A DNA stretch of 64,000 bases from Mucilaginibacter rubeus. GTDB lineage: Bacteria > Bacteroidota > Bacteroidia > Sphingobacteriales > Sphingobacteriaceae. A program made the position numbers and the translations under genes. This document shows positions 1 through 64,000 of this stretch, one piece after another (within the stretch, counting starts at the first letter, position 1; every line of letters starts with the position of its first letter). The notes beneath the pieces are model-generated. The model was given only the letters and a program-made list of their open reading frames with translations. It was not told the DNA's origin and did not search any database. The stretch is taken from assembly GCF_014643835.1 (NCBI RefSeq), contig NZ_BMKD01000004.1:588560-652559 (forward strand). Direction: 5' to 3'.

Positions 1-573
1 CTCGATCCCAACAATTTCATCGTAAACCTCATCATCTATATCGTGGGTTGATGAAACTGATTCCCCGTTGGGCTCAGTTGCAACTGCTCCCGGATCAGCA
101 AACTCCATTACTGGTTCTGTATCTGCAATTTCAGGCTCAGGATCATCGATATTGATAAAATTGAAACTACTTTTATCCTGATCTGTGTCTGCGGTTAAAT
201 CTTCGGAGAACGGTGGCAGTGTATCAGCCAGGTCATCAACAGCGGGACCGATATTAAAATAGTTTTCGGAGGCCGGTGTATTATTTACCGGAACAACATC
301 AAGCAGGTTAATTACCTGTGATGAATTTACCGGAGAAAGGCCTTCGGGCTCCTGAATTAATTTATGCAGTAAAACGGGTTTGTAATAAACGGCCGCGCGC
401 TGTATATCCTTATTGGTACCGGCATGGGCAAGCAAAGCACGCAAAATACCGCTTTGCGGGTAGGCATCAACCAGTTGTTGCAGGTTATAACCATAAAAAG
501 AACCTGTTTCGGCCGGGTTAGCCAACAGTTCATCTAATATTTCGTATTGCCTGCTGTTCAAATATTGATCCAC
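1..573 (-). CDS. Hypothetical protein, C-terminus beyond window
   Basis: I do not recognise this protein. The frame is open from a GTG at 573 to the window edge, about 191 residues. The N-terminus reads MDQYLNSRQYEILDELLAN; a short helical, repeat-like region of about 75 residues is followed by a long acidic, low-complexity stretch rich in D, E, P and S that is probably disordered. The only in-frame stop upstream is the lptE stop, 21 nt before the GTG, and no ATG lies between, so GTG is the best start. It lies directly downstream of lptE on the same strand and is probably co-transcribed. It was missed by simple ATG searching because of the GTG start and the cut end. Confidence 0.65.
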   Translation of the reverse strand, partial: MDQYLNSRQYEILDELLANPAETGSFYGYNLQQLVDAYPQSGILRALLAHAGTNKDIQRAAVYYKPVLLHKLIQEPEGLSPVNSSQVINLLDVVPVNNTPASENYFNIGPAVDDLADTLPPFSEDLTADTDQDKSSFNFINIDDPEPEIADTEPVMEFADPGAVATEPNGESVSSTHDIDDEVYDEIVGIE

Positions 574-594
574 GTGGTTGAAAATACAAATTGC

Positions 595-1119
595 CTACCA
601 ATTAGAAAAGGCCGCGTTAAAAATATCATCAATTAATTGCTTATTAATTTGCCGTATCAGGTTCTGTTCCTGCGAAGAAATGTCCCCACGGTAGTCAGCA
701 AACTTAGTAAAACTTTGCTCAAAACTAAGCTTTTTATCTGCCGGAGTTTTCGCGGCATCAAATGAAAATTTAACACGAACGGTAATAGTTAGCCTGTTAG
801 CATCAGCAATTGGGGCCACATTATTTGCGGTAGCCTGAATAGATGCCGGAGCAATAGAATAACCGGTAATAGCACCCGACATGGTTGCGTCGGCCTCGCC
901 GCGGACTAAGCTTAGGCTGGTTTGTGTACGGATCCTCTCTTTTAACGATTCGGTGAAAGTTTGGCTTAGGTTATTTACCACCAGCGGGGCGTTATTTTCA
1001 AAAAACTGCACATTGATGGTCTTCAAACCGGGAGGGATTGATTGATTTTTGAGCGTGTAACATGATTGGCATATAAGTATCAGCACACACACTGAAATAA
1101 TCCCCAAAAGTTTTTTCAT
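595..1119 (-). CDS. lptE: LPS assembly lipoprotein LptE
   Basis: This is a lipoprotein of about 174 residues. It has a short signal peptide and a lipobox ending ICQSC, giving lipidation at Cys20. The body (conserved NVQFFENNAP and a later beta-rich TITVRVKFSFD segment) fits the Bacteroidota LptE family. LptE plugs the LptD barrel and helps insert lipopolysaccharide into the outer leaflet. The ATG at 1119 is preferred over the in-frame TTG at 1122 because it starts the usual MKKLL signal sequence. It begins 5 nt after the stop of the sigma-54 activator, so the two are in one operon. lptC lies far away near 48.5 kb. The family assignment comes from overall pattern and context, not an alignment. 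Confidence 0.8.
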   Translation of the reverse strand: MKKLLGIISVCVLILICQSCYTLKNQSIPPGLKTINVQFFENNAPLVVNNLSQTFTESLKERIRTQTSLSLVRGEADATMSGAITGYSIAPASIQATANNVAPIADANRLTITVRVKFSFDAAKTPADKKLSFEQSFTKFADYRGDISSQEQNLIRQINKQLIDDIFNAAFSNW

Positions 1120-1124
1120 CAATT

Positions 1125-2381
1125 TTATAAGTTTAGTTCTTTTATTTTCCTGTATAACGTACGCTCAGAAATCCCCAGTTCATTAGCGGCAAGTTTGCGT
1201 TTACCCTTATGTTTTTTCAAAGCTTTGCGGATCAGGTCTGATTCCTTTTCAATCAGCGATAATGATTCCTCTACTTCTTCGGCATCATGTGTTATATTAA
1301 AACCGTCGATAGTGCTGCTATTACTGCTGGTGTTTGTAACGGTATTAACGGGTTGTTGTAAAGTAAATTGTGGTTCGTTATTACCATGCAGCTCAATATC
1401 GCGGTAAAGCTGATTTAAGGTTTGCGGATTATTAGCATAATGGGGCGAAACACCGCCATGCTCAATAATATCAGCCACCAGTTTTTTCAACTCTACCATA
1501 TCCCGCTTCATATCAAACAATACTTTATAGAGGATGTCACGTTCAGAAAAATCTTCTTTAGGCTGATTGTCCAAACGCATTGGCAGGTTACGCGCGCCGG
1601 CCTCGTGCGGGATATAGGTAAGCAGCGTTTGGGCAGTGATGATCCTGTCGCGCTCAAGTACGGCCAATTGTTCGGCCATGTTTTTCAACTGCCTTACATT
1701 ACCCGGCCACGAATAGTTGGTTAATACCTGCTGCGCTTCTTCATCAAGCTGGATGGGCGGCGTACGGTATTTGTCGGTAAAATCAGCCGTAAACTTGCGG
1801 AACAGCAGAAACACGTCTTCTTTCCTGTCGCGCAATGGCGGAATCTTCAAAGGTACCGTGTTTAAACGATAGTAAAGGTCCTCTCGGAATTTGCCGTTCT
1901 TCACCGCCTCATACACATCAACATTTGTGGCTGCGATGACACGCACATTTGTTTTTTCAACTTTTGATGAACCTACTTTGATATATTGTCCCGATTCGAG
2001 CACCCGCAGCAAACGGGCCTGGGTACCCAGCGGCATTTCAGCAATCTCATCTAAAAATATGGTACCACCGTTTACGGTTTCAAAATAACCTTTACGCTCA
2101 CCAACGGCGCCTGTATAGGCTCCCTTTTCGTGACCAAAAAGTTCCGAATCGATAGTACCTTCAGGTATGGCGCCGCAGTTAACGGCAATAAAAGGCCCAT
2201 GCTTGCGCGGGCTCATCTGGTGTATGATGTGCGAAAAAACCTCCTTACCACTACCACTCTCGCCGGTAATTAATACCGAGATATCAGTAGGTGCAACCTG
2301 GTTTGCTATAGTTATAGCCCGGTTAAGCAATGGCGAATTGCCAATGATCCCGAAGCGTTGTTTTATTTCCTGTACTTCCAT
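1125..2381 (-). CDS. Sigma-54-dependent activator (AAA+ and Fis-type HTH, no sensor domain)
   Basis: This 418-residue enhancer-binding protein opens sigma-54 promoters by ATP hydrolysis. The AAA+ domain starts almost at the N-terminus: Walker A GESGSGKE at residues 40-47, the sigma-54-contacting loop GAYTGA at 87-92 (the usual form is GAFTGA), and Walker B TIFLDEI at 107-113. A helix-turn-helix of Fis type occupies roughly 385-418 (RKLAANELGISERTLYRKI). No receiver, GAF or PAS domain precedes the AAA+ module, so control is probably by expression level or a partner protein. A linker of about 100 residues, rich in N, Q, S and T, separates the two domains. It is co-oriented with lptE (5 nt gap); its 5' side is separated from miaB by the repeat-flanked pseudogene cassette. 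Confidence 0.9.
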   Translation of the reverse strand: MEVQEIKQRFGIIGNSPLLNRAITIANQVAPTDISVLITGESGSGKEVFSHIIHQMSPRKHGPFIAVNCGAIPEGTIDSELFGHEKGAYTGAVGERKGYFETVNGGTIFLDEIAEMPLGTQARLLRVLESGQYIKVGSSKVEKTNVRVIAATNVDVYEAVKNGKFREDLYYRLNTVPLKIPPLRDRKEDVFLLFRKFTADFTDKYRTPPIQLDEEAQQVLTNYSWPGNVRQLKNMAEQLAVLERDRIITAQTLLTYIPHEAGARNLPMRLDNQPKEDFSERDILYKVLFDMKRDMVELKKLVADIIEHGGVSPHYANNPQTLNQLYRDIELHGNNEPQFTLQQPVNTVTNTSSNSSTIDGFNITHDAEEVEESLSLIEKESDLIRKALKKHKGKRKLAANELGISERTLYRKIKELNL

Positions 2382-2390
2382 TTTAAAAAA

Positions 2391-2421
2391 GATTCAAGAA
2401 GTCAAGAGTCAGGAAGCAAGA
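2391..2421. repeat. Heptad-type degenerate repeat, left arm of cassette
   Basis: This purine-rich tract is built from units of about 7 nt (AAGAGTC, AGGAAGC and similar). Positions 2400-2421 are the reverse complement of 2885-2906 with 20 of 22 bases matching, so the two form inverted arms around the four-helix-bundle pseudogene. It ends about 10 nt upstream of the start codon of the sigma-54 activator gene and so lies in that gene's leader. Confidence 0.7.
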
Positions 2422-2493
2422 TTTGAGCGAAGATTATCCTTATCTCAAATTAGCTCCTTAAATACATCTTGTCTTTTATTTTAGGCAATGCTT

Positions 2494-2862
2494 TCATTCA
2501 TCATCGGAGTTCAAAATGTACTCCCTAAAAGAGAATATCATTTTTTGAACTTCAACAACAAGGTCTAAACACTCCTTTAATTTATCTTTAGAGCCGTAGC
2601 CCCTTCTTTCACATATTAATAATTGGGTCTCCACTTCAAACGATGAAGTAAGAGACGTTGTTAAGAACTCGGCAAAATGCGCCTTAGTTCTCTTGCCTGA
2701 ACCTTCCGCTATGTTAGACGGAACTGAACAGGAACATCTGTTTAATTGGTCAATCAGGTTATATCTTTCCTCGATAGGTAATGCTTTACAATAGTCCTAA
2801 GTTAAATCAGTAAGGTCCATTGATTTTTGCCAAATCTTCAAGCTCTTAAAATTATGCCTCAT
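2494..2862 (-). pseudogene. Four-helix-bundle protein (S23/bAvd-like), broken by an in-frame TAG
   Basis: The minus strand carries a 123-codon frame that starts MRHNFKSLKIWQKSMDLTD and is interrupted by TAG at codon 22 (2799-2797). After it the frame continues with typical family signatures: ERYNLIDQLNRCS, SVPSNIAEGSGKR, a helix ending AEFLTTSLTSSFEVETQL, and a final helix up to TGA at 2494. This matches the four-helix-bundle family (TIGR02436), related to 23S rRNA intervening-sequence proteins and retroelement bAvd proteins. A one-base change (for example TAG from TAT) would restore a full-length protein of about 122 residues. The rest has no frameshift, so the lesion looks recent. Restart at an internal codon or a sequencing error remain possible. 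Confidence 0.75.
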
Positions 2863-2880
2863 CGTTACTTAGCTTTATTC

Positions 2881-2910
2881 TCTTTCTTGATTCCTGACTC
2901 TTAACTTCCT
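2881..2910. repeat. Heptad-type degenerate repeat, right arm of cassette
   Basis: This is the inverted partner of 2391-2421 (20 of 22 bases over 2885-2906 against 2400-2421). It ends 4 nt from the miaB stop codon on the minus strand. The two arms could pair in a transcript and bring the ends of the pseudogene cassette together. The same words (TTCCTGACTCT, CTTGACT) recur at 26935-27009. Confidence 0.7.
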
Positions 2911-2914
2911 TTGT

Positions 2915-4408
2915 CTATACCACTTTCCCTATCAACGTGGCCGTAGTGCTGCGTTCAATCAATACGTTTACATAATGCCCCGGCTTGTAATTTTCACCAA
3001 CCGGGAAAATCACCATCGCGTTTTGATCGCTGCGGCCGCAATAGTCTTTGTCTGATTTTTTGGAGAAACCTTCTATCAGTACACGTTCTACCCGGCCAAT
3101 GCGGGCCTGCATTCTGTAAAAAGAATATTCCTGTTGCTTGGCTACAATTTCGGTTAAGCGTTTTTGTTTTACCTCTTCCGGTATGTCATCGGCATAGCGT
3201 TTTGCCGCTAAGGTACCCGGCCTTTCGCTGTATTTAAACATGTAGGCAAAATCATACTTTACGTAATCCATCATGCTTACGGTATCCTTGTGCTCCTCAT
3301 CTGTTTCGCTGCAAAAACCGGTGATCACATCGGTTGAAATTGCACAATCCGGAATGATACGACGGATAGCGTCGATCCTATTGATGTACCATTCACGGTC
3401 ATAAGTGCGGTTCATCAGGTCAAGAATACGGCTGTTACCCGATTGTACCGGCAGGTGGATATAATTACAGATATTATCGTATTTATTGATGGCATACAAC
3501 ACCTCATCGGTAATATCCTTTGGATGTGAGGTTGAAAACCTAACCCGCAGATCAGGATCGATCAGTGCAACCATTTCCAACAGGTTAGCGAAGTTTACCC
3601 CTCCAACCTCCCCCAAGGGGAGGCTTTTGTCATTTTCAACGCCTGCTTCAATTTGCCCTTCTAAAGCCCTCTCCTTTGGAGAGGGTTGGGGAGAGGTCCA
3701 TTTATATGAATCTACATTCTGCCCTAATAAAGTAACCTCACGATAACCTCTGTCAAACAGGTCGCGGCATTCGGCAACTATCGATAAAGGGTCTCGGCTG
3801 CGCTCGCGGCCACGGGTAAAGGGTACCACGCAAAACGAGCACATGTTGTCGCACCCGCGCATAATGGATACAAATGCATTGATACCATTGCTGTTTAAGC
3901 GTACCGGGCTGATATCGGCATAAGTTTCCTCACGGGAGAGCAGCACGTTAACTGCCTTTTGACCATCATCTACCTGGTTAATGAGGTTCGGCAGATCGCG
4001 GTACGCATCCGGACCAACCACAACATCAACTAATTTTTCTTCTTCCAGGAATTTTGATTTCAGGCGTTCGGCCATACAGCCCAATACACCTACTACCAGG
4101 CCCGGATTTTTCACCTTGGCAACGGTAAACTCTTTTAAACGGTTGCGTACGCGTTGTTCGGCATTTTCGCGGATAGAACAGGTGTTGATGAAAATAACAT
4201 CGGCTACGCTATAGTCGGCAGTGGTTTCAAAACCGCTTTCGGCCAATATCGATGCAACTATCTCACTGTCAGAAAAATTCATGGCACAGCCGTAGCTTTC
4301 AATATAAAGCTTGCGGCCATTATTTTTAGCTGTTTCGGCTTTTAACATTAGCGCCTCACCCTGCCTGCTCTCATCATGTGTTTTATCCGGAATAAGCAAA
4401 TCCATCAT
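2915..4408 (-). CDS. miaB: tRNA-2-methylthio-N6-dimethylallyladenosine synthase MiaB
   Basis: This radical-SAM methylthiotransferase adds the 2-methylthio group to i6A37 of tRNAs reading UNN codons. The N-terminal UPF0004 domain carries the auxiliary-cluster cysteines Cys41, Cys77 and Cys111. The radical-SAM motif is C186-DNM-C190-SF-C193, and a TRAM domain sits at the C-terminus. At 497 residues it is longer than usual because residues about 238-270 are an in-frame insertion ([13 protein letters not shown] and onward) encoded by a palindromic repeat. The insertion lies in a loop between conserved LLGQNVDSY and [11 protein letters not shown], so the enzyme may tolerate it. The start may be Met1 or the adjacent Met2. 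It probably once formed one operon with the downstream sigma-54 activator and lptE. Confidence 0.95.
3599..3697. repeat. GC-rich palindromic element inserted in frame in miaB
   Basis: About 99 nt (33 codons) interrupt an otherwise collinear MiaB. The insert contains two nested palindromes: CCTCCCCCAAGGGGAGG near 3607-3623, and CCCTCTCC paired with GGAGAGGG near 3670-3686. These resemble the intergenic element at 15945-16051 (CCCTCCC paired with GGGGAGGG). The length is a multiple of three with no stop, so the gene stays open. The boundaries are estimated from where MiaB conservation stops and resumes and could be off by several codons. Confidence 0.75.
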
Positions 4409-4428
4409 TTATATAAAAAATTAGTTTG

Positions 4429-4436
4429 CAAAAATA
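4429..4436 (-). promoter_or_regulatory. Candidate -7 element for miaB
   Basis: The minus strand reads TATTTTTG, an exact match to the Bacteroidota -7 consensus TAnnTTTG, 20 nt upstream of the miaB start codon. No clear TTTG -33 element was found at 17-23 nt, so this is a moderate prediction. Confidence 0.4.
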
Positions 4437-4496
4437 AACAAAATTTAAATACCTAAATGACATATTGTCAGTATTAAATAAAATCTCATTTATTTC

Positions 4497-4532
4497 AAAA
4501 AAAAACGGGTAACACTTTCGCATTACCCGTTT
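4497..4532 (-). terminator. Rho-independent terminator of the secreted-repeat lipoprotein gene
   Basis: A 10-bp perfect stem (AAACGGGTAA with TTACCCGTTT) and a 10-nt loop are followed on the minus strand by a run of T. It lies 24 nt past the stop of the lipoprotein gene at 4556 and upstream of the miaB promoter region. Confidence 0.85.
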
Positions 4533-4555
4533 ATCCTATTCAAATAAGCCGTCAC

Positions 4556-5413
4556 TTACTGCGTTAAAGCTACAGTGGTGGTATTATTGATTTGCCAGAT
4601 AGCTGCACCGGGCGTAGGGAAGCTAACACCCTTGGTGCTACCTTTAACACCATTGTCCTGACCAAAATAGTAAAGCGGATGCCCTTTGTACACCAGTTGT
4701 GTTTGTCCGAATACGGTTATCACATCAAAGTCGGCTTTATTTAAAATAGAAGGAACACTTTGAACCGCCGTTACCGCATCGATTGGCCAGTTAGCATCAT
4801 GTGCCGCCACACCTGTGCTAAATTTATTTGTCTTAAACGTATCCTTGCTAAACAGGTACAAAGTACGGCCATTGGCATCTGTGATATATTGTGAATTTTC
4901 AGTACCGGCGATACCTTTGCTTGTGTATTGGTTACCATCATGCCCTATCAGTTGAGCGTAGGAAACCATAACTGTATAATCCGGCTTGGCTATAAACCAT
5001 GATTTGCCAACACCATCGCCGTTAACATCGGTAACAGCCACGTCTTTTGCATAATAATATAAAGGCCAGCCTTTATAGGTAGTTTGCTTATTCCCGTCGG
5101 CATTGGTGATAACGCCGAAGTCGGCAGCTGCCAGGCCGGTACCTATAGATGGGTTTTCTTTATAAAAGGCAGGCCAGGCTACAGCGCATCCTCCGGTACA
5201 AGTTGAAACGTTGGCCGCATCATCAGAGAACAGGTACAACGCACGACCGTTATTGTCTGTTATGATGCTACCAAAAGTTGCGTTTGAGGTAAGCTGTACG
5301 CCGGTAACAGCTTTAGGTGTGGTCGGGTTGTTGTCGTGATTTTTTTTGCACGATGCTGCTAATAAAGTTAAAACAATTGAGCCTGTCAGGGCTAAGTACA
5401 TTTTTGTTTTCAT
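4556..5413 (-). CDS. Lipoprotein with secreted repeats (PF03640 / COG4315 type)
   Basis: This 285-residue exported lipoprotein has a signal peptide and lipobox LAASC, giving lipidation at Cys22. It contains four related units with the hallmark ITDNNGRALYLFSDD or YKGWPLYYYAKD: a pair at about residues 45-130 and a second pair at about 165-265. This is the 'secreted repeat of unknown function' family; homologues sit in the envelope, and no reaction is established. Cysteines in TCTGGCAVAWPAF are typical. It stands alone, with its own terminator and a 254-nt divergent intergenic region upstream. A role in redox or surface binding has been suggested for relatives but cannot be read from this sequence. 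Confidence 0.85.
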   Translation of the reverse strand: MKTKMYLALTGSIVLTLLAASCKKNHDNNPTTPKAVTGVQLTSNATFGSIITDNNGRALYLFSDDAANVSTCTGGCAVAWPAFYKENPSIGTGLAAADFGVITNADGNKQTTYKGWPLYYYAKDVAVTDVNGDGVGKSWFIAKPDYTVMVSYAQLIGHDGNQYTSKGIAGTENSQYITDANGRTLYLFSKDTFKTNKFSTGVAAHDANWPIDAVTAVQSVPSILNKADFDVITVFGQTQLVYKGHPLYYFGQDNGVKGSTKGVSFPTPGAAIWQINNTTTVALTQ

Positions 5414-5667
5414 CGGGAGTCTATTAGTGTTAAAAAAAGGTTTTTATATAGACATAACGCCCTGAAATCCCCGAGGGTTGCTTAACAGTTAAACAAAACC
5501 ACAATATCAGTTAATCAACAACATGCAAACTACTACAGGCACCTTCAAAAACAATGAATTAAGTATGAGTTTTTATAAAAAAACAGCTTACCCGCCCATC
5601 AACTGTAACAAAAGTTACTAACTTGCTGTTAAAGCATAAAACACAGGTAAAAAGTAACAACCGGTAA

Positions 5668-7470
5668 ATGGCACTCAATTTTTTAAAGCACCAGTGGCAA
5701 AAAAGAACGTTCAAATTTGTGCTGATACCGGTTATAGTGATATTGCTGCTGGCTGTAGTAGTAAACAGGTATTGGTCGCCCATTTTGGCCGCCAAAGTAA
5801 AGGATGTGGTATTAAGCAGCAGTGATAGCCTTTACAAAGCAGATTTCTCGGATGCCGAGCTGCATATCCTTCAGGGCAAAATTATTATTTACAATATAAC
5901 CCTTAAGCCCGACACGACAGTTTATAATCAAAAAAAGCGTTTACGCCTGGTCCCCAATACACTGGTTGAGCTTAAGGTAAAACGGCTGGTGCTTAACCAT
6001 GTGCATCCATTTAAGCTCTATTTTCAAAAAAAGCTTAATATTGGGCAAATCATCCTGAATGAGCCGCGCCTGAATGTAAGCTACCAGCTAAACCATACCA
6101 AAGATACTGTTGTTAAAGATCGCCGTACGGCCTGGCAGCGAATTTCCAAAAGCTTGAAATCGATCCATATCGGAAGCATCCTGCTCAATGATGTTAACCT
6201 GAACTATGAAGATTACTCGGGCAACAAGGTGGCCATTTCCAAACTTAAAGAACTAAACTTAAGTGCAAACGACCTGCTCATTGATTCGGCTACGCAATAT
6301 GATAAATCGCGCCTGCTTTATTGCAAAGATATTATCACCGAATTGAACAATTACACCGGAGAAACACCAAGCGGCCTGTACACTTATAAGATCAGGCATC
6401 TTAAACTTTCCACCCTCACATCACGCCTAAATATCGAAGGGCTTGCTATGCAGCCAACTAAATCGGATGTTTTTTTTGATAAAAGCAAGAAAGACCGGCT
6501 GGGCTTACTGGCCGATTCTGTGCAGCTAAACAATTTTGACTACTTAAATTATCACAAATACCGCACTGTTTCTGCTTCAAGCCTAACCATGACAAATGGC
6601 AAGATAACGGCTTTCACCAACCCGGGTAAGAAACCAGATCCCACAACAGATAAGGTTAAAACGTTCCCCAATATGATGATCAAGAAATTAAATCTTGATT
6701 TAAGGATCGATACCATGAAAATCCGGCACGTTGATGTGATCTATAACGAGTTCAATAAAAAATCTCAAAAAACAGGTACCGTTACATTTAACAATACCAG
6801 CGGGCATATTTATAATATTACCAACAATCCATCGGCCATTGCCAAAAACAACATTACCCTTGTTGATCTGACAACCTATTTTATGAACCGCGGCCGGCTC
6901 GATGTGCAATTGAAATTTAATTTAAGCGATGCGGATGCCGCCTTCAGTTATAAGGGCACATTAGGACCAATGGAATTTGGAAAGCTAAATCCAGCTACCA
7001 TGCCTTTGGCTATGGTAAAAATGACATCGGGCAGCGTAAAAAAATTCAGCTTTGATATCCAGGCCAACAGCAAGGTATTTAAAGGTAAGGTTGATTTTTT
7101 ATATAACGATTTAAAGGTGATACTACTAAAAGCCGATACGGTCAATGATCGTTTCAAAAGAAAATCAATCATGTCGATATATGCCAACCTCTTCGTGATC
7201 AGGCGCAGTAATCCTGATGATAAAGGAAAGCTCACATCATCATTAGTGATCTATAAGCGGCCTAAAGATTCGCCATTTTTTAAAACTATCTGGAAAACCC
7301 TGCTTACAGGTATAAAACCATGTGTCGGCCTTGATGAAAAAAGCCAAAAAGCCACTAAAGACCGCATTGACGAACACCTCAAAAACAAGGAAGAACGCTT
7401 AAAAAACAAGGCACAGCGCCAGAAAAGAAAAGCAGAACGAAAAAAATTGATGGACCAGGGGAAGTTTTGA
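5668..7470 (+). CDS. AsmA/TamB-like membrane-anchored protein
   Basis: This 600-residue protein has an N-terminal membrane segment (about residues 16-34, FKFVLIPVIVILLLAVVV), then a long beta-rich region with the repeated pattern seen in AsmA-like proteins (LNDVNLNYEDYSG, LNIEGLAMQPT, GTLGPMEFGKLNP). The C-terminal 60 residues are highly charged (DRIDEHLKNKEERLKNKAQ) and probably form a helix. AsmA-like proteins bridge the periplasm and are linked to lipid transport, but this one has no experimentally named orthologue that I recognise. It is divergent from the lipoprotein gene. Its last ~30 bases, including the stop, are duplicated at about 7958-7992 downstream. Confidence 0.6.
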   Translation: MALNFLKHQWQKRTFKFVLIPVIVILLLAVVVNRYWSPILAAKVKDVVLSSSDSLYKADFSDAELHILQGKIIIYNITLKPDTTVYNQKKRLRLVPNTLVELKVKRLVLNHVHPFKLYFQKKLNIGQIILNEPRLNVSYQLNHTKDTVVKDRRTAWQRISKSLKSIHIGSILLNDVNLNYEDYSGNKVAISKLKELNLSANDLLIDSATQYDKSRLLYCKDIITELNNYTGETPSGLYTYKIRHLKLSTLTSRLNIEGLAMQPTKSDVFFDKSKKDRLGLLADSVQLNNFDYLNYHKYRTVSASSLTMTNGKITAFTNPGKKPDPTTDKVKTFPNMMIKKLNLDLRIDTMKIRHVDVIYNEFNKKSQKTGTVTFNNTSGHIYNITNNPSAIAKNNITLVDLTTYFMNRGRLDVQLKFNLSDADAAFSYKGTLGPMEFGKLNPATMPLAMVKMTSGSVKKFSFDIQANSKVFKGKVDFLYNDLKVILLKADTVNDRFKRKSIMSIYANLFVIRRSNPDDKGKLTSSLVIYKRPKDSPFFKTIWKTLLTGIKPCVGLDEKSQKATKDRIDEHLKNKEERLKNKAQRQKRKAERKKLMDQGKF

Positions 7471-7592
7471 TAAGGTATGAAAATAACATCTCCACCACGT
7501 CATTGCGAGGTACGAAGCAATCCCCCACGGGCAGAGTAGCTATGCAAGCAGCCCTGTAAAGTTCGCGATTGCTTCGTACCTCGCAATGACGT
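7438..7592. repeat. Direct repeat copy 1 containing a palindrome and the AsmA-like gene's 3' end
   Basis: This segment of about 150 bp recurs almost unchanged at 7958-8112. It covers the last codons and stop of the AsmA-like gene and then an imperfect palindrome in which CGTCATTGCGAGGTACGAAG pairs with its reverse complement ending at 7592. Palindromes of the CATTGCGAGG...CCTCGCAATG type are common dispersed repeats in many bacteria. Confidence 0.85.
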
Positions 7593-7854
7593 GATTGTAA
7601 ATTATTGATTATTAACGGTGTTTTTTCGATCGAAATTATAACATGGGCGTTGCCTGCGGCCCGGGCTTTCCGTTGCAAGTCCTCGCCTTTCCTGCCCACA
7701 ATCCCAACCCGCGCTGTGGGCTTTACACTGCAATCTCTAACGCGGCCTCCGCGCACCATCGCTAAAATTTATTTTACATGTCATTTCATTTTTTTTGGGT
7801 TCCACCTGATGGGTACCTCGCAATGACGTTTCTTTATCAGGTCCCGTATTTCAT
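7593..7854. other. Gene-free spacer between repeat copies
   Basis: I see no credible gene here. A plus-strand frame at 7605-7826 reads like translated repeat DNA: it is rich in P, R and F and matches nothing I know. The segment ends with a second copy of GTACCTCGCAATGACG (7812-7828) followed by a stretch to 7854 that is repeated at 8096-8138. Confidence 0.6.
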
Positions 7855-7956
7855 CCCGCCGCTGTTGGTGTTGTCACCAACAGCTCCTTTGGCTCTTGTA
7901 AGCATTAAATATCGGAGGGACTAAACGTTGTTGGTGACAACACCAACAACGGCGGG
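7855..7956. repeat. Large palindrome, 28-bp arms with one mismatch
   Basis: The arms at 7855-7882 and 7929-7956 are reverse complements except for one base, with a 46-nt centre. Each arm contains its own small hairpin (GTTGGTG with CACCAAC). Such an element would fold into a cruciform or a stable RNA hairpin. It sits exactly between the two direct-repeat copies. Confidence 0.9.
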
Positions 7957-7957
7957 G

Positions 7958-8138
7958 CGAAAAAAGCTGATGGACCAGGGGAAGTTTTGATAAGGTATGA
8001 AAATAATATCTCCACCACGTCATTGCGAGGTACGAAGCAATCCCCGACGGGCAGAGTAGCTATGCAAACAGCCCTGTAAAGTTCGCGATTGCTTCGTACC
8101 TCAGCAATGACGTTTCTTTATCAGGTCCCGTATTTCAT
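7958..8138. repeat. Direct repeat copy 2, ending beside the sprA stop
   Basis: Positions 7958-8112 repeat 7438-7592 with a few substitutions and an extra A in CCTCAGCAATG. Positions 8096-8138 repeat 7812-7854. Relative to copy 1, this copy lacks the ~220-bp spacer. The sprA stop codon follows at 8145, so any read-through transcript of sprA or the AsmA-like gene would carry these hairpins. Confidence 0.85.
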
Positions 8139-8144
8139 TCAATT

Positions 8145-11100
8145 TTATTGCAGCAACAACTTCAAATTAATCCCAAAATTGGTAAATGATGTATTAAACG
8201 TTTGCGAAGTATAGGGTTTGGTAAGGTTTGAATCATAAAACAAATTCAGGTTAAAACGCTGATTGATCACATAATCAACAGATGGCCTTACGGTAATATT
8301 TTGCGCGCCCGATGAGATCTCGGCCGATTCAACATCAGCACGGTAAATGAGCGTTTTATTATCGCGCAATGAAAAATCGAGTTTAAAGTTCACGTCCTTA
8401 TGCTGAATGCCTTCAAACCAGCCAAACGGAAAATGGAAATCTTTGGTGTGATAACCAAAGCCAAAAACAATGATCTTTTCATTTTGCTGTGCCAACTGGC
8501 TGTTAAGCATACTTAAGCTCAGCGAACGGCTTTGGCGATATTCGGCATTGGCGGTCATGCTGTTTTTGAAGCGTACGCTTGCACCCAGCAAAGGCACAAA
8601 CTGCTCAAAAATGGTGACTTGCGAAAACTGGTACAACGGCAGGAAATCATTATTTAAATCGCGCGAAGTGGCAGCGCCGTTAGCCTCGCGATATTGCAGC
8701 AGCGAGGTAAAGCCGCTTACATTATATGATGAACGGTAACCATGGCTCAGATCAAACGAATCAAAAATATCCTGGAACCAGGAGATCTTACCTAAGCCAT
8801 TGTATGTTACCTGCCAATTAGGAATAGGAATTTTTGGGAATTGCGACAGGTTACTGCCCGAAGCATTTTTTCCTGCATATGCTGCCAGAAATGCCGGCAC
8901 CAGCACATTTTGCGAATTTGGCCCGTAACCATCGGCATAGCCATCAACAAGCCCTGCCGAATTTGGGTTGGTACGCCCTAATCTTTGCGATATTACGGCG
9001 CGGGCATCCAAAAATTTCTGAAATGTAGATGAAACATTATTTATCCCCTTTGCCGATTCAAATGCGGTACCGATGGTAAGGAACGATACACTGTAGTTAC
9101 CCGATGTAACCGGACTTAATGTTTCGATACTATTGCTTGATGCCAGGTATTTAAAATTGGCCTGGTAATTATGATCCTGGGTTTTAAATGCGCTAAGCTC
9201 AATCCGCAGATCTTTAAATGGTTCAATAATACCCCTGAAGTGCATATCCTCATTTAGCGATGTGGTATATAACTGATTTTGCAGGGTATCGGTGGTGATC
9301 CAGCCGTTGGCAACAGCTTTAGCCCGGATATCTGTTTGACTGCCCAATAAAAAGCCTAATCCGGGGGCATTACCATCTGCACCAAAAAAGCCCGACTGCG
9401 GTAAGTATCCCGGTAAAAACGTTCCCTGGGTACGGGTATAGGTTGCGCTCAGGTTTTTAATACTGGTTAGCAGGCCTATCAGGATATTGCTCTTTTTATT
9501 GTTGGGATTATTGGCCTTACGGATAAAAGGAAACTTGTTATACAGCGACACCATATTCAGGGTTGGATTAAGCTGGATTGCCCTTGAGTTTTGAATACTG
9601 TTACCAACGTCATAAGCGGTACTGTTGATAGCAAACAGCGGCTGTGTTTGCCAGTTAAAGTGTGTACTGTAACGAGCTACTGCCGATATCCAATCCAATC
9701 CCGGAATTTTGTTAATAGGTACCGTATAATTAAAGTTAATAGTGTGATTATAGTTAGTTGTACGGCCCAGCTTTTTCAGGTTATCCCAAAGGGTATCGCG
9801 CTTTAAACCATTGATTCGCCCGGCGGGTTCATCCACAACCGAAAGATTGGTAGCGTCAATATCCATCTGTAATGATTTTGACAGGTTCCAGCCTATGCCG
9901 TATACACGGGTTATGTTGAAATACTTGTTGAATGTAGTTGTCGGGATAGGGATATAGTTATTAGGATCATTATCGCGCAGGGTATTCTCCGAATAAAAGC
10001 GGTTAAAATTGATGCTGAAATTCAATCGCGACGGCAGCAGGCTAAAGTTCAAATCACGGAACAGGGCCAGCATATTGCTTTTGATGATCCTGGCAAATGG
10101 GCTGTAGTATTTGGGCTGATTGGTATAGTTATAAGCAAGTGTGAGATTATAGGTTTTCTCCACATCATTCTGCGTCACAAAATCATGGTGATTGTATTCG
10201 GTATAGGCATAAGTGGCATTAAAGTTTTCAATATCCCAAATATGGTTAAGCGCATTTTGGTTTGTACGCGCCTTATGTACGTTGGTAAAATTGATGCTTT
10301 TGCGGGTGGTAATATCAATAGCCGCGTTCCTGATAGAGTCGCGCTCTTTGGTGCTCGTTGCCGCTGCCAGCGATGCCTTCAGCTCAACATCCGGCGCTCC
10401 GGGATCATATTGCGGCATGCTCCTTTGTGATGATAAATTGATATATGCCGGGATATGGATGCCGCTTTTATCCGGAAAAAACTTACCAAGCTCAACATTG
10501 GCCGATACGTCATAGGTTTGATCATCACTCTGGCTCCGGTCATTCAGCCTTGAATCAAGGGTACCGAAACCAATAGTTGTTTTACTGCCCGATACGGTGA
10601 TATCGGCAAAGTCGGCAAGCTTGGCATCAATCCTCGCGGTAGCGGCCCATCCCCCGCGCTGATCAAAATCGGTAAGGCGCAGCTCATCATACCAAACAGT
10701 TCCTGATTTATCCAACCCATCATCGGGCAAAACATTTGTGCCTTTATAAGGATTGCGCACGCCAAGCATAATGGTACGCAGCTTGCTTAAATCGGGCTGG
10801 CCCTTGATATAAACTACCTTATCACCCTCGGTGTATTTAAAAAGCTGATTGTAGGCTACGTTGGAGTGATTACGCGCAAGCTTGGCCCGGATCAGCAAAT
10901 CAAGCTCCAGGTCCATTTCATTAACATCCGGCCATATTGCTCCCGCATCACTGGTACCCGGCTGGGTTATTTTCAAAGGCAATTCGTACTCATAATAGTT
11001 ATCCTGGTAATCAACCCCGAGGCGGATAAACGCGTTCAGGTCATTATCCTTCAAATAATCACCCTCGGCATGGATAAACATTTGCATGCGTTTGTATTTG

Positions 11101-14100
11101 CGCAGGTCATTATAAAAAGTACGGAAGGCCGCCCTTGAATATCCATCGCGCAGGCTTTTTATATTAAGAGACAGCGATTGCTCGTTGAGTTTGGTATTGG
11201 TTTGCAGGTTATTGTAATTACGCTGGCGGTTAATACCGGGCGGCACCACATAAGGAATAGGCGTGCGGTTACCGTTCTCTTCAATATTTACAGCCTGCAC
11301 GTCGATGGTCGAATTATCTATCGGCGGGTTTTGGATAGCCGGATCGGCAATAACATTCAGCGGATTTTTTTCGGTATTGAAAGCACGCCATTCGCCGCGC
11401 ACCAGTTCCAGGGTCGCAAAACGAAGCACGGCGGTATCGGCAAAGTTGGTCATGAACATCCTCATAAAACGGATTGCCTTAAAATCCTGGATATTGCCCA
11501 CTTTTGATTGATAATCTGAGATTGGGATGCGGAACTGGTACCAGTTAACTGCCTGGGTTGTACCGTTAGGCAGTTTCACTTGTGCGGTAACTTTATCGTT
11601 GATATAGTTTTGACCAACAACCATATCGGCCGGCCGCATAGATACCTTGTATTGGAAGTATGAGTCTTCCTGGCTCATGTTGTTGTCGCGGTTAATATCC
11701 TCACCATCGGGCAGCGAAGTTGAGGCTGAATTTTGAATGCCGAGTTCGGCCTGTGACTGCTGCGCCGTTTTCGAGTTACCGTCGGTGCCGTTGTATTTGC
11801 TATAACGGTCGAGGATGCCGGCACGGGCCTGGTCGAGCGCCGCGCCCTGGTAATACTGATAATCATCTGACGAAGGGTCGGCAGCGATGGTAGTCGCGGC
11901 CTGCGCGTTCAGTTGTCCTTTTATCTGCTGAACAACAGGGGCAAATTTGGTTTGCTCATCCTGGTCGTTCATGCCGTCCAAACCAACATCCTGCAGTTTA
12001 CGGGCATCGGGGTTGTTATCAAAAGCATTAATAACCGGCTGTAGTTTAGACACCCGCCCCCAGCTGGTTTCATCCACCTTGGTCAGGTCGCCGTCTACAG
12101 GCAAACCATTTTCCAGGCTTTTACGCCCGTCCTTTAAAATATCTTCCGATAGCGAACCTAAGTTAAAGTACAAGTCGCCACCAGCTGAGTTTGGTTTGTA
12201 TATGAACGGATCGAGCATCCAAAACTCGATGTAGGATACGTTCAACGATTCAAAATCATTTGTTTCCAACTTCCTGAACATACCCCCCCAGCGTGTTTTA
12301 GGGTTTTGCAAGGTACCATCGGGATTAATACCTGTGGTAGCATAGTTGTACGGCCCACGGATACTTGGATAAAAAGCCATGTTAAGCGTAGCCAAACTAA
12401 TCGGTTGCCCGGTAGCCGACTGCTTGTAAGGGAAAACTTCCTGCTCAATCACCTGCCTTACATAATGGTTGGAAAGCTCGCTTCTTGATATGGGGATGGA
12501 ACCTGCATTGGTATAAAATATAGGGTCGATATTATAAAATGCCAGGCGGGCACGGTTATAGCCATAGCTCAGGTTATCAAACAAAGCTGATTCTCCAAAC
12601 AATTGCGGCGTTCCTGAAATTTGCCAGCTGTTAGCTCCTTTAATATCTATTACCGATTGACTGTTTTCAAAATCGTCAAGATAAGATGTGCCGTGTTTGG
12701 AGCCTGCAAAATTCAATGCACCGGGACTGCCCGGCATCAGTTTGGCAAACTCGCCGTAAAAATTAATGGATGATGGCACTTTGGTATGGATGCCGGGGAT
12801 CTTATCAACCAACCTGGTTAAAAACCGGGAGTTTGAACTGTAATTGGCATCAAAACCCCAAATGGTATTGGAGATTGATTCTTCGCCGGCGATTTCATTT
12901 TGGGTGATAGGCTGTTCGGTAAGGTGCATCAAAGTAGCACCTAACTGAAGCTTATCGCTGGCATGATAATCAAGCCGGGTGCCGTACAATGACTTTTGCT
13001 GCACACCGAACAATTCATTATTCTCCAGCTTTACGGTAATAGGCTGACCGGAAGATAACAGTGCCTGGTTCAGGATCCTGATCCGCCCGGCATTATAGTC
13101 AACCGTATAATCGTTCCCTTCCTGCAATTTTACCGTACCCGCGGTTACATTTACTGATCCCTGCGGAATGTTAACTGCATTTAGTTGGTACTCTGAACCA
13201 CCTGTTGAGGTATAAGTTCCCTTAATTACATACCTGTTTAATGCAGGGAAATATTGCTGCGCGATGGTTTTGGTTGAGTCATACAATGGCTGATAAACGT
13301 ATCGTTTAACCAGGTCAGTCTCGCCCGGGGTAAATTTGGATGCCAGGTCCGAACCAAAAGGCTCCACCACCGGGAACGAAATCCGCCCGTTTTGCGAATC
13401 GATGGTGATTCCTTCTAAAAAGTCAAAGTAGCCATCCGGTTTTTTATCGCTTTGCTGGTTGAGGTTATCAAGTCCTGCTACCTGAAGCCACAGCTTACCT
13501 TTTAGGTTTTGCCCCTCTTCCATTACTGTTTTTTCAATCCCCGTTTTATCATCAAGGCGGGTAACAGTTAACTTAAAATTGGTAGGGGCTATCTGAAAAG
13601 CACCGAGGGAGTAAATGTTTTTCATCATCAAATCCCAGGTAGGCAGGTTGGTTTTCAATAACTCGCCTTTCAGCAATTTCACAAAAAGCACATTAGGCGT
13701 ATTTGGGTTAACGGCAACATCGCTGCTAAATTCACCCACCTGGTATTGCACACCATTAACAGTATACTGGTAAGCAACCGCCAATACCTCATCATTATTT
13801 AAGGGATAATTTAGGGAGATGTAACCTAACTGCGGGTGCAGGGTATACTCCTTATCAGTAAGCTTGCGGGCGTAAGTTAGTTTTGAATAGTTATCCGTAT
13901 TGCCCGATCCCTGGAAAAAGCTGGCCACATCATTGGAGTTGGTGAGCCTTGCATTTTGTGGCAAAACAGATAACAGGTTATTTGATTGCTGGGCAAAACC
14001 TGGTCCTTTAAAACCCGCGGGCAGGGCACTGCCGCCGCCCACAATCCTTGTTTTATTGTATGGGTTATTTTCACCAAGGTCCATGAAGGCCAATATATCG

Positions 14101-15158
14101 CGCGAATCGGTAGTTACGTTGGTACGATTGGTTGTCCAAACCTCAATTTTAGTAATGTTTACATTGGAGCTGATGATCGGGATATTGGCCAGCGCCCTAT
14201 TATAATTATTCCTGAAATATTGCGACAGGAAGAAGTGTTTGTTGGCCTCATAATCGGCAGGCGTCAACCTAAACTCGCCCTGTTGCGAACCATTGGTAAT
14301 GGTGATGGTTTTTGACTGTGAGCGTTGCTGCGAAAAGATACTTGTAACATCCAGCCGTCCGAATTTCAACTTGGTTTTAACGCCAAAAAGCGCCTGACTA
14401 CCGGTGATCAGCGTGGTATTAAGCGGCATACTAACCGTACCGGCTTCAATTTTCTGAATGATCTCGTCGGGCGAGCCTGTATAATCCAGCTTGATCTGGT
14501 TTTCAAACTGGAACTGCGCGTCGGTGTTGTAATTGGTGGTGATCTTTAACTTATCGCCTATGTTACCGGTTACGTTGAGTTGGATGCGCTGATCAAAATT
14601 AAAGTTAAACTGACTGCGCTGGCGGGTGTTAAAAAGCGGGTTTTGGTTTTTATTTATCTGCCCGGCCATGATCATTTCTGCTGATCCTTGCGGGCGGATA
14701 TCAATCACCGAGCTGCCAAAGATCTGCTCAAACGTACGACTCCTGACCTTTATAGGCGGTATAAACCCCGGCTGCTGCGAATCATAGGCATAATTATCTG
14801 CCAGCTGCTGAAAATAGCCACGTTGGACCGATCGTTCTTTAAGTTTTAAATATTGCTCAAACGTAAGATACTGCGGGGGGCGGTAAAGTAAATTACCTAC
14901 CCTTTCGTATAAAATATAACGGTTTGTGGCCGGATCATATTCAATGGTACGTACCAGGCCTGCCGGGTCGGTATTGAAAATACCTTCCCTCATCCGCTGG
15001 CTTCGTGGCGCGGTCAGGTTTATTGGTGCATTTGATTTGGTTGTGTCATTTTTAGCCGCAGGTGAAGGCTTTTGTTGTGCATACACATTACCCAGCCCCC
15101 CGAACACCACAATGAACAACACACTTATAAGTGTCTTATAAGTAAATACTTTGGTCAA
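8145..15158 (-). CDS. sprA: Cell-surface/outer-membrane protein SprA (type IX secretion translocon)
   Basis: This giant protein of 2337 residues has an N-terminal signal peptide cut after VYA. It is the very large beta-barrel through which type IX secretion substrates cross the outer membrane; in gliding Bacteroidota it is needed for movement. Characteristic stretches are the early FEQIFGSSVIDIRPQGSAEM, the repeated SprA N-terminal motifs, and the barrel-like C-terminus ending FGINLKLLLQ. The length fits the family (about 2300-2500). It lies 24 nt downstream of ruvA on the same strand, an arrangement conserved in the phylum. No other type IX component is in this window. The 3' side runs into the duplicated palindrome block. 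Confidence 0.95.
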   Translation of the reverse strand: MTKVFTYKTLISVLFIVVFGGLGNVYAQQKPSPAAKNDTTKSNAPINLTAPRSQRMREGIFNTDPAGLVRTIEYDPATNRYILYERVGNLLYRPPQYLTFEQYLKLKERSVQRGYFQQLADNYAYDSQQPGFIPPIKVRSRTFEQIFGSSVIDIRPQGSAEMIMAGQINKNQNPLFNTRQRSQFNFNFDQRIQLNVTGNIGDKLKITTNYNTDAQFQFENQIKLDYTGSPDEIIQKIEAGTVSMPLNTTLITGSQALFGVKTKLKFGRLDVTSIFSQQRSQSKTITITNGSQQGEFRLTPADYEANKHFFLSQYFRNNYNRALANIPIISSNVNITKIEVWTTNRTNVTTDSRDILAFMDLGENNPYNKTRIVGGGSALPAGFKGPGFAQQSNNLLSVLPQNARLTNSNDVASFFQGSGNTDNYSKLTYARKLTDKEYTLHPQLGYISLNYPLNNDEVLAVAYQYTVNGVQYQVGEFSSDVAVNPNTPNVLFVKLLKGELLKTNLPTWDLMMKNIYSLGAFQIAPTNFKLTVTRLDDKTGIEKTVMEEGQNLKGKLWLQVAGLDNLNQQSDKKPDGYFDFLEGITIDSQNGRISFPVVEPFGSDLASKFTPGETDLVKRYVYQPLYDSTKTIAQQYFPALNRYVIKGTYTSTGGSEYQLNAVNIPQGSVNVTAGTVKLQEGNDYTVDYNAGRIRILNQALLSSGQPITVKLENNELFGVQQKSLYGTRLDYHASDKLQLGATLMHLTEQPITQNEIAGEESISNTIWGFDANYSSNSRFLTRLVDKIPGIHTKVPSSINFYGEFAKLMPGSPGALNFAGSKHGTSYLDDFENSQSVIDIKGANSWQISGTPQLFGESALFDNLSYGYNRARLAFYNIDPIFYTNAGSIPISRSELSNHYVRQVIEQEVFPYKQSATGQPISLATLNMAFYPSIRGPYNYATTGINPDGTLQNPKTRWGGMFRKLETNDFESLNVSYIEFWMLDPFIYKPNSAGGDLYFNLGSLSEDILKDGRKSLENGLPVDGDLTKVDETSWGRVSKLQPVINAFDNNPDARKLQDVGLDGMNDQDEQTKFAPVVQQIKGQLNAQAATTIAADPSSDDYQYYQGAALDQARAGILDRYSKYNGTDGNSKTAQQSQAELGIQNSASTSLPDGEDINRDNNMSQEDSYFQYKVSMRPADMVVGQNYINDKVTAQVKLPNGTTQAVNWYQFRIPISDYQSKVGNIQDFKAIRFMRMFMTNFADTAVLRFATLELVRGEWRAFNTEKNPLNVIADPAIQNPPIDNSTIDVQAVNIEENGNRTPIPYVVPPGINRQRNYNNLQTNTKLNEQSLSLNIKSLRDGYSRAAFRTFYNDLRKYKRMQMFIHAEGDYLKDNDLNAFIRLGVDYQDNYYEYELPLKITQPGTSDAGAIWPDVNEMDLELDLLIRAKLARNHSNVAYNQLFKYTEGDKVVYIKGQPDLSKLRTIMLGVRNPYKGTNVLPDDGLDKSGTVWYDELRLTDFDQRGGWAATARIDAKLADFADITVSGSKTTIGFGTLDSRLNDRSQSDDQTYDVSANVELGKFFPDKSGIHIPAYINLSSQRSMPQYDPGAPDVELKASLAAATSTKERDSIRNAAIDITTRKSINFTNVHKARTNQNALNHIWDIENFNATYAYTEYNHHDFVTQNDVEKTYNLTLAYNYTNQPKYYSPFARIIKSNMLALFRDLNFSLLPSRLNFSINFNRFYSENTLRDNDPNNYIPIPTTTFNKYFNITRVYGIGWNLSKSLQMDIDATNLSVVDEPAGRINGLKRDTLWDNLKKLGRTTNYNHTINFNYTVPINKIPGLDWISAVARYSTHFNWQTQPLFAINSTAYDVGNSIQNSRAIQLNPTLNMVSLYNKFPFIRKANNPNNKKSNILIGLLTSIKNLSATYTRTQGTFLPGYLPQSGFFGADGNAPGLGFLLGSQTDIRAKAVANGWITTDTLQNQLYTTSLNEDMHFRGIIEPFKDLRIELSAFKTQDHNYQANFKYLASSNSIETLSPVTSGNYSVSFLTIGTAFESAKGINNVSSTFQKFLDARAVISQRLGRTNPNSAGLVDGYADGYGPNSQNVLVPAFLAAYAGKNASGSNLSQFPKIPIPNWQVTYNGLGKISWFQDIFDSFDLSHGYRSSYNVSGFTSLLQYREANGAATSRDLNNDFLPLYQFSQVTIFEQFVPLLGASVRFKNSMTANAEYRQSRSLSLSMLNSQLAQQNEKIIVFGFGYHTKDFHFPFGWFEGIQHKDVNFKLDFSLRDNKTLIYRADVESAEISSGAQNITVRPSVDYVINQRFNLNLFYDSNLTKPYTSQTFNTSFTNFGINLKLLLQ

Positions 15159-15182
15159 AAGTTAGTAGATATTTATCCGTAA

Positions 15183-15767
15183 TTATAGCGTTTTTAACGC
15201 GAACTTAATTAGTTCTTCAACCGTTAATTCGCCATTATTTTTCTTGATCTCCTGGTCTAACACCTTTTCAGCAACGTTACGCGCAAAGCCCAGCATTACT
15301 AATGCTGATAGTGCTTCATCCTTAACCGTCTGGCTCACCGGCACAACAGTTAAGGTATCGGGGCCTTCCTTACGCAGCTTATCCTGCAGCTCCAAAATGA
15401 TCCGCTGGGCCGATTTTGGCCCTATTCCTTTTATCCGCTGGATTAATGAAACATTACCGGTCACAATAGCCGCCTGGATCTCGGCCGGGCTTATGGACGA
15501 TAACATCATCCTTGCCGTATTTGGCCCGATACCCGAAATGGAGATCAAATGTAAGAACAACCTGCGCTCGCCTTCTGTAGCAAAGCCGTAAAGCGTGTGC
15601 GCGTCCTCTTTTACGTGTAACCATGCAAAGAGTTTACATTTTTCGTCGTCACTAATGCCCGAATAGGTATTTACCGAAATATTAATATGATACCCTACCC
15701 CTCCCGCATCTATAACCACATACGACGGGCTTTTGAACATTAGTTTCCCACTAATATAATCATACAT
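15183..15767 (-). CDS. ruvA: Holliday junction branch-migration protein RuvA
   Basis: RuvA (194 residues) binds four-way junctions and loads the RuvB motor. An N-terminal OB fold (MYDYISGKLMFKSPSYVVID) is followed by two helix-hairpin-helix motifs (ISGIGPNTARMML and IKGIGPKSAQRII) and a C-terminal RuvB-contacting three-helix domain (ALVMLGFARNVAEKVL). Its length is normal. It precedes sprA by 24 nt and probably shares its transcript; upstream lie a terminator hairpin and a palindrome that separate it from the malic enzyme gene. Confidence 0.96.
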   Translation of the reverse strand: MYDYISGKLMFKSPSYVVIDAGGVGYHINISVNTYSGISDDEKCKLFAWLHVKEDAHTLYGFATEGERRLFLHLISISGIGPNTARMMLSSISPAEIQAAIVTGNVSLIQRIKGIGPKSAQRIILELQDKLRKEGPDTLTVVPVSQTVKDEALSALVMLGFARNVAEKVLDQEIKKNNGELTVEELIKFALKTL

Positions 15768-15904
15768 ATATTATTACTTTATTAAGATTATTAAACAATG
15801 ATGTTAATGGCAAACAGCCTTTACAGTGATTATCCAAAGATAAAATTCCGGCGTCATTATGTTCATATAATGACAAACAAAAAGCTGCATTATACTCGCC
15901 TTAA

Positions 15905-15942
15905 AAGATAAAGACGCTAAGCATTTAAATACCAGCGTCTTT
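15905..15942 (-). terminator. Probable terminator downstream of the malic enzyme gene
   Basis: A perfect 9-bp stem (AAAGACGCT at 15910-15918 with AGCGTCTTT at 15934-15942) has a 15-nt loop. On the minus strand it is followed by a T-rich TTTATCTTTT. It lies beyond the 15945-16051 palindrome, so the maeB transcript would include that palindrome. Confidence 0.6.
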
Positions 15943-15944
15943 AT

Positions 15945-16051
15945 CCCCCTCTAAATCTCCCCCGGTAGGGGAGACTTTATCGAGATTTCTTAAAAGCCCT
16001 CCCTTCCGGGGAGGGTTTGGGTGGAGCTTACCGGGGGAGATTTAGAGGGGG
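15945..16051. repeat. REP-like palindrome, perfect 23-bp arms
   Basis: The arms 15945-15967 and 16029-16051 are exact reverse complements. A second hairpin (CCCTCCC with GGGGAGGG) lies in the centre. It ends 7 nt from the maeB stop. The core resembles the insertion within miaB. Confidence 0.9.
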
Positions 16052-16057
16052 CTTGGC

Positions 16058-18334
16058 TTATTTGGCTGCAGCTTTTGCCTGCGCATCAACCACCGCAATG
16101 GTAACCATATTTACAATTTCACGTACCGAACTACCTAACTGCAGCACATGCACGGGTTTCTTTAAGCCAACCAATATCGGTCCAACTGCTTCGGCACCGC
16201 CTATTTCCTGCAAAAGTTTATAGGCAATATTACCCGACTCCAGGTTAGGGAAAATCAGCGTATTGGCCGGTTTACCATTGAGCGTTGAGAACGGGAAGTT
16301 ATCATCAAGCAAATCTGCGTTTAGCGCAAAGTTGGCCTGCATATCGCCGTCGACAACCATATCAGGATATTTTTCATGCAGTATCGCTACTGTTTCCCTG
16401 GTTTTTTCTGGTATCTCCCCTTCATTCGAACCAAAGTTGGAGTATGATAACACAGCCACCCTCGGGCTGATATTAAACTGTTTTACTGAGCGTTCAATCA
16501 GCACGGTAATGTCAACCAAATCATTCACACACGGGTTTACGTTCACCGTAGTATCACCAAAAAATACAGGGCCTTTAGCCGTGATCATCATATACATGCC
16601 CGCAACACGGTTCACACCTTCTTCAGTACCGATAATTTGCAGGGCCGGTTTTACTGTGGTTACATAGTTTTTGGTTAAACCTGAGATCAGCGCATCGGCC
16701 CGGCCAAATTGTACCATACAAGCGCCGTAGTAGTTGCGGTCTACCAATTGCTTTTTAGCCTCGTACAGGGTGATCCCCCTGCGCTGGCGTTTGTTATACA
16801 GAAACTCGGTGTACTCATCCATATGCTCGCAGCCTTCCCGCGGATCAATGATATGAACATCGCCCAAATCAAGGTCATTATCATGGATGATCTTTTTGAT
16901 CCTGTCAATATTGCCCAGCAAAATAGGGGTGGCAATACCTTCCTCTTTCACTATCTGTGCCGATCTTAAGATCTTATAATTATCAGCCTCGGCAAATACA
17001 ACGCGCTTAGGGTTCTGTTTTGCTTTAGCGGTAAGGTTCCGCAGCAGCTTATCATTAGTACCCAGGCGCACCCTCAGCTCCTCCGCATACGCATCCCAAT
17101 CGGTGATCACCTTACGGGCTACTCCTGAAGCTATGGCCGCTTTTGCCACCGCCATGGATACCTCGGTGATCAGCCTTTGGTCCATTGGTTTAGGGATGAT
17201 GTAATCCTTGCCAAATTTCAGGTTAGTAAGGTTATAAGCGAGGTTAACGGCTTCGGGAACCGGTTTTTTAGCCATTTCGGCAATGGCGTGCGTGGCGGCA
17301 ATCTTCATTTCCTCGTTAATAGCAGTGGCCCTTACGTCAAGTGCTCCGCGGAAAATGTAAGGGAAACCAAGCACGTTATTTACCTGGTTAGGAAAATCGG
17401 AACGGCCGGTTGCCATAATAATATCATCGCGTGTGCCGGCTGCAAGGTCATAATCAATTTCGGGCACCGGGTTGGCCATAGCAAAAACGATAGGCTTTTT
17501 AGCCATAGCTTTCAGCATATCGGGCGTTACCACATTACCTGCCGAAAGACCGACAAATACGTCGGCATTTTTCATAGCATCGGCCAGTGTTTTAACATCT
17601 TTGCGGCCAGTAGCAAACTCCATCCTGATCTCGTCAAGATCGGTGCGTTCCTGGTTTAGTACGCCATTGATATCAAACATCACCAGGTTCTCTTTTTTAA
17701 CCCCTAATGACAGGTACATTTTTGAACAGGATACCGCGGCGGCGCCCGCACCGTTAACTACCATTTTTATTTTCTCGAGTTTTTTTCCCTGGATTTCGCA
17801 GGCGTTCATCAAAGCCGCGCCGGATATAATGGCGGTACCATGCTGATCATCGTGCATTACGGGAATATTCATTTCGGCTTTTAGCCTGCGCTCAATTTCA
17901 AAGCAGGTTGGGGCCGAAATATCTTCCAGGTTTACACCACCAAATGTTGGCTCAAGCGCTTTTACAATGTTTACAAAATCATCAACACTTTTAGCATTCA
18001 GCTCAAGATCAAACACGTCAATATCCGCATAGATCTTGAACAGGAGACCCTTACCCTCCATTACAGGCTTGCTGGCCTCAGGGCCGATGTTGCCCAGGCC
18101 AAGTACCGCAGTGCCATTACTGATCACGGCTACCAGGTTGCCTTTAGCGGTATATTTATAAACATCTTCGGTATTGTCAGCAATCTTTAAACATGGCTCA
18201 GCCACACCGGGCGAGTAGGCCATGGTTAAGTCGCGCTGCGAATTTGTTGGTTTGGTAGGTACAACTTGTATCTTTCCGGGACGGCCTTGCGAGTGGTAAT
18301 TCAGCGCATCCTGTTTTCGGTTAGTTTTATTCAT
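16058..18334 (-). CDS. maeB: NADP-dependent malic enzyme with phosphotransacetylase-like domain
   Basis: It oxidatively decarboxylates malate to pyruvate. The first ~425 residues hold the malic and NAD-binding domains ([50 protein letters not shown]). The rest is the phosphate acetyltransferase-like domain usual in MaeB, thought to be regulatory ([29 protein letters not shown]). The length of 758 residues matches the family. The open frame extends 16 codons further up, but the ATG at 18334 ([14 protein letters not shown]) begins the conserved sequence and is the preferred start. It stands alone between the DUF1801 gene and ruvA. Confidence 0.93.
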
Positions 18335-18480
18335 TTTTTTCAAATTGAAGCGCCCAAAATTACAATTCTTTTTATGGAACAAACATAAAAAAGCCCCTTT
18401 TTGCGATTATGTTAAAAAGAGGATAAAATATGGTTAAAGTTTTGATAAGATGTGTTTAAAAGAACGGATTTGGCAATGTT

Positions 18481-18849
18481 CTATTTTTTCTTCTTTGCCT
18501 TCTCCATATTTTTCTGAACCCTGAACTTTACAATTTTAGTGATCAGATCGAGGGGCATAGGCTCATCAAGCGGAAACTGAACCGAGCCTTTGGCCCCTTT
18601 ATAGCCCGAAAGTTCTTCTTTAAATTCTTCCAAACCCTGCGGTGCGGGATAAAACCCGATATGATTCTTAAAACCGCCGAAGTGCACTAAATTGCCATTG
18701 AGCACAAAGGTAGGAATAGCATATTTGATAGCTTCCCCGGCATCTGGGGCAGCGGCTTTGATGGTTTCGCGCACCTGTTGCAGTTTCTGTTGTACATCAT
18801 CCGGGAAACCGGCAATATATTCATCAATATTTTCTTTTGGCTTTTCCAT
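18481..18849 (-). CDS. DUF1801 (YdhG-like) family protein
   Basis: This small cytosolic protein has 122 residues from the ATG at 18849. The upstream 12 codons in the open frame are encoded by repeat DNA and are unlikely to be translated. Family features are IDEYIAGFPDDVQQKLQQVR, EAIKYAIPTFVLNG and HFGGFKNHIGFYP. DUF1801 proteins are related to YdhG/Fra-type iron-chaperone folds, but function here is not established. The C-terminus is a lysine-rich tail. It is separated from maeB by about 150 nt and has a repeat-filled region upstream, so its promoter must lie in or beyond the repeats. Confidence 0.8.
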   Translation of the reverse strand: MEKPKENIDEYIAGFPDDVQQKLQQVRETIKAAAPDAGEAIKYAIPTFVLNGNLVHFGGFKNHIGFYPAPQGLEEFKEELSGYKGAKGSVQFPLDEPMPLDLITKIVKFRVQKNMEKAKKKK

Positions 18850-18860
18850 AGCAATATTTT

Positions 18861-18981
18861 TGTCCGGAAGTCCGAAAGTCCGCATAAGTCCGAAAGATTT
18901 TCACGGAAAGACTTTTTATCTATAAAAATACAAATGTTTTTTTATGTCCGAAAGTCGGAAAGTCCGGAAGTCCGAAAGATT
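18861..18981. repeat. Degenerate ~8-nt tandem repeats (TCCGAAAG family)
   Basis: Two tracts (18861-18897 and 18945-18981) consist of variants of GTCCGAAA and GTCCGGAA repeated four or more times. The tracts at 19381-19460 are the reverse complement of the same words, giving inverted arms around the palindrome block. Confidence 0.8.
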
Positions 18982-18996
18982 CTTATACTATCATCT

Positions 18997-19101
18997 CTTG
19001 CGCTCGTTTGCAACGAGTGCTTAATATGGTTTGGCGATTGCATCGCCAGTCGCGTTATAAACGCTAACCCAAGATAAGCACTCGTTGCAAACGAGCGCAA
19101 G
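18997..19101. repeat. Perfect 27-bp inverted repeat (REP-like element)
   Basis: Positions 18997-19023 and 19075-19101 are exact reverse complements. The 51-nt centre has two more small palindromes (GGCGAT with ATCGCC, and GCGTT with AACGC), so the whole element can fold into a branched hairpin. No coding potential. Confidence 0.92.
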
Positions 19102-19380
19102 TTAAAACGGCTAAGCTACTTTGCCCCGGCGGCCAGAGGCCGCTTGATAATCGCCACTCGCCAGGATGCGAGCGGCGGCGAGGGGGTTAACAGGGTTAAC
19201 ACTTTTCGCAATTTGTCAATATAAAATATTGATAATAAGATATATAATAAAAACAGGGGTTACACTAACAATCCGCTAAAAGTACTTTGTTTGCGGTCGC
19301 TGTACCACTGTAGCCATTAACCGGGCGGCGATTGAAGAACTTACAATAGTATAAAAGACAAATCCGAAAGCTGGATCTCA
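19102..19380. other. Gene-free region with further small hairpins
   Basis: I found no gene. GC-rich hairpins occur near 19129-19175: GCGGCC with GGCCGC, and CTCGC with GCGAG. The rest is AT-rich unstructured sequence. Confidence 0.6.
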
Positions 19381-19460
19381 ACTTTCGGACTTCCGGACTG
19401 CGGACTTCCCGACTAAAAATACTTTCGGACTTCCGGACTGCGGACTTCCCGACTAAAAAA
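19381..19460. repeat. Two-copy 40-bp tandem repeat
   Basis: Copies at 19381-19420 and 19421-19460 differ by one base. Each is made of the reverse complement of the 18861-18981 words (CTTTCGGACTTCCGGACT). The second copy ends one base before the stop codon of the transglycosylase gene. Confidence 0.92.
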
Positions 19461-19461
19461 A

Positions 19462-20739
19462 TTAATTCTTTGAATACTGGCCGTCATCCTGCACGTTGGC
19501 AGCAACTTCCCCTGCCGATACCCTTAGCATGGCCCCTACAGGCGCCCGGTTAGTTTTAAGATGGTTCCAAACTTTAAGGTCTGAAACTTCACAACCAAAC
19601 ATATCAGCTATAGAAGCAAGTGTTTCGCCTCTCTTCACTTTATGATGGGTAGGGATTTTGCGTTCAGACTTAGCCGGTGTATATTGAACGGCGGCGTAAG
19701 CAGCAGGCCTGGCAACAGCAGGCTTCACCGGGGCATCAACACCATTTAACACATTATATAGTGCTGCATAATTATCTTTTGCTGTTTGGGGGATAATCAA
19801 TCTGCGTGGCGCCTTAGCGCTGCCATTAACCACCGCCATACGGTAGGATGGGTTAAGGATGGTGATCTCCCTTAAACTAACATCAAGCGCCTGGGCAACA
19901 TTACTTAACGGCACTACCCTTTTCACCATCACCGTATCGGTGCGGGTAGAGAAATTGCAGGCCTGTGCAACGATGTTATGTTTATTAAAATAATGCATCA
20001 CATAATTCATGGCGATGAAAGCCGGCACATAACCACGGGTTTCAACAGGCAGGTACTGGCGGATGCTCCAGAAATCGGTTACGCCACCTGCTTTTTCAAC
20101 GGCGCGTTCCACATTGCTTTTACCACAATTATAGGAGGCAATGGCCAGCAGCCAGTCGCCAAATTCCTGGTACGCGTCTTTCAGATAGGCAGCCGCGGCA
20201 TAGCTCGATTGGATAGGGTCACGGCGTTCATCAACATAGTTATCCATGTTTAAGCCATAAGTTTTTGCTGTGGTACCCATAAACTGCCAAAGACCTGTGG
20301 CCCCTACCCTTGATACTGCGTTTGGATCAAGCTTTGATTCAACAATCGACAGGAATTTTATTTCTTCGGGGATCCCCGCTTCGCGGAAAGCCTTTTCGTA
20401 AATGGGGAAGTAGTATTTGGTTAAGCCTGCAACCTGGCCCATTTCATCGCGGTTATGCATATACAGGTCGATATAAGCCTGTACATATTCATTATAATCC
20501 AACTGGATATCCTTGCGGATGGAATCTAACCGGCGCTTGTACAAACCGCCGTATGTGCTTACCGGCAACGACTGGTTAAGAACCGGTAAAATAGTGGTGT
20601 CGGCGTTTACAATATCGGGGTTGAATTTGGTTACCCGGTTTATTTGCTTAATTGACTTTGCCGAATTGGTTGTGTTTGTTTCGGCTTGTAAAACCTGGAG
20701 TGATAAGAGGCAAATGGTCAGCGTAAATAATCTCTTCAT
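19462..20739 (-). CDS. Lytic murein transglycosylase (MltD-like) with LysM domain
   Basis: This 425-residue exported enzyme cleaves the glycan strands of peptidoglycan. It has a signal peptide (residues 1-19), then an SLT domain with the catalytic glutamate Glu134 in SIVESKLDP and the conserved GATGLWQFM, AAAAYLKDAY and ASYNCG motifs. One LysM domain near the C-terminus (HHKVKRGETLASIADMFGC) binds glycan. MltD of Escherichia coli has two LysM units; one is common in this phylum. A short asparagine- and lysine-ended tail follows. The neighbour gatA is 67 nt upstream and unrelated in function. Confidence 0.92.
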   Translation of the reverse strand: MKRLFTLTICLLSLQVLQAETNTTNSAKSIKQINRVTKFNPDIVNADTTILPVLNQSLPVSTYGGLYKRRLDSIRKDIQLDYNEYVQAYIDLYMHNRDEMGQVAGLTKYYFPIYEKAFREAGIPEEIKFLSIVESKLDPNAVSRVGATGLWQFMGTTAKTYGLNMDNYVDERRDPIQSSYAAAAYLKDAYQEFGDWLLAIASYNCGKSNVERAVEKAGGVTDFWSIRQYLPVETRGYVPAFIAMNYVMHYFNKHNIVAQACNFSTRTDTVMVKRVVPLSNVAQALDVSLREITILNPSYRMAVVNGSAKAPRRLIIPQTAKDNYAALYNVLNGVDAPVKPAVARPAAYAAVQYTPAKSERKIPTHHKVKRGETLASIADMFGCEVSDLKVWNHLKTNRAPVGAMLRVSAGEVAANVQDDGQYSKN

Positions 20740-20806
20740 TTATTCAGGGATTTGATTAATTTATAATGCCCAAAGCATCAGCATTTTACTAAAATATCAT
20801 TTTTTA

Positions 20807-22231
20807 TTACAGATCGAGAAAATATTTGGCAAAATCTAACAGTTGCTGTTCGCCAAAGTGCTTTGTTAATAACTGTAAACCTAACGGCAAACCGTTGCTG
20901 TTATTGCCCGTAGGTATTGATATGGCCGGTACACCGGTTAATGAGGCTTGTACGGTAAAAATGTCAGAAAGATACATTACCACCGGATCTTTCTCTTCCT
21001 TACCTATGTTAAAGGCCGGTTCGGGTGCCGTAGGCACCAGTATAAAATCATACTCTTCCAGTATCTGGTTAGTTTTTTCCTGTATCAACCTGCGTACTTT
21101 TTGTGCTTTCGCGTAGTAAGCATCGTAATAACCCGCGCTCAAAACAAAAGTGCCCAGCATAATGCGGCGCTTTACCTCCTTACCAAAGCCTTCAGAACGG
21201 GAACGTTTATAAGTAGACTGTAAATCTGTAGCCAGCGGACTGCGATAGCCGTAATGCACACCATCGTACCTTGCCAGGTTTGATGACGCTTCGGCCATGG
21301 CCAGGATATAGTAGGTTGGTACCAAATAATCCAGCAGTTCAAAAGCTATTGGTGTTACAGTATGCCCCTCGGCACGCAGCTTATCAATATATTGTACAAG
21401 GTTGTCTTTTACTTCGGTATCAACGCCGGGGCTTGATATGGCTTCCTGCAGGTAAGCTATCTTCTTTTTTCCCGGCTTTTGAAGGTTAGTATATGATGCC
21501 GGAGGCGGAGTTTGTGATAATGTACTGTCATATTCATCCGGGCCTGCGAGCACTTCCAACAATAATGCAGCATCTTCTACCGATTTAGTGATAGGGCCAA
21601 CCTGGTCAAACGAGGAAGCATAGGCGATAATACCATGCCTTGAAATTGTTCCGTATGTTGGCTTTAAACCTACAACACCGCAAAATGAAGCCGGCTGCCT
21701 TACCGAACCACCCGTATCCGTACCTAAAGCGGCATGGCACATCCCTGCTTGTACGGCCACAGCCGAACCGCCCGACGAACCTCCTGCAACTTTAGTTTCA
21801 TCGGCATGGTTTTTTACCGGGCCAAAGTATGATGATTCGTTGGTGGCGCCCATGGCAAATTCATCGCAGTTACAGCGCCCAATGATCACCGCGTCTTCGG
21901 CCAGCAGGCGTTCAACCACGGTTGATGAAAAGATGGAAGTGAAACCGGTTAAGATTTTTGAGGAGGCACTAACCTGGTGCCCTTTATAGCAGATATTATC
22001 TTTAATGCCGACAACCATACCGGCTAATTTGCCGCCGGTGCCATTCTTTATTTTGTTGTCAACGTTTTTTGCAGCAATCAGCGCTTCATCGGCAAACACT
22101 TCATTAAAAGCGTTTAAATGAGCATTTTTTTCAATTTCAAGCAAATAGCCCTTTACAAGACCTTCAACAGTAATTTCTGCACGTTCCAACCCGCTCTTTA
22201 TTTCGGTTAAAGAGGAATAAATATTAGCCAT
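20807..22231 (-). CDS. gatA: Asp-tRNA(Asn)/Glu-tRNA(Gln) amidotransferase subunit A
   Basis: GatA is the amidase subunit that frees ammonia from glutamine for conversion of misacylated Glu-tRNA(Gln) or Asp-tRNA(Asn). The Ser-cisSer-Lys triad is visible: Lys77 (VVGIKDNI), Ser152 in GGSSGGS, and Ser176 in GTDTGGSVRQP, with the spacing of the well-studied bacterial enzymes. At 474 residues the length is normal. gatB and gatC are not in this window, so the complex is encoded at separate loci. Just downstream of the tatA pair on the same strand, with about 100 nt between. Confidence 0.95.
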   Translation of the reverse strand: MANIYSSLTEIKSGLERAEITVEGLVKGYLLEIEKNAHLNAFNEVFADEALIAAKNVDNKIKNGTGGKLAGMVVGIKDNICYKGHQVSASSKILTGFTSIFSSTVVERLLAEDAVIIGRCNCDEFAMGATNESSYFGPVKNHADETKVAGGSSGGSAVAVQAGMCHAALGTDTGGSVRQPASFCGVVGLKPTYGTISRHGIIAYASSFDQVGPITKSVEDAALLLEVLAGPDEYDSTLSQTPPPASYTNLQKPGKKKIAYLQEAISSPGVDTEVKDNLVQYIDKLRAEGHTVTPIAFELLDYLVPTYYILAMAEASSNLARYDGVHYGYRSPLATDLQSTYKRSRSEGFGKEVKRRIMLGTFVLSAGYYDAYYAKAQKVRRLIQEKTNQILEEYDFILVPTAPEPAFNIGKEEKDPVVMYLSDIFTVQASLTGVPAISIPTGNNSNGLPLGLQLLTKHFGEQQLLDFAKYFLDL

Positions 22232-22334
22232 GGGGCTAAAATAAAAAACTTATCCGTTGAAATAAGAAATAAATCAACAGATAAGTTCATATACTCGATA
22301 AAAATGGCATTAAAACCTAATCCCTGTTAGGGTA

Positions 22335-22508
22335 TTAAGCTTTTTTTTCTTCAGATGAAGAAGATGAGCCGTCGCTGTTTTGCGCGTCTTTAAATTCCTT
22401 AACGCCTTTCCCTAAGCCTCTCATTAATTCAGGTATTTTTTTACCGCCGAATAATAAAAGTATCGCAATGATGATCAGAATAATTTCTGGTGCGCCTAAT
22501 CCACCCAT
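22335..22508 (-). CDS. tatA: Twin-arginine translocase subunit TatA (57 aa)
   Basis: This short gene encodes a 57-residue TatA: N-terminus [14 protein letters not shown], one membrane helix (about residues 8-22), the hinge FGGKKIPEL, and an amphipathic helix [14 protein letters not shown], then a serine/glutamate/lysine tail. TatA multimers form the pore for folded proteins with twin-arginine signals. It sits 32 nt downstream of a second, longer TatA-family gene in the same orientation. No tatC is visible here. The hinge phenylalanine-glycine and the glycine-rich start are well conserved, so the call is firm despite the small size. Confidence 0.9.
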
Positions 22509-22540
22509 GATTTTAAGTTTTATGTATGATTAATATTATA

Positions 22541-22984
22541 TTATGATTTGTATTCTTCTTCTTTTTCGGTATCCAGATGGCTACCGGTAATGGTCTTATC
22601 TAAATTGATATGACTTTGGTGTTCCGGCTCAGCCGGGGTATTTACATGATAATCACTGATCGCGATTGTATTTGGAACAGTATTTTCAACAACCGGCTTT
22701 TCGTGCTCAGCTGCAGCTTCCGGAGCTTCTGAAGCTTTTTCATCTAAAAGCGGTTTTTCTTCTTCTACTTTAGGTGCAGGTTTCTTTTCCTCGTAATTAT
22801 TGATCTGGTTATTGATCTCACGTTTAACATCTTCAGAGGCATCTTTAAAGTCGCGGATCCCTTTACCCAGGCTCCGTGCCAGGCCGGGCAGTTTTTCGCC
22901 GCCAAATAGCATCAATGCTGCAAAAAGTATCAGTACCATCTCGCCCGTACCAATATTTAAAAATAACAAAACTGAACTTAACAT
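22541..22984 (-). CDS. TatA/TatB-family protein with long acidic tail
   Basis: This 147-residue protein has the same plan as TatA: a membrane helix (about residues 8-27), hinge LFGGEKLPGLARSLGKG, an amphipathic helix RDFKDASEDVKREINNQ, and then a ~90-residue tail rich in E, K and P. Bacteroidota often lack a separate classical TatB, and this longer paralogue could take that role; that is inference. It is upstream of the 57-residue tatA and downstream of the EnvC-like gene, all on one strand. Confidence 0.85.
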   Translation of the reverse strand: MLSSVLLFLNIGTGEMVLILFAALMLFGGEKLPGLARSLGKGIRDFKDASEDVKREINNQINNYEEKKPAPKVEEEKPLLDEKASEAPEAAAEHEKPVVENTVPNTIAISDYHVNTPAEPEHQSHINLDKTITGSHLDTEKEEEYKS

Positions 22985-23043
22985 AGCATTCTGTTTAAGG
23001 ATACAAATATATACAATTAAAATTTCTTATAGTTCATAACTAA

Positions 23044-24354
23044 TTAGTTAGGCGCCAGCCAGATCTTGGGGTTAACCGGTGTTGTTCCTTTATAAATTTC
23101 AAAGTGCGCCTCCGTTTCTCCTGTCGATGGATCAGTTGCCACCGTGCCGATAGCTTGTTTGGTGCTCACTTTTTGCCCACGCGCAACAGTTACCGACCGT
23201 AAATTACTGTAAGCTGTAAAATACTCCCCATGCAATATAATTACCAAATAGGTGCCGCTCACATCACCCACTTTTACAACCGTACCATCAAATACAGCCC
23301 TTACGGTGCTGCCCTGGTTAGTACGGATATCAACACCTGTACTTTCACTCCTGATACCTTCAGGCGTGGTATAGGTACCAAAACCCTGGGTAATTATCCC
23401 GTTGGATACCGGCCATGGCAAACCACCGCGATTACCCAAAAAGTCGTTCGACAGCTTAGCGGCCTCGGGTGTGGCATTCAATACACTTGATGTACTGCGC
23501 GCGGCAGCCGGCTTAGCCGGAGCCGGTGCAACAGGCGCGGGCTTATTTTCGGCCTTTGCTTTGGCTGCGGCCAGTCTTGCAGCTTCTTCAGCCCTGCGTC
23601 TTTCTTCTTCAGCAGCCCTGCGCCTGGCCTCTTCAATTTCCCTGCGGATAGCTTCGTTAATAGCGCGGTTTGTTTTTACTATCTTAGCCTGCAGATCTTT
23701 TTGCTGTTTCTTCAGGATCCCCTCATGCTGCGACAGATCGCTTACTACTTTAACCTGGTTATTACGTTCATTACCCAGTGTTTCTTTTTCTTTTTGCTGA
23801 TCCTTTAAAAGATCATTCTTTTCGTCCTTTGTCCGGTCAAGCTCATTAATTTTAACATGCAGCTCCTTCTGTGTACCTTGTATATAGGCGGCCTGCCGCT
23901 CACGGTAGGTACCAAACTGCTGTAAATATTTTAAACGCTTATAGGCCTGGTTAAAGTCTTTTGATGCAAAAAGGAACATCATTTTATTATATGCACTTTG
24001 ATTGCGATATGCAAACAGGATCATAGCCGCGTATTCCTTTTTAAGCTGATCTAATTGCGACTGTAAACTACGTACGTTATTACTACTCTCTGAGATCTGG
24101 TTATCCAAAAGCCTCACTTCAGAGTTGATATTTTCTATTTTTTCCTGTCTCAGGTTTATCTGTGCCTTGAGTATGCTTAGTTGCTTTAATGAAGCCTTTT
24201 TATTGTTTAAAGTTTCATTGTAATCTTCATTTAATTGTTCAAGCTCTTTATTCAGCTGTGCTTTACGACGTTTCAGTTCGTCACTGCTTTGCGCGTGTAC
24301 ATTAACTGCTGCCAGTACCAATAATAAAAAGAAAACTGCTTTTAAAAACTTCAT
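23044..24354 (-). CDS. EnvC-like murein hydrolase activator (degenerate LytM)
   Basis: This 436-residue periplasmic protein has a signal peptide, a long coiled coil (about residues 23-260, with an alanine/arginine/glutamate-rich segment EEARRRAAEEERRRAEEAAR), a proline/alanine linker and a C-terminal LytM/M23 domain (GLPWPVSNGIITQGFG to the end). Two zinc ligands typical of active M23 peptidases are missing: the first His is Ser in STGVDIRT, and HxH reads EAH in TEAHFEI. EnvC of Escherichia coli is also catalytically dead and activates amidases for daughter-cell separation, so an activator role is likely. It follows the DUF4292 and TPR genes in one run. Confidence 0.85.
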   Translation of the reverse strand: MKFLKAVFFLLLVLAAVNVHAQSSDELKRRKAQLNKELEQLNEDYNETLNNKKASLKQLSILKAQINLRQEKIENINSEVRLLDNQISESSNNVRSLQSQLDQLKKEYAAMILFAYRNQSAYNKMMFLFASKDFNQAYKRLKYLQQFGTYRERQAAYIQGTQKELHVKINELDRTKDEKNDLLKDQQKEKETLGNERNNQVKVVSDLSQHEGILKKQQKDLQAKIVKTNRAINEAIRREIEEARRRAAEEERRRAEEAARLAAAKAKAENKPAPVAPAPAKPAAARSTSSVLNATPEAAKLSNDFLGNRGGLPWPVSNGIITQGFGTYTTPEGIRSESTGVDIRTNQGSTVRAVFDGTVVKVGDVSGTYLVIILHGEYFTAYSNLRSVTVARGQKVSTKQAIGTVATDPSTGETEAHFEIYKGTTPVNPKIWLAPN

Positions 24355-24370
24355 TAAATAAACATATTAA

Positions 24371-25156
24371 TTATTTGCCAGGCTCGTACCCGTCAGGAAT
24401 GCTGAACGGATAGTTTTGCTGTACTTCAAAATCGGCCTTAGTATAATGCAAATTAACTTGTATTTTTTTATCTTTTACTACTGATGCGATATCTATTTGT
24501 GCCGGCAATACCCGGTTTGTTGCTTCGATAAAGGTATTATTGGTAACCTGTAACGATTGCGCCTGGCGCTGGTTATCTAAATTGGTTTGCGTAACCTTAT
24601 TATCCGGACCCAGTATCAGCTTGTAAACCAGATCATTCAGGGTGCCGCTCAAAGTTGTATTGCCATCGGTATGATCAATAGTGGCCTGCTCATTAACCAG
24701 CTCGGGCACGGCGTTGCCAATCAGCAACGACTCGAGTGTTTTATAATTAACCTCTTTGCTGGCGTAAGTATATATATAGCTAAACGGCTTTTTAATGTAA
24801 ACGCTTTGCAAGCGGTTAATGATCATAATGCTGTCGGGCGTTATAACGGCGCGGGCAGCTTCAATGCCTAATACTGCTGTGATGGAAACCCAGATCCTTT
24901 TATCTTTTGCTATCCTGATATTCAGGGTAACATCATTGCTGTTATTATTGATGCTAAGCTTGGTTTTTGCCTTGCCCGCAAATGTTGTAAAATTTACCTG
25001 GTTTGCCCTTATGGCTGCCAGTTTGCCGGCAATATCACTCGTCCTTGCGGTCGAATCTGCCTTACGGGTAACCAAAACTTGTTTACGCGCTTTACAGCTT
25101 ACCATTACCAGCAGGCAGCAAGCTATAAGTAAACTATTCGCTATATTTTTTTTCAT
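24371..25156 (-). CDS. DUF4292 lipoprotein
   Basis: This 261-residue lipoprotein has lipobox VMVSC (lipidation at Cys21) and a beta-rich body (FTTFAGKAKTKLSIN, KRIWVSITAVLGIEAARAVI, LPAQIDIAS). The family is confined mostly to Bacteroidota and resembles the LolA/LolB fold, so a role in lipoprotein or lipid handling is possible but unproven. Its start codon overlaps the end of the TPR gene by 23 nt, a sign of coupled translation, and the EnvC-like gene starts 16 nt after its stop. Confidence 0.85.
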   Translation of the reverse strand: MKKNIANSLLIACCLLVMVSCKARKQVLVTRKADSTARTSDIAGKLAAIRANQVNFTTFAGKAKTKLSINNNSNDVTLNIRIAKDKRIWVSITAVLGIEAARAVITPDSIMIINRLQSVYIKKPFSYIYTYASKEVNYKTLESLLIGNAVPELVNEQATIDHTDGNTTLSGTLNDLVYKLILGPDNKVTQTNLDNQRQAQSLQVTNNTFIEATNRVLPAQIDIASVVKDKKIQVNLHYTKADFEVQQNYPFSIPDGYEPGK

Positions 25157-26933
25157 TTATCTTACGATCTAAAACTGGTGACTGCTCACCAAAGCCTTTC
25201 GCCTTTTTCCAGTTAGTTACGGCAGCATCGGTATTCCCAAGGAAAAACAATATATCGCCATAATGTTCATACTTAACCCCGCTGTTGTCTTTATCATGCG
25301 TCAGGGCTTTCTCCATCCATTCTTTGGCCTGGGCATATTTTTTTTGTTTAAACAGGATCCAGGCATAAGTATCTTCAAACGATGCTGTATTAGGCTGCAG
25401 CTCATTGGAATGTGCCGACATTGCTGCCGCCTTTTCCAATTGCTCATTCCTTAACGATAAATAATACGCATAATTGTTTAAAGTGAATGCATTATCCGGA
25501 TTGTAGGTTAAAGCTTTCTCATAACTCTCGTCAGAACTTTTAATATTCTTCAACTCATGATAGCAATCGCCCAATAATGAAAAACTTAACGAAAGTAGCT
25601 CCTTATCCTGAAGTTCTAATGAAGTGGCGTTTTTAAGATAACCAACCGCCTTATTGTTATCCTTTTTTTGTGCCCAGGCAACACCGACAAGATAATTCAT
25701 CCAGGCCTGGTTCGGGAATAATGACAATGCGTTTTCACCATCTTTAATAGCGGCATCAAGGTCATTGTCGCCTAAATCCAGGCGCACCAGCTGTTCCTGA
25801 ACATTGTACACCTGGTTATTAAGCTGGGCCGATTTTTTAAGTACCGGCTTTGCCTCTTTATATTTGGTATTCTGGATCAGCATATCGCCGTAAATAGCAT
25901 AAGCCCTGGCATCGTTAGGATGGGCAACGGTCAGGATCCGACTTAATTCAAGCGCGCTGGCTTTTGCATTAGCCTCCGGAAACTTAGGAAAGTATCCGGA
26001 TATAATATTAATTTTTTGATCGATGCCGATATCCGGAATGGCAAATCCCTGGGTAAGCTCATTAAAGCTGGCTTCGTTGTTCTTTTTATCGCGATAGATA
26101 TCGGCCAGCGCAAAGTGCACCAAACCATTTCGCGGATCAAGCTTTTCAGCTTGCTGCAATACTTTAAGCGCCTTATCGGCAAACCCGTTCGAATTATAAA
26201 CTTCGCCAAGGGCCAGGTAATAACGGATCTCCCCGGGATTAGCGGCTATCTCTTTTTCCAGTTCGGAAGTGGCCTGGTCAATTTTGCCCTGCTTTAAATA
26301 GATCTTTTGACGATTGGCTAAAAGATCATCACTCGGACCATTCAGTTTTTCAATCTCGTCATACACCTTAAGGGCATCATCGTACCTTTTCAGGATGGTG
26401 AAAGCATTGGCCTTGTCAAAATAATACGCTGATTTATCCGGGTTAAGCCTGATCAACTGGTTAAAAACATTTTCAAGCTTATCAATGGTATTGGTTTTTT
26501 CATAGCTATCGGCCAGTGCCGCCCAATACCATTCGTTATCCTTATTTATTGCTACAGCCTGCTCCAGGAGGGGTTCAGAAGCTGCAAAATCATTTTGCTG
26601 CCTTTTAAGGTTGGCCAGCTCATATAAGGAAGCATCATTTGCAGGGTCGGCCTGTAAAACGCGCTCAAACATTTCGGTAGCAAGTTTATAGTTCTCCACC
26701 GTTTTTTCGCGCAGGGCCGAAAAGAAAAGCTGCTTAACCATAGCGCTGTCCTGGTAGCTCATCACCTTACCTGCCGATGTCAGTGTTTTATTATCGCCGT
26801 TCTTTTTATGCTGAGCCTGAGAATTTAGCGGCAAGATGGCAAGAGGCAAGAATAAAGAAGCAAGAAAAGGTGCAGAAAACAGGTGTGTTTTCCGTATACT
26901 TTCTAATTTAATATTGCTTTTACCAATCTTCAT
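25134..26933 (-). CDS. Exported tetratricopeptide-repeat protein
   Basis: This 599-residue protein has an N-terminal signal peptide and about a dozen TPR-like helix pairs (PANDASLYELANLKRQQND, NGLVHFALADIYRDKKN, NPDNAFTLNNYAYYLSLRN), so it is a protein-protein scaffold in the periplasm or at the outer membrane. It forms an envelope run with the flippase and dut genes upstream and DUF4292 and EnvC-like genes downstream, an order often seen in the phylum. The signal peptide hydrophobic core (residues about 22-36) is encoded by a heptad-like repeat tract (26828-26870) related to the repeat just upstream of the gene. Confidence 0.88.
   Translation of the reverse strand: MKIGKSNIKLESIRKTHLFSAPFLASLFLPLAILPLNSQAQHKKNGDNKTLTSAGKVMSYQDSAMVKQLFFSALREKTVENYKLATEMFERVLQADPANDASLYELANLKRQQNDFAASEPLLEQAVAINKDNEWYWAALADSYEKTNTIDKLENVFNQLIRLNPDKSAYYFDKANAFTILKRYDDALKVYDEIEKLNGPSDDLLANRQKIYLKQGKIDQATSELEKEIAANPGEIRYYLALGEVYNSNGFADKALKVLQQAEKLDPRNGLVHFALADIYRDKKNNEASFNELTQGFAIPDIGIDQKINIISGYFPKFPEANAKASALELSRILTVAHPNDARAYAIYGDMLIQNTKYKEAKPVLKKSAQLNNQVYNVQEQLVRLDLGDNDLDAAIKDGENALSLFPNQAWMNYLVGVAWAQKKDNNKAVGYLKNATSLELQDKELLSLSFSLLGDCYHELKNIKSSDESYEKALTYNPDNAFTLNNYAYYLSLRNEQLEKAAAMSAHSNELQPNTASFEDTYAWILFKQKKYAQAKEWMEKALTHDKDNSGVKYEHYGDILFFLGNTDAAVTNWKKAKGFGEQSPVLDRKINEKKYSE
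26828..26870. repeat. Heptad-type repeat inside the TPR signal-peptide coding region
   Basis: Read on the minus strand, this is a run of five near-identical ~7-nt units such as TTCTTGC and CTCTTGC, in frame within the signal peptide. It shares words with, and is inverted relative to, the intergenic tract at 26935-27009. Low-complexity leucine coding could explain part of it, hence moderate confidence. Confidence 0.45.
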
Positions 26934-26934
26934 T

Positions 26935-27009
26935 CGTCTTGTTTCCTGACTCTAATGGTCTTGACTATATTTCTTTCTTGCTTCCTGACTCTTATAGTCC
27001 TGACTCTAA
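26935..27009. repeat. Heptad-type degenerate repeat filling the dut-TPR gap
   Basis: The whole gap between the dut stop (27010) and the TPR start (26933) is filled by variants of TTCCTGACTCTTA and CTTGACT. The same words form the arms at 2391-2421 and 2881-2910. Confidence 0.75.
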
Positions 27010-27441
27010 TTACTTCCCTGTATGCCCGTAGCCGCCTTCGCCCCTTTGGGTTTCGTTCAGTACTTCTACCTGCTCCCAGTTAACACGCTCGTGTTTGGCA
27101 ACTACCATCTGGGCTATCCTGTCGCCGGTATTGACCTCAAAATCCTCTGTCGAGAAATTGATCAGCAACACCTTGATCTCACCGCGATAATCGGCATCAA
27201 TGGTTCCCGGCGAATTAACAATACCAATACCATGCTTAAATGCCAGGCCGCTTCTTGGGCGGATTTGCGCTTCGAAACCCTCGGGCAATTCAATATATAA
27301 ACCTGTTGGAATGAGTTTACGTTCCATTGGTTTAAGCACTACCGTTGTTTCTACATCGGCACGCAGGTCCATGCCTGCCGCATGAGCAGTTTCATAAGCC
27401 GGTAAACTATTTTTTGATTTGTTAATTATGCGGATGATCAT
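27010..27441 (-). CDS. dut: dUTP diphosphatase
   Basis: Dut hydrolyses dUTP to dUMP and pyrophosphate, keeping uracil out of DNA. All five family motifs are visible: [43 protein letters not shown] and the C-terminal arm [10 protein letters not shown] (a serine/histidine variation of the usual RGxGGFGSTG). The 143-residue length is typical of the trimeric enzyme. Its ATG overlaps the flippase stop in an ATGA, so the two are translationally coupled. Confidence 0.96.
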
Positions 27442-28958
27442 CGTTTAAATATAGCTTTTAACTCCTTGCGTTCAAAGTAATACGCCCCGGCCGCAAATAA
27501 AAGTAAAAGCCCGTTACCAACAAAAATATTACGTTTAAATACCGTGAACGACAGAAAAACAAACAATACCGAGACAATTATATACGCGAGGTTCTTTTTT
27601 AGGTTATACGGGATGGGGTAATTTTTTTGCCCCCACAGGTACGAGAGCACCATCATGGTAGCATAGGCCACAAACGAGATCCACGCCGAAGCCATATAGC
27701 TGTATTTAGGAATGAGCAGCCAGTTTAAAATAACGGTTAATACCGCTCCTATCCCAGATATATATAAGCCATACCGGGTTTGGTCAGACAATTTATACCA
27801 CACCGAAAGATTCATATAAATACCAAGGCTCAGATAACCGAACAATAAAGGCGGTACAACGCCAAGGCCCTGCCAAAACGGATTGTAAACTATATGATGT
27901 TTCACCTCATGCGTTTCTTTTCCTACTATAACAGTAGCCAGTATATCAACATTGGCAATGAGTGCTACACATATAACGGCCACCATAATTACAAAGTAGG
28001 TCATGATGCGGGCATAAGTTTCGCCCGAGTTTTTGTTTTTTGCATGGCTGAAGAAAAACGGTTCGGCGCCTAACCTGAAGGCCTGCACGAAAATACTCAG
28101 GAATAATGCAATCTTGGCGCAGGTGCCATAAATGCCCACATGCGTATCGGCAATACTTTGGGGCAGCATTTGCTTCAGCATCACTTTATCCAATGACTCA
28201 TTAATGATGAACGATATATTGGCTATCAATATAGGCCAGCTGTATGCAAACATTTCGCTTAACATGGCACCGTCAAACTTCAGCTTCATTTGCAATATCT
28301 CGGGCAATAGCAATAATATGGTAAGCCCGCTTGCTATTGCGTTAGCTAAAAATACATATCCTACCCAATTGGGCCTGTACCAACCTGCCATCCACGCTCC
28401 GGATGGCAAATGGTGATTTATTATAAACGGAACGCCGAACAGAAAAAACAAATTGAGCATCAATACAAGGCCGATGTTTGAGCATTTGATAATGGCGTAT
28501 TTTATGGGGCGGCCTTCTGCCCTGATACGGGCAAAAGGGATTACGCAAAAAGCATCAAGCACTAAAATTACAAGGAAGCACTTTACGTAAAAAGTATAGT
28601 CGGCATGATCTTTAGTGACGCCGGCCTGCATGTAATTGACAATAGGATTTAAAAATAGCACACAAAAAACCAGGAATATTACTGATACCATTATAACAAC
28701 ACCAAACGCGTTATTATAAACCTGCTGTTTGTTATCCGACCGTTTTTGCAGGTACCTGAAATAGGTAGTTTCCATACCAAAAGCCAAAATGGCGTTAATG
28801 ATAGAAGCACTTCCATATACCGATGTAAAAACGCCATTAGCACTTACCGGCAGGGTACGCGTATAAATTGGCGTTAAAACAAAGTAGATCATCCGGGAAA
28901 TGATAGTACTCAGACCATATATAGCAGTTTGCCCGGCGAATTTTTTTATAGTAGACAA
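27438..28958 (-). CDS. Polysaccharide (Wzx-like) flippase, MATE/MOP superfamily
   Basis: This 506-residue integral membrane protein has about 12-14 hydrophobic segments and starts [19 protein letters not shown], the typical opening of oligosaccharide-unit exporters. It probably flips lipid-linked glycan across the inner membrane for a surface polysaccharide. A conserved loop with [16 protein letters not shown] is typical of the Bacteroidota branch. It precedes dut with a 4-nt overlap and lies 33 nt downstream of the acylphosphatase gene. No glycosyltransferases adjoin it, so the substrate cannot be named. Confidence 0.85.
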
Positions 28959-28991
28959 TGGAGATATTCGATTTAATGAGTTTGTGTTTAA

Positions 28992-29273
28992 TTACAAACG
29001 CCTTTTAACAACCTCAAAATTACGATAGTTTTTCAATTCGCCTTCATGGCTTTCAACGGCATTTACCTCTGCATCCTGAGGGCCCTCGTTACACCATTCA
29101 AGAAACATATCAAGAAATGTGTCATCAGCCTCGGCTTCGATATACACATCACCGTTGGGCTCATTCAATACAAAACCGCGTACACCAAGCTGATCGGCAA
29201 CCGCTTTGGTTGATTTACGGTAAAAAACACCCTGCACTTTGCCTTTAACTGTAATATTGAGATGTTTGATCAT
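28992..29273 (-). CDS. acyP: Acylphosphatase
   Basis: This 93-residue enzyme hydrolyses the carboxyl-phosphate bond of acyl phosphates such as 1,3-bisphosphoglycerate. The signature GKVQGVFYRKST holds the phosphate-binding arginine (Arg19), and the second motif GFVLNEPNGDVYIEAE holds the catalytic asparagine. Length and start are normal. It is first in the flippase-dut-TPR run on the minus strand. Confidence 0.93.
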   Translation of the reverse strand: MIKHLNITVKGKVQGVFYRKSTKAVADQLGVRGFVLNEPNGDVYIEAEADDTFLDMFLEWCNEGPQDAEVNAVESHEGELKNYRNFEVVKRRL

Positions 29274-29298
29274 TAGATTTGACAGGTATTAAATTAAG

Positions 29299-29333
29299 AG
29301 CTGAAAGCGGAATGCGCAAAGCTTGAAGCGAAC
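29299..29333. repeat. Heptad repeat, five units
   Basis: Exactly 35 nt made of five 7-nt units (first two AGCTGAA, AGCGGAA). The same word family, also as five units, lies at 46177-46211, 17 kb away. Confidence 0.75.
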
Positions 29334-29454
29334 AACCCTACTGGTGCAAAGGTAACTTTTTTCCGGCTAAGCAACCCGTTTTACTTAACAAGCGTAATTA
29401 CTACAAAACGCATTACATTTTATTTTGATTGATATAACTCTAAAAATCTATTTT

Positions 29455-29976
29455 ATGAAAAAAATTATTTTTTCTGCCCTGATTATTGCCCTTACAACCT
29501 TTTCGGCATTTGCTATTTTTGGCAACTGGAAAGTGAAAGGCGATGAAGCCCAGGTAACTTTTGAAGGCCACAGGGTAAGCGGTTCATTCAGCGGTTTAAA
29601 AGCCGATATAACATTTGATAAAGACCATCCCGAAGCGGCCAAAATATCGGCAACCATTGATGTAACTACAGCAGCCACGGGCTTTTTTATTAAAACCAGC
29701 CACGTAAAATCGGCCCTGGGCGCCGACGATTATCCAACCATCAGGTTCGAATCAACCTCGGTGTCAAAAAGCGGTAACGGTTACGTAGCCAGCGGAAAGC
29801 TAACAATGAAAGGCAAAACCAACCCCGAATCGATCCATTTTACATTTGATGAAAAAGGCAGTGAGGGTGTATTTAAAGGCGACTTTAAAGTACAACCTCC
29901 CAAATATGGTATCGACAGAAGCGGCACACCGCCCGAGGTTACAATTCATTTGACAGTGCCGGTAAGTAAAGGATGA
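29455..29976 (+). CDS. YceI-family periplasmic protein
   Basis: This is 173 residues from the ATG at 29455, which starts a clear signal peptide (KKIIFSALIIALTTFSAFA). The mature part is a lipocalin-like beta-barrel of the YceI family (VTFEGHRVSGSFSGLKADI, FFIKTSHVKSALGADDYPTI, YVASGKLTMKGKT); relatives bind long isoprenoids such as polyprenyl chains. Ten more codons lie upstream in frame but would spoil the signal peptide. It is a single gene, convergent with the amidohydrolase gene, with a hairpin between. Confidence 0.9.
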   Translation: MKKIIFSALIIALTTFSAFAIFGNWKVKGDEAQVTFEGHRVSGSFSGLKADITFDKDHPEAAKISATIDVTTAATGFFIKTSHVKSALGADDYPTIRFESTSVSKSGNGYVASGKLTMKGKTNPESIHFTFDEKGSEGVFKGDFKVQPPKYGIDRSGTPPEVTIHLTVPVSKG

Positions 29977-30014
29977 TATCTGCACGAATCCCTGTATAGC
30001 TTACTTATAATTTA

Positions 30015-30060
30015 ATCGAATTACACGAATGTTTCCTTTACGTTATTCGTGTAATTCGAT
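30015..30060. terminator. Perfect 16-bp hairpin between convergent genes
   Basis: Positions 30015-30030 and 30045-30060 are exact reverse complements with a 14-nt loop. It lies between the stops of yceI and the amidohydrolase, so it may stop transcription from both sides, although no strong T run follows. Its words (ATTCGTGTAATTCG) also look like a dispersed repeat. Confidence 0.5.
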
Positions 30061-30085
30061 CTGATTCGTGAAAATTAGTGTCAAT

Positions 30086-31255
30086 TTATATCAGTTTCTT
30101 TACTTTGGTTTCGGGGGTGATCTTAAACCCATCAAGGCCGCTAATCAGGTTCAGGCCCGGGGTTTTGCCTGCTTCAAGCGTCCCTTTTTCATCGTCGATA
30201 CCCAGGTATCCGGCACCATTACGGGTACCCCATTCAACCAGACGCGGCAAGCCTATAGAAGGGAACTTTTGCTGAATAGCACGCATCTCGCTCAGTAAGC
30301 ATAATTTGCTGTTTGATGCAAGGCTATCGGTACCAAGGGTAATATTAAAACCCTGGTCAACAAAAAGATCAATTTTAGGTAAACGCCCTTCAATATAAAG
30401 GTTTGCATTAGGGCAAAAACACCAGTTTATCTTTCTGTCAAACCGTTTGATGAAGTAAATATCCTTCAAGTTGGTACAGGTATTATGTACCAGCAAAACC
30501 TTTTGCTTGTTAGAGAGCAGCGGGATAATAGATTGTACCGAGTTACGGGCCTGCGGTTTGAAATAGGATATATCCATACCAAAATGCTCATACAACTCTA
30601 AAAAAGCACCAAGTTTATACCGGTAAAATTTGTTCTCATCCTCACACTCCTGGTTATGGATACTGAGCAGGTTCTCATCGTTGGCATCGCTGTGCTTTTT
30701 AATCAGCTTAAATAGCTCTTTTGATACCGAATACGGTGCATGCGGGGTTATAGAACACGAGCCGGGCTTAAATTCACTAAGCAGGGCCAGCGCTTTTTCA
30801 AAAACTTCAGCAGCCTTTTCGGGCAAAAAACCGAAAGTTTCAACAAAGGTATGATAGTATAATTTGCTTTGTTTTTTCATCGCAACACTATTATTAGTGT
30901 TGGAGATATCACCAACGGCTACAATACCGTTATCATACATTTCCTGATCGGCCTTAGCTATGGCATCAAGAACCTCCTGCTGATCGGTATTGCGTAAGGA
31001 TTGAACGTCTTTTATAAAATTTACCAGGCCGCCTTTGGGCTTTACTTTATCTTTTAAATGAGAAAGTTCGGTATGGCAATGCGTATTGATAAATCCCGGG
31101 CAAATAACACCGCTTACCTGCTGTATTTGCCCGCCAGGGGACTTGGTATTATCGGTAACAGCTATGATCTTCCCCTGATCATCAACAGTAACTATTCCAT
31201 TTTTAATCGGATCGGCATAAACAGGAAAAACGTAATCGGCTCTAAAACTTTTCAT
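30086..31255 (-). CDS. Amidohydrolase (TrzA/ATZ, SsnA-like)
   Basis: This 389-residue cytosolic metal-dependent hydrolase shows the first metal motif HCHTELSH, the third-strand TPHAPYSVS, a later histidine in LLVHNTCT, and the aspartate in TLGTDSLASN. These define the deaminase-type branch of the amidohydrolase superfamily (cytosine, guanine or aminodeoxyfutalosine deaminases and chlorohydrolases). The substrate cannot be decided from sequence alone; no menaquinone or purine genes adjoin it. It is on its own between yceI and rlmN. Confidence 0.8.
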   Translation of the reverse strand: MKSFRADYVFPVYADPIKNGIVTVDDQGKIIAVTDNTKSPGGQIQQVSGVICPGFINTHCHTELSHLKDKVKPKGGLVNFIKDVQSLRNTDQQEVLDAIAKADQEMYDNGIVAVGDISNTNNSVAMKKQSKLYYHTFVETFGFLPEKAAEVFEKALALLSEFKPGSCSITPHAPYSVSKELFKLIKKHSDANDENLLSIHNQECEDENKFYRYKLGAFLELYEHFGMDISYFKPQARNSVQSIIPLLSNKQKVLLVHNTCTNLKDIYFIKRFDRKINWCFCPNANLYIEGRLPKIDLFVDQGFNITLGTDSLASNSKLCLLSEMRAIQQKFPSIGLPRLVEWGTRNGAGYLGIDDEKGTLEAGKTPGLNLISGLDGFKITPETKVKKLI

Positions 31256-31398
31256 TAAAATTTAAACTTAGTATCGTAACACATAACGTTTTTCAAAACA
31301 ATCTGTCCTGCAAAATAAGTACAATTAACTTTTAGTTATTGTTTTTTATTAGCCAAAAAGAATGACTTTAAAAAAAGATAGATTTTTTTAAATTTAAG

Positions 31399-31406
31399 TA
31401 CTTTTG
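31399..31406 (+). promoter_or_regulatory. -7 promoter element of rlmN, almost touching the start codon
   Basis: TACTTTTG matches TAnnTTTG exactly and ends 4 nt before the GTG at 31411. If used, transcription would start at or within a few bases of the start codon, giving a leaderless or nearly leaderless mRNA. No good -33 element was found. Confidence 0.5.
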
Positions 31407-31410
31407 CACT

Positions 31411-32478
31411 GTGAACAATACAAAAGATAAAATTGACATCCGTAGCCTGAGCCTGAATGCTTTACAGGAGCATTTCATCCGTATGGATGAAAAAGGCTTC
31501 AGGGCAAAACAGGTGTATGAATGGCTTTGGAAAAAATCTTGCTTTTCTTTCAACGAGATGAGCAATATTTCAAAAGAACTCCGTGCTAAACTGGATGCAA
31601 ATTTTGTAATTAATAATGTAAAAATTAATTCTTCACAGGTTAGTGCTGATAAAACTATAAAAAATTCTTTTATTTTACACGATAACCACTTAATTGAGGG
31701 CGTTTTAATTCCAACTCCCGGCCGTATGACAGCCTGTGTATCATCGCAGGTGGGTTGCAGCCTTACCTGTAAATTTTGTGCCACCGGTTATATGGAGCGC
31801 AAAAGAAACCTCAACCCCGACGAAATTTACGACCAGGTAGTTTTAATTGATCAGCAGGCCCGCGAAAACTATAATCAGCCTTTATCAAACATTGTTTACA
31901 TGGGCATGGGCGAACCATTGCTTAACTATGCCAACATGATGAAGTCGATAGAGCGCATTACCTCCGAGGATGGGCTTAATATGGCTGCCAAACGCATTAC
32001 TGTATCAACAGCCGGCATTGCCAAAATGATCAAAAAACTGGGCGACGACCAGGTAAAATTTAATCTTGCCCTTTCCCTGCACGCGGCAAACGACGAAAAG
32101 CGTAATACCATTATGCCCATTAACGAGCAAAACTCGTTAAAAGCCCTGGCCGAGGCATTAAAATACTACTACGCCAAAACCAAAAACCCGGTAACCTACG
32201 AGTACATTATTTTTGATGGTGTGAACGATGGTATCCAGGACGCTATGGAGCTGGCTAAATTTTGCAAACACCTGCCCTGCAAGGTCAACATCATTGAATA
32301 CAATCCTATTGCTTTTGCCAGCTACATCAACGCCGGCGAGGATAAAGTTGAAGCATTTGCCGATTACCTCACCAAACAAGGTATTAACACGCACCTCCGC
32401 CGCAGCCGCGGCAAGGATATTGACGCTGCCTGCGGTCAGCTTGCCATTAAAGAAAAAGATAAACTGGCCGAAGTTTAA
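31411..32478 (+). CDS. rlmN: 23S rRNA (adenine2503-C2)/tRNA A37 methyltransferase RlmN
   Basis: RlmN is a radical-SAM enzyme that methylates C2 of A2503 in 23S rRNA and A37 of some tRNAs. The cluster motif is C116-SLT-C120-KF-C123, and a catalytic C-terminal cysteine lies in GKDIDAACGQL (about Cys341). The 355-residue length is normal. The start is GTG at 31411; the next ATG (codon 25) would remove the conserved first helix (IRSLSLNALQEHF), so GTG is preferred. comF follows after 23 nt and is probably co-transcribed. Confidence 0.95.
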   Translation: MNNTKDKIDIRSLSLNALQEHFIRMDEKGFRAKQVYEWLWKKSCFSFNEMSNISKELRAKLDANFVINNVKINSSQVSADKTIKNSFILHDNHLIEGVLIPTPGRMTACVSSQVGCSLTCKFCATGYMERKRNLNPDEIYDQVVLIDQQARENYNQPLSNIVYMGMGEPLLNYANMMKSIERITSEDGLNMAAKRITVSTAGIAKMIKKLGDDQVKFNLALSLHAANDEKRNTIMPINEQNSLKALAEALKYYYAKTKNPVTYEYIIFDGVNDGIQDAMELAKFCKHLPCKVNIIEYNPIAFASYINAGEDKVEAFADYLTKQGINTHLRRSRGKDIDAACGQLAIKEKDKLAEV

Positions 32479-32501
32479 AAAATCCGTATTAAATTGAGGG
32501 C

Positions 32502-33200
32502 ATGAAATTACTGCGTGCCTACCTTTCAGATTTTGCCGCCCTGCTGTTCCCGGAACTTTGCCCGGCCTGCCAGGCAAGCTTGGTAGCAGGTGAGCATATC
32601 ATTTGCAGCGATTGCCGCTTTAATTTACCGTTCACCAATTTTCATCAGCAGCCTGCTAATATTGTAGCCCAGCAATTTTGGGGTAAAATTAATATTGAAG
32701 CCGCCTACGCGCTCTATTATTTTCATAAAGGAGGAAAGATCCAAAACCTGATGCACCATTTTAAATACAAAGGCATGCACCAGATCGGTAATCTGCTTGG
32801 AGCCATAGCGGGGGCACAGCTGGCCGCAAATGATATTTTTAATACGGCAGATGTAATTATTCCGGTGCCGCTCCATAAACGCCGCCAGCGCGAACGTGGC
32901 TATAACCAAAGCGCCTGCTTTGCCCATGGCCTTGCCGAAAAATTAAACGCGGTAGTTGATGAGCACAGCCTTGTACGTACGGTGGCCACTAAAACGCAAA
33001 CCCAACGGTCGCGCTTTGCCCGGTTTGAGAATATGCAGCATGTATTCGCGGTTAAAGATCCGGCTGCACTTGAAGGCAAACATGTATTGCTGGTTGATGA
33101 TATAGTAACTACCGGCTCAACGCTTGAAGCCTGCGGCGCGGAGTTATTGAAAGTTCCCGGTTTGAAGTTGAGTATAGCGGCCATAGCTTATGCGGTGTAG
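32502..33200 (+). CDS. comF: ComF-family phosphoribosyltransferase-like protein
   Basis: This 232-residue protein has an N-terminal zinc finger (Cys20, Cys23, Cys35, Cys38) and a C-terminal phosphoribosyltransferase fold with the PRPP loop LLVDDIVTTGST. The KRRQRERGYNQS motif and FKYKG are typical of ComF. Relatives take part in DNA uptake during natural transformation, but a metabolic role is not excluded. It follows rlmN by 23 nt. Downstream are a palindromic element and a heptad repeat before the convergent kinase gene. Confidence 0.88.
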   Translation: MKLLRAYLSDFAALLFPELCPACQASLVAGEHIICSDCRFNLPFTNFHQQPANIVAQQFWGKINIEAAYALYYFHKGGKIQNLMHHFKYKGMHQIGNLLGAIAGAQLAANDIFNTADVIIPVPLHKRRQRERGYNQSACFAHGLAEKLNAVVDEHSLVRTVATKTQTQRSRFARFENMQHVFAVKDPAALEGKHVLLVDDIVTTGSTLEACGAELLKVPGLKLSIAAIAYAV

Positions 33201-33226
33201 GGCCATAATCGAGTAGGATACTAATC

Positions 33227-33341
33227 ATGTCATTGTTGAGAAGCAACATGGGAATGAGCCAGGGGTTCGACATGGCAATCGCATACTATATAGAGCGGTC
33301 ACGCTTCCGTGCGATTGCCGCACTATCGCTTATAATGACAT
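33227..33341. repeat. Palindromic dispersed repeat between comF and the kinase gene
   Basis: The outer arms ATGTCAT (33227-33233) and ATGACAT (33335-33341), and inner arms GGCAATCGCA (33274-33283) and TGCGATTGCC (33310-33319), give a nested hairpin of about 115 nt. It resembles the CATTGCGAGG...GCAATCGC elements near 7.5 and 8.1 kb. Confidence 0.75.
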
Positions 33342-33374
33342 CTGTTTTAGTACGGGGATTTAAACAAACTCACC

Positions 33375-33402
33375 TCTAATCTCCAGTCTCTAATCACTAA
33401 CC
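33375..33402. repeat. Heptad repeat, four units, abutting the kinase stop
   Basis: Exactly 28 nt in four 7-nt units; the first and third are both TCTAATC, the second TCCAGTC. It ends one base before the stop codon of the hybrid kinase gene. Confidence 0.75.
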
Positions 33403-33403
33403 C

Positions 33404-36400
33404 CTACTGCTGCTGGTACCTGCTTAGTTTATCATAAAGCACCCTCGGGTCAAAGGGTTTAAGGATGTAGTCATTCATTCCGGCATCGTTAATCTCGCCC
33501 ATTTGGTTGCTGAGCATAGAGGCCGTAAGGGCAATGATAGGTAACTGCTGAAAATAAGTTTCTGTTTTAGCGCGGATAATGCCTGTAGCTTCCAAACCGC
33601 CCATTTCGGGCATGTGGATATCCATCAGCACTACGTTGTAGTTACGGTTGGTTTCAACCTTTTCAATAGCTTCAATGCCGTTTTCGGCAAAATCAGCACT
33701 GGCACCCCATTTCTTTAATATCTTATTAATGAGCAGGCGGTTAATCTGGTTGTCATCAACTACTAAAACATTTATTTTAAGTCCTTCTTCCACGTTATTA
33801 CTATTTCTGTTTGACTGGTAATCTCCTTTTTTAAAACCTATGGTAAACCAAAATGTTGATCCCTGTCCAGGTACGCTGTCAACATTTATGCGCGAGTCAT
33901 GCAGTTCAATTAACCGCTTGCTGATAGCGAGGCCAAGGCCGGTACCTCCAAACTTGCGTGTAGTATCCAGTTCGGCCTGCTTAAACTGCTCAAATATAGT
34001 CCCCAGTTTATTTGCAGCAATGCCTATGCCGGTATCAATTACTGCAAACCTGATGCGCACATCCTGTTCTGATTGCTGTATTACTTTCAGATCGATGGTA
34101 ACTCCGCCTTTTTCGGTAAATTTAATGGCATTACCAACAAGGTTTAGTAATATCTGGATCAGCCGGGTGCGGTCGCCCAAAATCACCTTGGGTATGGCCT
34201 CATCAATGCTTTTGCTAATATATATATTTTTTTCGGCGGCTTTATACTGCATGGAGCTTGTTATGCTTTGAACAAGTTCGGTTAAATCAACCCGCTCCTT
34301 CTCCAGCTCAACATTCCCGGTTTCGATCTTGGCAAAATCAAGCACATCATTGATCAGTGTCATCAGGTTTTCGGCCGAGAATTTCAGAATATTAAGGTTT
34401 TCCTTTTGCCCATCAAGCGGATCATCCTCCAGTAACAAATGCGACATACCAATTACGGCATTCAGCGGCGTACGGATCTCGTGGCTCATTACCGATATGA
34501 ACATATCTTTGGCGCGGCTCAGCTGTATAGCTTCCTCGCGGGCATTGATCAGTTCAATTTCAGCCTTCTTTTTAGCTGTTATGTCAATGATAACCTCAAT
34601 ATATTTATCAACCTCGCCTTTGCTGTTAATGATCACCGAGTTGATCACCGAGATCCACAACGGCTGCCTGTCTTTCCGGTAAACCAGCAGGTCAACCTCA
34701 AATGATTGTTTATTGCGGGATAACTCGCGTGCCTTTTGGATAATAGATACGTCAGTAAGTTCCCCTTTCAGCACATCACCAAGATGGTTGTCTTTTACAT
34801 CAAGCAAAGTATAGCCGGTTATTTGCTCAAAGGCTTTATTGACCCACTCAACCTTACCATCGCTGTTATTAATTACCACGCCACTGGCAGTACTGCTGGC
34901 CACTAACGAAAGCATGGTTACCTGTTCTTCGGTTTTCTTACGTTCGGTGATGTCAACCATGACAGCTATCTGCCTTTCAACACTACCTGTTTCATTAAAT
35001 AAAGGGCTATTTGACAGAAAGATCCAGATTGGGGTTTTGTCCTTTTTATAAACTTTTATTTCAACTTCATATCCCCGTTTTTCCTCTACAGCTTTCACTG
35101 CCGCGTTAAACACATTAAGGTCGGTATCTTCGCCAACCAGCATAGTGCCAAACATTTTACCACGCATTTCGTCAAGCGTATAACCTGTTATACTCTCCAG
35201 GGCTTCATTCATCCAGACCACCTCGCCCGTATTACTGCGGATCAGGATACCGCTTGGCGATTTGCGGGCCGCGAAGGACAGGATCTCCAGGTCCTGCTCA
35301 ATCTTTTTACGCTGGGTTATATCAATAATAACCCTGATAAATTTATCTGTTTGCCCGGCGCTGTCGCGGATCACCGAGTTAAATACCGAGATCCAAACCG
35401 GTTCACCATCTTTTTTATCTATCAGCAGGTCAACCTCGTAGGATACCTGGTTGCGGATGGCTTCATCCAGCCGTTTTACAGCTTCGGCATCTAGCGGTAC
35501 GCCTTTAAGCACATCGCGCAAACGCCGGTTTTCCACATCGGCCTGGCCGTAACCTGTTATCTGCTCAAAAGCTTCATTGGTCCATATTACCTCATCGGCC
35601 GCGTTGCTGATCACTACACCACTGGTAACTTTACTTGCAACCAATGATAGTAATGCCAGTTCATTGGCCACCTTTTTCTGATAGCTGATATCACGCCCGC
35701 TGGCAAACCACTTATCGTTTTTAAAAGTTACCGACCAGCTAATGCATTTAATATCGCCCGATGGTGTTATAATATTTGCTTCTATTTCAAAATGGCGTTG
35801 CTGCCTGCTCAACCCTTTTTTTAGGACCGACAGCGATTTTGCCTGTTCTTCTTCGAGGAAAAAACTCCAGATGGGTTTACCGATAACCTCAGTAGCTAAA
35901 TAACCCAAAACCGGTTTGGCAGAGCGGTTAATTTGCTCGATGTTAAAATCCCTGTCCATGATACAATGAATATCGGGCGAGCTGTCAAAAAGATCATGAA
36001 ATTCCTGGTGGCTTTTCAAATTTCGCTCCAGTTCAAGCTTCTGTTTCCGGAGCAGCAGGTGCGACATGACCTCATCGGCCAGCGTACGGAGCGCATCACG
36101 CTGTTCGGCTGTGAGCTTACGCGGCTTTGTATCAATCACGCATAATGAGCCAAGCCTGTGGCCGTCCGGATCAATCAATGGGGCGCCGGCATAAAAGCGT
36201 ACGCCCATTTCATTGGCTATGGGGTTATCCTTAAATTCCTCGTCCTCTTTAGAATCGGTTATTTCAAGAAGCGCCTCGGATTGGATGGTGCGGTTGCAAA
36301 AAGCGTCGGCGCGGGGTGTTTCCTCCACGTCGACGCCGTATGTTGATTTAAACCATTGCCTTTCGGCATCAAGCAGCGATATCAGCGCTGCCGGCACCTG

Positions 36401-36532
36401 GCATATGTAGGAGGCTAAACGCGTAATAGCGTCGTACTCCTTTTCGGGCATGGTATCCAAAACATTGTATGATTTAAGCGCTGCTAAGCGCTTATCTTCT
36501 ATGCTTGATGGATCTTCCTGCCTTAGTGTCAT
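33404..36532 (-). CDS. Hybrid histidine kinase (GAF, four PAS, HisKA, HATPase, receiver)
   Basis: This 1042-residue sensor appears soluble, with no membrane segment. In order: a GAF domain (about 1-165), four PAS units (about 175-290, 293-410, 413-532, 537-655), HisKA with phospho-acceptor His684 (SVMSHEIRTPLNAVIGM), a HATPase with Asn801 and glycine boxes (DTGIGIA, FGGTGLGLAI), and a C-terminal receiver with Asp971 (VVLMDIHMPEMGG). PAS units 2 and 4 are very similar to each other (GVVISN/GVVINN, AFEQITGY, DVLKG), indicating internal duplication. It lies 3 nt after glyA, so it is probably expressed from the glyA transcript. No partner regulator is nearby and the stimulus is unknown. Confidence 0.93.
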   Translation of the reverse strand: MTLRQEDPSSIEDKRLAALKSYNVLDTMPEKEYDAITRLASYICQVPAALISLLDAERQWFKSTYGVDVEETPRADAFCNRTIQSEALLEITDSKEDEEFKDNPIANEMGVRFYAGAPLIDPDGHRLGSLCVIDTKPRKLTAEQRDALRTLADEVMSHLLLRKQKLELERNLKSHQEFHDLFDSSPDIHCIMDRDFNIEQINRSAKPVLGYLATEVIGKPIWSFFLEEEQAKSLSVLKKGLSRQQRHFEIEANIITPSGDIKCISWSVTFKNDKWFASGRDISYQKKVANELALLSLVASKVTSGVVISNAADEVIWTNEAFEQITGYGQADVENRRLRDVLKGVPLDAEAVKRLDEAIRNQVSYEVDLLIDKKDGEPVWISVFNSVIRDSAGQTDKFIRVIIDITQRKKIEQDLEILSFAARKSPSGILIRSNTGEVVWMNEALESITGYTLDEMRGKMFGTMLVGEDTDLNVFNAAVKAVEEKRGYEVEIKVYKKDKTPIWIFLSNSPLFNETGSVERQIAVMVDITERKKTEEQVTMLSLVASSTASGVVINNSDGKVEWVNKAFEQITGYTLLDVKDNHLGDVLKGELTDVSIIQKARELSRNKQSFEVDLLVYRKDRQPLWISVINSVIINSKGEVDKYIEVIIDITAKKKAEIELINAREEAIQLSRAKDMFISVMSHEIRTPLNAVIGMSHLLLEDDPLDGQKENLNILKFSAENLMTLINDVLDFAKIETGNVELEKERVDLTELVQSITSSMQYKAAEKNIYISKSIDEAIPKVILGDRTRLIQILLNLVGNAIKFTEKGGVTIDLKVIQQSEQDVRIRFAVIDTGIGIAANKLGTIFEQFKQAELDTTRKFGGTGLGLAISKRLIELHDSRINVDSVPGQGSTFWFTIGFKKGDYQSNRNSNNVEEGLKINVLVVDDNQINRLLINKILKKWGASADFAENGIEAIEKVETNRNYNVVLMDIHMPEMGGLEATGIIRAKTETYFQQLPIIALTASMLSNQMGEINDAGMNDYILKPFDPRVLYDKLSRYQQQ

Positions 36533-36535
36533 TTT

Positions 36536-37822
36536 TTACTCTGAGTCCTTATCTCTGTACAACGGGAAGTCGTACATTAACTTGTGAACCCTTTTACGGA
36601 TTTTCTTGATAGAATGTTCATTTTCAGGATCAGAAATTACAGCATCTATCAATTCAACAATATGCTCCATATGTTTTTCCTTCATCCCGCGGGTAGTGAT
36701 AGCCGCAGTGCCTACACGGATGCCTGAAGTTACAAATGGCGATTTATCATCATATGGCACCATGTTTTTATTCACGGTGATATCGGCAGTTACCAAAGCA
36801 TTTTCGGCAGCTTTACCTGTAATATTTTTATTACGAAGATCGATCAGCATTAAGTGGTTATCCGTACCGCCAGATATGATCTGGTAACCCAGTTTCACAA
36901 ATGCTTCGGCCATAGCGTCGGCATTCTTCTTAACCTGCACAATGTATTTCATGTAGTTTTCGCTCAAAGCCTCACCAAAAGCAACTGCTTTAGCGGCAAT
37001 GATATGCTCCAACGGACCACCCTGTGTACCAGGGAATACGGCCATATCCAATAATGACGACATCATCCTGATTTCGCCTTTAGGGGTTTTGATACCAAAT
37101 GGGTTTTCAAAATCCTTACCCATCATAATTAAACCACCACGCGGACCACGTAAAGTTTTGTGGGTAGTAGTAGTAACAATATGGCAATGCGGAAGCGGAT
37201 CGGTCAATAAACCGCGGGCAATTAAACCTGCAGGGTGCGAGATATCGGCCAATACCAGCGCACCAACTTCATCAGCTACCTTACGGATAAACTCATAATC
37301 CCAATCGCGTGAGTAAGCCGACGCGCCTGCAATGATCAGTTTCGGTTTTTCGCGCAGGGCTACCTCTTTAAGCTGGTCATAATCAACCAGGCCGGTTTCT
37401 TTTTTAACCCCATAAAAATGAGGTTCATACAATTTGCCCGAAAAGTTAACAGGCGAACCGTGTGTTAAGTGACCACCATGTGAAAGGTCAAAACCTAATA
37501 TTTTATCGCCCGGCTGCAATACAGCAAGCATAACTGCCGCGTTTGCCTGTGCACCAGAATGTGGTTGTACGTTAACCCACTCGGCGTTAAACAATTGCTT
37601 GGCGCGTTCAATAGCTATGGTTTCAATTTCGTCAACCACCTGGCAGCCGCCGTAATAGCGTTTGCCCGGTAAACCTTCGGCATACTTGTTGGTTGCAACA
37701 GAACCTGCAGCTTCCATAACCTGCCTGCTTACAAAATTCTCAGATGCTATAAGCTCAATGCCTTCTTCCTGGCGTTGCTGTTCTTCATCCAATAGCTTAA
37801 ATATCAGTTTGTCTCTTTTCAT
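36536..37822 (-). CDS. glyA: Serine hydroxymethyltransferase
   Basis: GlyA interconverts serine and glycine with tetrahydrofolate, the main source of one-carbon units. The PLP-binding lysine is Lys222 in [14 protein letters not shown]. Conserved [18 protein letters not shown] and QPHSGAQAN are present. The 428-residue length is normal. Its stop lies 3 nt from the kinase start on the same strand. Upstream is a heptad repeat. Confidence 0.97.
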
Positions 37823-37860
37823 TGTGTGTTTTTAACGGCGCTAAGTTACGCAATTGATAT

Positions 37861-37897
37861 AGATTTGAGATGTGAGATGTGAGATTTGAGATAAGAG
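37861..37897. repeat. Heptad repeat upstream of glyA
   Basis: The tract is built from 7-nt units TTTGAGA and TGTGAGA in near-perfect register for four units. The inverted word family occurs at 38195-38221 and in short form near 37993-38011, so these arms bracket the small unknown ORF at 38014-38259. Confidence 0.75.
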
Positions 37898-38013
37898 TAA
37901 TGTTAGATTTTACGTGGCTTAAAATAAACGCAATATTATTTGCCGCCCAGGTGTTTACAGCGAATAAATCGTCAGACCTAAACGCATAATTATTCTTTGA
38001 ATCTCAAACAACT

Positions 38014-38259
38014 TCACCTATTGAGAAATCTGGATTTTATTTTTTCCATCACTTTATCATGTGCAATGCCCTCACCCCGATCAAGTTGTTCTTCGGCTTT
38101 TTGAATAGCCTGCTTAATTCCTTTTGGAACATCAGTCCAAAAATCAGCCTCCGATAAACTAACCGATGGCCTCCTCTTTTTTAAAACACTTGGCTGTCTC
38201 AAATCTAATGTCTCATATCTCTTTTGGCGAAATCCAAAAGTTATTATAACCCAATCCAA
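38014..38259 (-). CDS. Small protein, possibly a truncated antitoxin-like fragment
   Basis: An 81-codon frame overlaps the 3' end of scpA by 47 nt. Its first ~28 codons are encoded by scpA and repeat DNA and are probably not original. The remainder (DFWTDVPKGIKQAIQKAEEQ, LDRGEGIAHDKVMEKIKS) resembles the C-terminal half of small addiction-module antitoxins, where an amphipathic helix precedes an H-x-x-V motif. No toxin gene is visible on either side. It may be a remnant left between inverted repeat arms, or a short gene with a non-ATG start. Function is not assigned. Confidence 0.35.
   Translation of the reverse strand: MDWVIITFGFRQKRYETLDLRQPSVLKKRRPSVSLSEADFWTDVPKGIKQAIQKAEEQLDRGEGIAHDKVMEKIKSRFLNR
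38195..38221. repeat. Heptad repeat overlapping the scpA stop codon
   Basis: Units TCTCAAA, TCTAATG and TCTCATA follow each other in exact 7-nt register. The scpA stop (TGA on the minus strand, 38215-38213) lies inside the tract, so the repeat supplies the end of that gene. Confidence 0.75.
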
Positions 38260-38959
38260 TCTGGATATCTATCAGCTCCTGTTGCAACATTTCAAGCACC
38301 GCCAAAAAGTTATATACAAAATGAACTTTGTTTTCAGATTCTTTGGCGATTGCTTTAAAATCGAGCATTTTATTGATCTTGAGCAGATCGGCAACCGCCT
38401 TCTTTTGTTTTTCGATGGTGTAGGGATACTGTACTACCGTGTGTTTCACCTCTTCGCTGCGCCTGGTGAAATTGCGGATCATCCGCTCATAAACAACCAT
38501 AAGGCGGTAAAGGGTTAATTCGGATAACTCTTCGCCGGGGACGGCTACTTTTTCAACTTGTTCGAGGTCATGTTTGATATTGCCGCGCTTTTCCTGTTTA
38601 AATCGCTCATCTTCCATAGGCCTGATCTCTTCACACACCTCTTTAAACTTTTTATACTCGATGAGTTTCCTGATCAGGTTTTCTTTGGTGTCCGGGTCAT
38701 CGCCGGCCTCTTCGGTGCCATAACGCGGCAACAGCATTTTGGCCTTAATCCGCATAAGTGTTGCTGCCACGAAAATAAATTCGCTGGCAATTTCCATATT
38801 GAGGCTTGACATCTGGTGCAGGAAGTGCAAAAAATCATCGGCAATTTTGGCTATCGGGATATCGTGGATATCCAGCTCATCACGCTCAATGAAAAACAGC
38901 AGCAGGTCAAACGGGCCTTCAAACTGGGGTAACCTAATGGCAAAACTATCGTCGGTCAT
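38213..38959 (-). CDS. scpA: Segregation and condensation protein A
   Basis: ScpA is the kleisin subunit that bridges SMC heads in bacterial condensin. The N-terminus IRLPQFEGPFDLLLFFIERDEL is the SMC-binding region, and the C-terminus (VHFVYNFLAVLEMLQQELIDI) is the winged-helix end. The 248-residue length fits the family. The last codons and the stop lie within a heptad repeat, so the natural C-terminus may have been changed slightly. No scpB is adjacent. dxs is divergent upstream. Confidence 0.93.
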   Translation of the reverse strand: MTDDSFAIRLPQFEGPFDLLLFFIERDELDIHDIPIAKIADDFLHFLHQMSSLNMEIASEFIFVAATLMRIKAKMLLPRYGTEEAGDDPDTKENLIRKLIEYKKFKEVCEEIRPMEDERFKQEKRGNIKHDLEQVEKVAVPGEELSELTLYRLMVVYERMIRNFTRRSEEVKHTVVQYPYTIEKQKKAVADLLKINKMLDFKAIAKESENKVHFVYNFLAVLEMLQQELIDIQIGLGYNNFWISPKEI

Positions 38960-39193
38960 AAAATCCGGTCAAAAATAAACATTTCGGCCGGATTCATCGC
39001 AGTAAGAATTAAGCTGCAAAGCACAGACTTTCAGGTTTAAAAACAAACAATCCACTGCTTCTGTTGATCATCATAATATGCCTTAACCAAACTGTCTTGT
39101 TTGGCATATCCTGTTTGTTAAGTAATTTAATATCTTTATATACCCTGAATGTAACAATAAATAGTTTATTTTGCAGGTTAAATATCCTTACGA

Positions 39194-41131
39194 ATGTCAA
39201 TGCAGGTACCGGCCGGGAATTTATTACAAAAAATAAATTATCCATCTGATTTAAAGCTACTTAATGAAACAGAGCTTGAACAGGTATGCAAGGAACTACG
39301 CCAGTATATTATTGACGTAGTATCAGTTAATGGCGGGCATTTTGCCGCCAGCCTGGGTGTGGTTGAACTTACTGTAGCGCTACAATACGTTCTTAATACG
39401 CCATACGATCAGTTAGTTTGGGATGTTGGGCACCAGGCATACGGCCACAAAATACTTACCGGCCGCCGTGATGAGTTTCACACCAATCGCATTCATGGTG
39501 GCATCAGCGGCTTCCCAAAACGTTCGGAAAGCATATATGATACTTTTGGTGTAGGCCATTCATCAACTTCTATATCTGCCGCATTGGGCATGGCTGTTGC
39601 CTCTCATTATAAAGGCGAAACAGACAGGCAGCATGTAGCCGTAATTGGCGACGGCTCGATGACCGCAGGGATGGCCTTTGAAGCACTTAACCATGCCGGC
39701 ATTGAAAACTCCAATCTGCTGGTGATTTTGAATGACAATAACATGGCCATCGATCCTAATGTTGGTGCATTGAAAGAATACCTGACCGACATAACCACGT
39801 CAAAGCCATACAACCGCTTCAGGGACGATATTGCCCACGTGTTGGCCAAGCTATCATCCATTGGCCCGGATGCCTTTAAAGTAGCCCAAAAACTCGAAAA
39901 AAGCATTAAAGGTACCCTGCTTAAACGCAGCAACTTTTTTGAAGCGCTTAAGTTCCGTTATTTTGGCCCTATTGACGGGCATGATGTTAATCATCTGATA
40001 AAAGTTTTAAAGGACCTGCGCGATATTCCGGGACCTAAATTACTGCACTGTATCACGGTGAAAGGTAAAGGCTATGCCCTTGCCGAAAAAGACCAGACCA
40101 AGTGGCATGCTCCGGGCTTGTTTGACAAGATCACCGGCGAAATCAAAAAAACTAAATACGACAAGCCTCAGCCTCCTAAATACCAGGATGTGTTTGGGCA
40201 TAGTATCATTGAACTGGCCGAGCAAAACCCTAAGATCATGGGTATTACGCCGGCGATGCCATCAGGTTGTTCATTAAACCTGATGATGAAGGCCATGCCT
40301 AACCGTGCGTTTGACGTAGGTATTGCCGAGCAGCATGCGGTAACTTTCTCTGCCGGTTTAGCTACCCAGGGGCTCGTTCCGTTCTGCAACATTTACTCCA
40401 GCTTTATGCAGCGGGCTTATGACCAGGTGATCCATGACGTAGCCATACAAAAGCTCAATGTAGTATTTTGTCTTGACCGCGCCGGATTTGCAGGGGCTGA
40501 TGGCGCTACCCACCATGGCGCTTATGACATGGCCTACATGCGCTGTATCCCCAATATGGTGGTATCTGCCCCCATGAACGAGGAAGAACTGCGCAACCTG
40601 ATGTTTACTGCCCAGCAGGAAAACATGGGGCCATTCGTGATCAGGTATCCACGTGGTAATGGAGTTATGGTTGACTGGCAGCGTCCGTTCAAAGCCATCC
40701 CCGTAGGCAAAGGCCGTAAGGTTTGTGATGGCGATGATGTGGCTATCCTGTCTATTGGCGCTATCGGCAACGAGGTGATTAAAGCCACTGCCGAACTCAA
40801 TGCCGAAGGTTATAACCCGGCCCATTATGATCTCCGCTTTGTAAAACCGCTTGATGAAGCTTTATTACATGACGTATTCAAAAACTTTAATAAAGTAATT
40901 ACCGTTGAAGACGGCTGCGTTGAAGGCGGCATGGGTAGCGCGGTACTTGAATTTATGGCCGATAATGGCTATACCAATATCCAGGTTAAACGCCTGGGTA
41001 TCCCTGACAAGTTTATTGAACATGGCGACCAGCCCGAACTATGGGCCGACTGTGGCTTTGATGCCAACGGTATAGCCAGGCAAGTACGTAACATGACTGA
41101 GAAACGCAATGTGAATACGATAGCGTCGTAA
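39194..41131 (+). CDS. dxs: 1-deoxy-D-xylulose-5-phosphate synthase
   Basis: Dxs joins pyruvate and glyceraldehyde 3-phosphate, the first step of the MEP isoprenoid pathway. The thiamine diphosphate motif [18 protein letters not shown] to NDNNMAI, the transketolase pyrimidine-binding region ([17 protein letters not shown]), and the C-terminal domain are all present. The 645-residue length is normal. Two starts (39194 and 39200) are possible. A hairpin terminator follows the stop. Confidence 0.97.
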
Positions 41132-41155
41132 TGCAAAATTGTTATTACGTACAAA

Positions 41156-41188
41156 ACATAAAAAGCGACTGATGGTCGCTTTTTATGT
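41156..41188. terminator. Bidirectional terminator between dxs and the Wzi-like gene
   Basis: A strong hairpin with core GCGAC paired with GTCGC is flanked by A and T runs (CATAAAAAGCGAC and GTCGCTTTTTATG), so it has a U tail in both directions. It lies 25-57 nt past the dxs stop and before the stop of the convergent gene. Confidence 0.9.
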
Positions 41189-41222
41189 TTTGTTAAAATT
41201 CTTTAATCATGCAGGGCTCAAT

Positions 41223-42809
41223 TTAATGAACTTTATAGCTCGCCAAATCATTATATATAGCACGGAATGAACTGCGGATACCAAAGGTTAACATCGATGT
41301 TTTATCATTGAACTGGTTGTTCTTATCACGGCGTACCAGGCCGCCAAGCTCAAACCTTAGGTTATACTTGGGGTTAATCAAATAGGCTACTTTTCCCTCC
41401 AGGTAAACCATATTGGTGGTTAGGCCCTGCCCGGTGTAATTGCCATATACCCTTGCCGGGTCACGATAACCCTGAAAGGGGTCCTTACCATAGTTCAGGC
41501 CATTGATATCAAGCCCGTAATGCCCATAGTCAAGCTCCCCTGAAAAATCAAACCTTTTATATGAATAGTTAAGCAGTCCAACTACCTCGCGGAAATTGGC
41601 GCCCCAGGGATGTCCTATCGGCTCGCCATTTTCAGTGTAATTGATTACCGAAGAACGCTCTGAATAGGTATATGGTTTAACATTATTTGTCTCGAGCAAA
41701 TAGTTTAAGCCTTTAACATTAAACAGGTCAGCCCCCCTTACACCCAATTGAAATCCGTATTTATTGCGCGAGCTACCTTTACTTGAAAAGAAGCTTGAAG
41801 ACTCAAACTCGTCAAGCGAAAACTGGCCATAAGCCGTGATGCCATCAGTTAGCTTATATTTAGCTGTAAATCCTATCAAAGCATTATCGGGGGAGCCATT
41901 TGAAGCTTCAACAGGCCTTAAAAATATCACCGGGTTGATGTAAGTAAAATCAAACCCGCGTTTATGGCCTAAATCATCCTTAGCAGCCCATATCACCGCG
42001 TCAAAGAAACCGAGTGATAACCGGTTAGATACGTTCCAGTCTAAATAGTGAAATACACCAAATTTTTTCCTGTCCCCGTTATCTACTTTTACCGAAAGCG
42101 GGTCATTAAAATAAGTCCACATGGCCATATAACGCACATTGCCCAGCGTTGCCGTTAACTTGAAAAATGGGTAGGGCGATGCATAATCAGATAATAATAA
42201 TGACCGGTAGCCATCGCCAACAAAGGTTTTATCGCGCCCCGCGCTGATGTTCAAAAATTTTATCGGTGTATACGAAACGTTAGCCGTGATATATGACCAG
42301 CGGTATTCATTGCCGTAAATACCGGCGTAGGCCTGCCCGGGGGCTATGCCAACCTGGTTAACGTAGGTTTGTAAATAATTAGGTAATACCGCGCGGTTTT
42401 CATATCCGGCCACATTATACGAAAAGTTTTTTCCGAAGGTACCGCCCAACTGGATCCCAAGGGTACCAAAATTGGTGTTCTTTTTGCCGGAGAAATCACG
42501 ACTCAGATTGAAGTCGGGCAACAGATCGGCATAGAAGGTGGAGTTGCTGCTTTTAACATCAATCTGATGTTCATTAAAAAAACGCCCTTTAATATCGTTT
42601 AAGTTCATCAATGAGTCATAGTGAACTTTCAAAAGTGAGTCATCAACCATAAATGGTTTTAATGAACTGTGTACCCTTGTTTTGGTGGAATAAACATCCT
42701 CATTTAGTTTCTGATAAAACTGGTAGTTATAAGGTTGATATATTGACTGGGCCTTCGCAAACCCGCTTATCAAAAGCAGTAAAATAATGCTTGTAAATAT
42801 TCTCTTCAT
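41223..42809 (-). CDS. Outer-membrane beta-barrel, Wzi/RemB-like
   Basis: This 528-residue exported protein (signal peptide cut after FAKA) is rich in alternating strands ending in aromatic residues. The stretch RDKTFVGDGYRSLLLSDYAS and a following PYPFFKLTATLGNVRY is typical of capsule-assembly Wzi and of the gliding-related RemB family. It probably anchors or organises surface polysaccharide, or serves as an adhesin; the two cannot be separated here. Its neighbour gmd, 28 nt upstream in the same orientation, makes a GDP-sugar precursor, which favours a polysaccharide role. Confidence 0.65.
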   Translation of the reverse strand: MKRIFTSIILLLLISGFAKAQSIYQPYNYQFYQKLNEDVYSTKTRVHSSLKPFMVDDSLLKVHYDSLMNLNDIKGRFFNEHQIDVKSSNSTFYADLLPDFNLSRDFSGKKNTNFGTLGIQLGGTFGKNFSYNVAGYENRAVLPNYLQTYVNQVGIAPGQAYAGIYGNEYRWSYITANVSYTPIKFLNISAGRDKTFVGDGYRSLLLSDYASPYPFFKLTATLGNVRYMAMWTYFNDPLSVKVDNGDRKKFGVFHYLDWNVSNRLSLGFFDAVIWAAKDDLGHKRGFDFTYINPVIFLRPVEASNGSPDNALIGFTAKYKLTDGITAYGQFSLDEFESSSFFSSKGSSRNKYGFQLGVRGADLFNVKGLNYLLETNNVKPYTYSERSSVINYTENGEPIGHPWGANFREVVGLLNYSYKRFDFSGELDYGHYGLDINGLNYGKDPFQGYRDPARVYGNYTGQGLTTNMVYLEGKVAYLINPKYNLRFELGGLVRRDKNNQFNDKTSMLTFGIRSSFRAIYNDLASYKVH

Positions 42810-42837
42810 ATAATGGTTTATATGGTTTTATACTTGG

Positions 42838-43974
42838 TTATTCAAAATAATTAGGCGTGCTAAACCCACCTTTTTTCAGATATTCATCTTTTTTTACCAG
42901 TTGCAGATCTGCCAGTACCATATCCGTCACCAATGCCTGCAAATCATATTTTGGTTTCCAGCCGAGCTTGTTATAAGCTTTGGCAGCATCTCCAATTAAC
43001 AGATCAACCTCTGTCGGCCTGAAATACCTGGGGTCAACTTTTACAACAGTTTGCCCAAACCTCAAAGCCTCCAGGTTCAATCCAAGCGCGATGGCCTTTT
43101 CCTCATCAATATCAATGATCACCCCACGCTCGTTCTCGTCCTTTCCGCTAAATTCAACTTCGATACCCAACTCCATGAAAGCCATCCTGATAAAATCACG
43201 AACGGTGGTTGTTACACCGGTTGCTATTACAAAGTCTTCGGCAGTTTCCTGCTGCAGCATCAGCCACATCGCCTCTATATAATCTTTGGCATGCCCCCAA
43301 TCGCGCTGTGCCGAAAGGTTGCCTACATACAAACAGTTTTGCGAGCCAAGGGCTATTTTTGATGCTGCCCGGGTAATTTTCCGGGTAACGAAAGTTTCGC
43401 CTCTTACCGGGCTTTCATGGTTAAACAAAATCCCGTTGCAGGCATACATACCATAGGCTTCGCGATAATTAACTACAATCCAGTAGCCATATAGTTTTGC
43501 CACCGCGTAAGGTGAGCGTGGATAAAAGGGCGTGGTTTCACTTTGCGGCACAGCCTGTACCAAGCCATACAGCTCGGATGTGGAAGCCTGGTAGATACGT
43601 GTTTTTTTGGTGAGATCAAGAAGCCTTACTGCTTCAAGAATACGGAGTACACCAACACCATCAGCATTGGCGGTATATTCGGGGGTTTCAAAGCTCACTT
43701 TTACATGGCTTTGTGCTGCAAGGTTATAAATTTCATCGGGCTGAACTTCCTGGATTAGCCTGATCAGATTTGTTGAATCGGTGAGGTCGCCATAATGCAG
43801 ACTGAATTTAACACCCGACTCATGCGGGTCATGGTATAAATGATCTATCCTGTCGGTATTTAATAAGGATGAGCGGCGTTTAACCCCATGTACCTCGTAG
43901 CCCTTCTTCAGCAAAAACTCTGCTAAATAAGCGCCATCCTGACCCGTTATGCCTGTTATTAAAGCCTTTTTCAT
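42838..43974 (-). CDS. gmd: GDP-mannose 4,6-dehydratase
   Basis: Gmd converts GDP-mannose to GDP-4-keto-6-deoxymannose, the precursor of GDP-fucose, rhamnose and perosamine. The Rossmann motif GITGQDG (residues 8-14), the catalytic STSELYG and [15 protein letters not shown] motifs, and the [17 protein letters not shown] substrate-binding segment are all intact. The 378-residue length is normal. No fucose synthase (fcl) is adjacent, so the final sugar is unknown. Next to the Wzi-like barrel gene. Confidence 0.96.
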
Positions 43975-44119
43975 TAATTATGACCGTAGATATATTAGGT
44001 AGTACAATAATATCCAATTTTATTGTAATTACTCCTATAACGCTCAATTATAGGTTTAGGCAAGGCGTTATACTACAGTTTAAAGAAAAAATATCCGGCC
44101 TAAAAAGTTTTACAAAAGA

Positions 44120-44683
44120 TTAAATTCCGGCAACGGTATCTTCCAGTTCCCGGTACCAATCTGCTCCGTATTTACGGATGAGCGGATCTTTCAAAAATTC
44201 GTGAACGCGTACTTTCAACTCATCCCCAAATGAACATGCAGGGCTGCAGATACTCCAACGGTCATAGTTTAAAACATCAAACTCGGGATAAGATGTTATG
44301 CGGATAGGATATAAATGACACGATATGGGTTTTTTCCAATTAACGGCACCTTCTTCATACGCTTTTTCAATACCGCATTTAGTAATGCCGTTTTCCCATA
44401 TTACATAGGCGCATTCTTTGTTGGTATCAACACAGGGCGTAGTATAATCCCCTTCAAAATCGGTAACGTAAACCCCTTCCTTTTCAATGGTTTTGATCCC
44501 TTTCGCGGTAAGGTAAGGCTTTACTTTAGGATAGATCTCTTTCAGAATATCGAGTTCATCGGCATTAAGCGGTGCGCCCGAGTCACCTTCAAGGCAGCAG
44601 GCACCCTTGCATTTATTTAAATTACATACAAAATTCTCTTTTACTACATCCTCGTGCAGTAATACATTGCCAACCTCAATCAT
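44120..44683 (-). CDS. DUF3109 cysteine-rich protein
   Basis: This 187-residue cytosolic protein has a cysteine cluster of YkgJ type: Cys20, Cys25, Cys29 and Cys30 (CNLNKCKGACCLEGDSGAPL), further cysteines in TPCVDTNKECAY, TKCGIEKAY, PISCHLYPIR and SICSPACSFG. These probably bind a metal or an iron-sulfur cluster. Function is unknown. It starts 15 nt after the stop of the DUF3108 gene. Confidence 0.88.
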   Translation of the reverse strand: MIEVGNVLLHEDVVKENFVCNLNKCKGACCLEGDSGAPLNADELDILKEIYPKVKPYLTAKGIKTIEKEGVYVTDFEGDYTTPCVDTNKECAYVIWENGITKCGIEKAYEEGAVNWKKPISCHLYPIRITSYPEFDVLNYDRWSICSPACSFGDELKVRVHEFLKDPLIRKYGADWYRELEDTVAGI

Positions 44684-44697
44684 TATCTTTTTTTAAA

Positions 44698-45492
44698 TCA
44701 ATCTTTTATAGGGTTCAAAGGATATTTAAGTCCTGCAGCCGATTTCAGGTCCATTGTTACGCTGCCTATCAGCACTTCAACGTGGGCCTTTACCGGGATC
44801 CTGTTCTTATCGTTGGTAACCCAAAGGTACAACTTGCTGTTTTTCCGGAAAATGCGCCCCGGAATAATTGCCGGGCTAAATTTAAGACAATTAAACTTAC
44901 CAAGCGAACACTCAACCGTTTCAGTGCCAACATAGGTTATTTGCATACTGTGAAACCCGTCTTCCAGGAAATATTGCAGATCAAAGGTATCGCCCTGGTG
45001 CAGCTTTGAAACATCAATGGCCCGCGCAAAATAATAAGCCGATACAAAATCAAAGGATTCACCTTTATACCCGAATGTTCCTTTATTTGCCGTTACCTTC
45101 TTGTCTTTCTGATCGAACGTAACATTGTCGGTATGCCTGTACTTACCTTCGCGCCTGTTTTCTGTATAAAAATAGGGCATCAACGTTGTTTGATCTACAT
45201 ATGATTCATAACGGTTACGTACCTTGTAAAACAGGTCGAAAGAGCCGGCGGTTTTGCCTTCGGCCACGAGATGAAATGTAGGGCGGTCATTATATTTCTT
45301 ATCGCTGGCTTCTACCTTTATGGTAGCTTCGGCAGCAGTAAAAAAACCGTATTTCATCTTGTAGTCCAGTTGTTCACCTGCTTTAAAGATCGACTCATTG
45401 ATCTTTTTCAGTTCCTGGGCAAATCCGCCCTTGCAGCAGGCTATAAAAAGCAGTACAGTAAAAAAATATTTATTTATCAGCAGTTTCTTCAT
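44698..45492 (-). CDS. DUF3108 exported protein
   Basis: This 264-residue protein has a signal peptide ending GGFA and a beta-rich body (FKAGEQLDYKMKYGFFTAAEA, FDLFYKVRNRYESYVD, VEVLIGSVTMDLKSA). The family is widespread, of unknown role, and predicted to be periplasmic or outer-membrane associated. It is linked closely to the DUF3109 gene downstream and about 95 nt from the DUF2480 gene upstream. Confidence 0.85.
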   Translation of the reverse strand: MKKLLINKYFFTVLLFIACCKGGFAQELKKINESIFKAGEQLDYKMKYGFFTAAEATIKVEASDKKYNDRPTFHLVAEGKTAGSFDLFYKVRNRYESYVDQTTLMPYFYTENRREGKYRHTDNVTFDQKDKKVTANKGTFGYKGESFDFVSAYYFARAIDVSKLHQGDTFDLQYFLEDGFHSMQITYVGTETVECSLGKFNCLKFSPAIIPGRIFRKNSKLYLWVTNDKNRIPVKAHVEVLIGSVTMDLKSAAGLKYPLNPIKD

Positions 45493-45586
45493 TGATTAAT
45501 AGCCCTTTTTAGCCAGGCTTGTGATATGACAACTGCTATTATAAATGGTTTAAACTTGTTTTTATTGCGCACTGCCGCTTAAATAC

Positions 45587-46102
45587 TTAATCCTTACGCT
45601 TATAGATAGGTACTGTTGAGCAAGGCTCACCAAACATGAGGCTTTTAACCACAGCGCTCAGCTTTTTAGTCAGCTCAACATAAGCAGATACCGGCACTTC
45701 GGTATCGCCGCAACCTTTCAGCACAATCCGCTGCCCGCGGTATTGTTCAAAATCGGCTTTGGCTATTTCCTTTTCAAAAAGTACAGTTTCCAATACCTCT
45801 TTATCTCCAAAAACAATTTCGCGGGCGTAAGGGGCCATCCGGTTGGCCAGCAGCATATATGCCCAGGCTGGTACAATAGCATCGGCGGTGCAGGTGATAC
45901 CTACATTTTTGCCCTCATATTGCGCCCAGTCATGTTCCTTTATAAAGTCCCTGAAATCTTTCTCGCGAAGGATCAGGCCATAGAACAGGTTATCTTTAAT
46001 ATCATAAATGACGCGATCGCCGGCAGGATAAAAAGAGGCCGGGTCTAAGGTAACGAGGCCGCTCTGAGCTACCTTGTTTATTATGTTTTCCTGGATATCC
46101 AT
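45587..46102 (-). CDS. DUF2480 family protein
   Basis: This 171-residue cytosolic protein matches the DUF2480 pattern seen in Bacteroidota (ENIINKVAQSGLVTLDPASF, AWAYMLLANRMAPYA, RIVLKGCGDTEVPVSAYVEL). The ATG at 46102 is chosen; the 11 upstream codons of the open frame are encoded by a heptad-like repeat and are not conserved. Function is unknown. Confidence 0.85.
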   Translation of the reverse strand: MDIQENIINKVAQSGLVTLDPASFYPAGDRVIYDIKDNLFYGLILREKDFRDFIKEHDWAQYEGKNVGITCTADAIVPAWAYMLLANRMAPYAREIVFGDKEVLETVLFEKEIAKADFEQYRGQRIVLKGCGDTEVPVSAYVELTKKLSAVVKSLMFGEPCSTVPIYKRKD

Positions 46103-46113
46103 ATCTTTTATAT

Positions 46114-46211
46114 GAAAGCCAAAAGCTGAAGGCACAAAGCCTAAAGCCGCTTAGCTTGATTATCAATATTTATATAAGCTGAAAGCAGAACGCACAAAGT
46201 TTAAAGCTAAT
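46114..46211. repeat. Two heptad tracts (AGCTGAA family) in direct orientation
   Basis: Positions 46177-46211 are exactly five 7-nt units starting AGCTGAA, AGCAGAA. Positions 46114-46150 are a shorter, less regular copy. The same family lies at 29299-29333. Confidence 0.75.
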
Positions 46212-46256
46212 ACTACTTAACTGCTTTATATAAAAGCCCAACAGACCGTATATAAA

Positions 46257-46292
46257 CAAAAATCCGGGAACGGCTTAACGCTGATCCCGGAT
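46257..46292 (-). terminator. Terminator of ppiD
   Basis: A perfect 8-bp stem (ATCCGGGA at 46262-46269 with TCCCGGAT at 46285-46292), followed on the minus strand by TTTTTG, lies 23 nt past the ppiD stop. Confidence 0.8.
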
Positions 46293-46314
46293 GTAAATTT
46301 ACTTTAAATTTTGT

Positions 46315-48441
46315 TTAGAAGAATTTAGCCCTGTTATCTTTTACAATTGCATTATCTTTTAATGCATCCAGCACCTGGCCTTGTGAACGTTGTAAAAGCG
46401 CCTGGTTAATTTGTTCTTTTTGTTTAATAGCGTTGGTTAGTGCCGGCGGGTTAGTGAAACCATTAACCACATATACATAAACACCTTGTGCACCATCAAC
46501 AGGTTTTGAAATTTTGTTGATTGCCGAACCAAAGATTGAACCGATAACTTTATACTCTGCCGATTGACCTGGGATAATAGGATTGGCAAATACAATGTTT
46601 TCAACCGGAACTACCTTGCTGCCTACTTTTTGGGCAACCTGGTCAATTGAAGTACCACCGCTAAGGGCTGCATCAAACTTCTCTTTCAATTGTTTAGCTT
46701 TAACCTCATTACGTACCATTGGCTCAATTTGCTTTTTAACAGCCTCAAGAGATAAGGTACCTTTAGGTTTAATTTCGGTAAGGCGGCTTACTATATACTG
46801 GTCGCCTACGGTAAATACTTTATCGGTAATATCGCCTTTTTCGGCTTTGTAAGCCCATCTAACCACGTCACGCGCATTATCCAGGCCAGGAAGACCAGAA
46901 GCTATCGCAGTAACATCTTCGGCTGTACGGGGTTTCAAACCTTCTTTTTTTGCTTCTGCCTCAAAATTATCAGGTGTTAATGAGGCTAAGAATGCCTGGG
47001 CTTTGCTGTAAGCTACAGTTTGGGTTTTGCTGCTTGCAGTTAACGGCTTATCAACAACACCAACTTTAACCAGTTTAACAGAACCTTTCTGATCTTCAAC
47101 CTGAATAACGTGGTAGCCAAATTGTGATTTCACAACAAGGATATCGCCTTTATTTGCTTTATAAGCAGCATTGTAATATTCAGGAACTAAATTGCCCTGA
47201 CCGCCCATTGAGCCATTGGCGTCAAATGAAGGAATTTCACCGCCTTTTACCGCGCTGCCTTTATCGGCGGAGAAAGCTGTTGCAAGTTCGGCAAATGATT
47301 TACCGCCCTGAATTAATTTTTTAACTGAATCGGCTTTAGCTTTAGCTTTTTCTTCACCACCTGCCGACGCAAGGTCGATCAGGATATGCCTGGTTTTAAC
47401 CGAATCGAAAGTGGTTTTGGTATCAACCAGCTTAGCCACTTTATAGCTGCCATTTTCAAGGTAAGGGCCATAAACAAACCCTTTAGCTGCGCTAAACATG
47501 GTAGTATCCAGTTTAGGGTCAAGGCTGCCTTTACGCTGATAAGCCAAAGGCGCTTTGGTTTCGGCATTGATCTGCACAAAAAGCGAATCGTTAGGAGTAG
47601 TTTTGAATTCATTCGCTAATTTCTCGGCCTGTTGTTTAACTGCCGCTGAATCTTCTTTTGAAGGAGCCGCGTTAAAACTAACGTATTCAAAATTCCTTAA
47701 CTCCTGCGGAGTTTTAAATGAAGCTTTGTGTGCATCATAATATGCGCTGTAATCAGCATCGGTTAAAGTAACTTTAGCGTCAGGGATTGAAGCATAATCA
47801 AGCGATACATATTTAAAGTTAGCCAGCTTATTTTTTGCTTCGTAATCATCTGTAGCCTCAAGCGAGTTTACATACAGGCCATTGGTAACCAAAGTCATGT
47901 ATTTGGTAGCTTTTTTAGCTTCTATCAGGTCGATCACAAAATCGCTCCAGGCTTTTTTCTGAGCAGGGTCGGCTTTGCCTGATTGCAGGTAGGCTTTGAA
48001 CTGATCATACCTGCTGCGATCAAACTGACCGGTTTGCTGATCGGCAAACTGACGGGCTATCTGCGGGTCGGGATTGTTATCGCCGATCATTACGTTCATT
48101 TCATCATCACCAACAGTAAGGCCAAGTTTTTCAATCTCTTTACCTATCAGCAACTGGCTTAAATACTGGTTCCAGGTAGTTTCCTGCAGATAACTTGCTA
48201 TTTGCGGAGAGATACTTTGTCCCTGTTGTTTAAACTGTGCAGAGTTTTGCTCCAGCTTTTCGTTGAATTTGTCATAGGGCACTTTTTCGCCGTTTACAAC
48301 GGCAAGCTCGTTACTATCGTCCCTGAAAAAGGAACCGCCCGATCTTACAACTTCGCTCACAATAAATGCAAGCAGCGCGAAACCAATAAAGAATGCGAGA
48401 ATCTTCCCCATCCTTTCGCGCAAAAAACCCATTATACCCAT
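46315..48441 (-). CDS. ppiD: Membrane-anchored peptidyl-prolyl isomerase/chaperone PpiD
   Basis: This 708-residue periplasmic foldase is anchored by one N-terminal membrane helix (about residues 13-31). A SurA-type chaperone region follows, then one parvulin domain (about 348-450: KTRHILIDLASAGGEEKAKA, GGKSFAELATAFSADKGSAV, SQFGYHVIQVED) and a C-terminal helical part. It assists outer-membrane protein folding at the Sec exit. It has its own terminator; lptC is about 95 nt upstream on the same strand. Confidence 0.92.
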   Translation of the reverse strand: MGIMGFLRERMGKILAFFIGFALLAFIVSEVVRSGGSFFRDDSNELAVVNGEKVPYDKFNEKLEQNSAQFKQQGQSISPQIASYLQETTWNQYLSQLLIGKEIEKLGLTVGDDEMNVMIGDNNPDPQIARQFADQQTGQFDRSRYDQFKAYLQSGKADPAQKKAWSDFVIDLIEAKKATKYMTLVTNGLYVNSLEATDDYEAKNKLANFKYVSLDYASIPDAKVTLTDADYSAYYDAHKASFKTPQELRNFEYVSFNAAPSKEDSAAVKQQAEKLANEFKTTPNDSLFVQINAETKAPLAYQRKGSLDPKLDTTMFSAAKGFVYGPYLENGSYKVAKLVDTKTTFDSVKTRHILIDLASAGGEEKAKAKADSVKKLIQGGKSFAELATAFSADKGSAVKGGEIPSFDANGSMGGQGNLVPEYYNAAYKANKGDILVVKSQFGYHVIQVEDQKGSVKLVKVGVVDKPLTASSKTQTVAYSKAQAFLASLTPDNFEAEAKKEGLKPRTAEDVTAIASGLPGLDNARDVVRWAYKAEKGDITDKVFTVGDQYIVSRLTEIKPKGTLSLEAVKKQIEPMVRNEVKAKQLKEKFDAALSGGTSIDQVAQKVGSKVVPVENIVFANPIIPGQSAEYKVIGSIFGSAINKISKPVDGAQGVYVYVVNGFTNPPALTNAIKQKEQINQALLQRSQGQVLDALKDNAIVKDNRAKFF

Positions 48442-48535
48442 ATTACATTTATAATTATTCTATTCTTTTTAAGAGGGCGCAAGATACAATTTTTAACAAA
48501 ATTCTATAACACAAAATTTTCGTTAAAAAAAGTCA

Positions 48536-49114
48536 TTATTGTGTCGCTTTTTCATCAACATGAAACAGCCCGGTGCTGCTTTTAAAAGTAGGGTTTAAAA
48601 GCTTATCATCACTTTCAAAGGTATTGCCATTCATGACATTACCGCCGCTAAGTGTGGCCTGAACAGGTTTATTGGAGTAAACCCGCTTGGTTACCTGGTC
48701 CCAAAATAATTCGTTTGATTTAAAGGTTTCGCCTTTGGCGTTGGTTGCAACTACGTTGCCATGAAATTCGATCAATTTTTCCTGCTCACGCTGGATACCC
48801 GTGTCGGCAATGATATCACCGGCAAACTGGCCAGTTCCCCGATCATAGTAGTCGATCTTTACGCCTTTAGGCATAATTTTATAAGGCTTCTTGATCTGGT
48901 ATTCGATCATCAGCGGGGCAGTAAGATGGATCTCCACTTTGGCCGAATCGCTCATGATCAGATCAAGCCCCGTAGTACGCTGCGCTACGGTATCAACTTC
49001 GTTTGCCGAAATTTCCCTAACTTTTTTCAGGTCATTTTCGCACGAAGACAGGAAAGCCGCCATTGGCAACAGTAACAGGCATAAAGCCGGTATGTTAACT
49101 GCAGGGCGGCTCAT
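48536..49114 (-). CDS. lptC: LPS export protein LptC (lipoprotein form)
   Basis: This 192-residue protein has a lipobox FLSSC (lipidation at Cys25) and the LptC beta-jellyroll (LTAPLMIEYQIKKPYKI, GIQREQEKLIEFHGNVVATN, SNELFWDQVTKRVYSN). In this phylum LptC is lipid-anchored instead of carrying a membrane helix. It receives lipopolysaccharide from LptBFG and passes it to LptA. It starts 9 nt after the outer-membrane barrel gene and belongs to a run with coaX and purQ. Confidence 0.9.
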   Translation of the reverse strand: MSRPAVNIPALCLLLLPMAAFLSSCENDLKKVREISANEVDTVAQRTTGLDLIMSDSAKVEIHLTAPLMIEYQIKKPYKIMPKGVKIDYYDRGTGQFAGDIIADTGIQREQEKLIEFHGNVVATNAKGETFKSNELFWDQVTKRVYSNKPVQATLSGGNVMNGNTFESDDKLLNPTFKSSTGLFHVDEKATQ

Positions 49115-49123
49115 AATAGCGAA

Positions 49124-50446
49124 TTAGTCGAATTTATACTTAGTAAACCACTTATCGTTAAGAGTAAAGCCAAGGTGAATATTAACGTAGTTTTCTTTAA
49201 CCAAACCGTTAACCAACGAACCGCGCTGACCTATTTCTGCCGCGATATTAATTTTATAGTAACTGCCGTTATTTGAGCGCAAAGGCAAGCCAACACCTAC
49301 AGTACCGGCATAACGTTTAATAGTAGTACCGTTAATGTGCATGTAAGTTTGATCGTATATAGCTCCTATGCGGTAATCAACAGTGGCAAGGTAGTTTCTG
49401 ATGGTTGATATGTTTGGGGTATATGAACCACCGATATTGAAAGTTTTACTATCCTGTAAACCCTGGTTTACGCCGGCAATTGACAAGTCGGACCATTTGC
49501 CCATGGAGTAATCGGCACCAACCAAAAATTTACCATCACTTTGGAAAGAGATGCCGAATCTGTTGATCTGCGGTAATTTTAATTTTGATTTAGGCCCGGT
49601 TGTGCTAACCACGCTATCGGCAGCGATGTCCTGGTTTCCGTTTGCATCGTTAAAGTACTGGCTAACAATAAAGCTGCTTTGCGTGTGCAGTTTTGTACCT
49701 GCAGATGCCGAATAGCCAAATACAAGATGCTTGGTTTCAGAAAAATCAAATGAATACTGCAAGCCGTAATCATAGTTGATACCACCAATGGCATTGCTCG
49801 ATTCAATTTTTGAGTTGATGGCACCTGCCAGGCCAGGGATTTCGGTAGTAGCGATATCTTTAATATTACCAAATATGTACGATACGTTTGCACCTAATAA
49901 CAAATGCTTACCGATGCCAAAACCATATCCCAAATATGCTTTTGATAAACTACCATCGCCGCTATAACTGTAATTTGTTACGTTGGTATCGGCAGGTGAA
50001 CCCGAGGTTCCTAATTTATTCACCGTTTTTTTAAAATTATAGCCGCGCTCACTGTATGGCAATAAACCAAAACTCAATGCCGAACGTTTTGAAGTAGGGA
50101 TGGCGAAAGCGATGTGGTTAAGCCTGAAATTGCTGTTTTTTTGGCTTGCCGAACCGGTTTGCGACAGATTTAAAAAATTTGCATATAAGCCAACATCAAT
50201 GGTTGTAAGATTAATAGCACCGTATGAAGCCGGATTTATCACGTTGATATTGTTAAAAAGGCTTATCCTGTTGGTGGCTACAGCTATACCGCCCATACCT
50301 ATATTTTGTCCCATTAGCTGAGGATCAATATCACCGATACCGTAACGTGAATATGGAGAGCTTGAGGTTGCCGTTGATTGCGCGTGTGCTGAAAAAGCGG
50401 CAACAGCCAATAAAAGTGTTATAAAAAACCGGGTATATTTAATCAT
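49124..50446 (-). CDS. Outer-membrane beta-barrel protein, FadL/OmpP1-like
   Basis: This 440-residue exported protein (signal peptide ending SAHA) has many alternating strands and the opening SSSPYSRYGIGDIDPQLMGQ seen in a Bacteroidota barrel family often found between coaX and lptC. It may be a hydrophobic-compound channel like FadL, but the substrate is unknown. Its start overlaps the coaX stop by 8 nt, so translation is coupled. Confidence 0.75.
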   Translation of the reverse strand: MIKYTRFFITLLLAVAAFSAHAQSTATSSSPYSRYGIGDIDPQLMGQNIGMGGIAVATNRISLFNNINVINPASYGAINLTTIDVGLYANFLNLSQTGSASQKNSNFRLNHIAFAIPTSKRSALSFGLLPYSERGYNFKKTVNKLGTSGSPADTNVTNYSYSGDGSLSKAYLGYGFGIGKHLLLGANVSYIFGNIKDIATTEIPGLAGAINSKIESSNAIGGINYDYGLQYSFDFSETKHLVFGYSASAGTKLHTQSSFIVSQYFNDANGNQDIAADSVVSTTGPKSKLKLPQINRFGISFQSDGKFLVGADYSMGKWSDLSIAGVNQGLQDSKTFNIGGSYTPNISTIRNYLATVDYRIGAIYDQTYMHINGTTIKRYAGTVGVGLPLRSNNGSYYKINIAAEIGQRGSLVNGLVKENYVNIHLGFTLNDKWFTKYKFD

Positions 50447-51182
50447 TATGCTTTTGTATAGCTGCGTTTAATCCTTTTAAAACCAAATATGGTTCAATTT
50501 TTATGTAGCGGGCAAAGATGCTATTTTTCAATAGAGTATCAAAAAAAATGCTGTCGCCCCCGCTTAGTATAATGTTCAGTTGTTCGCCCATGGTTCTATA
50601 GCTTTCAATAAAACCGGTAAGCTCATATTTTATTCCGTTTTGTACTCCCGAACGGATGGCCGTGGTTGTATTGTTTCCGTATGGCGTATCAAAACCGGCA
50701 TCGGGTTCAATAAGCGGCAAACCTGCCGTATAATTGTTCAAAGCCTTATAACGCATATTTAAGCCCGGCGATATGCTGCCGCCAAAATAATTTCCCGCGG
50801 TGTCAACACCATCATAAGTAATGGCTGTACCCCCGGTTATTACCAGGCTATTTTGCCCCGGGAATATATGATATGCACCTATAACAGCTGCCAGCCTGTC
50901 GGGCCCAAGGGTTTCAGGGGTTAAATAATGGTTATTTATTCCGCTTGTCATTAACGTATTAAAATGTGTCAGCGGAATTTTTTGCCCCAGTCCGGCCTGC
51001 CATGCTTCTGTATTTTTTTTTACCGACGAGATGATTGCCTTAACAGGATGGTATTTGTTAAGCAAAGCATCCAGTACCGGCACATCAATGGTTTCATATT
51101 GGCTAACCTCAAGTATTTCATCCAGTTTAAAAACCGCGATTTTGATGAGTGTATTACCAATATCGATAACCAGGCTGGTCAT
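50439..51182 (-). CDS. coaX: Type III pantothenate kinase (altered catalytic motif)
   Basis: CoaX phosphorylates pantothenate, the first step of coenzyme A synthesis. Present are the first phosphate motif DIGNT (Asp7), GPDRLAA (93-99), TYD (Asp124) and the GGSISPGLNMRYKAL segment. The usual DAGT motif, which carries the catalytic aspartate, reads TGGT here (Thr116 in VITGGTAITYD). At 247 residues it is normal in length and otherwise well kept. The gene may be active with another residue, weak, or partly redundant. It overlaps the neighbours on both sides (8 nt and 1 nt). Confidence 0.88.
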   Translation of the reverse strand: MTSLVIDIGNTLIKIAVFKLDEILEVSQYETIDVPVLDALLNKYHPVKAIISSVKKNTEAWQAGLGQKIPLTHFNTLMTSGINNHYLTPETLGPDRLAAVIGAYHIFPGQNSLVITGGTAITYDGVDTAGNYFGGSISPGLNMRYKALNNYTAGLPLIEPDAGFDTPYGNNTTTAIRSGVQNGIKYELTGFIESYRTMGEQLNIILSGGDSIFFDTLLKNSIFARYIKIEPYLVLKGLNAAIQKHND

Positions 51183-51874
51183 CAGGCCCTAACTATTGAT
51201 AATATTGATTCAAAAATAGCTAAACCATCTTCATTGGCTAATAAGCCGTCGGCAGCACGTTCCGGGTGCGGCATTAAGCCAAATACATTCCTGCTCAGGT
51301 TTGTAACACCTGCAATGTTTTCCAATGATCCGTTAGGATTTGCATCAGCAGTGATATTGCCGGCCTCATCGCAGTACCTGAACATTACCTGGTCGTTATC
51401 GTTAAGGGCTTTGATCACATCGGCATCTGCAAAATAGTTGCCTTCACCATGTGCTATCGGGATCCTTAAGGGTTGCTGCGGATCAAGCTGAGCGGTAAGT
51501 AATGATTGAGTTGTTTGCGGTTTTAAGTAAATGTTGCGGCAAATAAATTTGCGATTGGTGTTGTGCAATAGCGCGCCTGGCAACAAACCGGCCTCGGTCA
51601 ATATCTGGAAGCCATTGCAAATACCCATTACATAGCCACCTTTGGCAGCAAACTGGATAACCTCCTGCATAATTGGCGAAAAACGGGAAATAGCGCCCGA
51701 ACGCAGGTAATCGCCAAATGAAAAACCACCGGGTAAAACAACAAAGTCAACACCCTGCAGGTCATGATCTTTATGCCATAACCTTACCACTTGCTGACCC
51801 GTCACTTTCTCTAATACATATATGATATCCTCATCACAATTAGAACCGGGAAATATAACTACTCCAAACTTCAT
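51182..51874 (-). CDS. purQ: Phosphoribosylformylglycinamidine synthase subunit PurQ
   Basis: PurQ is the glutaminase subunit that feeds ammonia to PurL in purine synthesis. Catalytic Cys86 lies in GICNGFQ, and the His/Glu of the triad lie in LMPHPERA. FPGSNCDED and PGGFSFGDYLR are typical. The 230-residue length fits the separate small subunit. Its stop overlaps the coaX start by one base; no purL or purS is in the window. Confidence 0.95.
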   Translation of the reverse strand: MKFGVVIFPGSNCDEDIIYVLEKVTGQQVVRLWHKDHDLQGVDFVVLPGGFSFGDYLRSGAISRFSPIMQEVIQFAAKGGYVMGICNGFQILTEAGLLPGALLHNTNRKFICRNIYLKPQTTQSLLTAQLDPQQPLRIPIAHGEGNYFADADVIKALNDNDQVMFRYCDEAGNITADANPNGSLENIAGVTNLSRNVFGLMPHPERAADGLLANEDGLAIFESILSIVRA

Positions 51875-51974
51875 CAGAATTATTTTTTAAATTGAGGTTG
51901 AACCTAAATAGCTTATTATATAGTTTCAGGCTACAAAACTAACATAACCGCCGAAATAAGGACGAATGTAAAAG

Positions 51975-52961
51975 TTAAAATTTGTTAAACTGAAAGTAAA
52001 TGATGCTGATAAACAACAACAAATACAGTATTTCATAAAACCAGCGCTTGGTTGCATACAAAAAATAATAGGCAAAAAACACCGTTACCGGCACTGCACA
52101 AAGCAAAAAATGGCTCAGCCGAAATTCCGAATTGAGATAAAATGAAAGTGATGTGATCAGAAAAATAAAAAACAAAAGCTGGAATGTTTTACGGATCTGC
52201 ACGTAGCTTTTAAAGAAATTTTGCTGCAGCTTAAAAAAACATAGCACTAATATTACAATTACCGGCACCAGCAGCAGGTAGTTATAGGAGTTAATGCTGA
52301 TATGATCGGGAAATTTTTTGCCTAAGGGCGACCAGATATGGCTAAACCGGGGCAGCATATCATTCATAAAATAAATAACCGCAAGGAAAAAGAACACGGT
52401 TACATACCCTAATATCGAAATAACCCATTCGCGCCAGTTAAACGGCCTGAATATCATAAGCGCTATCCATATAACCAGGAACAAATAAATAAACGGAAAA
52501 TAAACAAGCGATCCCACCGCCACGATCAACCCCAAATCATAAGTTGTTGACTTAACATCCTCCCCCTTATACAGGTTGAATAATTTAAACAACATCCAGA
52601 TGAGTAAGAAATTACATAAAAGCGGGGCACTTAAAGTTAAAAAGGGTGTAAACAAGCCCGAAAGCGTGATATACATCAGTGCCGGCAAAAAGGTTGGCTT
52701 GCCTAATAAATTATGATGATTAATTAACGAATTAAGCAATAAAGCCTGGATAAATACAAGCCCGCCGGCCAGTATCACATTAAGCAGCGGCGAAAACGCG
52801 TATTCATATTTTACGGGTACCAGCAGCCGTGCAAAGGGTTCTACAAAAATAAACTCAACTTTTTCGGGAACCTGCACCATGAAACCTATCCGGAGCACGA
52901 ACAGCAAAATAGCCAGCCATATAATATTAAGGGGATTATAGTTCCTGAAAAGATTGATCAT
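51975..52961 (-). CDS. DUF6427 multi-pass membrane protein
   Basis: This 328-residue protein has about eight to ten hydrophobic helices (ILLFVLRIGFMVQV, FLPALMYITLSGLFTPFL, PFIYLFLVIWIALMIFRPF). The conserved RPFNWREWVISILGY motif is typical of the DUF6427 family in Bacteroidota. No function is known. It is between purQ and the glycosyltransferase on the minus strand, with 60-100 nt gaps on each side. Confidence 0.8.
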   Translation of the reverse strand: MINLFRNYNPLNIIWLAILLFVLRIGFMVQVPEKVEFIFVEPFARLLVPVKYEYAFSPLLNVILAGGLVFIQALLLNSLINHHNLLGKPTFLPALMYITLSGLFTPFLTLSAPLLCNFLLIWMLFKLFNLYKGEDVKSTTYDLGLIVAVGSLVYFPFIYLFLVIWIALMIFRPFNWREWVISILGYVTVFFFLAVIYFMNDMLPRFSHIWSPLGKKFPDHISINSYNYLLLVPVIVILVLCFFKLQQNFFKSYVQIRKTFQLLFFIFLITSLSFYLNSEFRLSHFLLCAVPVTVFFAYYFLYATKRWFYEILYLLLFISIIYFQFNKF

Positions 52962-53023
52962 ATGCGCGGCCGTGTTTGCGGTTGCAAAATTAGCAGAAAA
53001 ACCGCTTAAGTTGCAATGCTTTA

Positions 53024-54013
53024 CTACCTTGTATACTGCTTTACCAGTTTATCAACAATAGCGGCGGTTTCATCCGGAAAATCAACTACGATCTTTTTAC
53101 TGTCGTTGATCCAGTGGTTTAAATGGCCGTTAAACTTATCATTTATTTCGCTCACCACCGGAACCCCCAACCTGGAGGCCGAAAGCGCGTTACACTGTTG
53201 TTCGTATTGCCCTTTCATGGGTATCATCATTACCTTTTTCTGTAAAAACAGGGCCTCGGCGGGGCCTTCAAAACCGCCACCGGTAAGCAAACCGGTACAG
53301 CTTGCCAGGCTTTTGTTAAAAGCTTCATTATTTACGGGGAAGATCTCCACGTTTCCCGATTTGTAGGCCTGCTTTTGCCGTTTTGAAAACACCTGCCATT
53401 TAACCTCTCTTTCGGCACTTAAATATTTCAGCAGTGTTTTGTCATCATAGGCCGGCAGGTAAACTGTATAATGGCCCAGGTTAGAGGTTTCCATCTGCCT
53501 GATCTCACTACGGATTACCGGCGTATTGATAAAAGTGTCATAACGCTCAAAATGGAAGCCTACATGATAGGTAGTAGGCGAATAGTTTTTTAAAAGCCAT
53601 TGCGCAAAGGGGTCTTTTTTTTCGGGACGTGGTGTTTTGGGCGATACAAACGAACACTGGTGACTTAAGGATACCGACGGTACACCCCGTAATTTACAAG
53701 CCCAGGCACTTACAGGTTCAAAATCATTGATGATGAGGTCATATTGTTTCAGGGGAAGGCTCCGCAGATCGCGCTGAAACTGGCGCAGGTTCATGATTTT
53801 CCAGGTGGCCCAGTTATCCACGCCGCCATTGGTACCAAATACAAAGCTTACACCATGAAAGCGATATTTCAGGGGTTGTGATAATGATACTTCGGCTTCG
53901 GTGCCGCTTACCAGCAAATCAACCTCGCCGTATTGTTGCAGCAGGGGCACAATTTCCCTTGCCCGGCTTATATGCCCATTACCTGTTCCCTGTATACCAA
54001 ACAGTATCTTCAT
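53024..54013 (-). CDS. Glycosyltransferase, MJ1255/MurG-like (GT-B fold)
   Basis: This 329-residue cytosolic protein starts KILFGIQGTGNGHISRA, a nucleotide-sugar transferase N-terminus, and ends with a GT-B C-lobe (LASCTGLLTGGGFEGPAEAL, IPMKGQYEQQCNALSASRLG). It resembles the archaeal MJ1255 family and MurG. It is next to an LpxH-like phosphatase, and such pairs are frequent in Bacteroidota; both probably act on an envelope glycolipid. The sugar donor and acceptor are unknown. Confidence 0.8.
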   Translation of the reverse strand: MKILFGIQGTGNGHISRAREIVPLLQQYGEVDLLVSGTEAEVSLSQPLKYRFHGVSFVFGTNGGVDNWATWKIMNLRQFQRDLRSLPLKQYDLIINDFEPVSAWACKLRGVPSVSLSHQCSFVSPKTPRPEKKDPFAQWLLKNYSPTTYHVGFHFERYDTFINTPVIRSEIRQMETSNLGHYTVYLPAYDDKTLLKYLSAEREVKWQVFSKRQKQAYKSGNVEIFPVNNEAFNKSLASCTGLLTGGGFEGPAEALFLQKKVMMIPMKGQYEQQCNALSASRLGVPVVSEINDKFNGHLNHWINDSKKIVVDFPDETAAIVDKLVKQYTR

Positions 54014-54135
54014 TAAAATAAATTCTTTTCAAAAGGATGATGATTATACCGCGCAGGTACAGCGGACACGCTGATTTGTCTGCACCAATATTCAGGGGCT
54101 TAATTTAGTAAAGAAAAATGTTTTCGGTAAGTAAT

Positions 54136-54990
54136 TTAATCGTGTTCGTGTTTAAAGCGCTCCAACAAGTTTTTAACATCGAGCATAGCGTTCAGATCTT
54201 CCGAATCGGTTTTATCATCTTCATCAGCATCTGTATTGAAATCATCCGGCTTGTATTTAAACACCTCCCATTTGCCGTTGTGATATTCAAGAGCGCTTAA
54301 ACTTTCTACCCAATCGCCCGAGTTAAGGTAAAGCACCGAGCCTGTATTTTGAGTAGATGTAATTTCCCTGATTTCGGCATGGTGAATGTGACCGCAGATC
54401 ACGTAGCCGTATTGTTTATCGACAGCCAGGTCGGCCGCGGTTTGCTCAAATTGGTTAATGAATTTTACCGCTTCTTTAAAACTGGCTTTCACCTTTTGCG
54501 AAAAGCTCATTTTTTGCCTGCCAATAGCGGTAAGGAACCAGTTTACAAAACTGTTGATCAAAATCAATGTGTCATAACCAACAGCCCCAAGTTTAGCCAG
54601 CCATTTGGAGTGCTGCATGGTAACGTCAAACACATCGCCGTGAAAGATCCATGCTTTTTTACCGTCGATATTCAGCACCAGCTTATCCAGCAGCTGAAAA
54701 GTGCCCATATTAAAATCGGTAAACTTGCGCAGCATTTCGTCATGGTTGCCGGTTAAATAATAAACCGGGATGCCATCGGTAACAAACTTCAGGATGCGGC
54801 GCACTACTTTCATGTGTGCCTCGGGCCAGTATGATTTACTAAATTGCCAAATATCAATAATATCGCCGTTAAGGATAAGGATTTTGGGCTTGATGCTTTT
54901 TAAATATTTAAGCAACTCTTTTGCGTGACAGCCGTAAGTACCAAGGTGCACATCAGATATTACTACAATATCAACTTCGCGTTTTGCCAT
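54136..54990 (-). CDS. UDP-2,3-diacylglucosamine diphosphatase-like metallophosphoesterase (LpxH-like)
   Basis: This 284-residue protein carries the calcineurin-type metal motifs in order: SDVHLG, NGDIIDIW, GNHDE, FHGDVFD and GHIHHAEI. These match LpxH-type enzymes that cleave UDP-2,3-diacylglucosamine to lipid X. A C-terminal acidic tail (about 35 residues with DADEDDKTDSED) is an addition. It neighbours the MJ1255-type glycosyltransferase. It may be the organism's LpxH or a related phosphatase for another lipid. Confidence 0.85.
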   Translation of the reverse strand: MAKREVDIVVISDVHLGTYGCHAKELLKYLKSIKPKILILNGDIIDIWQFSKSYWPEAHMKVVRRILKFVTDGIPVYYLTGNHDEMLRKFTDFNMGTFQLLDKLVLNIDGKKAWIFHGDVFDVTMQHSKWLAKLGAVGYDTLILINSFVNWFLTAIGRQKMSFSQKVKASFKEAVKFINQFEQTAADLAVDKQYGYVICGHIHHAEIREITSTQNTGSVLYLNSGDWVESLSALEYHNGKWEVFKYKPDDFNTDADEDDKTDSEDLNAMLDVKNLLERFKHEHD

Positions 54991-55061
54991 TAAATTAAGG
55001 GGCTATTTTACAGGCCGGCAAGATATGCCGGAAAACAACATTGTTATTAATAAAGCAACGA

Positions 55062-55172
55062 TTACTCGTCGTCCTCATCTTCGTTAACAGTCAATTCATA
55101 TGGACTTGCATAAAAGCAGCCGACCAGGATCAGCAACCCTATAACTACCAAATAAGCATACTCAAAATTCAT
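55062..55172 (-). CDS. Candidate 36-aa membrane protein with acidic tail
   Basis: A short frame starts at ATG 55172 and encodes one hydrophobic helix (YLVVIGLLILVGCFY) followed by a tail ending NEDEDDE. It lies in the 250-nt gap between the LpxH-like and DinB genes, on the same strand. The order Met, helix, then acidic cytosolic or periplasmic tail is typical of real small membrane proteins, and no other explanation is evident, but no family was recognised. Confidence 0.4.
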   Translation of the reverse strand: MNFEYAYLVVIGLLILVGCFYASPYELTVNEDEDDE

Positions 55173-55242
55173 CACAAAGATTTTTACAAATGTCTGAAAT
55201 TTAACATTATCCTACTGTTAAGACTACATTAAATATAAAAGG

Positions 55243-55776
55243 TTACTTTGCTGTACTAAATTTATTTTTGATCCTGTTAAGTTGTTTCAAGTGGTGCTGT
55301 AAATGAATGCGGATAAATTTAAACCATTGCCTGGCATTAAGCATTCCCATACGCGGGTGCTTGTATCTGTTAGCCGGCGATGATTCGGCAATGAGTGGCA
55401 TAGTAGTTTCAATCCGTTTGCGGCATTTGATGATCAGGTTTTTGGCATCTTCCTTACTGATCTTATTGGCAGCCATTTTATCGCTTACCGCATTGGGGAC
55501 TGTTGTTTTAACCGGCGGAAATTTACCTAACAACAGCAAGATCCGGCCTTCCCAATTAATGCCTTTTTTAGTTGGCTCGCAATTGCCGTGCGTACAACGT
55601 TCAAGCGCGATTGATGAACCCAGTGTAGCCTGCATAATATGACTGTAAACCTCGGCAAACGACCAGCCGCCATCCTCCGGAGTAACATCAAACAACACAT
55701 CGGGGATAACATCCAGTTGTTTGCGGTATTCATCAAGGGCTGCATCAATAGCTTTACGTTCTTTGGCGATACTCAT
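55243..55776 (-). CDS. DinB-family protein
   Basis: This 177-residue four-helix protein belongs to the DinB/YfiT superfamily: the metal-binding histidines are suggested by EVYSHIMQA, and the C-terminal FIRIHLQHHLKQLNRIKNKF. Members are often thiol-dependent transferases or hydrolases; the role here is unknown. Its start overlaps the HAD phosphatase stop by 4 nt, so they are coupled. Confidence 0.82.
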   Translation of the reverse strand: MSIAKERKAIDAALDEYRKQLDVIPDVLFDVTPEDGGWSFAEVYSHIMQATLGSSIALERCTHGNCEPTKKGINWEGRILLLLGKFPPVKTTVPNAVSDKMAANKISKEDAKNLIIKCRKRIETTMPLIAESSPANRYKHPRMGMLNARQWFKFIRIHLQHHLKQLNRIKNKFSTAK

Positions 55777-56468
55777 AAAAGTAAAGTTAACTCTTTTAAA
55801 TGAGCAATCTGCACGGGCACATCCTGAGGTTTTTCCGCCTTAAAAGGATTAAAATAAATAGCGTCCATTCCAAAATTAAGCGCCCCGCGGATATCAGCTT
55901 CGATGCTGTCGCCGATCATCACACTTTCTTCTTTTAATGCCCCGGCCAGGTCAAGCGCGTGTTGAAATATGGCTTTGTCCGGCTTGTTAACGCCAACATC
56001 TTCGGAGATGATAATGTTCTGAAAATATTTGGCCAGGTCGGTCCCCGCGATTTTTATCCGCGTTGAATCTTTAAACCCGTTCGAGATCAGGTGCAGGGTA
56101 TATTTTGATTGCAGGTATTGCAGTGTTTCGTGCGCATGCGGAAACAGGTTGGTTTTGGTGGGGCAAAGCTTTACGTAAGCATCCTCAAAATCAAGCGGCA
56201 TCAGGTCGGGATGCAAACCAAGATCAGTAAAGGTTGATTTGAAACGGGCCTCCCGCAGTTCATCTTTGGTGATCTCGCCGATATGATACTGTGCCCAAAG
56301 GCGGTGATTGTTACGGGTATAAGTTTCGATGAACAACTCGGCAGATTGCAGGCCTATTTCATCGAGCTGGTGAATAACATATAACTCATGCAGGGCCTCT
56401 TCGGCATTTTTATCGAAATCCCAGATGGTATGGTCGAGATCAAAGAAGATGTGTTTGTATTGTTTCAT
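55773..56468 (-). CDS. HAD hydrolase, YjjG-type noncanonical pyrimidine nucleotidase
   Basis: This 231-residue HAD-family phosphatase shows the nucleophile motif FDLDHTIWDFD, motif II in LHLISNGF, and motif III/IV in NIIISEDVGVNKPD and MIGDSIEADIRGA. The YjjG family removes phosphate from noncanonical pyrimidine nucleotides, protecting DNA. It is coupled to the DinB gene; upstream is the AATCCGA-type repeat. Confidence 0.9.
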   Translation of the reverse strand: MKQYKHIFFDLDHTIWDFDKNAEEALHELYVIHQLDEIGLQSAELFIETYTRNNHRLWAQYHIGEITKDELREARFKSTFTDLGLHPDLMPLDFEDAYVKLCPTKTNLFPHAHETLQYLQSKYTLHLISNGFKDSTRIKIAGTDLAKYFQNIIISEDVGVNKPDKAIFQHALDLAGALKEESVMIGDSIEADIRGALNFGMDAIYFNPFKAEKPQDVPVQIAHLKELTLLL

Positions 56469-56469
56469 G

Positions 56470-56615
56470 TCGGATTTCGGATGTTCGATTTCGATTTTTT
56501 TTCCCTGCTTAAAAATTCAAAATTAAGAATTTCAATATTACTAAATCCGAAATCCCAATTCCGAAATTCGAAATCAAAATAAATCCGAAATCGAACATTC
56601 GAAATCCGAAATCAA
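56470..56615. repeat. Heptad-type repeat with inverted arms filling the upp-HAD gap
   Basis: The first tract (56470-56497, GATTTCG words) is the reverse complement of 56582-56607 with about one insertion and one substitution. A third tract (56541-56578, CCGAAATC words) lies between. The whole gap between the two genes is repeat, and ends one base before the upp stop. Confidence 0.8.
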
Positions 56616-57260
56616 CTACACTTTTTCCCCAAATGCCAGGTCGCCCGCATCACCCAAACCAGGTACAATATAAGCTTTGCTGGTCATTTCGTCGTCAACG
56701 GCGCAGAGCCAGAGTTTGGCTTTTGGGAGATTGGCTTTAACATGCGCCACGCCTTCGGTGCTTGCAATTACAGCGGCAATGTGCAGCTCCTTTATTTTAT
56801 ACTGAGCCATCAACTCCTTACAAACCGATACAATACTTTGCCCGGTAGCCAGCATGGTATCGCACAAAATAAAGATCTTATCATCAAGGTTAGGGGTTGA
56901 GATATGATCCACCTGGATCAAAAAGCTGCCGTTACGCTTCACCTTGCGATAAGCTGTGATAAATGCAGAGGGCGACCGGTCGAAAAACTGCATAAAACCC
57001 TGGTGAAAAGGCAGGCCGGCGCGCAATATAATACCCAGCACCGGTTCATCGGCCGGTATATTAACACTGGCTGTACCCAAGGGGGTTTGAACTTCTTTGG
57101 TTTCGTAATGTAATGATTTACTCAACTCATAAGCCAGTATGGCTCCTAACCTTTCCTGGTTCTGCCTGAAACGTGCCTTATCCTGCTGAATAACGGCATC
57201 CCGTAATTCGGCAAGGAACTGGTTGGCAATGGTATTGGTTTTATTGAGGATAAAAATCAT
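56616..57260 (-). CDS. upp: Uracil phosphoribosyltransferase
   Basis: Upp makes UMP from uracil and PRPP in pyrimidine salvage. The PRPP-binding FILCDTMLATGQSI, the PADEPVLGIILRAGLPF segment and C-terminal GLGDAGDLAFGEK fit the family. The 214-residue length is normal. It is divergent from the GNAT-MarR operon. Confidence 0.95.
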   Translation of the reverse strand: MIFILNKTNTIANQFLAELRDAVIQQDKARFRQNQERLGAILAYELSKSLHYETKEVQTPLGTASVNIPADEPVLGIILRAGLPFHQGFMQFFDRSPSAFITAYRKVKRNGSFLIQVDHISTPNLDDKIFILCDTMLATGQSIVSVCKELMAQYKIKELHIAAVIASTEGVAHVKANLPKAKLWLCAVDDEMTSKAYIVPGLGDAGDLAFGEKV

Positions 57261-57342
57261 GCTTAAATTTAAGCGTTTTTGAGCAATAGTATCACTATTT
57301 GTTTATTAAATGTCATACCGCACCATGGGAAGGATAATAAAT

Positions 57343-57374
57343 TTTGAATATATGTAGTTAACTACGTAGATTTG
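57343..57374 (+). promoter_or_regulatory. Full-consensus promoter of the GNAT-MarR operon with overlapping operator
   Basis: TTTG (57343-57346), a 20-nt spacer and TAGATTTG (57367-57374) match the Bacteroidota promoter exactly. The start codon is 18 nt beyond. The spacer contains the perfect 12-bp palindrome GTAGTTAACTAC (57354-57365), extended to 18 bp with one mismatched pair (57351-57368), so a bound dimer would cover the -7 element. The obvious candidate binder is the MarR protein encoded second in the operon. Confidence 0.75.
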
Positions 57375-57392
57375 TACATAAATATTAAAGTT

Positions 57393-57890
57393 ATGGATAC
57401 TACACCTGTTATCAGCTCACTCAACAATACTTATTGCCAGCAGATCATTGATATCATTTTACCAATTCAGCAAATTGAATTTAATGTGCCTATCACGCTT
57501 GAAGCCCAGCCCGACCTGCTTGATATTGAAACCAATTACCACCAAACCGGCGGAGATTTTTGGGGAGCGATATACAACGAACAACTTGTTGGCACCATTG
57601 CACTTATTGCTTTTGATAATAATTCGGCGGCCATACGCAAAATGTTTGTACTTAAAGAATACCGGGGAAAGGAGCTGGGCATCGCGCAGTTACTGCTCAA
57701 TAATCTTATTGATTATTGCAAACAAAACAACATTGCCCACATTTATTTAGGCACTGTTGAGATGCTGAAAGCGGCCCATCGGTTTTATGAAAAAAATGGC
57801 TTTACCCGCCTTGCCAAACAGGATTTACCTGAATCATTCCCACTTATGGCTGCAGATACCATTTTTTATGAGTTACATTTGAACAATTAA
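57393..57890 (+). CDS. GNAT-family N-acetyltransferase
   Basis: This protein of 165 residues (from ATG 57393) transfers an acetyl group from acetyl-CoA to an unidentified amine. The acetyl-CoA-binding core is visible in IRKMFVLKEYRGKELGIAQL (the RGKELG pyrophosphate loop), and C-terminal HRFYEKNGFTRL is typical. Seven codons upstream in the open frame overlap the promoter and are rejected. The MarR gene starts 7 nt after its stop. Confidence 0.88.
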   Translation: MDTTPVISSLNNTYCQQIIDIILPIQQIEFNVPITLEAQPDLLDIETNYHQTGGDFWGAIYNEQLVGTIALIAFDNNSAAIRKMFVLKEYRGKELGIAQLLLNNLIDYCKQNNIAHIYLGTVEMLKAAHRFYEKNGFTRLAKQDLPESFPLMAADTIFYELHLNN

Positions 57891-57897
57891 CAGCGGT

Positions 57898-58380
57898 ATG
57901 ATGAATGTTATTGACGAATCGGGAATTTTAGCAATTTCAACAAGGTTGCAGCGCCTGGCCGAGCAGCTGCGCAAGGAAGGCGTACTTATTTATAAAGCCA
58001 GCAATATTGATTTTGAACCCAAATGGTTCCCCGTTATTTACACTTTACATTTTAAGCCCCTTTTAAGCGTGGTGGAAATCGCTGCCGAAATTGGTTATAC
58101 CCATCCTTCCACCATCAGTCTGTTAAAAGAATTGGAAAAAGAGAAATTGATCCGATCAAAAAAGGATAAGGCCGATGAAAGGAAGCGTCTTATCATGTTA
58201 ACAACAAAAGGCCAGGAACTTATTGTGCGCATGAAACCTGTTTGGGAAATCATGAAAGCGGCCGCCGCGGAAATTGCCGACACCCAAAACAACCTGATGA
58301 AGGCTATTATTGAAGCCGAAGAGAAAATAAAGCAGCAGAGTTTTTTGGATAGGGCGTTACGTTTAAAGGCAGAAATGTAA
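57898..58380 (+). CDS. MarR-family transcriptional regulator
   Basis: This 160-residue dimeric winged-helix regulator has a DNA-binding helix pair (EIAAEIGYTHPSTISLLKEL) and wing (KDKADERKRLIMLTTKGQ). MarR proteins bind palindromes overlapping their own promoters and release on binding a small molecule. Such a palindrome sits in this operon's promoter, so autoregulation with control of the acetyltransferase is likely. The start may be either of two adjacent ATGs. Confidence 0.9.
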   Translation: MMNVIDESGILAISTRLQRLAEQLRKEGVLIYKASNIDFEPKWFPVIYTLHFKPLLSVVEIAAEIGYTHPSTISLLKELEKEKLIRSKKDKADERKRLIMLTTKGQELIVRMKPVWEIMKAAAAEIADTQNNLMKAIIEAEEKIKQQSFLDRALRLKAEM

Positions 58381-58486
58381 TTTATCACCCCAAATCCAAC
58401 AATGTTGACATACGGTTGTCATTACCATGTACTTATTTTGATTTGCAAACCCTGTTTCTGGATTATTTGTATTTTTACATAACAAC

Positions 58487-60511
58487 ATGGATTTTCAATT
58501 AACATCTCAATATAAACCAACCGGCGACCAGCCTGAAGCTATAAGGCAGTTGGTTGAAGGTATCAACAACGGCGACCCATATCAAACCCTTTTGGGGGTT
58601 ACCGGATCGGGCAAAACCTTTACGGTTGCCAATATTATAGCACAAACGCAAAAACCTACGCTGATCCTGAGCCACAACAAAACATTAGCGGCACAGCTTT
58701 ATGGCGAGTTTAAGCAGTTTTTCCCCGAAAACGCGGTGAACTACTTTGTGTCTTACTATGACTATTATCAGCCGGAGGCTTTCATCCCTACCACCAACAC
58801 CTACATTGAAAAGGATTTGCAAATAAACGAGGAGATAGAAAAGCTTCGTTTACGTACTACTTCGGCTTTAATGTCGGGCAGGCGCGATGTGATCGTGGTA
58901 TCGTCTATATCCTGCATTTACGGTATGGGTAACCCCGATGATTTTGCCGACTCGGTTTTCAAATTTGCCGTAGGTACCCGTATCAGCAGGAATGCTTTTT
59001 TACATCGCCTGGTCGAAATTTTATACGCCCGCACCACTGCCGATTTTAAACGAGGAACATTCAGGGTTAAGGGTGATACCGTCGATATTTTTCCGGCTTA
59101 CCTGGATTATGCCTACCGCATCTCCTTTTTTGGCGACGATATTGAAGAGTTAAGCGCCTTTGATATCGGCACCGGTAAAACCATCGAAAAAATGACACAC
59201 ATGGTGGTTTATCCGGCCAACCTGTATGTTGCCCCCCGAGAGCGTTTCCTGCAATCTATCTGGGCTATACAGGAAGAGCTGGAAACCCGCAAAAAACAGT
59301 TTATTGATGACGGCCGTTTCCTGGAAGCCAAACGGCTGGAAGAAAGGGTTAATTACGACCTGGAAATGATCCGCGAGTTGGGTTACTGTTCGGGCATCGA
59401 GAACTACTCCCGCTTTTTTGACGGGCGCAAGCCTGGTGCAAGGCCGTTCTGCTTGCTCGATTATTTCCCGGAAGATTACCTGATGGTGATTGACGAAAGT
59501 CACGTAACTGTTCCGCAGATCAGGGCGATGTATGGAGGTGACCGTTCGCGTAAAATCTCGCTGGTTGATTATGGCTTCCGCCTGCCGGCAGCTTTGGATA
59601 ACCGTCCGCTTAATTTCCAGGAGTTTGAAAACCTTGCCCCGCAAACCGTTTATGTAAGCGCTACTCCCGGCGATTTTGAACTTGAAAAATCAGGTGGTGT
59701 GGTGGTAGAACAGGTAATCCGCCCTACCGGTTTGCTTGATCCCGTTATTGACGTTCGCCCGGTAATAAATCAGGTGGATGACTTGCTTGACGAAGTAGAT
59801 AAAACAATTAAAAAGGGCGACCGCGTACTGGTAACCACCCTCACCAAACGCATGGCCGAGGAACTGGCCAAATACATGGACAGGCTGGGCATTAAATGCC
59901 GCTACATCCACTCAGAAGTAAAAACACTGCAGCGCGTGGAAATTTTACGTGGCCTGCGCCTTGGCGAATTTGACGTATTAATAGGGATCAACTTACTGCG
60001 TGAAGGATTGGATTTACCTGAAGTATCCTTAGTGGCTATTTTGGATGCTGATAAAGAAGGGTTCTTGCGATCAGAGCGTTCGTTGATCCAAACCATTGGC
60101 CGTGCTGCCCGTAATGACCGTGGCCGTGTGATCATGTATGCTGATACCATAACCGATTCGATGCAGATCACGATGGATGAAACCAACCGCCGCCGCGAAA
60201 TTCAGATTGCATATAACACACAACATGGCATTACACCGCTAACGGTTGGCAAAACGCGCGAGGAAATTATGGAGCAAACATCAGTGGTCGACTTTAAGGG
60301 CGGTGTACAGCAGGCTTATGTAGAAACTGATACCCTAACCCTTGCCGCCGATCCGATAGTTCAGTATATGACCAAAGCCGACCTGAAAAAATCAATCGAC
60401 AACACCAAAAAAGATATGCTTGCCGCCGCCAAAAACATGGATTTCCTGCTGGCTGCCAAACTACGCGACGAAATGTTTGCTTTGGAAAAAATGATGGAGG
60501 AGAAGTTTTAA
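58487..60511 (+). CDS. uvrB: Excinuclease ABC subunit B
   Basis: UvrB is the helicase-like damage verifier of nucleotide excision repair. Walker A GVTGSGKT is at residues 37-44, the beta-hairpin YYDYYQPEAFIP at about 92-103, and the C-terminal UVR domain (LLAAKLRDEMFALEKMM) binds UvrC. The 674-residue length is normal. It stands alone after the MarR gene; its stop merges with the start of a hairpin repeat. Confidence 0.97.
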   Translation: MDFQLTSQYKPTGDQPEAIRQLVEGINNGDPYQTLLGVTGSGKTFTVANIIAQTQKPTLILSHNKTLAAQLYGEFKQFFPENAVNYFVSYYDYYQPEAFIPTTNTYIEKDLQINEEIEKLRLRTTSALMSGRRDVIVVSSISCIYGMGNPDDFADSVFKFAVGTRISRNAFLHRLVEILYARTTADFKRGTFRVKGDTVDIFPAYLDYAYRISFFGDDIEELSAFDIGTGKTIEKMTHMVVYPANLYVAPRERFLQSIWAIQEELETRKKQFIDDGRFLEAKRLEERVNYDLEMIRELGYCSGIENYSRFFDGRKPGARPFCLLDYFPEDYLMVIDESHVTVPQIRAMYGGDRSRKISLVDYGFRLPAALDNRPLNFQEFENLAPQTVYVSATPGDFELEKSGGVVVEQVIRPTGLLDPVIDVRPVINQVDDLLDEVDKTIKKGDRVLVTTLTKRMAEELAKYMDRLGIKCRYIHSEVKTLQRVEILRGLRLGEFDVLIGINLLREGLDLPEVSLVAILDADKEGFLRSERSLIQTIGRAARNDRGRVIMYADTITDSMQITMDETNRRREIQIAYNTQHGITPLTVGKTREEIMEQTSVVDFKGGVQQAYVETDTLTLAADPIVQYMTKADLKKSIDNTKKDMLAAAKNMDFLLAAKLRDEMFALEKMMEEKF

Positions 60512-60596
60512 TTTGAAAATTTATTGATTTGAAGATTTGAAAACGACAGTCCCCACATTTTCAAACCTTCAAATTGCTTTATCTTCAAATTAAAAC
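60510..60596. repeat. Imperfect long hairpin of ~8-nt words after uvrB
   Basis: The first tract (60510-60544, ATTTGAAG and ATTTGAAA words) is largely the reverse complement of the second (60556-60595), with a loop of about 11 nt. It would form a long hairpin at the 3' end of the uvrB mRNA and may act as a transcript end or stabiliser. Confidence 0.7.
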
Positions 60597-60647
60597 AGCG
60601 TCAGCTATCCTCAAATCATAATAAAACATTTTTACCGTTATATACCT

Positions 60648-60655
60648 TATATTTG
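60648..60655 (+). promoter_or_regulatory. -7 promoter element upstream of the DUF4834 gene
   Basis: TATATTTG matches TAnnTTTG exactly, 20 nt before the ATG at 60675. The -33 region is only T-rich. Confidence 0.5.
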
Positions 60656-60674
60656 TAAGCTCAAAATTAACAGT

Positions 60675-60929
60675 ATGATTCTTATTCGTTTCCTGATCAT
60701 ATCTATCTGTATATTATACATTATCCGCAGCCTGGCGCGTTACCTGCTGCCGTTCCTTTTTGAAAGTGTTGTGAATAAAGCCCAACAGCAATATCAACAG
60801 CAACAACGTAACTACAATGAAGGCCCAAAACCTGATGGAAAAATCAGGATCGACCATATTCCGCAGCCTAAAAAAGGCAGCGTGCCCGACAGTGAAGGTG
60901 AATTTGTTGATTACGAAGAAGTAAAATAA
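60675..60929 (+). CDS. DUF4834 small membrane protein
   Basis: This 84-residue protein has one N-terminal membrane helix (IRFLIISICILYIIRSL), a basic/glutamine-rich middle (QQQYQQQQRNY) and an acidic C-terminal end (GEFVDYEEVK). The pattern matches the DUF4834 family, common in Bacteroidota and often just before a YfhO gene, as here. Function is unknown. It is probably in one transcript with the next gene, 17 nt downstream. Confidence 0.8.
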   Translation: MILIRFLIISICILYIIRSLARYLLPFLFESVVNKAQQQYQQQQRNYNEGPKPDGKIRIDHIPQPKKGSVPDSEGEFVDYEEVK

Positions 60930-60945
60930 ACCTAACCAATAAATC

Positions 60946-61242
60946 ATGGACACCAACCCTGTATTTAGAAGGCGCCAAAATCATAACAACACGCCCGAGT
61001 CAATTACGCTTATTATCACTAATGTGATAGTATTTATTGTTGCCACTCAAATTTTTGCCAATTGCACTAAAATCAGCACTTTTTACTGGGTGATCATGGG
61101 GGGGCTGGGCGTTTACAACTTTTTCAACATCCGCAAATACCGCGAAGATTACGGCAAGGCGCAGGTTATTGCTTACGTAATATCTATCATTGTGCTGATT
61201 GCCATGTTTTTCCTGCTGCGCAGCCGTGCGCAAACCTGTTAA
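60946..61242 (+). CDS. Small hypothetical membrane protein
   Basis: This 98-residue protein has about three hydrophobic helices (ITLIITNVIVFIVATQIF, FYWVIMGGLGVYNFF, VIAYVISIIVLIAMFFLL). No family was recognised. It sits between the DUF4834 and YfhO genes, a conserved-looking neighbourhood, so a shared role in membrane glycan or lipid work is possible but only inferred. Confidence 0.7.
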   Translation: MDTNPVFRRRQNHNNTPESITLIITNVIVFIVATQIFANCTKISTFYWVIMGGLGVYNFFNIRKYREDYGKAQVIAYVISIIVLIAMFFLLRSRAQTC

Positions 61243-61288
61243 GTTATTCCTTAACAAAACTTATAATTCCTATTCTCATTGTAATTTC

Positions 61289-61296
61289 TATTTTTG
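61289..61296 (+). promoter_or_regulatory. -7 promoter element upstream of the YfhO gene
   Basis: TATTTTTG matches TAnnTTTG exactly, 31 nt upstream of the ATG at 61328. No matching -33 element was found. Confidence 0.4.
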
Positions 61297-61327
61297 AGGA
61301 ATATAATATCCATTTCAAAAAACTTAA

Positions 61328-63808
61328 ATGAATAACTGGTTTAAGCGTAACGGCATTCATTTTGCCATAGCTGCAATTTTTTTAGTGATCTGCTTTATAT
61401 TTTTAACCCCGGCTTTCCAGGGAAAAACATTAGGCGGCAATGACGTTACAAGGGCTCTATCAACCCAAAAAGAAATCAACGATTACAAAGCTAAAGACAC
61501 TACGATACTCTGGACCAACCAGATCTATGGCGGCATGCCCACCTACCAGGTGTGGGCACCTTATAAAGCCAATTTAACTACATGGGTGGTTACTGCCATA
61601 AATTACACTTTCCCAACCCCTGTTGGTACAGTATTGTTATTCTTATTATGTACATACTTCCTGTTTATTGTGTTAAAGGTTAATCCATGGCTTGCAGCGG
61701 CAGGTGCAATAGCGTTTACCTTTTCATCATATAATATCATTTTGCTGGTTGCCGGGCATGCTAATCAGGCCTTCGCCATAGCATTTTTCGGGCCGATACT
61801 TGCGGGTATCATCCTTACGCTTCGCGGCAAGCATTTACTTGGTTTCGCGGTTACAGCCTTGTTTCTTGCGTTAGAGATCAGGGCCAACCACATACAAATG
61901 ACGTATTATTTGATGCTGGCCTTATTGATCATGGTGGGTATTGAACTTTACCATGCTATCAAAAATAAAACCCTCAACAGCTTTCTAAAATCGCTGGGGT
62001 ATATAGCGGCGGCTACTCTTCTTGCGGTTTCTGTAAATGCATCCATATTATGGAGTACTGCCGACTATGGCAATGAAACCATCCGTGGCAAATCAAATCT
62101 CACAAGGCAAGCTGCAGAGCCCAATAACGGTTTGGCACGCGATTACGCCTTTGAATGGAGCCAGGGTGTTGGTGAATGTATCACTTTCCTTATTCCTAAC
62201 GCTTATGGCGGCGGCGAACAAGGCTCTACCGATCCGGACTCACACGTAATCAAAGCGCTTAATGCAAGTGGAGCCGACCCTAATCAGGTTACCGGCATTT
62301 CGGCCAATTATCTACCCTTATATTGGGGTAATAAACCATTCACCGCCGGCCCATTCTATTTTGGTGCAGTAATTTGTTTGCTGTTTGTATGGGGTTTAAT
62401 GATTGTTAAAAACCGTATTAAATGGTGGTTGCTTGGTGCTGTGGTTTTAACTACGCTATTATCATTTGGCAGAAACTGGTCTTTTCTGTCTGATCTGTTC
62501 TTTAACTATTTCCCGCTTTACAATAAATTCCGGGCAGTTGACTCAATATTGGCAATTGTAGGTTTCTGCTTTCCAATCCTTGCTGTATTAGCAGTAAACG
62601 AAGCTATTATAAATGAAGATAAAGAAAGCCTGTTTAAAAAACTAAAAATTGCTTTTTACATTACTGGTGGCCTTGTCCTAATTGTGGCCGTGGTACCTTC
62701 ATTGCTGTTATCTTTCAGTGTTAGCGAACAGCAAGCCGGCGTTATTGCACAAATTGGTCAGGCCCTTAAAACTGATAGTTCAGCCCTTACCCGCGCTTTA
62801 ATTGCCGACAGGGAATCGATAGCACAAGCAGATGCTATCCGGTCACTTATATTCATTGCCATAGCATTTGGTATTGCATGGGCATTCCTTAAAAAGAAGA
62901 TCAATCCAACTGTTGCATCGCTTGCTTTCCTGGCGCTGATCCTTGTTGACCTTTGGGGTATCGACAAACGCTATTTAAATCACGACAGCTTTGCGCCAAA
63001 ACAAGACAATGAAACACCACAGCCACGCGAGGTTGACCAGTTTATCATGAAAGATAAAGATCCTGATTTTAGGGTATTTGACGCCACACAATCAATCAAA
63101 GGCGATGGTCTTACACCATTTTTCTACAAGTCATTGGGTGGTTACTCGGCAGCAAGGCTAAAACGCTGGGAAGAGCTTGTTGATAATCAACTAAGCAAAA
63201 GCATTAACCAGGATGTTTTGGATATGATGAACGTGAAGTACATTATTAACTCTGATCCAAAAACACAAAACGTAGGCATGCAGGTAAACCAAACAGCCTG
63301 TGGCCACGCATGGTTTGTTAAAAGTATTAAATATGCCGACAATGCAGACCAGGAGATGGTAGCCATCAGCAGCTTTACACCAAAAGATGAAGCTATTGTT
63401 GATAAACAATACAAAAGCATTATCGACGAAAAAACTTTGGGAGCAGGTGCCGGCGAAGGCAAAATTGAGCTTACCAGCTACTCGCCCGACCATATGGTTT
63501 ACACAAGCGGTTCTACCGCCTCACAAATTGCGGTGTTCTCTGAAGTATACTATAACAAAGGCTGGAAAATGTATATCGACGGTGTTGAAAAACCTTATTT
63601 CCGTGCCGATTATCTATTACGTGCAGCTCAGATCCCAATCGGTAACCACAAAATTGAATTTATTTTCCACCCGGCATCATATTACACCGGCGAGAATATT
63701 TCATTAGCAGGTTCAATCCTACTGGTGCTTGCCTTAGGTGGTGCTGCTTATACGGAAAACAAAAAGAAAGCTCCGGCTGCAAAGCCAACTGATAAGAAAA
63801 AAGCATAA
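61328..63808 (+). CDS. YfhO-family membrane protein (GT-C fold candidate)
   Basis: This 826-residue integral membrane protein has about a dozen hydrophobic helices, an early loop (LGGNDVTRALSTQKEINDY, IYGGMPTYQVWAPYKANL) typical of Bacteroidota YfhO-like proteins, and a soluble C-terminal beta domain (about 540-790). YfhO proteins belong to the GT-C glycosyltransferase clan, and in Gram-positive relatives glycosylate lipoteichoic acid; the substrate in Gram-negative bacteria is unknown. The tail is lysine-rich. A terminator follows. Confidence 0.85.
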   Translation: MNNWFKRNGIHFAIAAIFLVICFIFLTPAFQGKTLGGNDVTRALSTQKEINDYKAKDTTILWTNQIYGGMPTYQVWAPYKANLTTWVVTAINYTFPTPVGTVLLFLLCTYFLFIVLKVNPWLAAAGAIAFTFSSYNIILLVAGHANQAFAIAFFGPILAGIILTLRGKHLLGFAVTALFLALEIRANHIQMTYYLMLALLIMVGIELYHAIKNKTLNSFLKSLGYIAAATLLAVSVNASILWSTADYGNETIRGKSNLTRQAAEPNNGLARDYAFEWSQGVGECITFLIPNAYGGGEQGSTDPDSHVIKALNASGADPNQVTGISANYLPLYWGNKPFTAGPFYFGAVICLLFVWGLMIVKNRIKWWLLGAVVLTTLLSFGRNWSFLSDLFFNYFPLYNKFRAVDSILAIVGFCFPILAVLAVNEAIINEDKESLFKKLKIAFYITGGLVLIVAVVPSLLLSFSVSEQQAGVIAQIGQALKTDSSALTRALIADRESIAQADAIRSLIFIAIAFGIAWAFLKKKINPTVASLAFLALILVDLWGIDKRYLNHDSFAPKQDNETPQPREVDQFIMKDKDPDFRVFDATQSIKGDGLTPFFYKSLGGYSAARLKRWEELVDNQLSKSINQDVLDMMNVKYIINSDPKTQNVGMQVNQTACGHAWFVKSIKYADNADQEMVAISSFTPKDEAIVDKQYKSIIDEKTLGAGAGEGKIELTSYSPDHMVYTSGSTASQIAVFSEVYYNKGWKMYIDGVEKPYFRADYLLRAAQIPIGNHKIEFIFHPASYYTGENISLAGSILLVLALGGAAYTENKKKAPAAKPTDKKKA

Positions 63809-63827
63809 GCAGCTTAATATTTAAAAG

Positions 63828-63858
63828 AAAGCGGTGGGCAGTGTTCATCGCTTTTTTT
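63828..63858 (+). terminator. Terminator of the YfhO gene
   Basis: Stem AAAGCGGTG (63828-63836) pairs with CATCGCTTT (63846-63854), including one G-T pair, followed by a T run. It is 20 nt past the stop. Confidence 0.8.
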
Positions 63859-63880
63859 GTGGAATTTATTCAATCTGTCT

Positions 63881-64000
63881 TGTCCTGAAATAGGTTTACA
63901 CATCAGTAAACAAAAATGGAAAGATATTCAAAAGTGTATGGGGGTAAATGGCAGAGCCAGTACAGTGAGGAGTTTAAGCGAAAAATTTGCCAGGAATATT
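63881..64000 (+). mobile_element. Left end of an IS element (IS3-like), cut by window edge
   Basis: TGTCCTGAAATAGGTTTACA at 63881 looks like a terminal inverted repeat, closely followed by a transposase-type reading frame. A small palindrome GTTTAC...GTAAAC (63894-63911) lies between the end and the start codon. The other end is not in the window, so the family is provisional. Confidence 0.65.
63916..64000 (+). CDS. Transposase OrfA-like protein, partial
   Basis: The first 28 codons of a frame begin MERYSKVYGGKWQSQYSEEF and continue with a basic helix. The YSEEFKRKICQEY pattern is the start of an IS3-type helix-turn-helix transposase subunit. It extends past the window edge. Confidence 0.7.
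   Translation, partial: MERYSKVYGGKWQSQYSEEFKRKICQEY

Follow-up and report, generated by a model that had tools for sequence, protein, structure and literature searches.

Several described systems share parts of the architecture reported here. In REP/RAYT systems, dispersed hairpins are paired with a cognate protein family, RAYT, a tyrosine transposase; the elements below show a comparable cognate pairing of hairpin and protein, but their partner belongs to PF05635 and is not a Y1 transposase. TRAP is an 11-mer RNA-binding ring that recognizes triplets spaced 2–3 nt apart, with one repeat per subunit, and S23 would resemble it if, as we infer, it is a ring protein binding evenly spaced repeats. 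Comparable, too, are the intervening sequences (IVS) of 23S rRNA that contain an S23 open reading frame: in the sections of PMC4990558 that deal with them, as here, the S23 gene sits in the loop of a long inverted-repeat stem. Unlike these IVS, the elements described below lie between mRNA cistrons, and their arms are made of tandem 7–8-nt units with a clade-specific word and with scattered solo copies. The cyanobacterial STRR are tandem 7-nt units, intergenic and hairpin-forming, described for instance between hupS and hupL (PMC2670836). Tandem 7-nt units likewise occur in intergenic DNA at many loci here, but the arms pair with an S23 gene, cyanobacterial plasmids included, whereas the passages on STRR in PMC2670836 name no partner protein. 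Finally, the TAACTGA repeats are heptamers found near ORF ends, for which an RNA-level role or a G-quadruplex has been proposed across PMC4679880 and PMC4692102, and the GGGAATC repeats of Xanthomonas and Nostoc also lie near ORF ends, with mostly co-directional neighbours (PMC4692102). Each of these two accounts treats one word family, as against several here, and the terms "S23" and "four helix" are absent from their main texts. A link between S23 and heptamer arms was not found in the literature searched, which was covered mostly at the abstract level and included few subscription journals. Our results suggest that the two belong together, thereby joining two long-standing puzzles without known function, the heptamer repeats (STRR and others) and the S23 proteins.

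The window, i.e. the whole 64,000-nt stretch analysed, had been described as containing many intergenic tracts of short tandem units, and such units are indeed present in all the tracts listed in this preliminary description. These tracts and the relevant genes are:

1125–2381, minus strand: sigma-54 activator gene (Pfam)
2391–2421, minus strand: C-rich arm, partner of 2881–2910, just upstream of the sigma-54 activator gene
2500–2862, minus strand: S23 (PF05635, four-helix-bundle) pseudogene (tblastn, 83% to the S23 of locus L185; frame read)
2881–2910, minus strand: G-rich arm of the S23 element, directly 3' of the stop of the MiaB-type gene (sequence)
2915–4408, minus strand: MiaB-type gene (Pfam)
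18861–18981, plus strand: G-rich tracts with the 8-nt word GTCCGAAA, absent in G001
19381–19460, minus strand: GTCCGAAA-word tract in inverted orientation, containing a 40-nt duplication (sequence; G001 comparison)
26935–27009, minus strand: direct tract with the word GAGTCAGGA / GTCAAGA, filling the gap from the dUTPase gene to the TPR gene
29299–29333, plus strand: single arm with the word AAGCTGA / AAGCGGA and five in-phase GC, absent in G001
33375–33402, minus strand: single G-rich arm with the word TTAGTGATTAGAG, 3' of the stop of gene 33404–36532 (minus strand)
36536–37822, minus strand: glyA, the SHMT gene (Pfam)
37861–37897, plus strand: G-rich arm with the word AGATNTG and six in-phase AG, upstream of glyA
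38195–38221, minus strand: AGATNTG-word arm, inverted, at the 3' end of scpA
46114–46211, plus strand: two direct tracts with the word AAGCTGA, lacking an inverted partner
56470–56615, unstranded: solo hairpin with the word GATTTCG, filling the entire gap between two co-directional genes (RNA fold z −5.7)
60510–60596, unstranded: solo hairpin with the 8-nt word AATTTGAA, at a stop codon (RNA fold z −5.1)

Most tracts are inverted pairs consisting of a G-rich arm, a loop and a complementary C-rich arm; a clear inverted partner was not found for the tracts at 26935, 29299, 33375 and 46114. Region 2391–2910 is a single S23 hairpin element, the S23 pseudogene of which is interrupted near the start of its frame by one in-frame stop codon; the remaining tracts of the window fall into solo hairpins, single arms and direct tracts. 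The word of arm 2881–2910 is also the arm word of S23 loci L176, L185, L188 and L264. At the corresponding site, G001 has no element and SMC90 has a solo hairpin with another word. Likewise, the GTCCGAAA word is found on the arms of S23 loci L250, L262, L267 and L269; tracts 18861–18981 and 19381–19460 are paired solely through this word, and a different repeat is the strongest inverted repeat between them. Tract 26935–27009 differs from G001 by one mismatch inside the tract, and SMC90 keeps the word. The ORF between the arms at 37861 and 38195 looks antitoxin-like by eye and has no NCBIfam match. At the site of 60510–60596, SMC90 carries an element that has the word ATGTGCAG and contains a Uma2 gene; this single case looks incidental since only one of nine loci with a readable Uma2 gene is flanked by arms (two further loci have no readable gene), and we rejected Uma2 as a second partner family. 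A search of the window against Rfam at gathering thresholds gave no match.

The association of S23 with matched arms is firm. S23 genes (PF05635, "23S rRNA intervening sequence protein") lie between matched arms in 84 of 95 cases; the corresponding figures are 28/1042 for genes of all kinds and 6/227 for genes 80–160 aa in length. When an arm periodicity of at least 0.5 is required as well, the figures become 79/95 for S23 genes versus 7/1042 for all kinds; eleven of the 95 S23 genes have no clear arms. The arms mirror one another's unit order in 73 of 80 S23 elements. The position of these elements was checked: they lie between protein genes, not in 23S rRNA, and of the features that characterize an IVS they have both an S23-type ORF inside and terminal inverted repeats that make up a stem. 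The same layout is seen throughout Bacteroidota as well as in Cyanobacteria, Azospirillum and Gemmatirosa: S23 lies between arms at 17/30 loci of a phylum-wide set and at 15/16 plasmid loci of the latter three. It is a class of operon element shared by several phyla. At a Nostoc S23 locus the arms are GGGAGTA-like and resemble the named cyanobacterial STRR words; the Mucilaginibacter words differ. The suggestion that STRR are the nearest relatives was a better lead than its author could know, because cyanobacterial S23 genes, too, are flanked by heptamer arms.

We propose, with a probability of about 0.6, that the tracts belong, as arms, to a widespread intercistronic hairpin element, and that a pentameric S23 protein putatively binds one unit per subunit. 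The element has a G-rich arm, mostly with five units of 7 or 8 nt in tandem, followed by a loop and then by the arm's inverted complement. In the full form, which represents a minority of the hairpin copies, the loop is an S23 gene co-directional with the genes on either side, and the first arm starts at the upstream stop codon; the solo copies, devoid of S23 but with S23-arm words, are scattered through the genome. The S23 pentamer would bind the arm in single-stranded form on the operon mRNA, possibly as TRAP binds its triplets, and would thereby compete with the arm–arm hairpin. In this way it would regulate the operon message, as well as the message of S23 itself, at the level of processing, stability or coupling. 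The S23-bearing intervening sequence of 23S rRNA would then be the rRNA form of the intercistronic element, and the solo hairpins would be either derivatives left after S23 loss or sites acted on in trans.

The number of units fits this proposal. Arms most often have five in-phase units: exactly five are found in 41/88 S23 G-arms (1.7 expected) and 39/62 solo 5' arms (1.1 expected), and RG-anchored runs of exactly five in 41/88 S23 G-arms (0.8 expected). When the data are collapsed to 51 site–word combinations, the peak is blunter (20 with five units, 17 with four), and plasmid arms frequently exceed five units, exactly five being found in 6/16, two of which are non-significant. As for the symmetry of the ring, the PDB relatives 2gsc and 2rld both comprise five chains, and PMC4990558 describes the Xanthomonas protein as a homopentameric toroid.

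The unit word is characteristic of the S23 clade. Among pairs of S23 loci at different sites, the word is shared by 18/18 pairs with 80–90% protein identity, 47/64 with 70–80%, 25/95 with 60–70% and 43/3485 below 60% (Mantel r 0.49; 0/2000 permutations). At one site, differing S23 clades go with differing words, and the same site and word are found with S23 in L029 and without it in L018, L038, L039 and L046. Each S23 family has its own repeat word, which suggests that the ring-shaped protein reads the repeats of its family. The claim that each locus has a different word holds in part: words recur, the same ones being shared by numerous non-orthologous sites in many species, and they track S23 clades. 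With words that match and a most frequent number of units that is also the number of protein subunits, both puzzles acquire a concrete and cheaply testable mechanism. More tentatively, S23 proteins might be clade-specific readers of five 7- or 8-nt units per pentamer in single-stranded mRNA, forming a pan-bacterial system, either selfish or for intercistronic control; rRNA IVS and STRR-type heptamer repeats would be its special or relic forms.

The co-occurrence of clade and word at unrelated sites, together with the differences between same-site elements of close relatives, could also be expected if the element were mobile at the DNA level and bounded by terminal inverted repeats; S23 would then be a small DNA-binding protein serving mobility, or a reverse-transcriptase adaptor like Avd, to which it is distantly similar (E 2.7e-5, below that model's cut-off). 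We consider this improbable: the Pfam search detected PF05635 and a weak bAvd match only, without any catalytic domain, and in Mucilaginibacter the elements are almost absolutely co-directional with both neighbours (upstream gene 84/88, downstream gene 84/86, for a baseline of 288 co-directional gaps among all 438 SMC90 intergenic gaps). Moreover, the tracts had been said to abut stop or start codons, and adjacency to the stop codon does stand for S23-bearing elements, the first arm lying at most 10 nt from the upstream stop in 73/80. This near-absolute co-direction and the start at a stop codon point to RNA. Co-direction is looser at the annotated cyanobacterial plasmid loci (upstream 11/14, downstream 10/14).

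The periodicity itself is well above chance over 45 Mucilaginibacter loci (70 kb of intergenic DNA, window included), with 64 period-7 arrays versus 4–15 in five shuffles, i.e. about 7-fold more; an excess is also seen at 14, 21, 8, 16 and 9 nt. By itself, the intergenic DNA of the window gives a weak lag autocorrelation (lag 7 z = 1.4, lag 14 z = 2.7), which we dropped as proof, the signal being too weak to decide. Since, in addition, just 6 of 16 window stretches pass the in-phase-run test (p<0.05), several window tracts are individually non-significant. Local copying with divergence of the unit, one of the two explanations offered initially, does occur, as indicated by a 17-nt unit indel between the window and G001 and by long pure arrays, such as one in G018. 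Neutral slippage of heptamer arrays, in intergenic DNA that tolerates it, is nevertheless a scarcely credible account of the whole, as it leaves aside the inverted, mirrored arms, the five-unit peak, the G-first polarity, the shared vocabulary, the match between word and S23, the operon position and the S23 association. The polarity had been described as purine richness on one strand, but it is more aptly an excess of G over C in the 5' arm: G/(G+C) exceeds one half in 59/62 periodic hairpins (mean 0.74), versus a mean of 0.54 for 112 aperiodic hairpins.

The other initial explanation, structural RNA ends, came close, and the early reading as a whole is partly supported. Five solo hairpins have RNA fold z values of −2.4 to −7.1, and strong inverted repeats in intergenic DNA are most frequent between convergent genes (38/92) and least frequent between divergent ones (8/119). 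The full S23 RNA of L029 folds no better than shuffled overall (z −1.3), although its arms pair in the prediction. The distribution of the strong inverted repeats would also suit terminators or 3'-end stabilizers gained and lost by genes, with S23 as a surviving loop passenger, as would a convergent site occupied by a classical A/T-flanked GC hairpin in some species and by a heptad hairpin in others, and the large excess of solo copies over S23-bearing ones (a tenth of SMC90 contains 20 solo periodic hairpins, and the whole of it five S23 genes). We regard this explanation as unlikely. A GC stem followed by a T run is found in only 3/33 periodic hairpins of SMC90 and 0/5 of G012, and the five units and the word–clade match are left unaccounted for. 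For S23 elements, a terminator-only reading is rejected because they lie between operon-type genes, e.g. sdhA–S23–sdhB or purK/purE, where termination would be harmful. Operon coupling cannot apply to the 14/62 solo hairpins that lie between convergent genes.

The relation of solo hairpins to S23 can be followed further under the proposal of an S23-read hairpin element. An S23-free genome, G046 (249 kb), has one periodic hairpin in 121 intergenic regions, not heptad-looking, compared with 8/163 in G031, 20/438 in SMC90 and 4/226 in G012. That an S23-free genome is poorer in periodic hairpins is only suggestive for this one genome sampled, given a pooled Fisher p of 0.11 (0.026 without the odd hairpin). 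Solo AGATNTG copies are no commoner in genomes with a matching S23 (medians of 8 in six genomes versus 7 in 55 without; p 0.36), a match being defined as at least 78% identity to the L221 protein and genomes with a 67% relative being counted as without; for the one word tested, there is thus no support for the idea that solo copies depend on a matching S23 in the same genome. In SMC90, at a looser sharing threshold of 0.25, the match of solo words to S23 arms is not above shuffles (14/20 versus 44%). At a sharing of at least 0.4, 14/20 solo words match S23 arms versus 8.75% when shuffled, and 1/57 aperiodic hairpins do so. Two genes that are RAYT-like by eye have their own aperiodic hairpins here.

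Every one of the short tandem tracts listed in the preliminary description is present in the window. Autocorrelation of the window alone gave a weak signal. Over 45 Mucilaginibacter loci (the genus of the window), the proposed lag-7/8 excess over dinucleotide shuffles is borne out by 64 intergenic period-7 arrays versus 4–15 in five shuffles; arrays in these loci are also in excess at 14 and 21, the harmonics of 7, and at 8, 16 and 9. An in-phase-run test singled out 6 of 16 window stretches at p<0.05. The idea of a different word, or repeat-unit sequence, at each locus holds only in part: other species, and also another family, carry many copies of the word of the tract at 37861. Contig 50 of the comparison genome G018 (12771–12925) has a long AGATATG array that is almost pure and runs to some 20 units. 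The nearest genome compared, G001, is 94–97% identical to the window in the main aligned blocks, and the best named relative is SMC90, a complete genome. The window tracts are as follows, a solo hairpin being a pair of arms with no S23 gene (see below) in its loop.

18861: tract missing from G001
26935: single or direct tract, kept in G001
29299: tract missing from G001
33375: single or direct tract, kept in G001
37861–38221: tracts surrounding an ORF (38014–38190) that looks antitoxin-like by eye and has zero NCBIfam matches
46114–46211: two direct AAGCTGA-word tracts without inverted partner, kept in G001
56470: solo hairpin, kept in G001
60510: solo hairpin, kept in G001

Inverted repeats with a score of at least 28 occur in 100 of 490 intergenic regions, as against 4 in shuffled controls, and are distributed between convergent (38 of 92), tandem (41 of 203 and 13 of 76) and divergent (8 of 119) regions. 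In the arms of the 76 strongest (score of at least 32), identity at lags 7 and 14 is close to 0.42, versus 0.29. Arm polarity was compared after pooling these regions with samples from SMC90 (800 kb) and a further genome, G012 (400 kb), which provided 62 clearly periodic and 112 clearly aperiodic hairpins, cases between the two thresholds being excluded. G exceeds C in the 5′ arm of 59 of the 62 periodic hairpins (mean 0.74, versus 0.54 in the aperiodic ones); this polarity is strand-symmetric and is therefore a property of the hairpin, not of the chromosome. RNA fold prediction for five solo hairpins gave z values of −2.4 to −7.1. The order of the units is mirrored between the two arms in 73 of 80 S23 elements (identity 0.85 in register, 0.72 one unit off), and thus the hairpin itself, besides the units, also seems to matter. 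A perfect inverted repeat of the CGTCATTGCGAGGTACGAAGCAATC type at about 7496–7593 of the window is a common dispersed hairpin, found in many places of the SMC90 sample.

The arms are associated with S23, a small gene whose product belongs to PF05635 ("23S rRNA intervening sequence protein"). In the window, the interval 2421–2881 contains a relic of this gene, 83% identical to that of locus L185 and carrying one in-frame stop. A PF05635 search of seven genomes gave 38 matches, of which 30 were fetched; extended to the genus, it placed S23 in 60 of 61 genomes and gave 97 loci for analysis, two of them without a usable S23 ORF. Matched arms (score of at least 26) surround 84 of the remaining 95 S23 genes, versus 28 of 1042 genes of any type and 6 of 227 genes of 80–160 aa, the S23 loci being the top of the match lists and the clearest members rather than a random draw, with several at an orthologous site. 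Among the best-scoring controls are two SMC90 genes that look RAYT-transposase-like by eye (L136:4388–4936 and L130:6974–7579), each between the arms of its own long aperiodic hairpin. Elsewhere in SMC90 (L141, near 1755–2348), ATGTGCAG-word arms enclose a Uma2 gene; the corresponding site of the window (60505–60680) has a AATTTGAA-word solo hairpin.

The word of the arms agrees closely with the S23 tree in 88 loci with arms of score at least 24, representing 39 genomic sites (Mantel r 0.49; 0 of 2000 permutations). Pairs from different sites share the word in 18 of 18 cases at 80–90% protein identity, 47 of 64 at 70–80%, 25 of 95 at 60–70% and 43 of 3485 below 60%. One site can carry unrelated S23 clades with different words in different species (L256 and L278 versus L173 and nine others; L200 versus L214 and five others). 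The S23 gene and its word therefore behave like a single unit, and a site can be used more than once. The interval between scpA and glyA (genes named from Pfam) is a hot spot of insertion, where the hairpins of related species use at least five different words; GAGATTAG-word arms enclose S23 there in L029, and the same word occurs without S23 in L018, L038, L039 and L046. By eye, this interval also holds an apparent toxin–antitoxin pair in G001 (L001) and, in SMC90, a cassette of 4 kb that includes AraC-type and aldo/keto-reductase-type genes (L013:5886–9848). The G001 counterpart of window 2382–2921 is a gap occupied by a different hairpin, of the CCCCCTAAAGGGGGAG type, between flanks 97–98% identical.

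When units are counted as the longest series of in-phase copies of a single dinucleotide, five is the commonest value. Of 88 G-rich S23 arms, 41 have exactly five (1.7 in shuffled sequence), 24 have four, 8 have six and 2 have more; of the C-rich arms, 34 of 88 have five. Among the 62 solo 5′ arms, 39 have exactly five (1.1 in shuffled sequence), 15 have four, 6 have six and none has more. Anchoring the run on RG likewise put 41 of 88 at exactly five, with 8 at four and 9 at six. After collapsing to 51 distinct site–word combinations, the mode was still five (20), with four close (17). The PDB entries of two S23 relatives, 2gsc and 2rld, contain five chains each, and a published account describes the Xanthomonas protein as a homopentameric toroid (PMC4990558). 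These data suggest one repeat unit per S23 subunit. S23 would then bind the arms, probably acting at the RNA level and in regulation, and the elements may be akin to the S23-bearing intervening sequences of 23S rRNA.

S23 elements lie within gene series of one direction: 84 of 88 upstream neighbours and 84 of 86 downstream ones are co-directional, compared with 288 of the 438 intergenic gaps in SMC90 as a whole sample, and the upstream stop codon is at most 10 nt from the start of the first arm in 73 of 80. By eye, the neighbours at six sites are metH–metF, sdhA–sdhB, purK–purE, purN–purH, argC–argD and a pair encoding carbamoylputrescine amidase and agmatine deiminase; at the seventh, the window's own, they are miaB and a sigma-54 activator, as checked with Pfam.

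Solo hairpins are the majority, SMC90 having 20 periodic ones in 0.8 Mb versus 5 S23 genes in 8.1 Mb. Fourteen of these 20 match the word of a known S23 arm (sharing of at least 0.4), whereas such a match arises in 8.75% of shuffles and in 1 of the 57 aperiodic hairpins. With a looser threshold of 0.25, it no longer stands out. The AGATNTG word is no commoner in genomes with a matching S23, and hence solos outlast S23 or spread without it. The single S23-free genome sampled has essentially zero solo periodic hairpins, a result that is no more than suggestive.

Across the phylum, S23 is present in 116 of 148 genomes sampled. Of 30 loci fetched, 17 have arms of score at least 26 and 15 have five units; 26 of 27 upstream neighbours and 24 of 29 downstream ones are co-directional. 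The elements also occur on plasmids, where 16 of 30 matching records were fetched (14 from Cyanobacteria, one each from Azospirillum and Gemmatirosa): matched arms are present in 15 of the 16 and consist for the most part of heptamers or octamers, with five units in 6 and longer arrays common. Co-direction is less strict on plasmids, holding for 11 of 14 upstream and 10 of 14 downstream neighbours in annotated cyanobacterial loci. According to the annotation, S23 elements lie inside CRISPR–Cas operons of cyanobacterial plasmids (L313, L321 and L325), as cas6–S23–cas4 twice and cas10–S23–cmr3 once.
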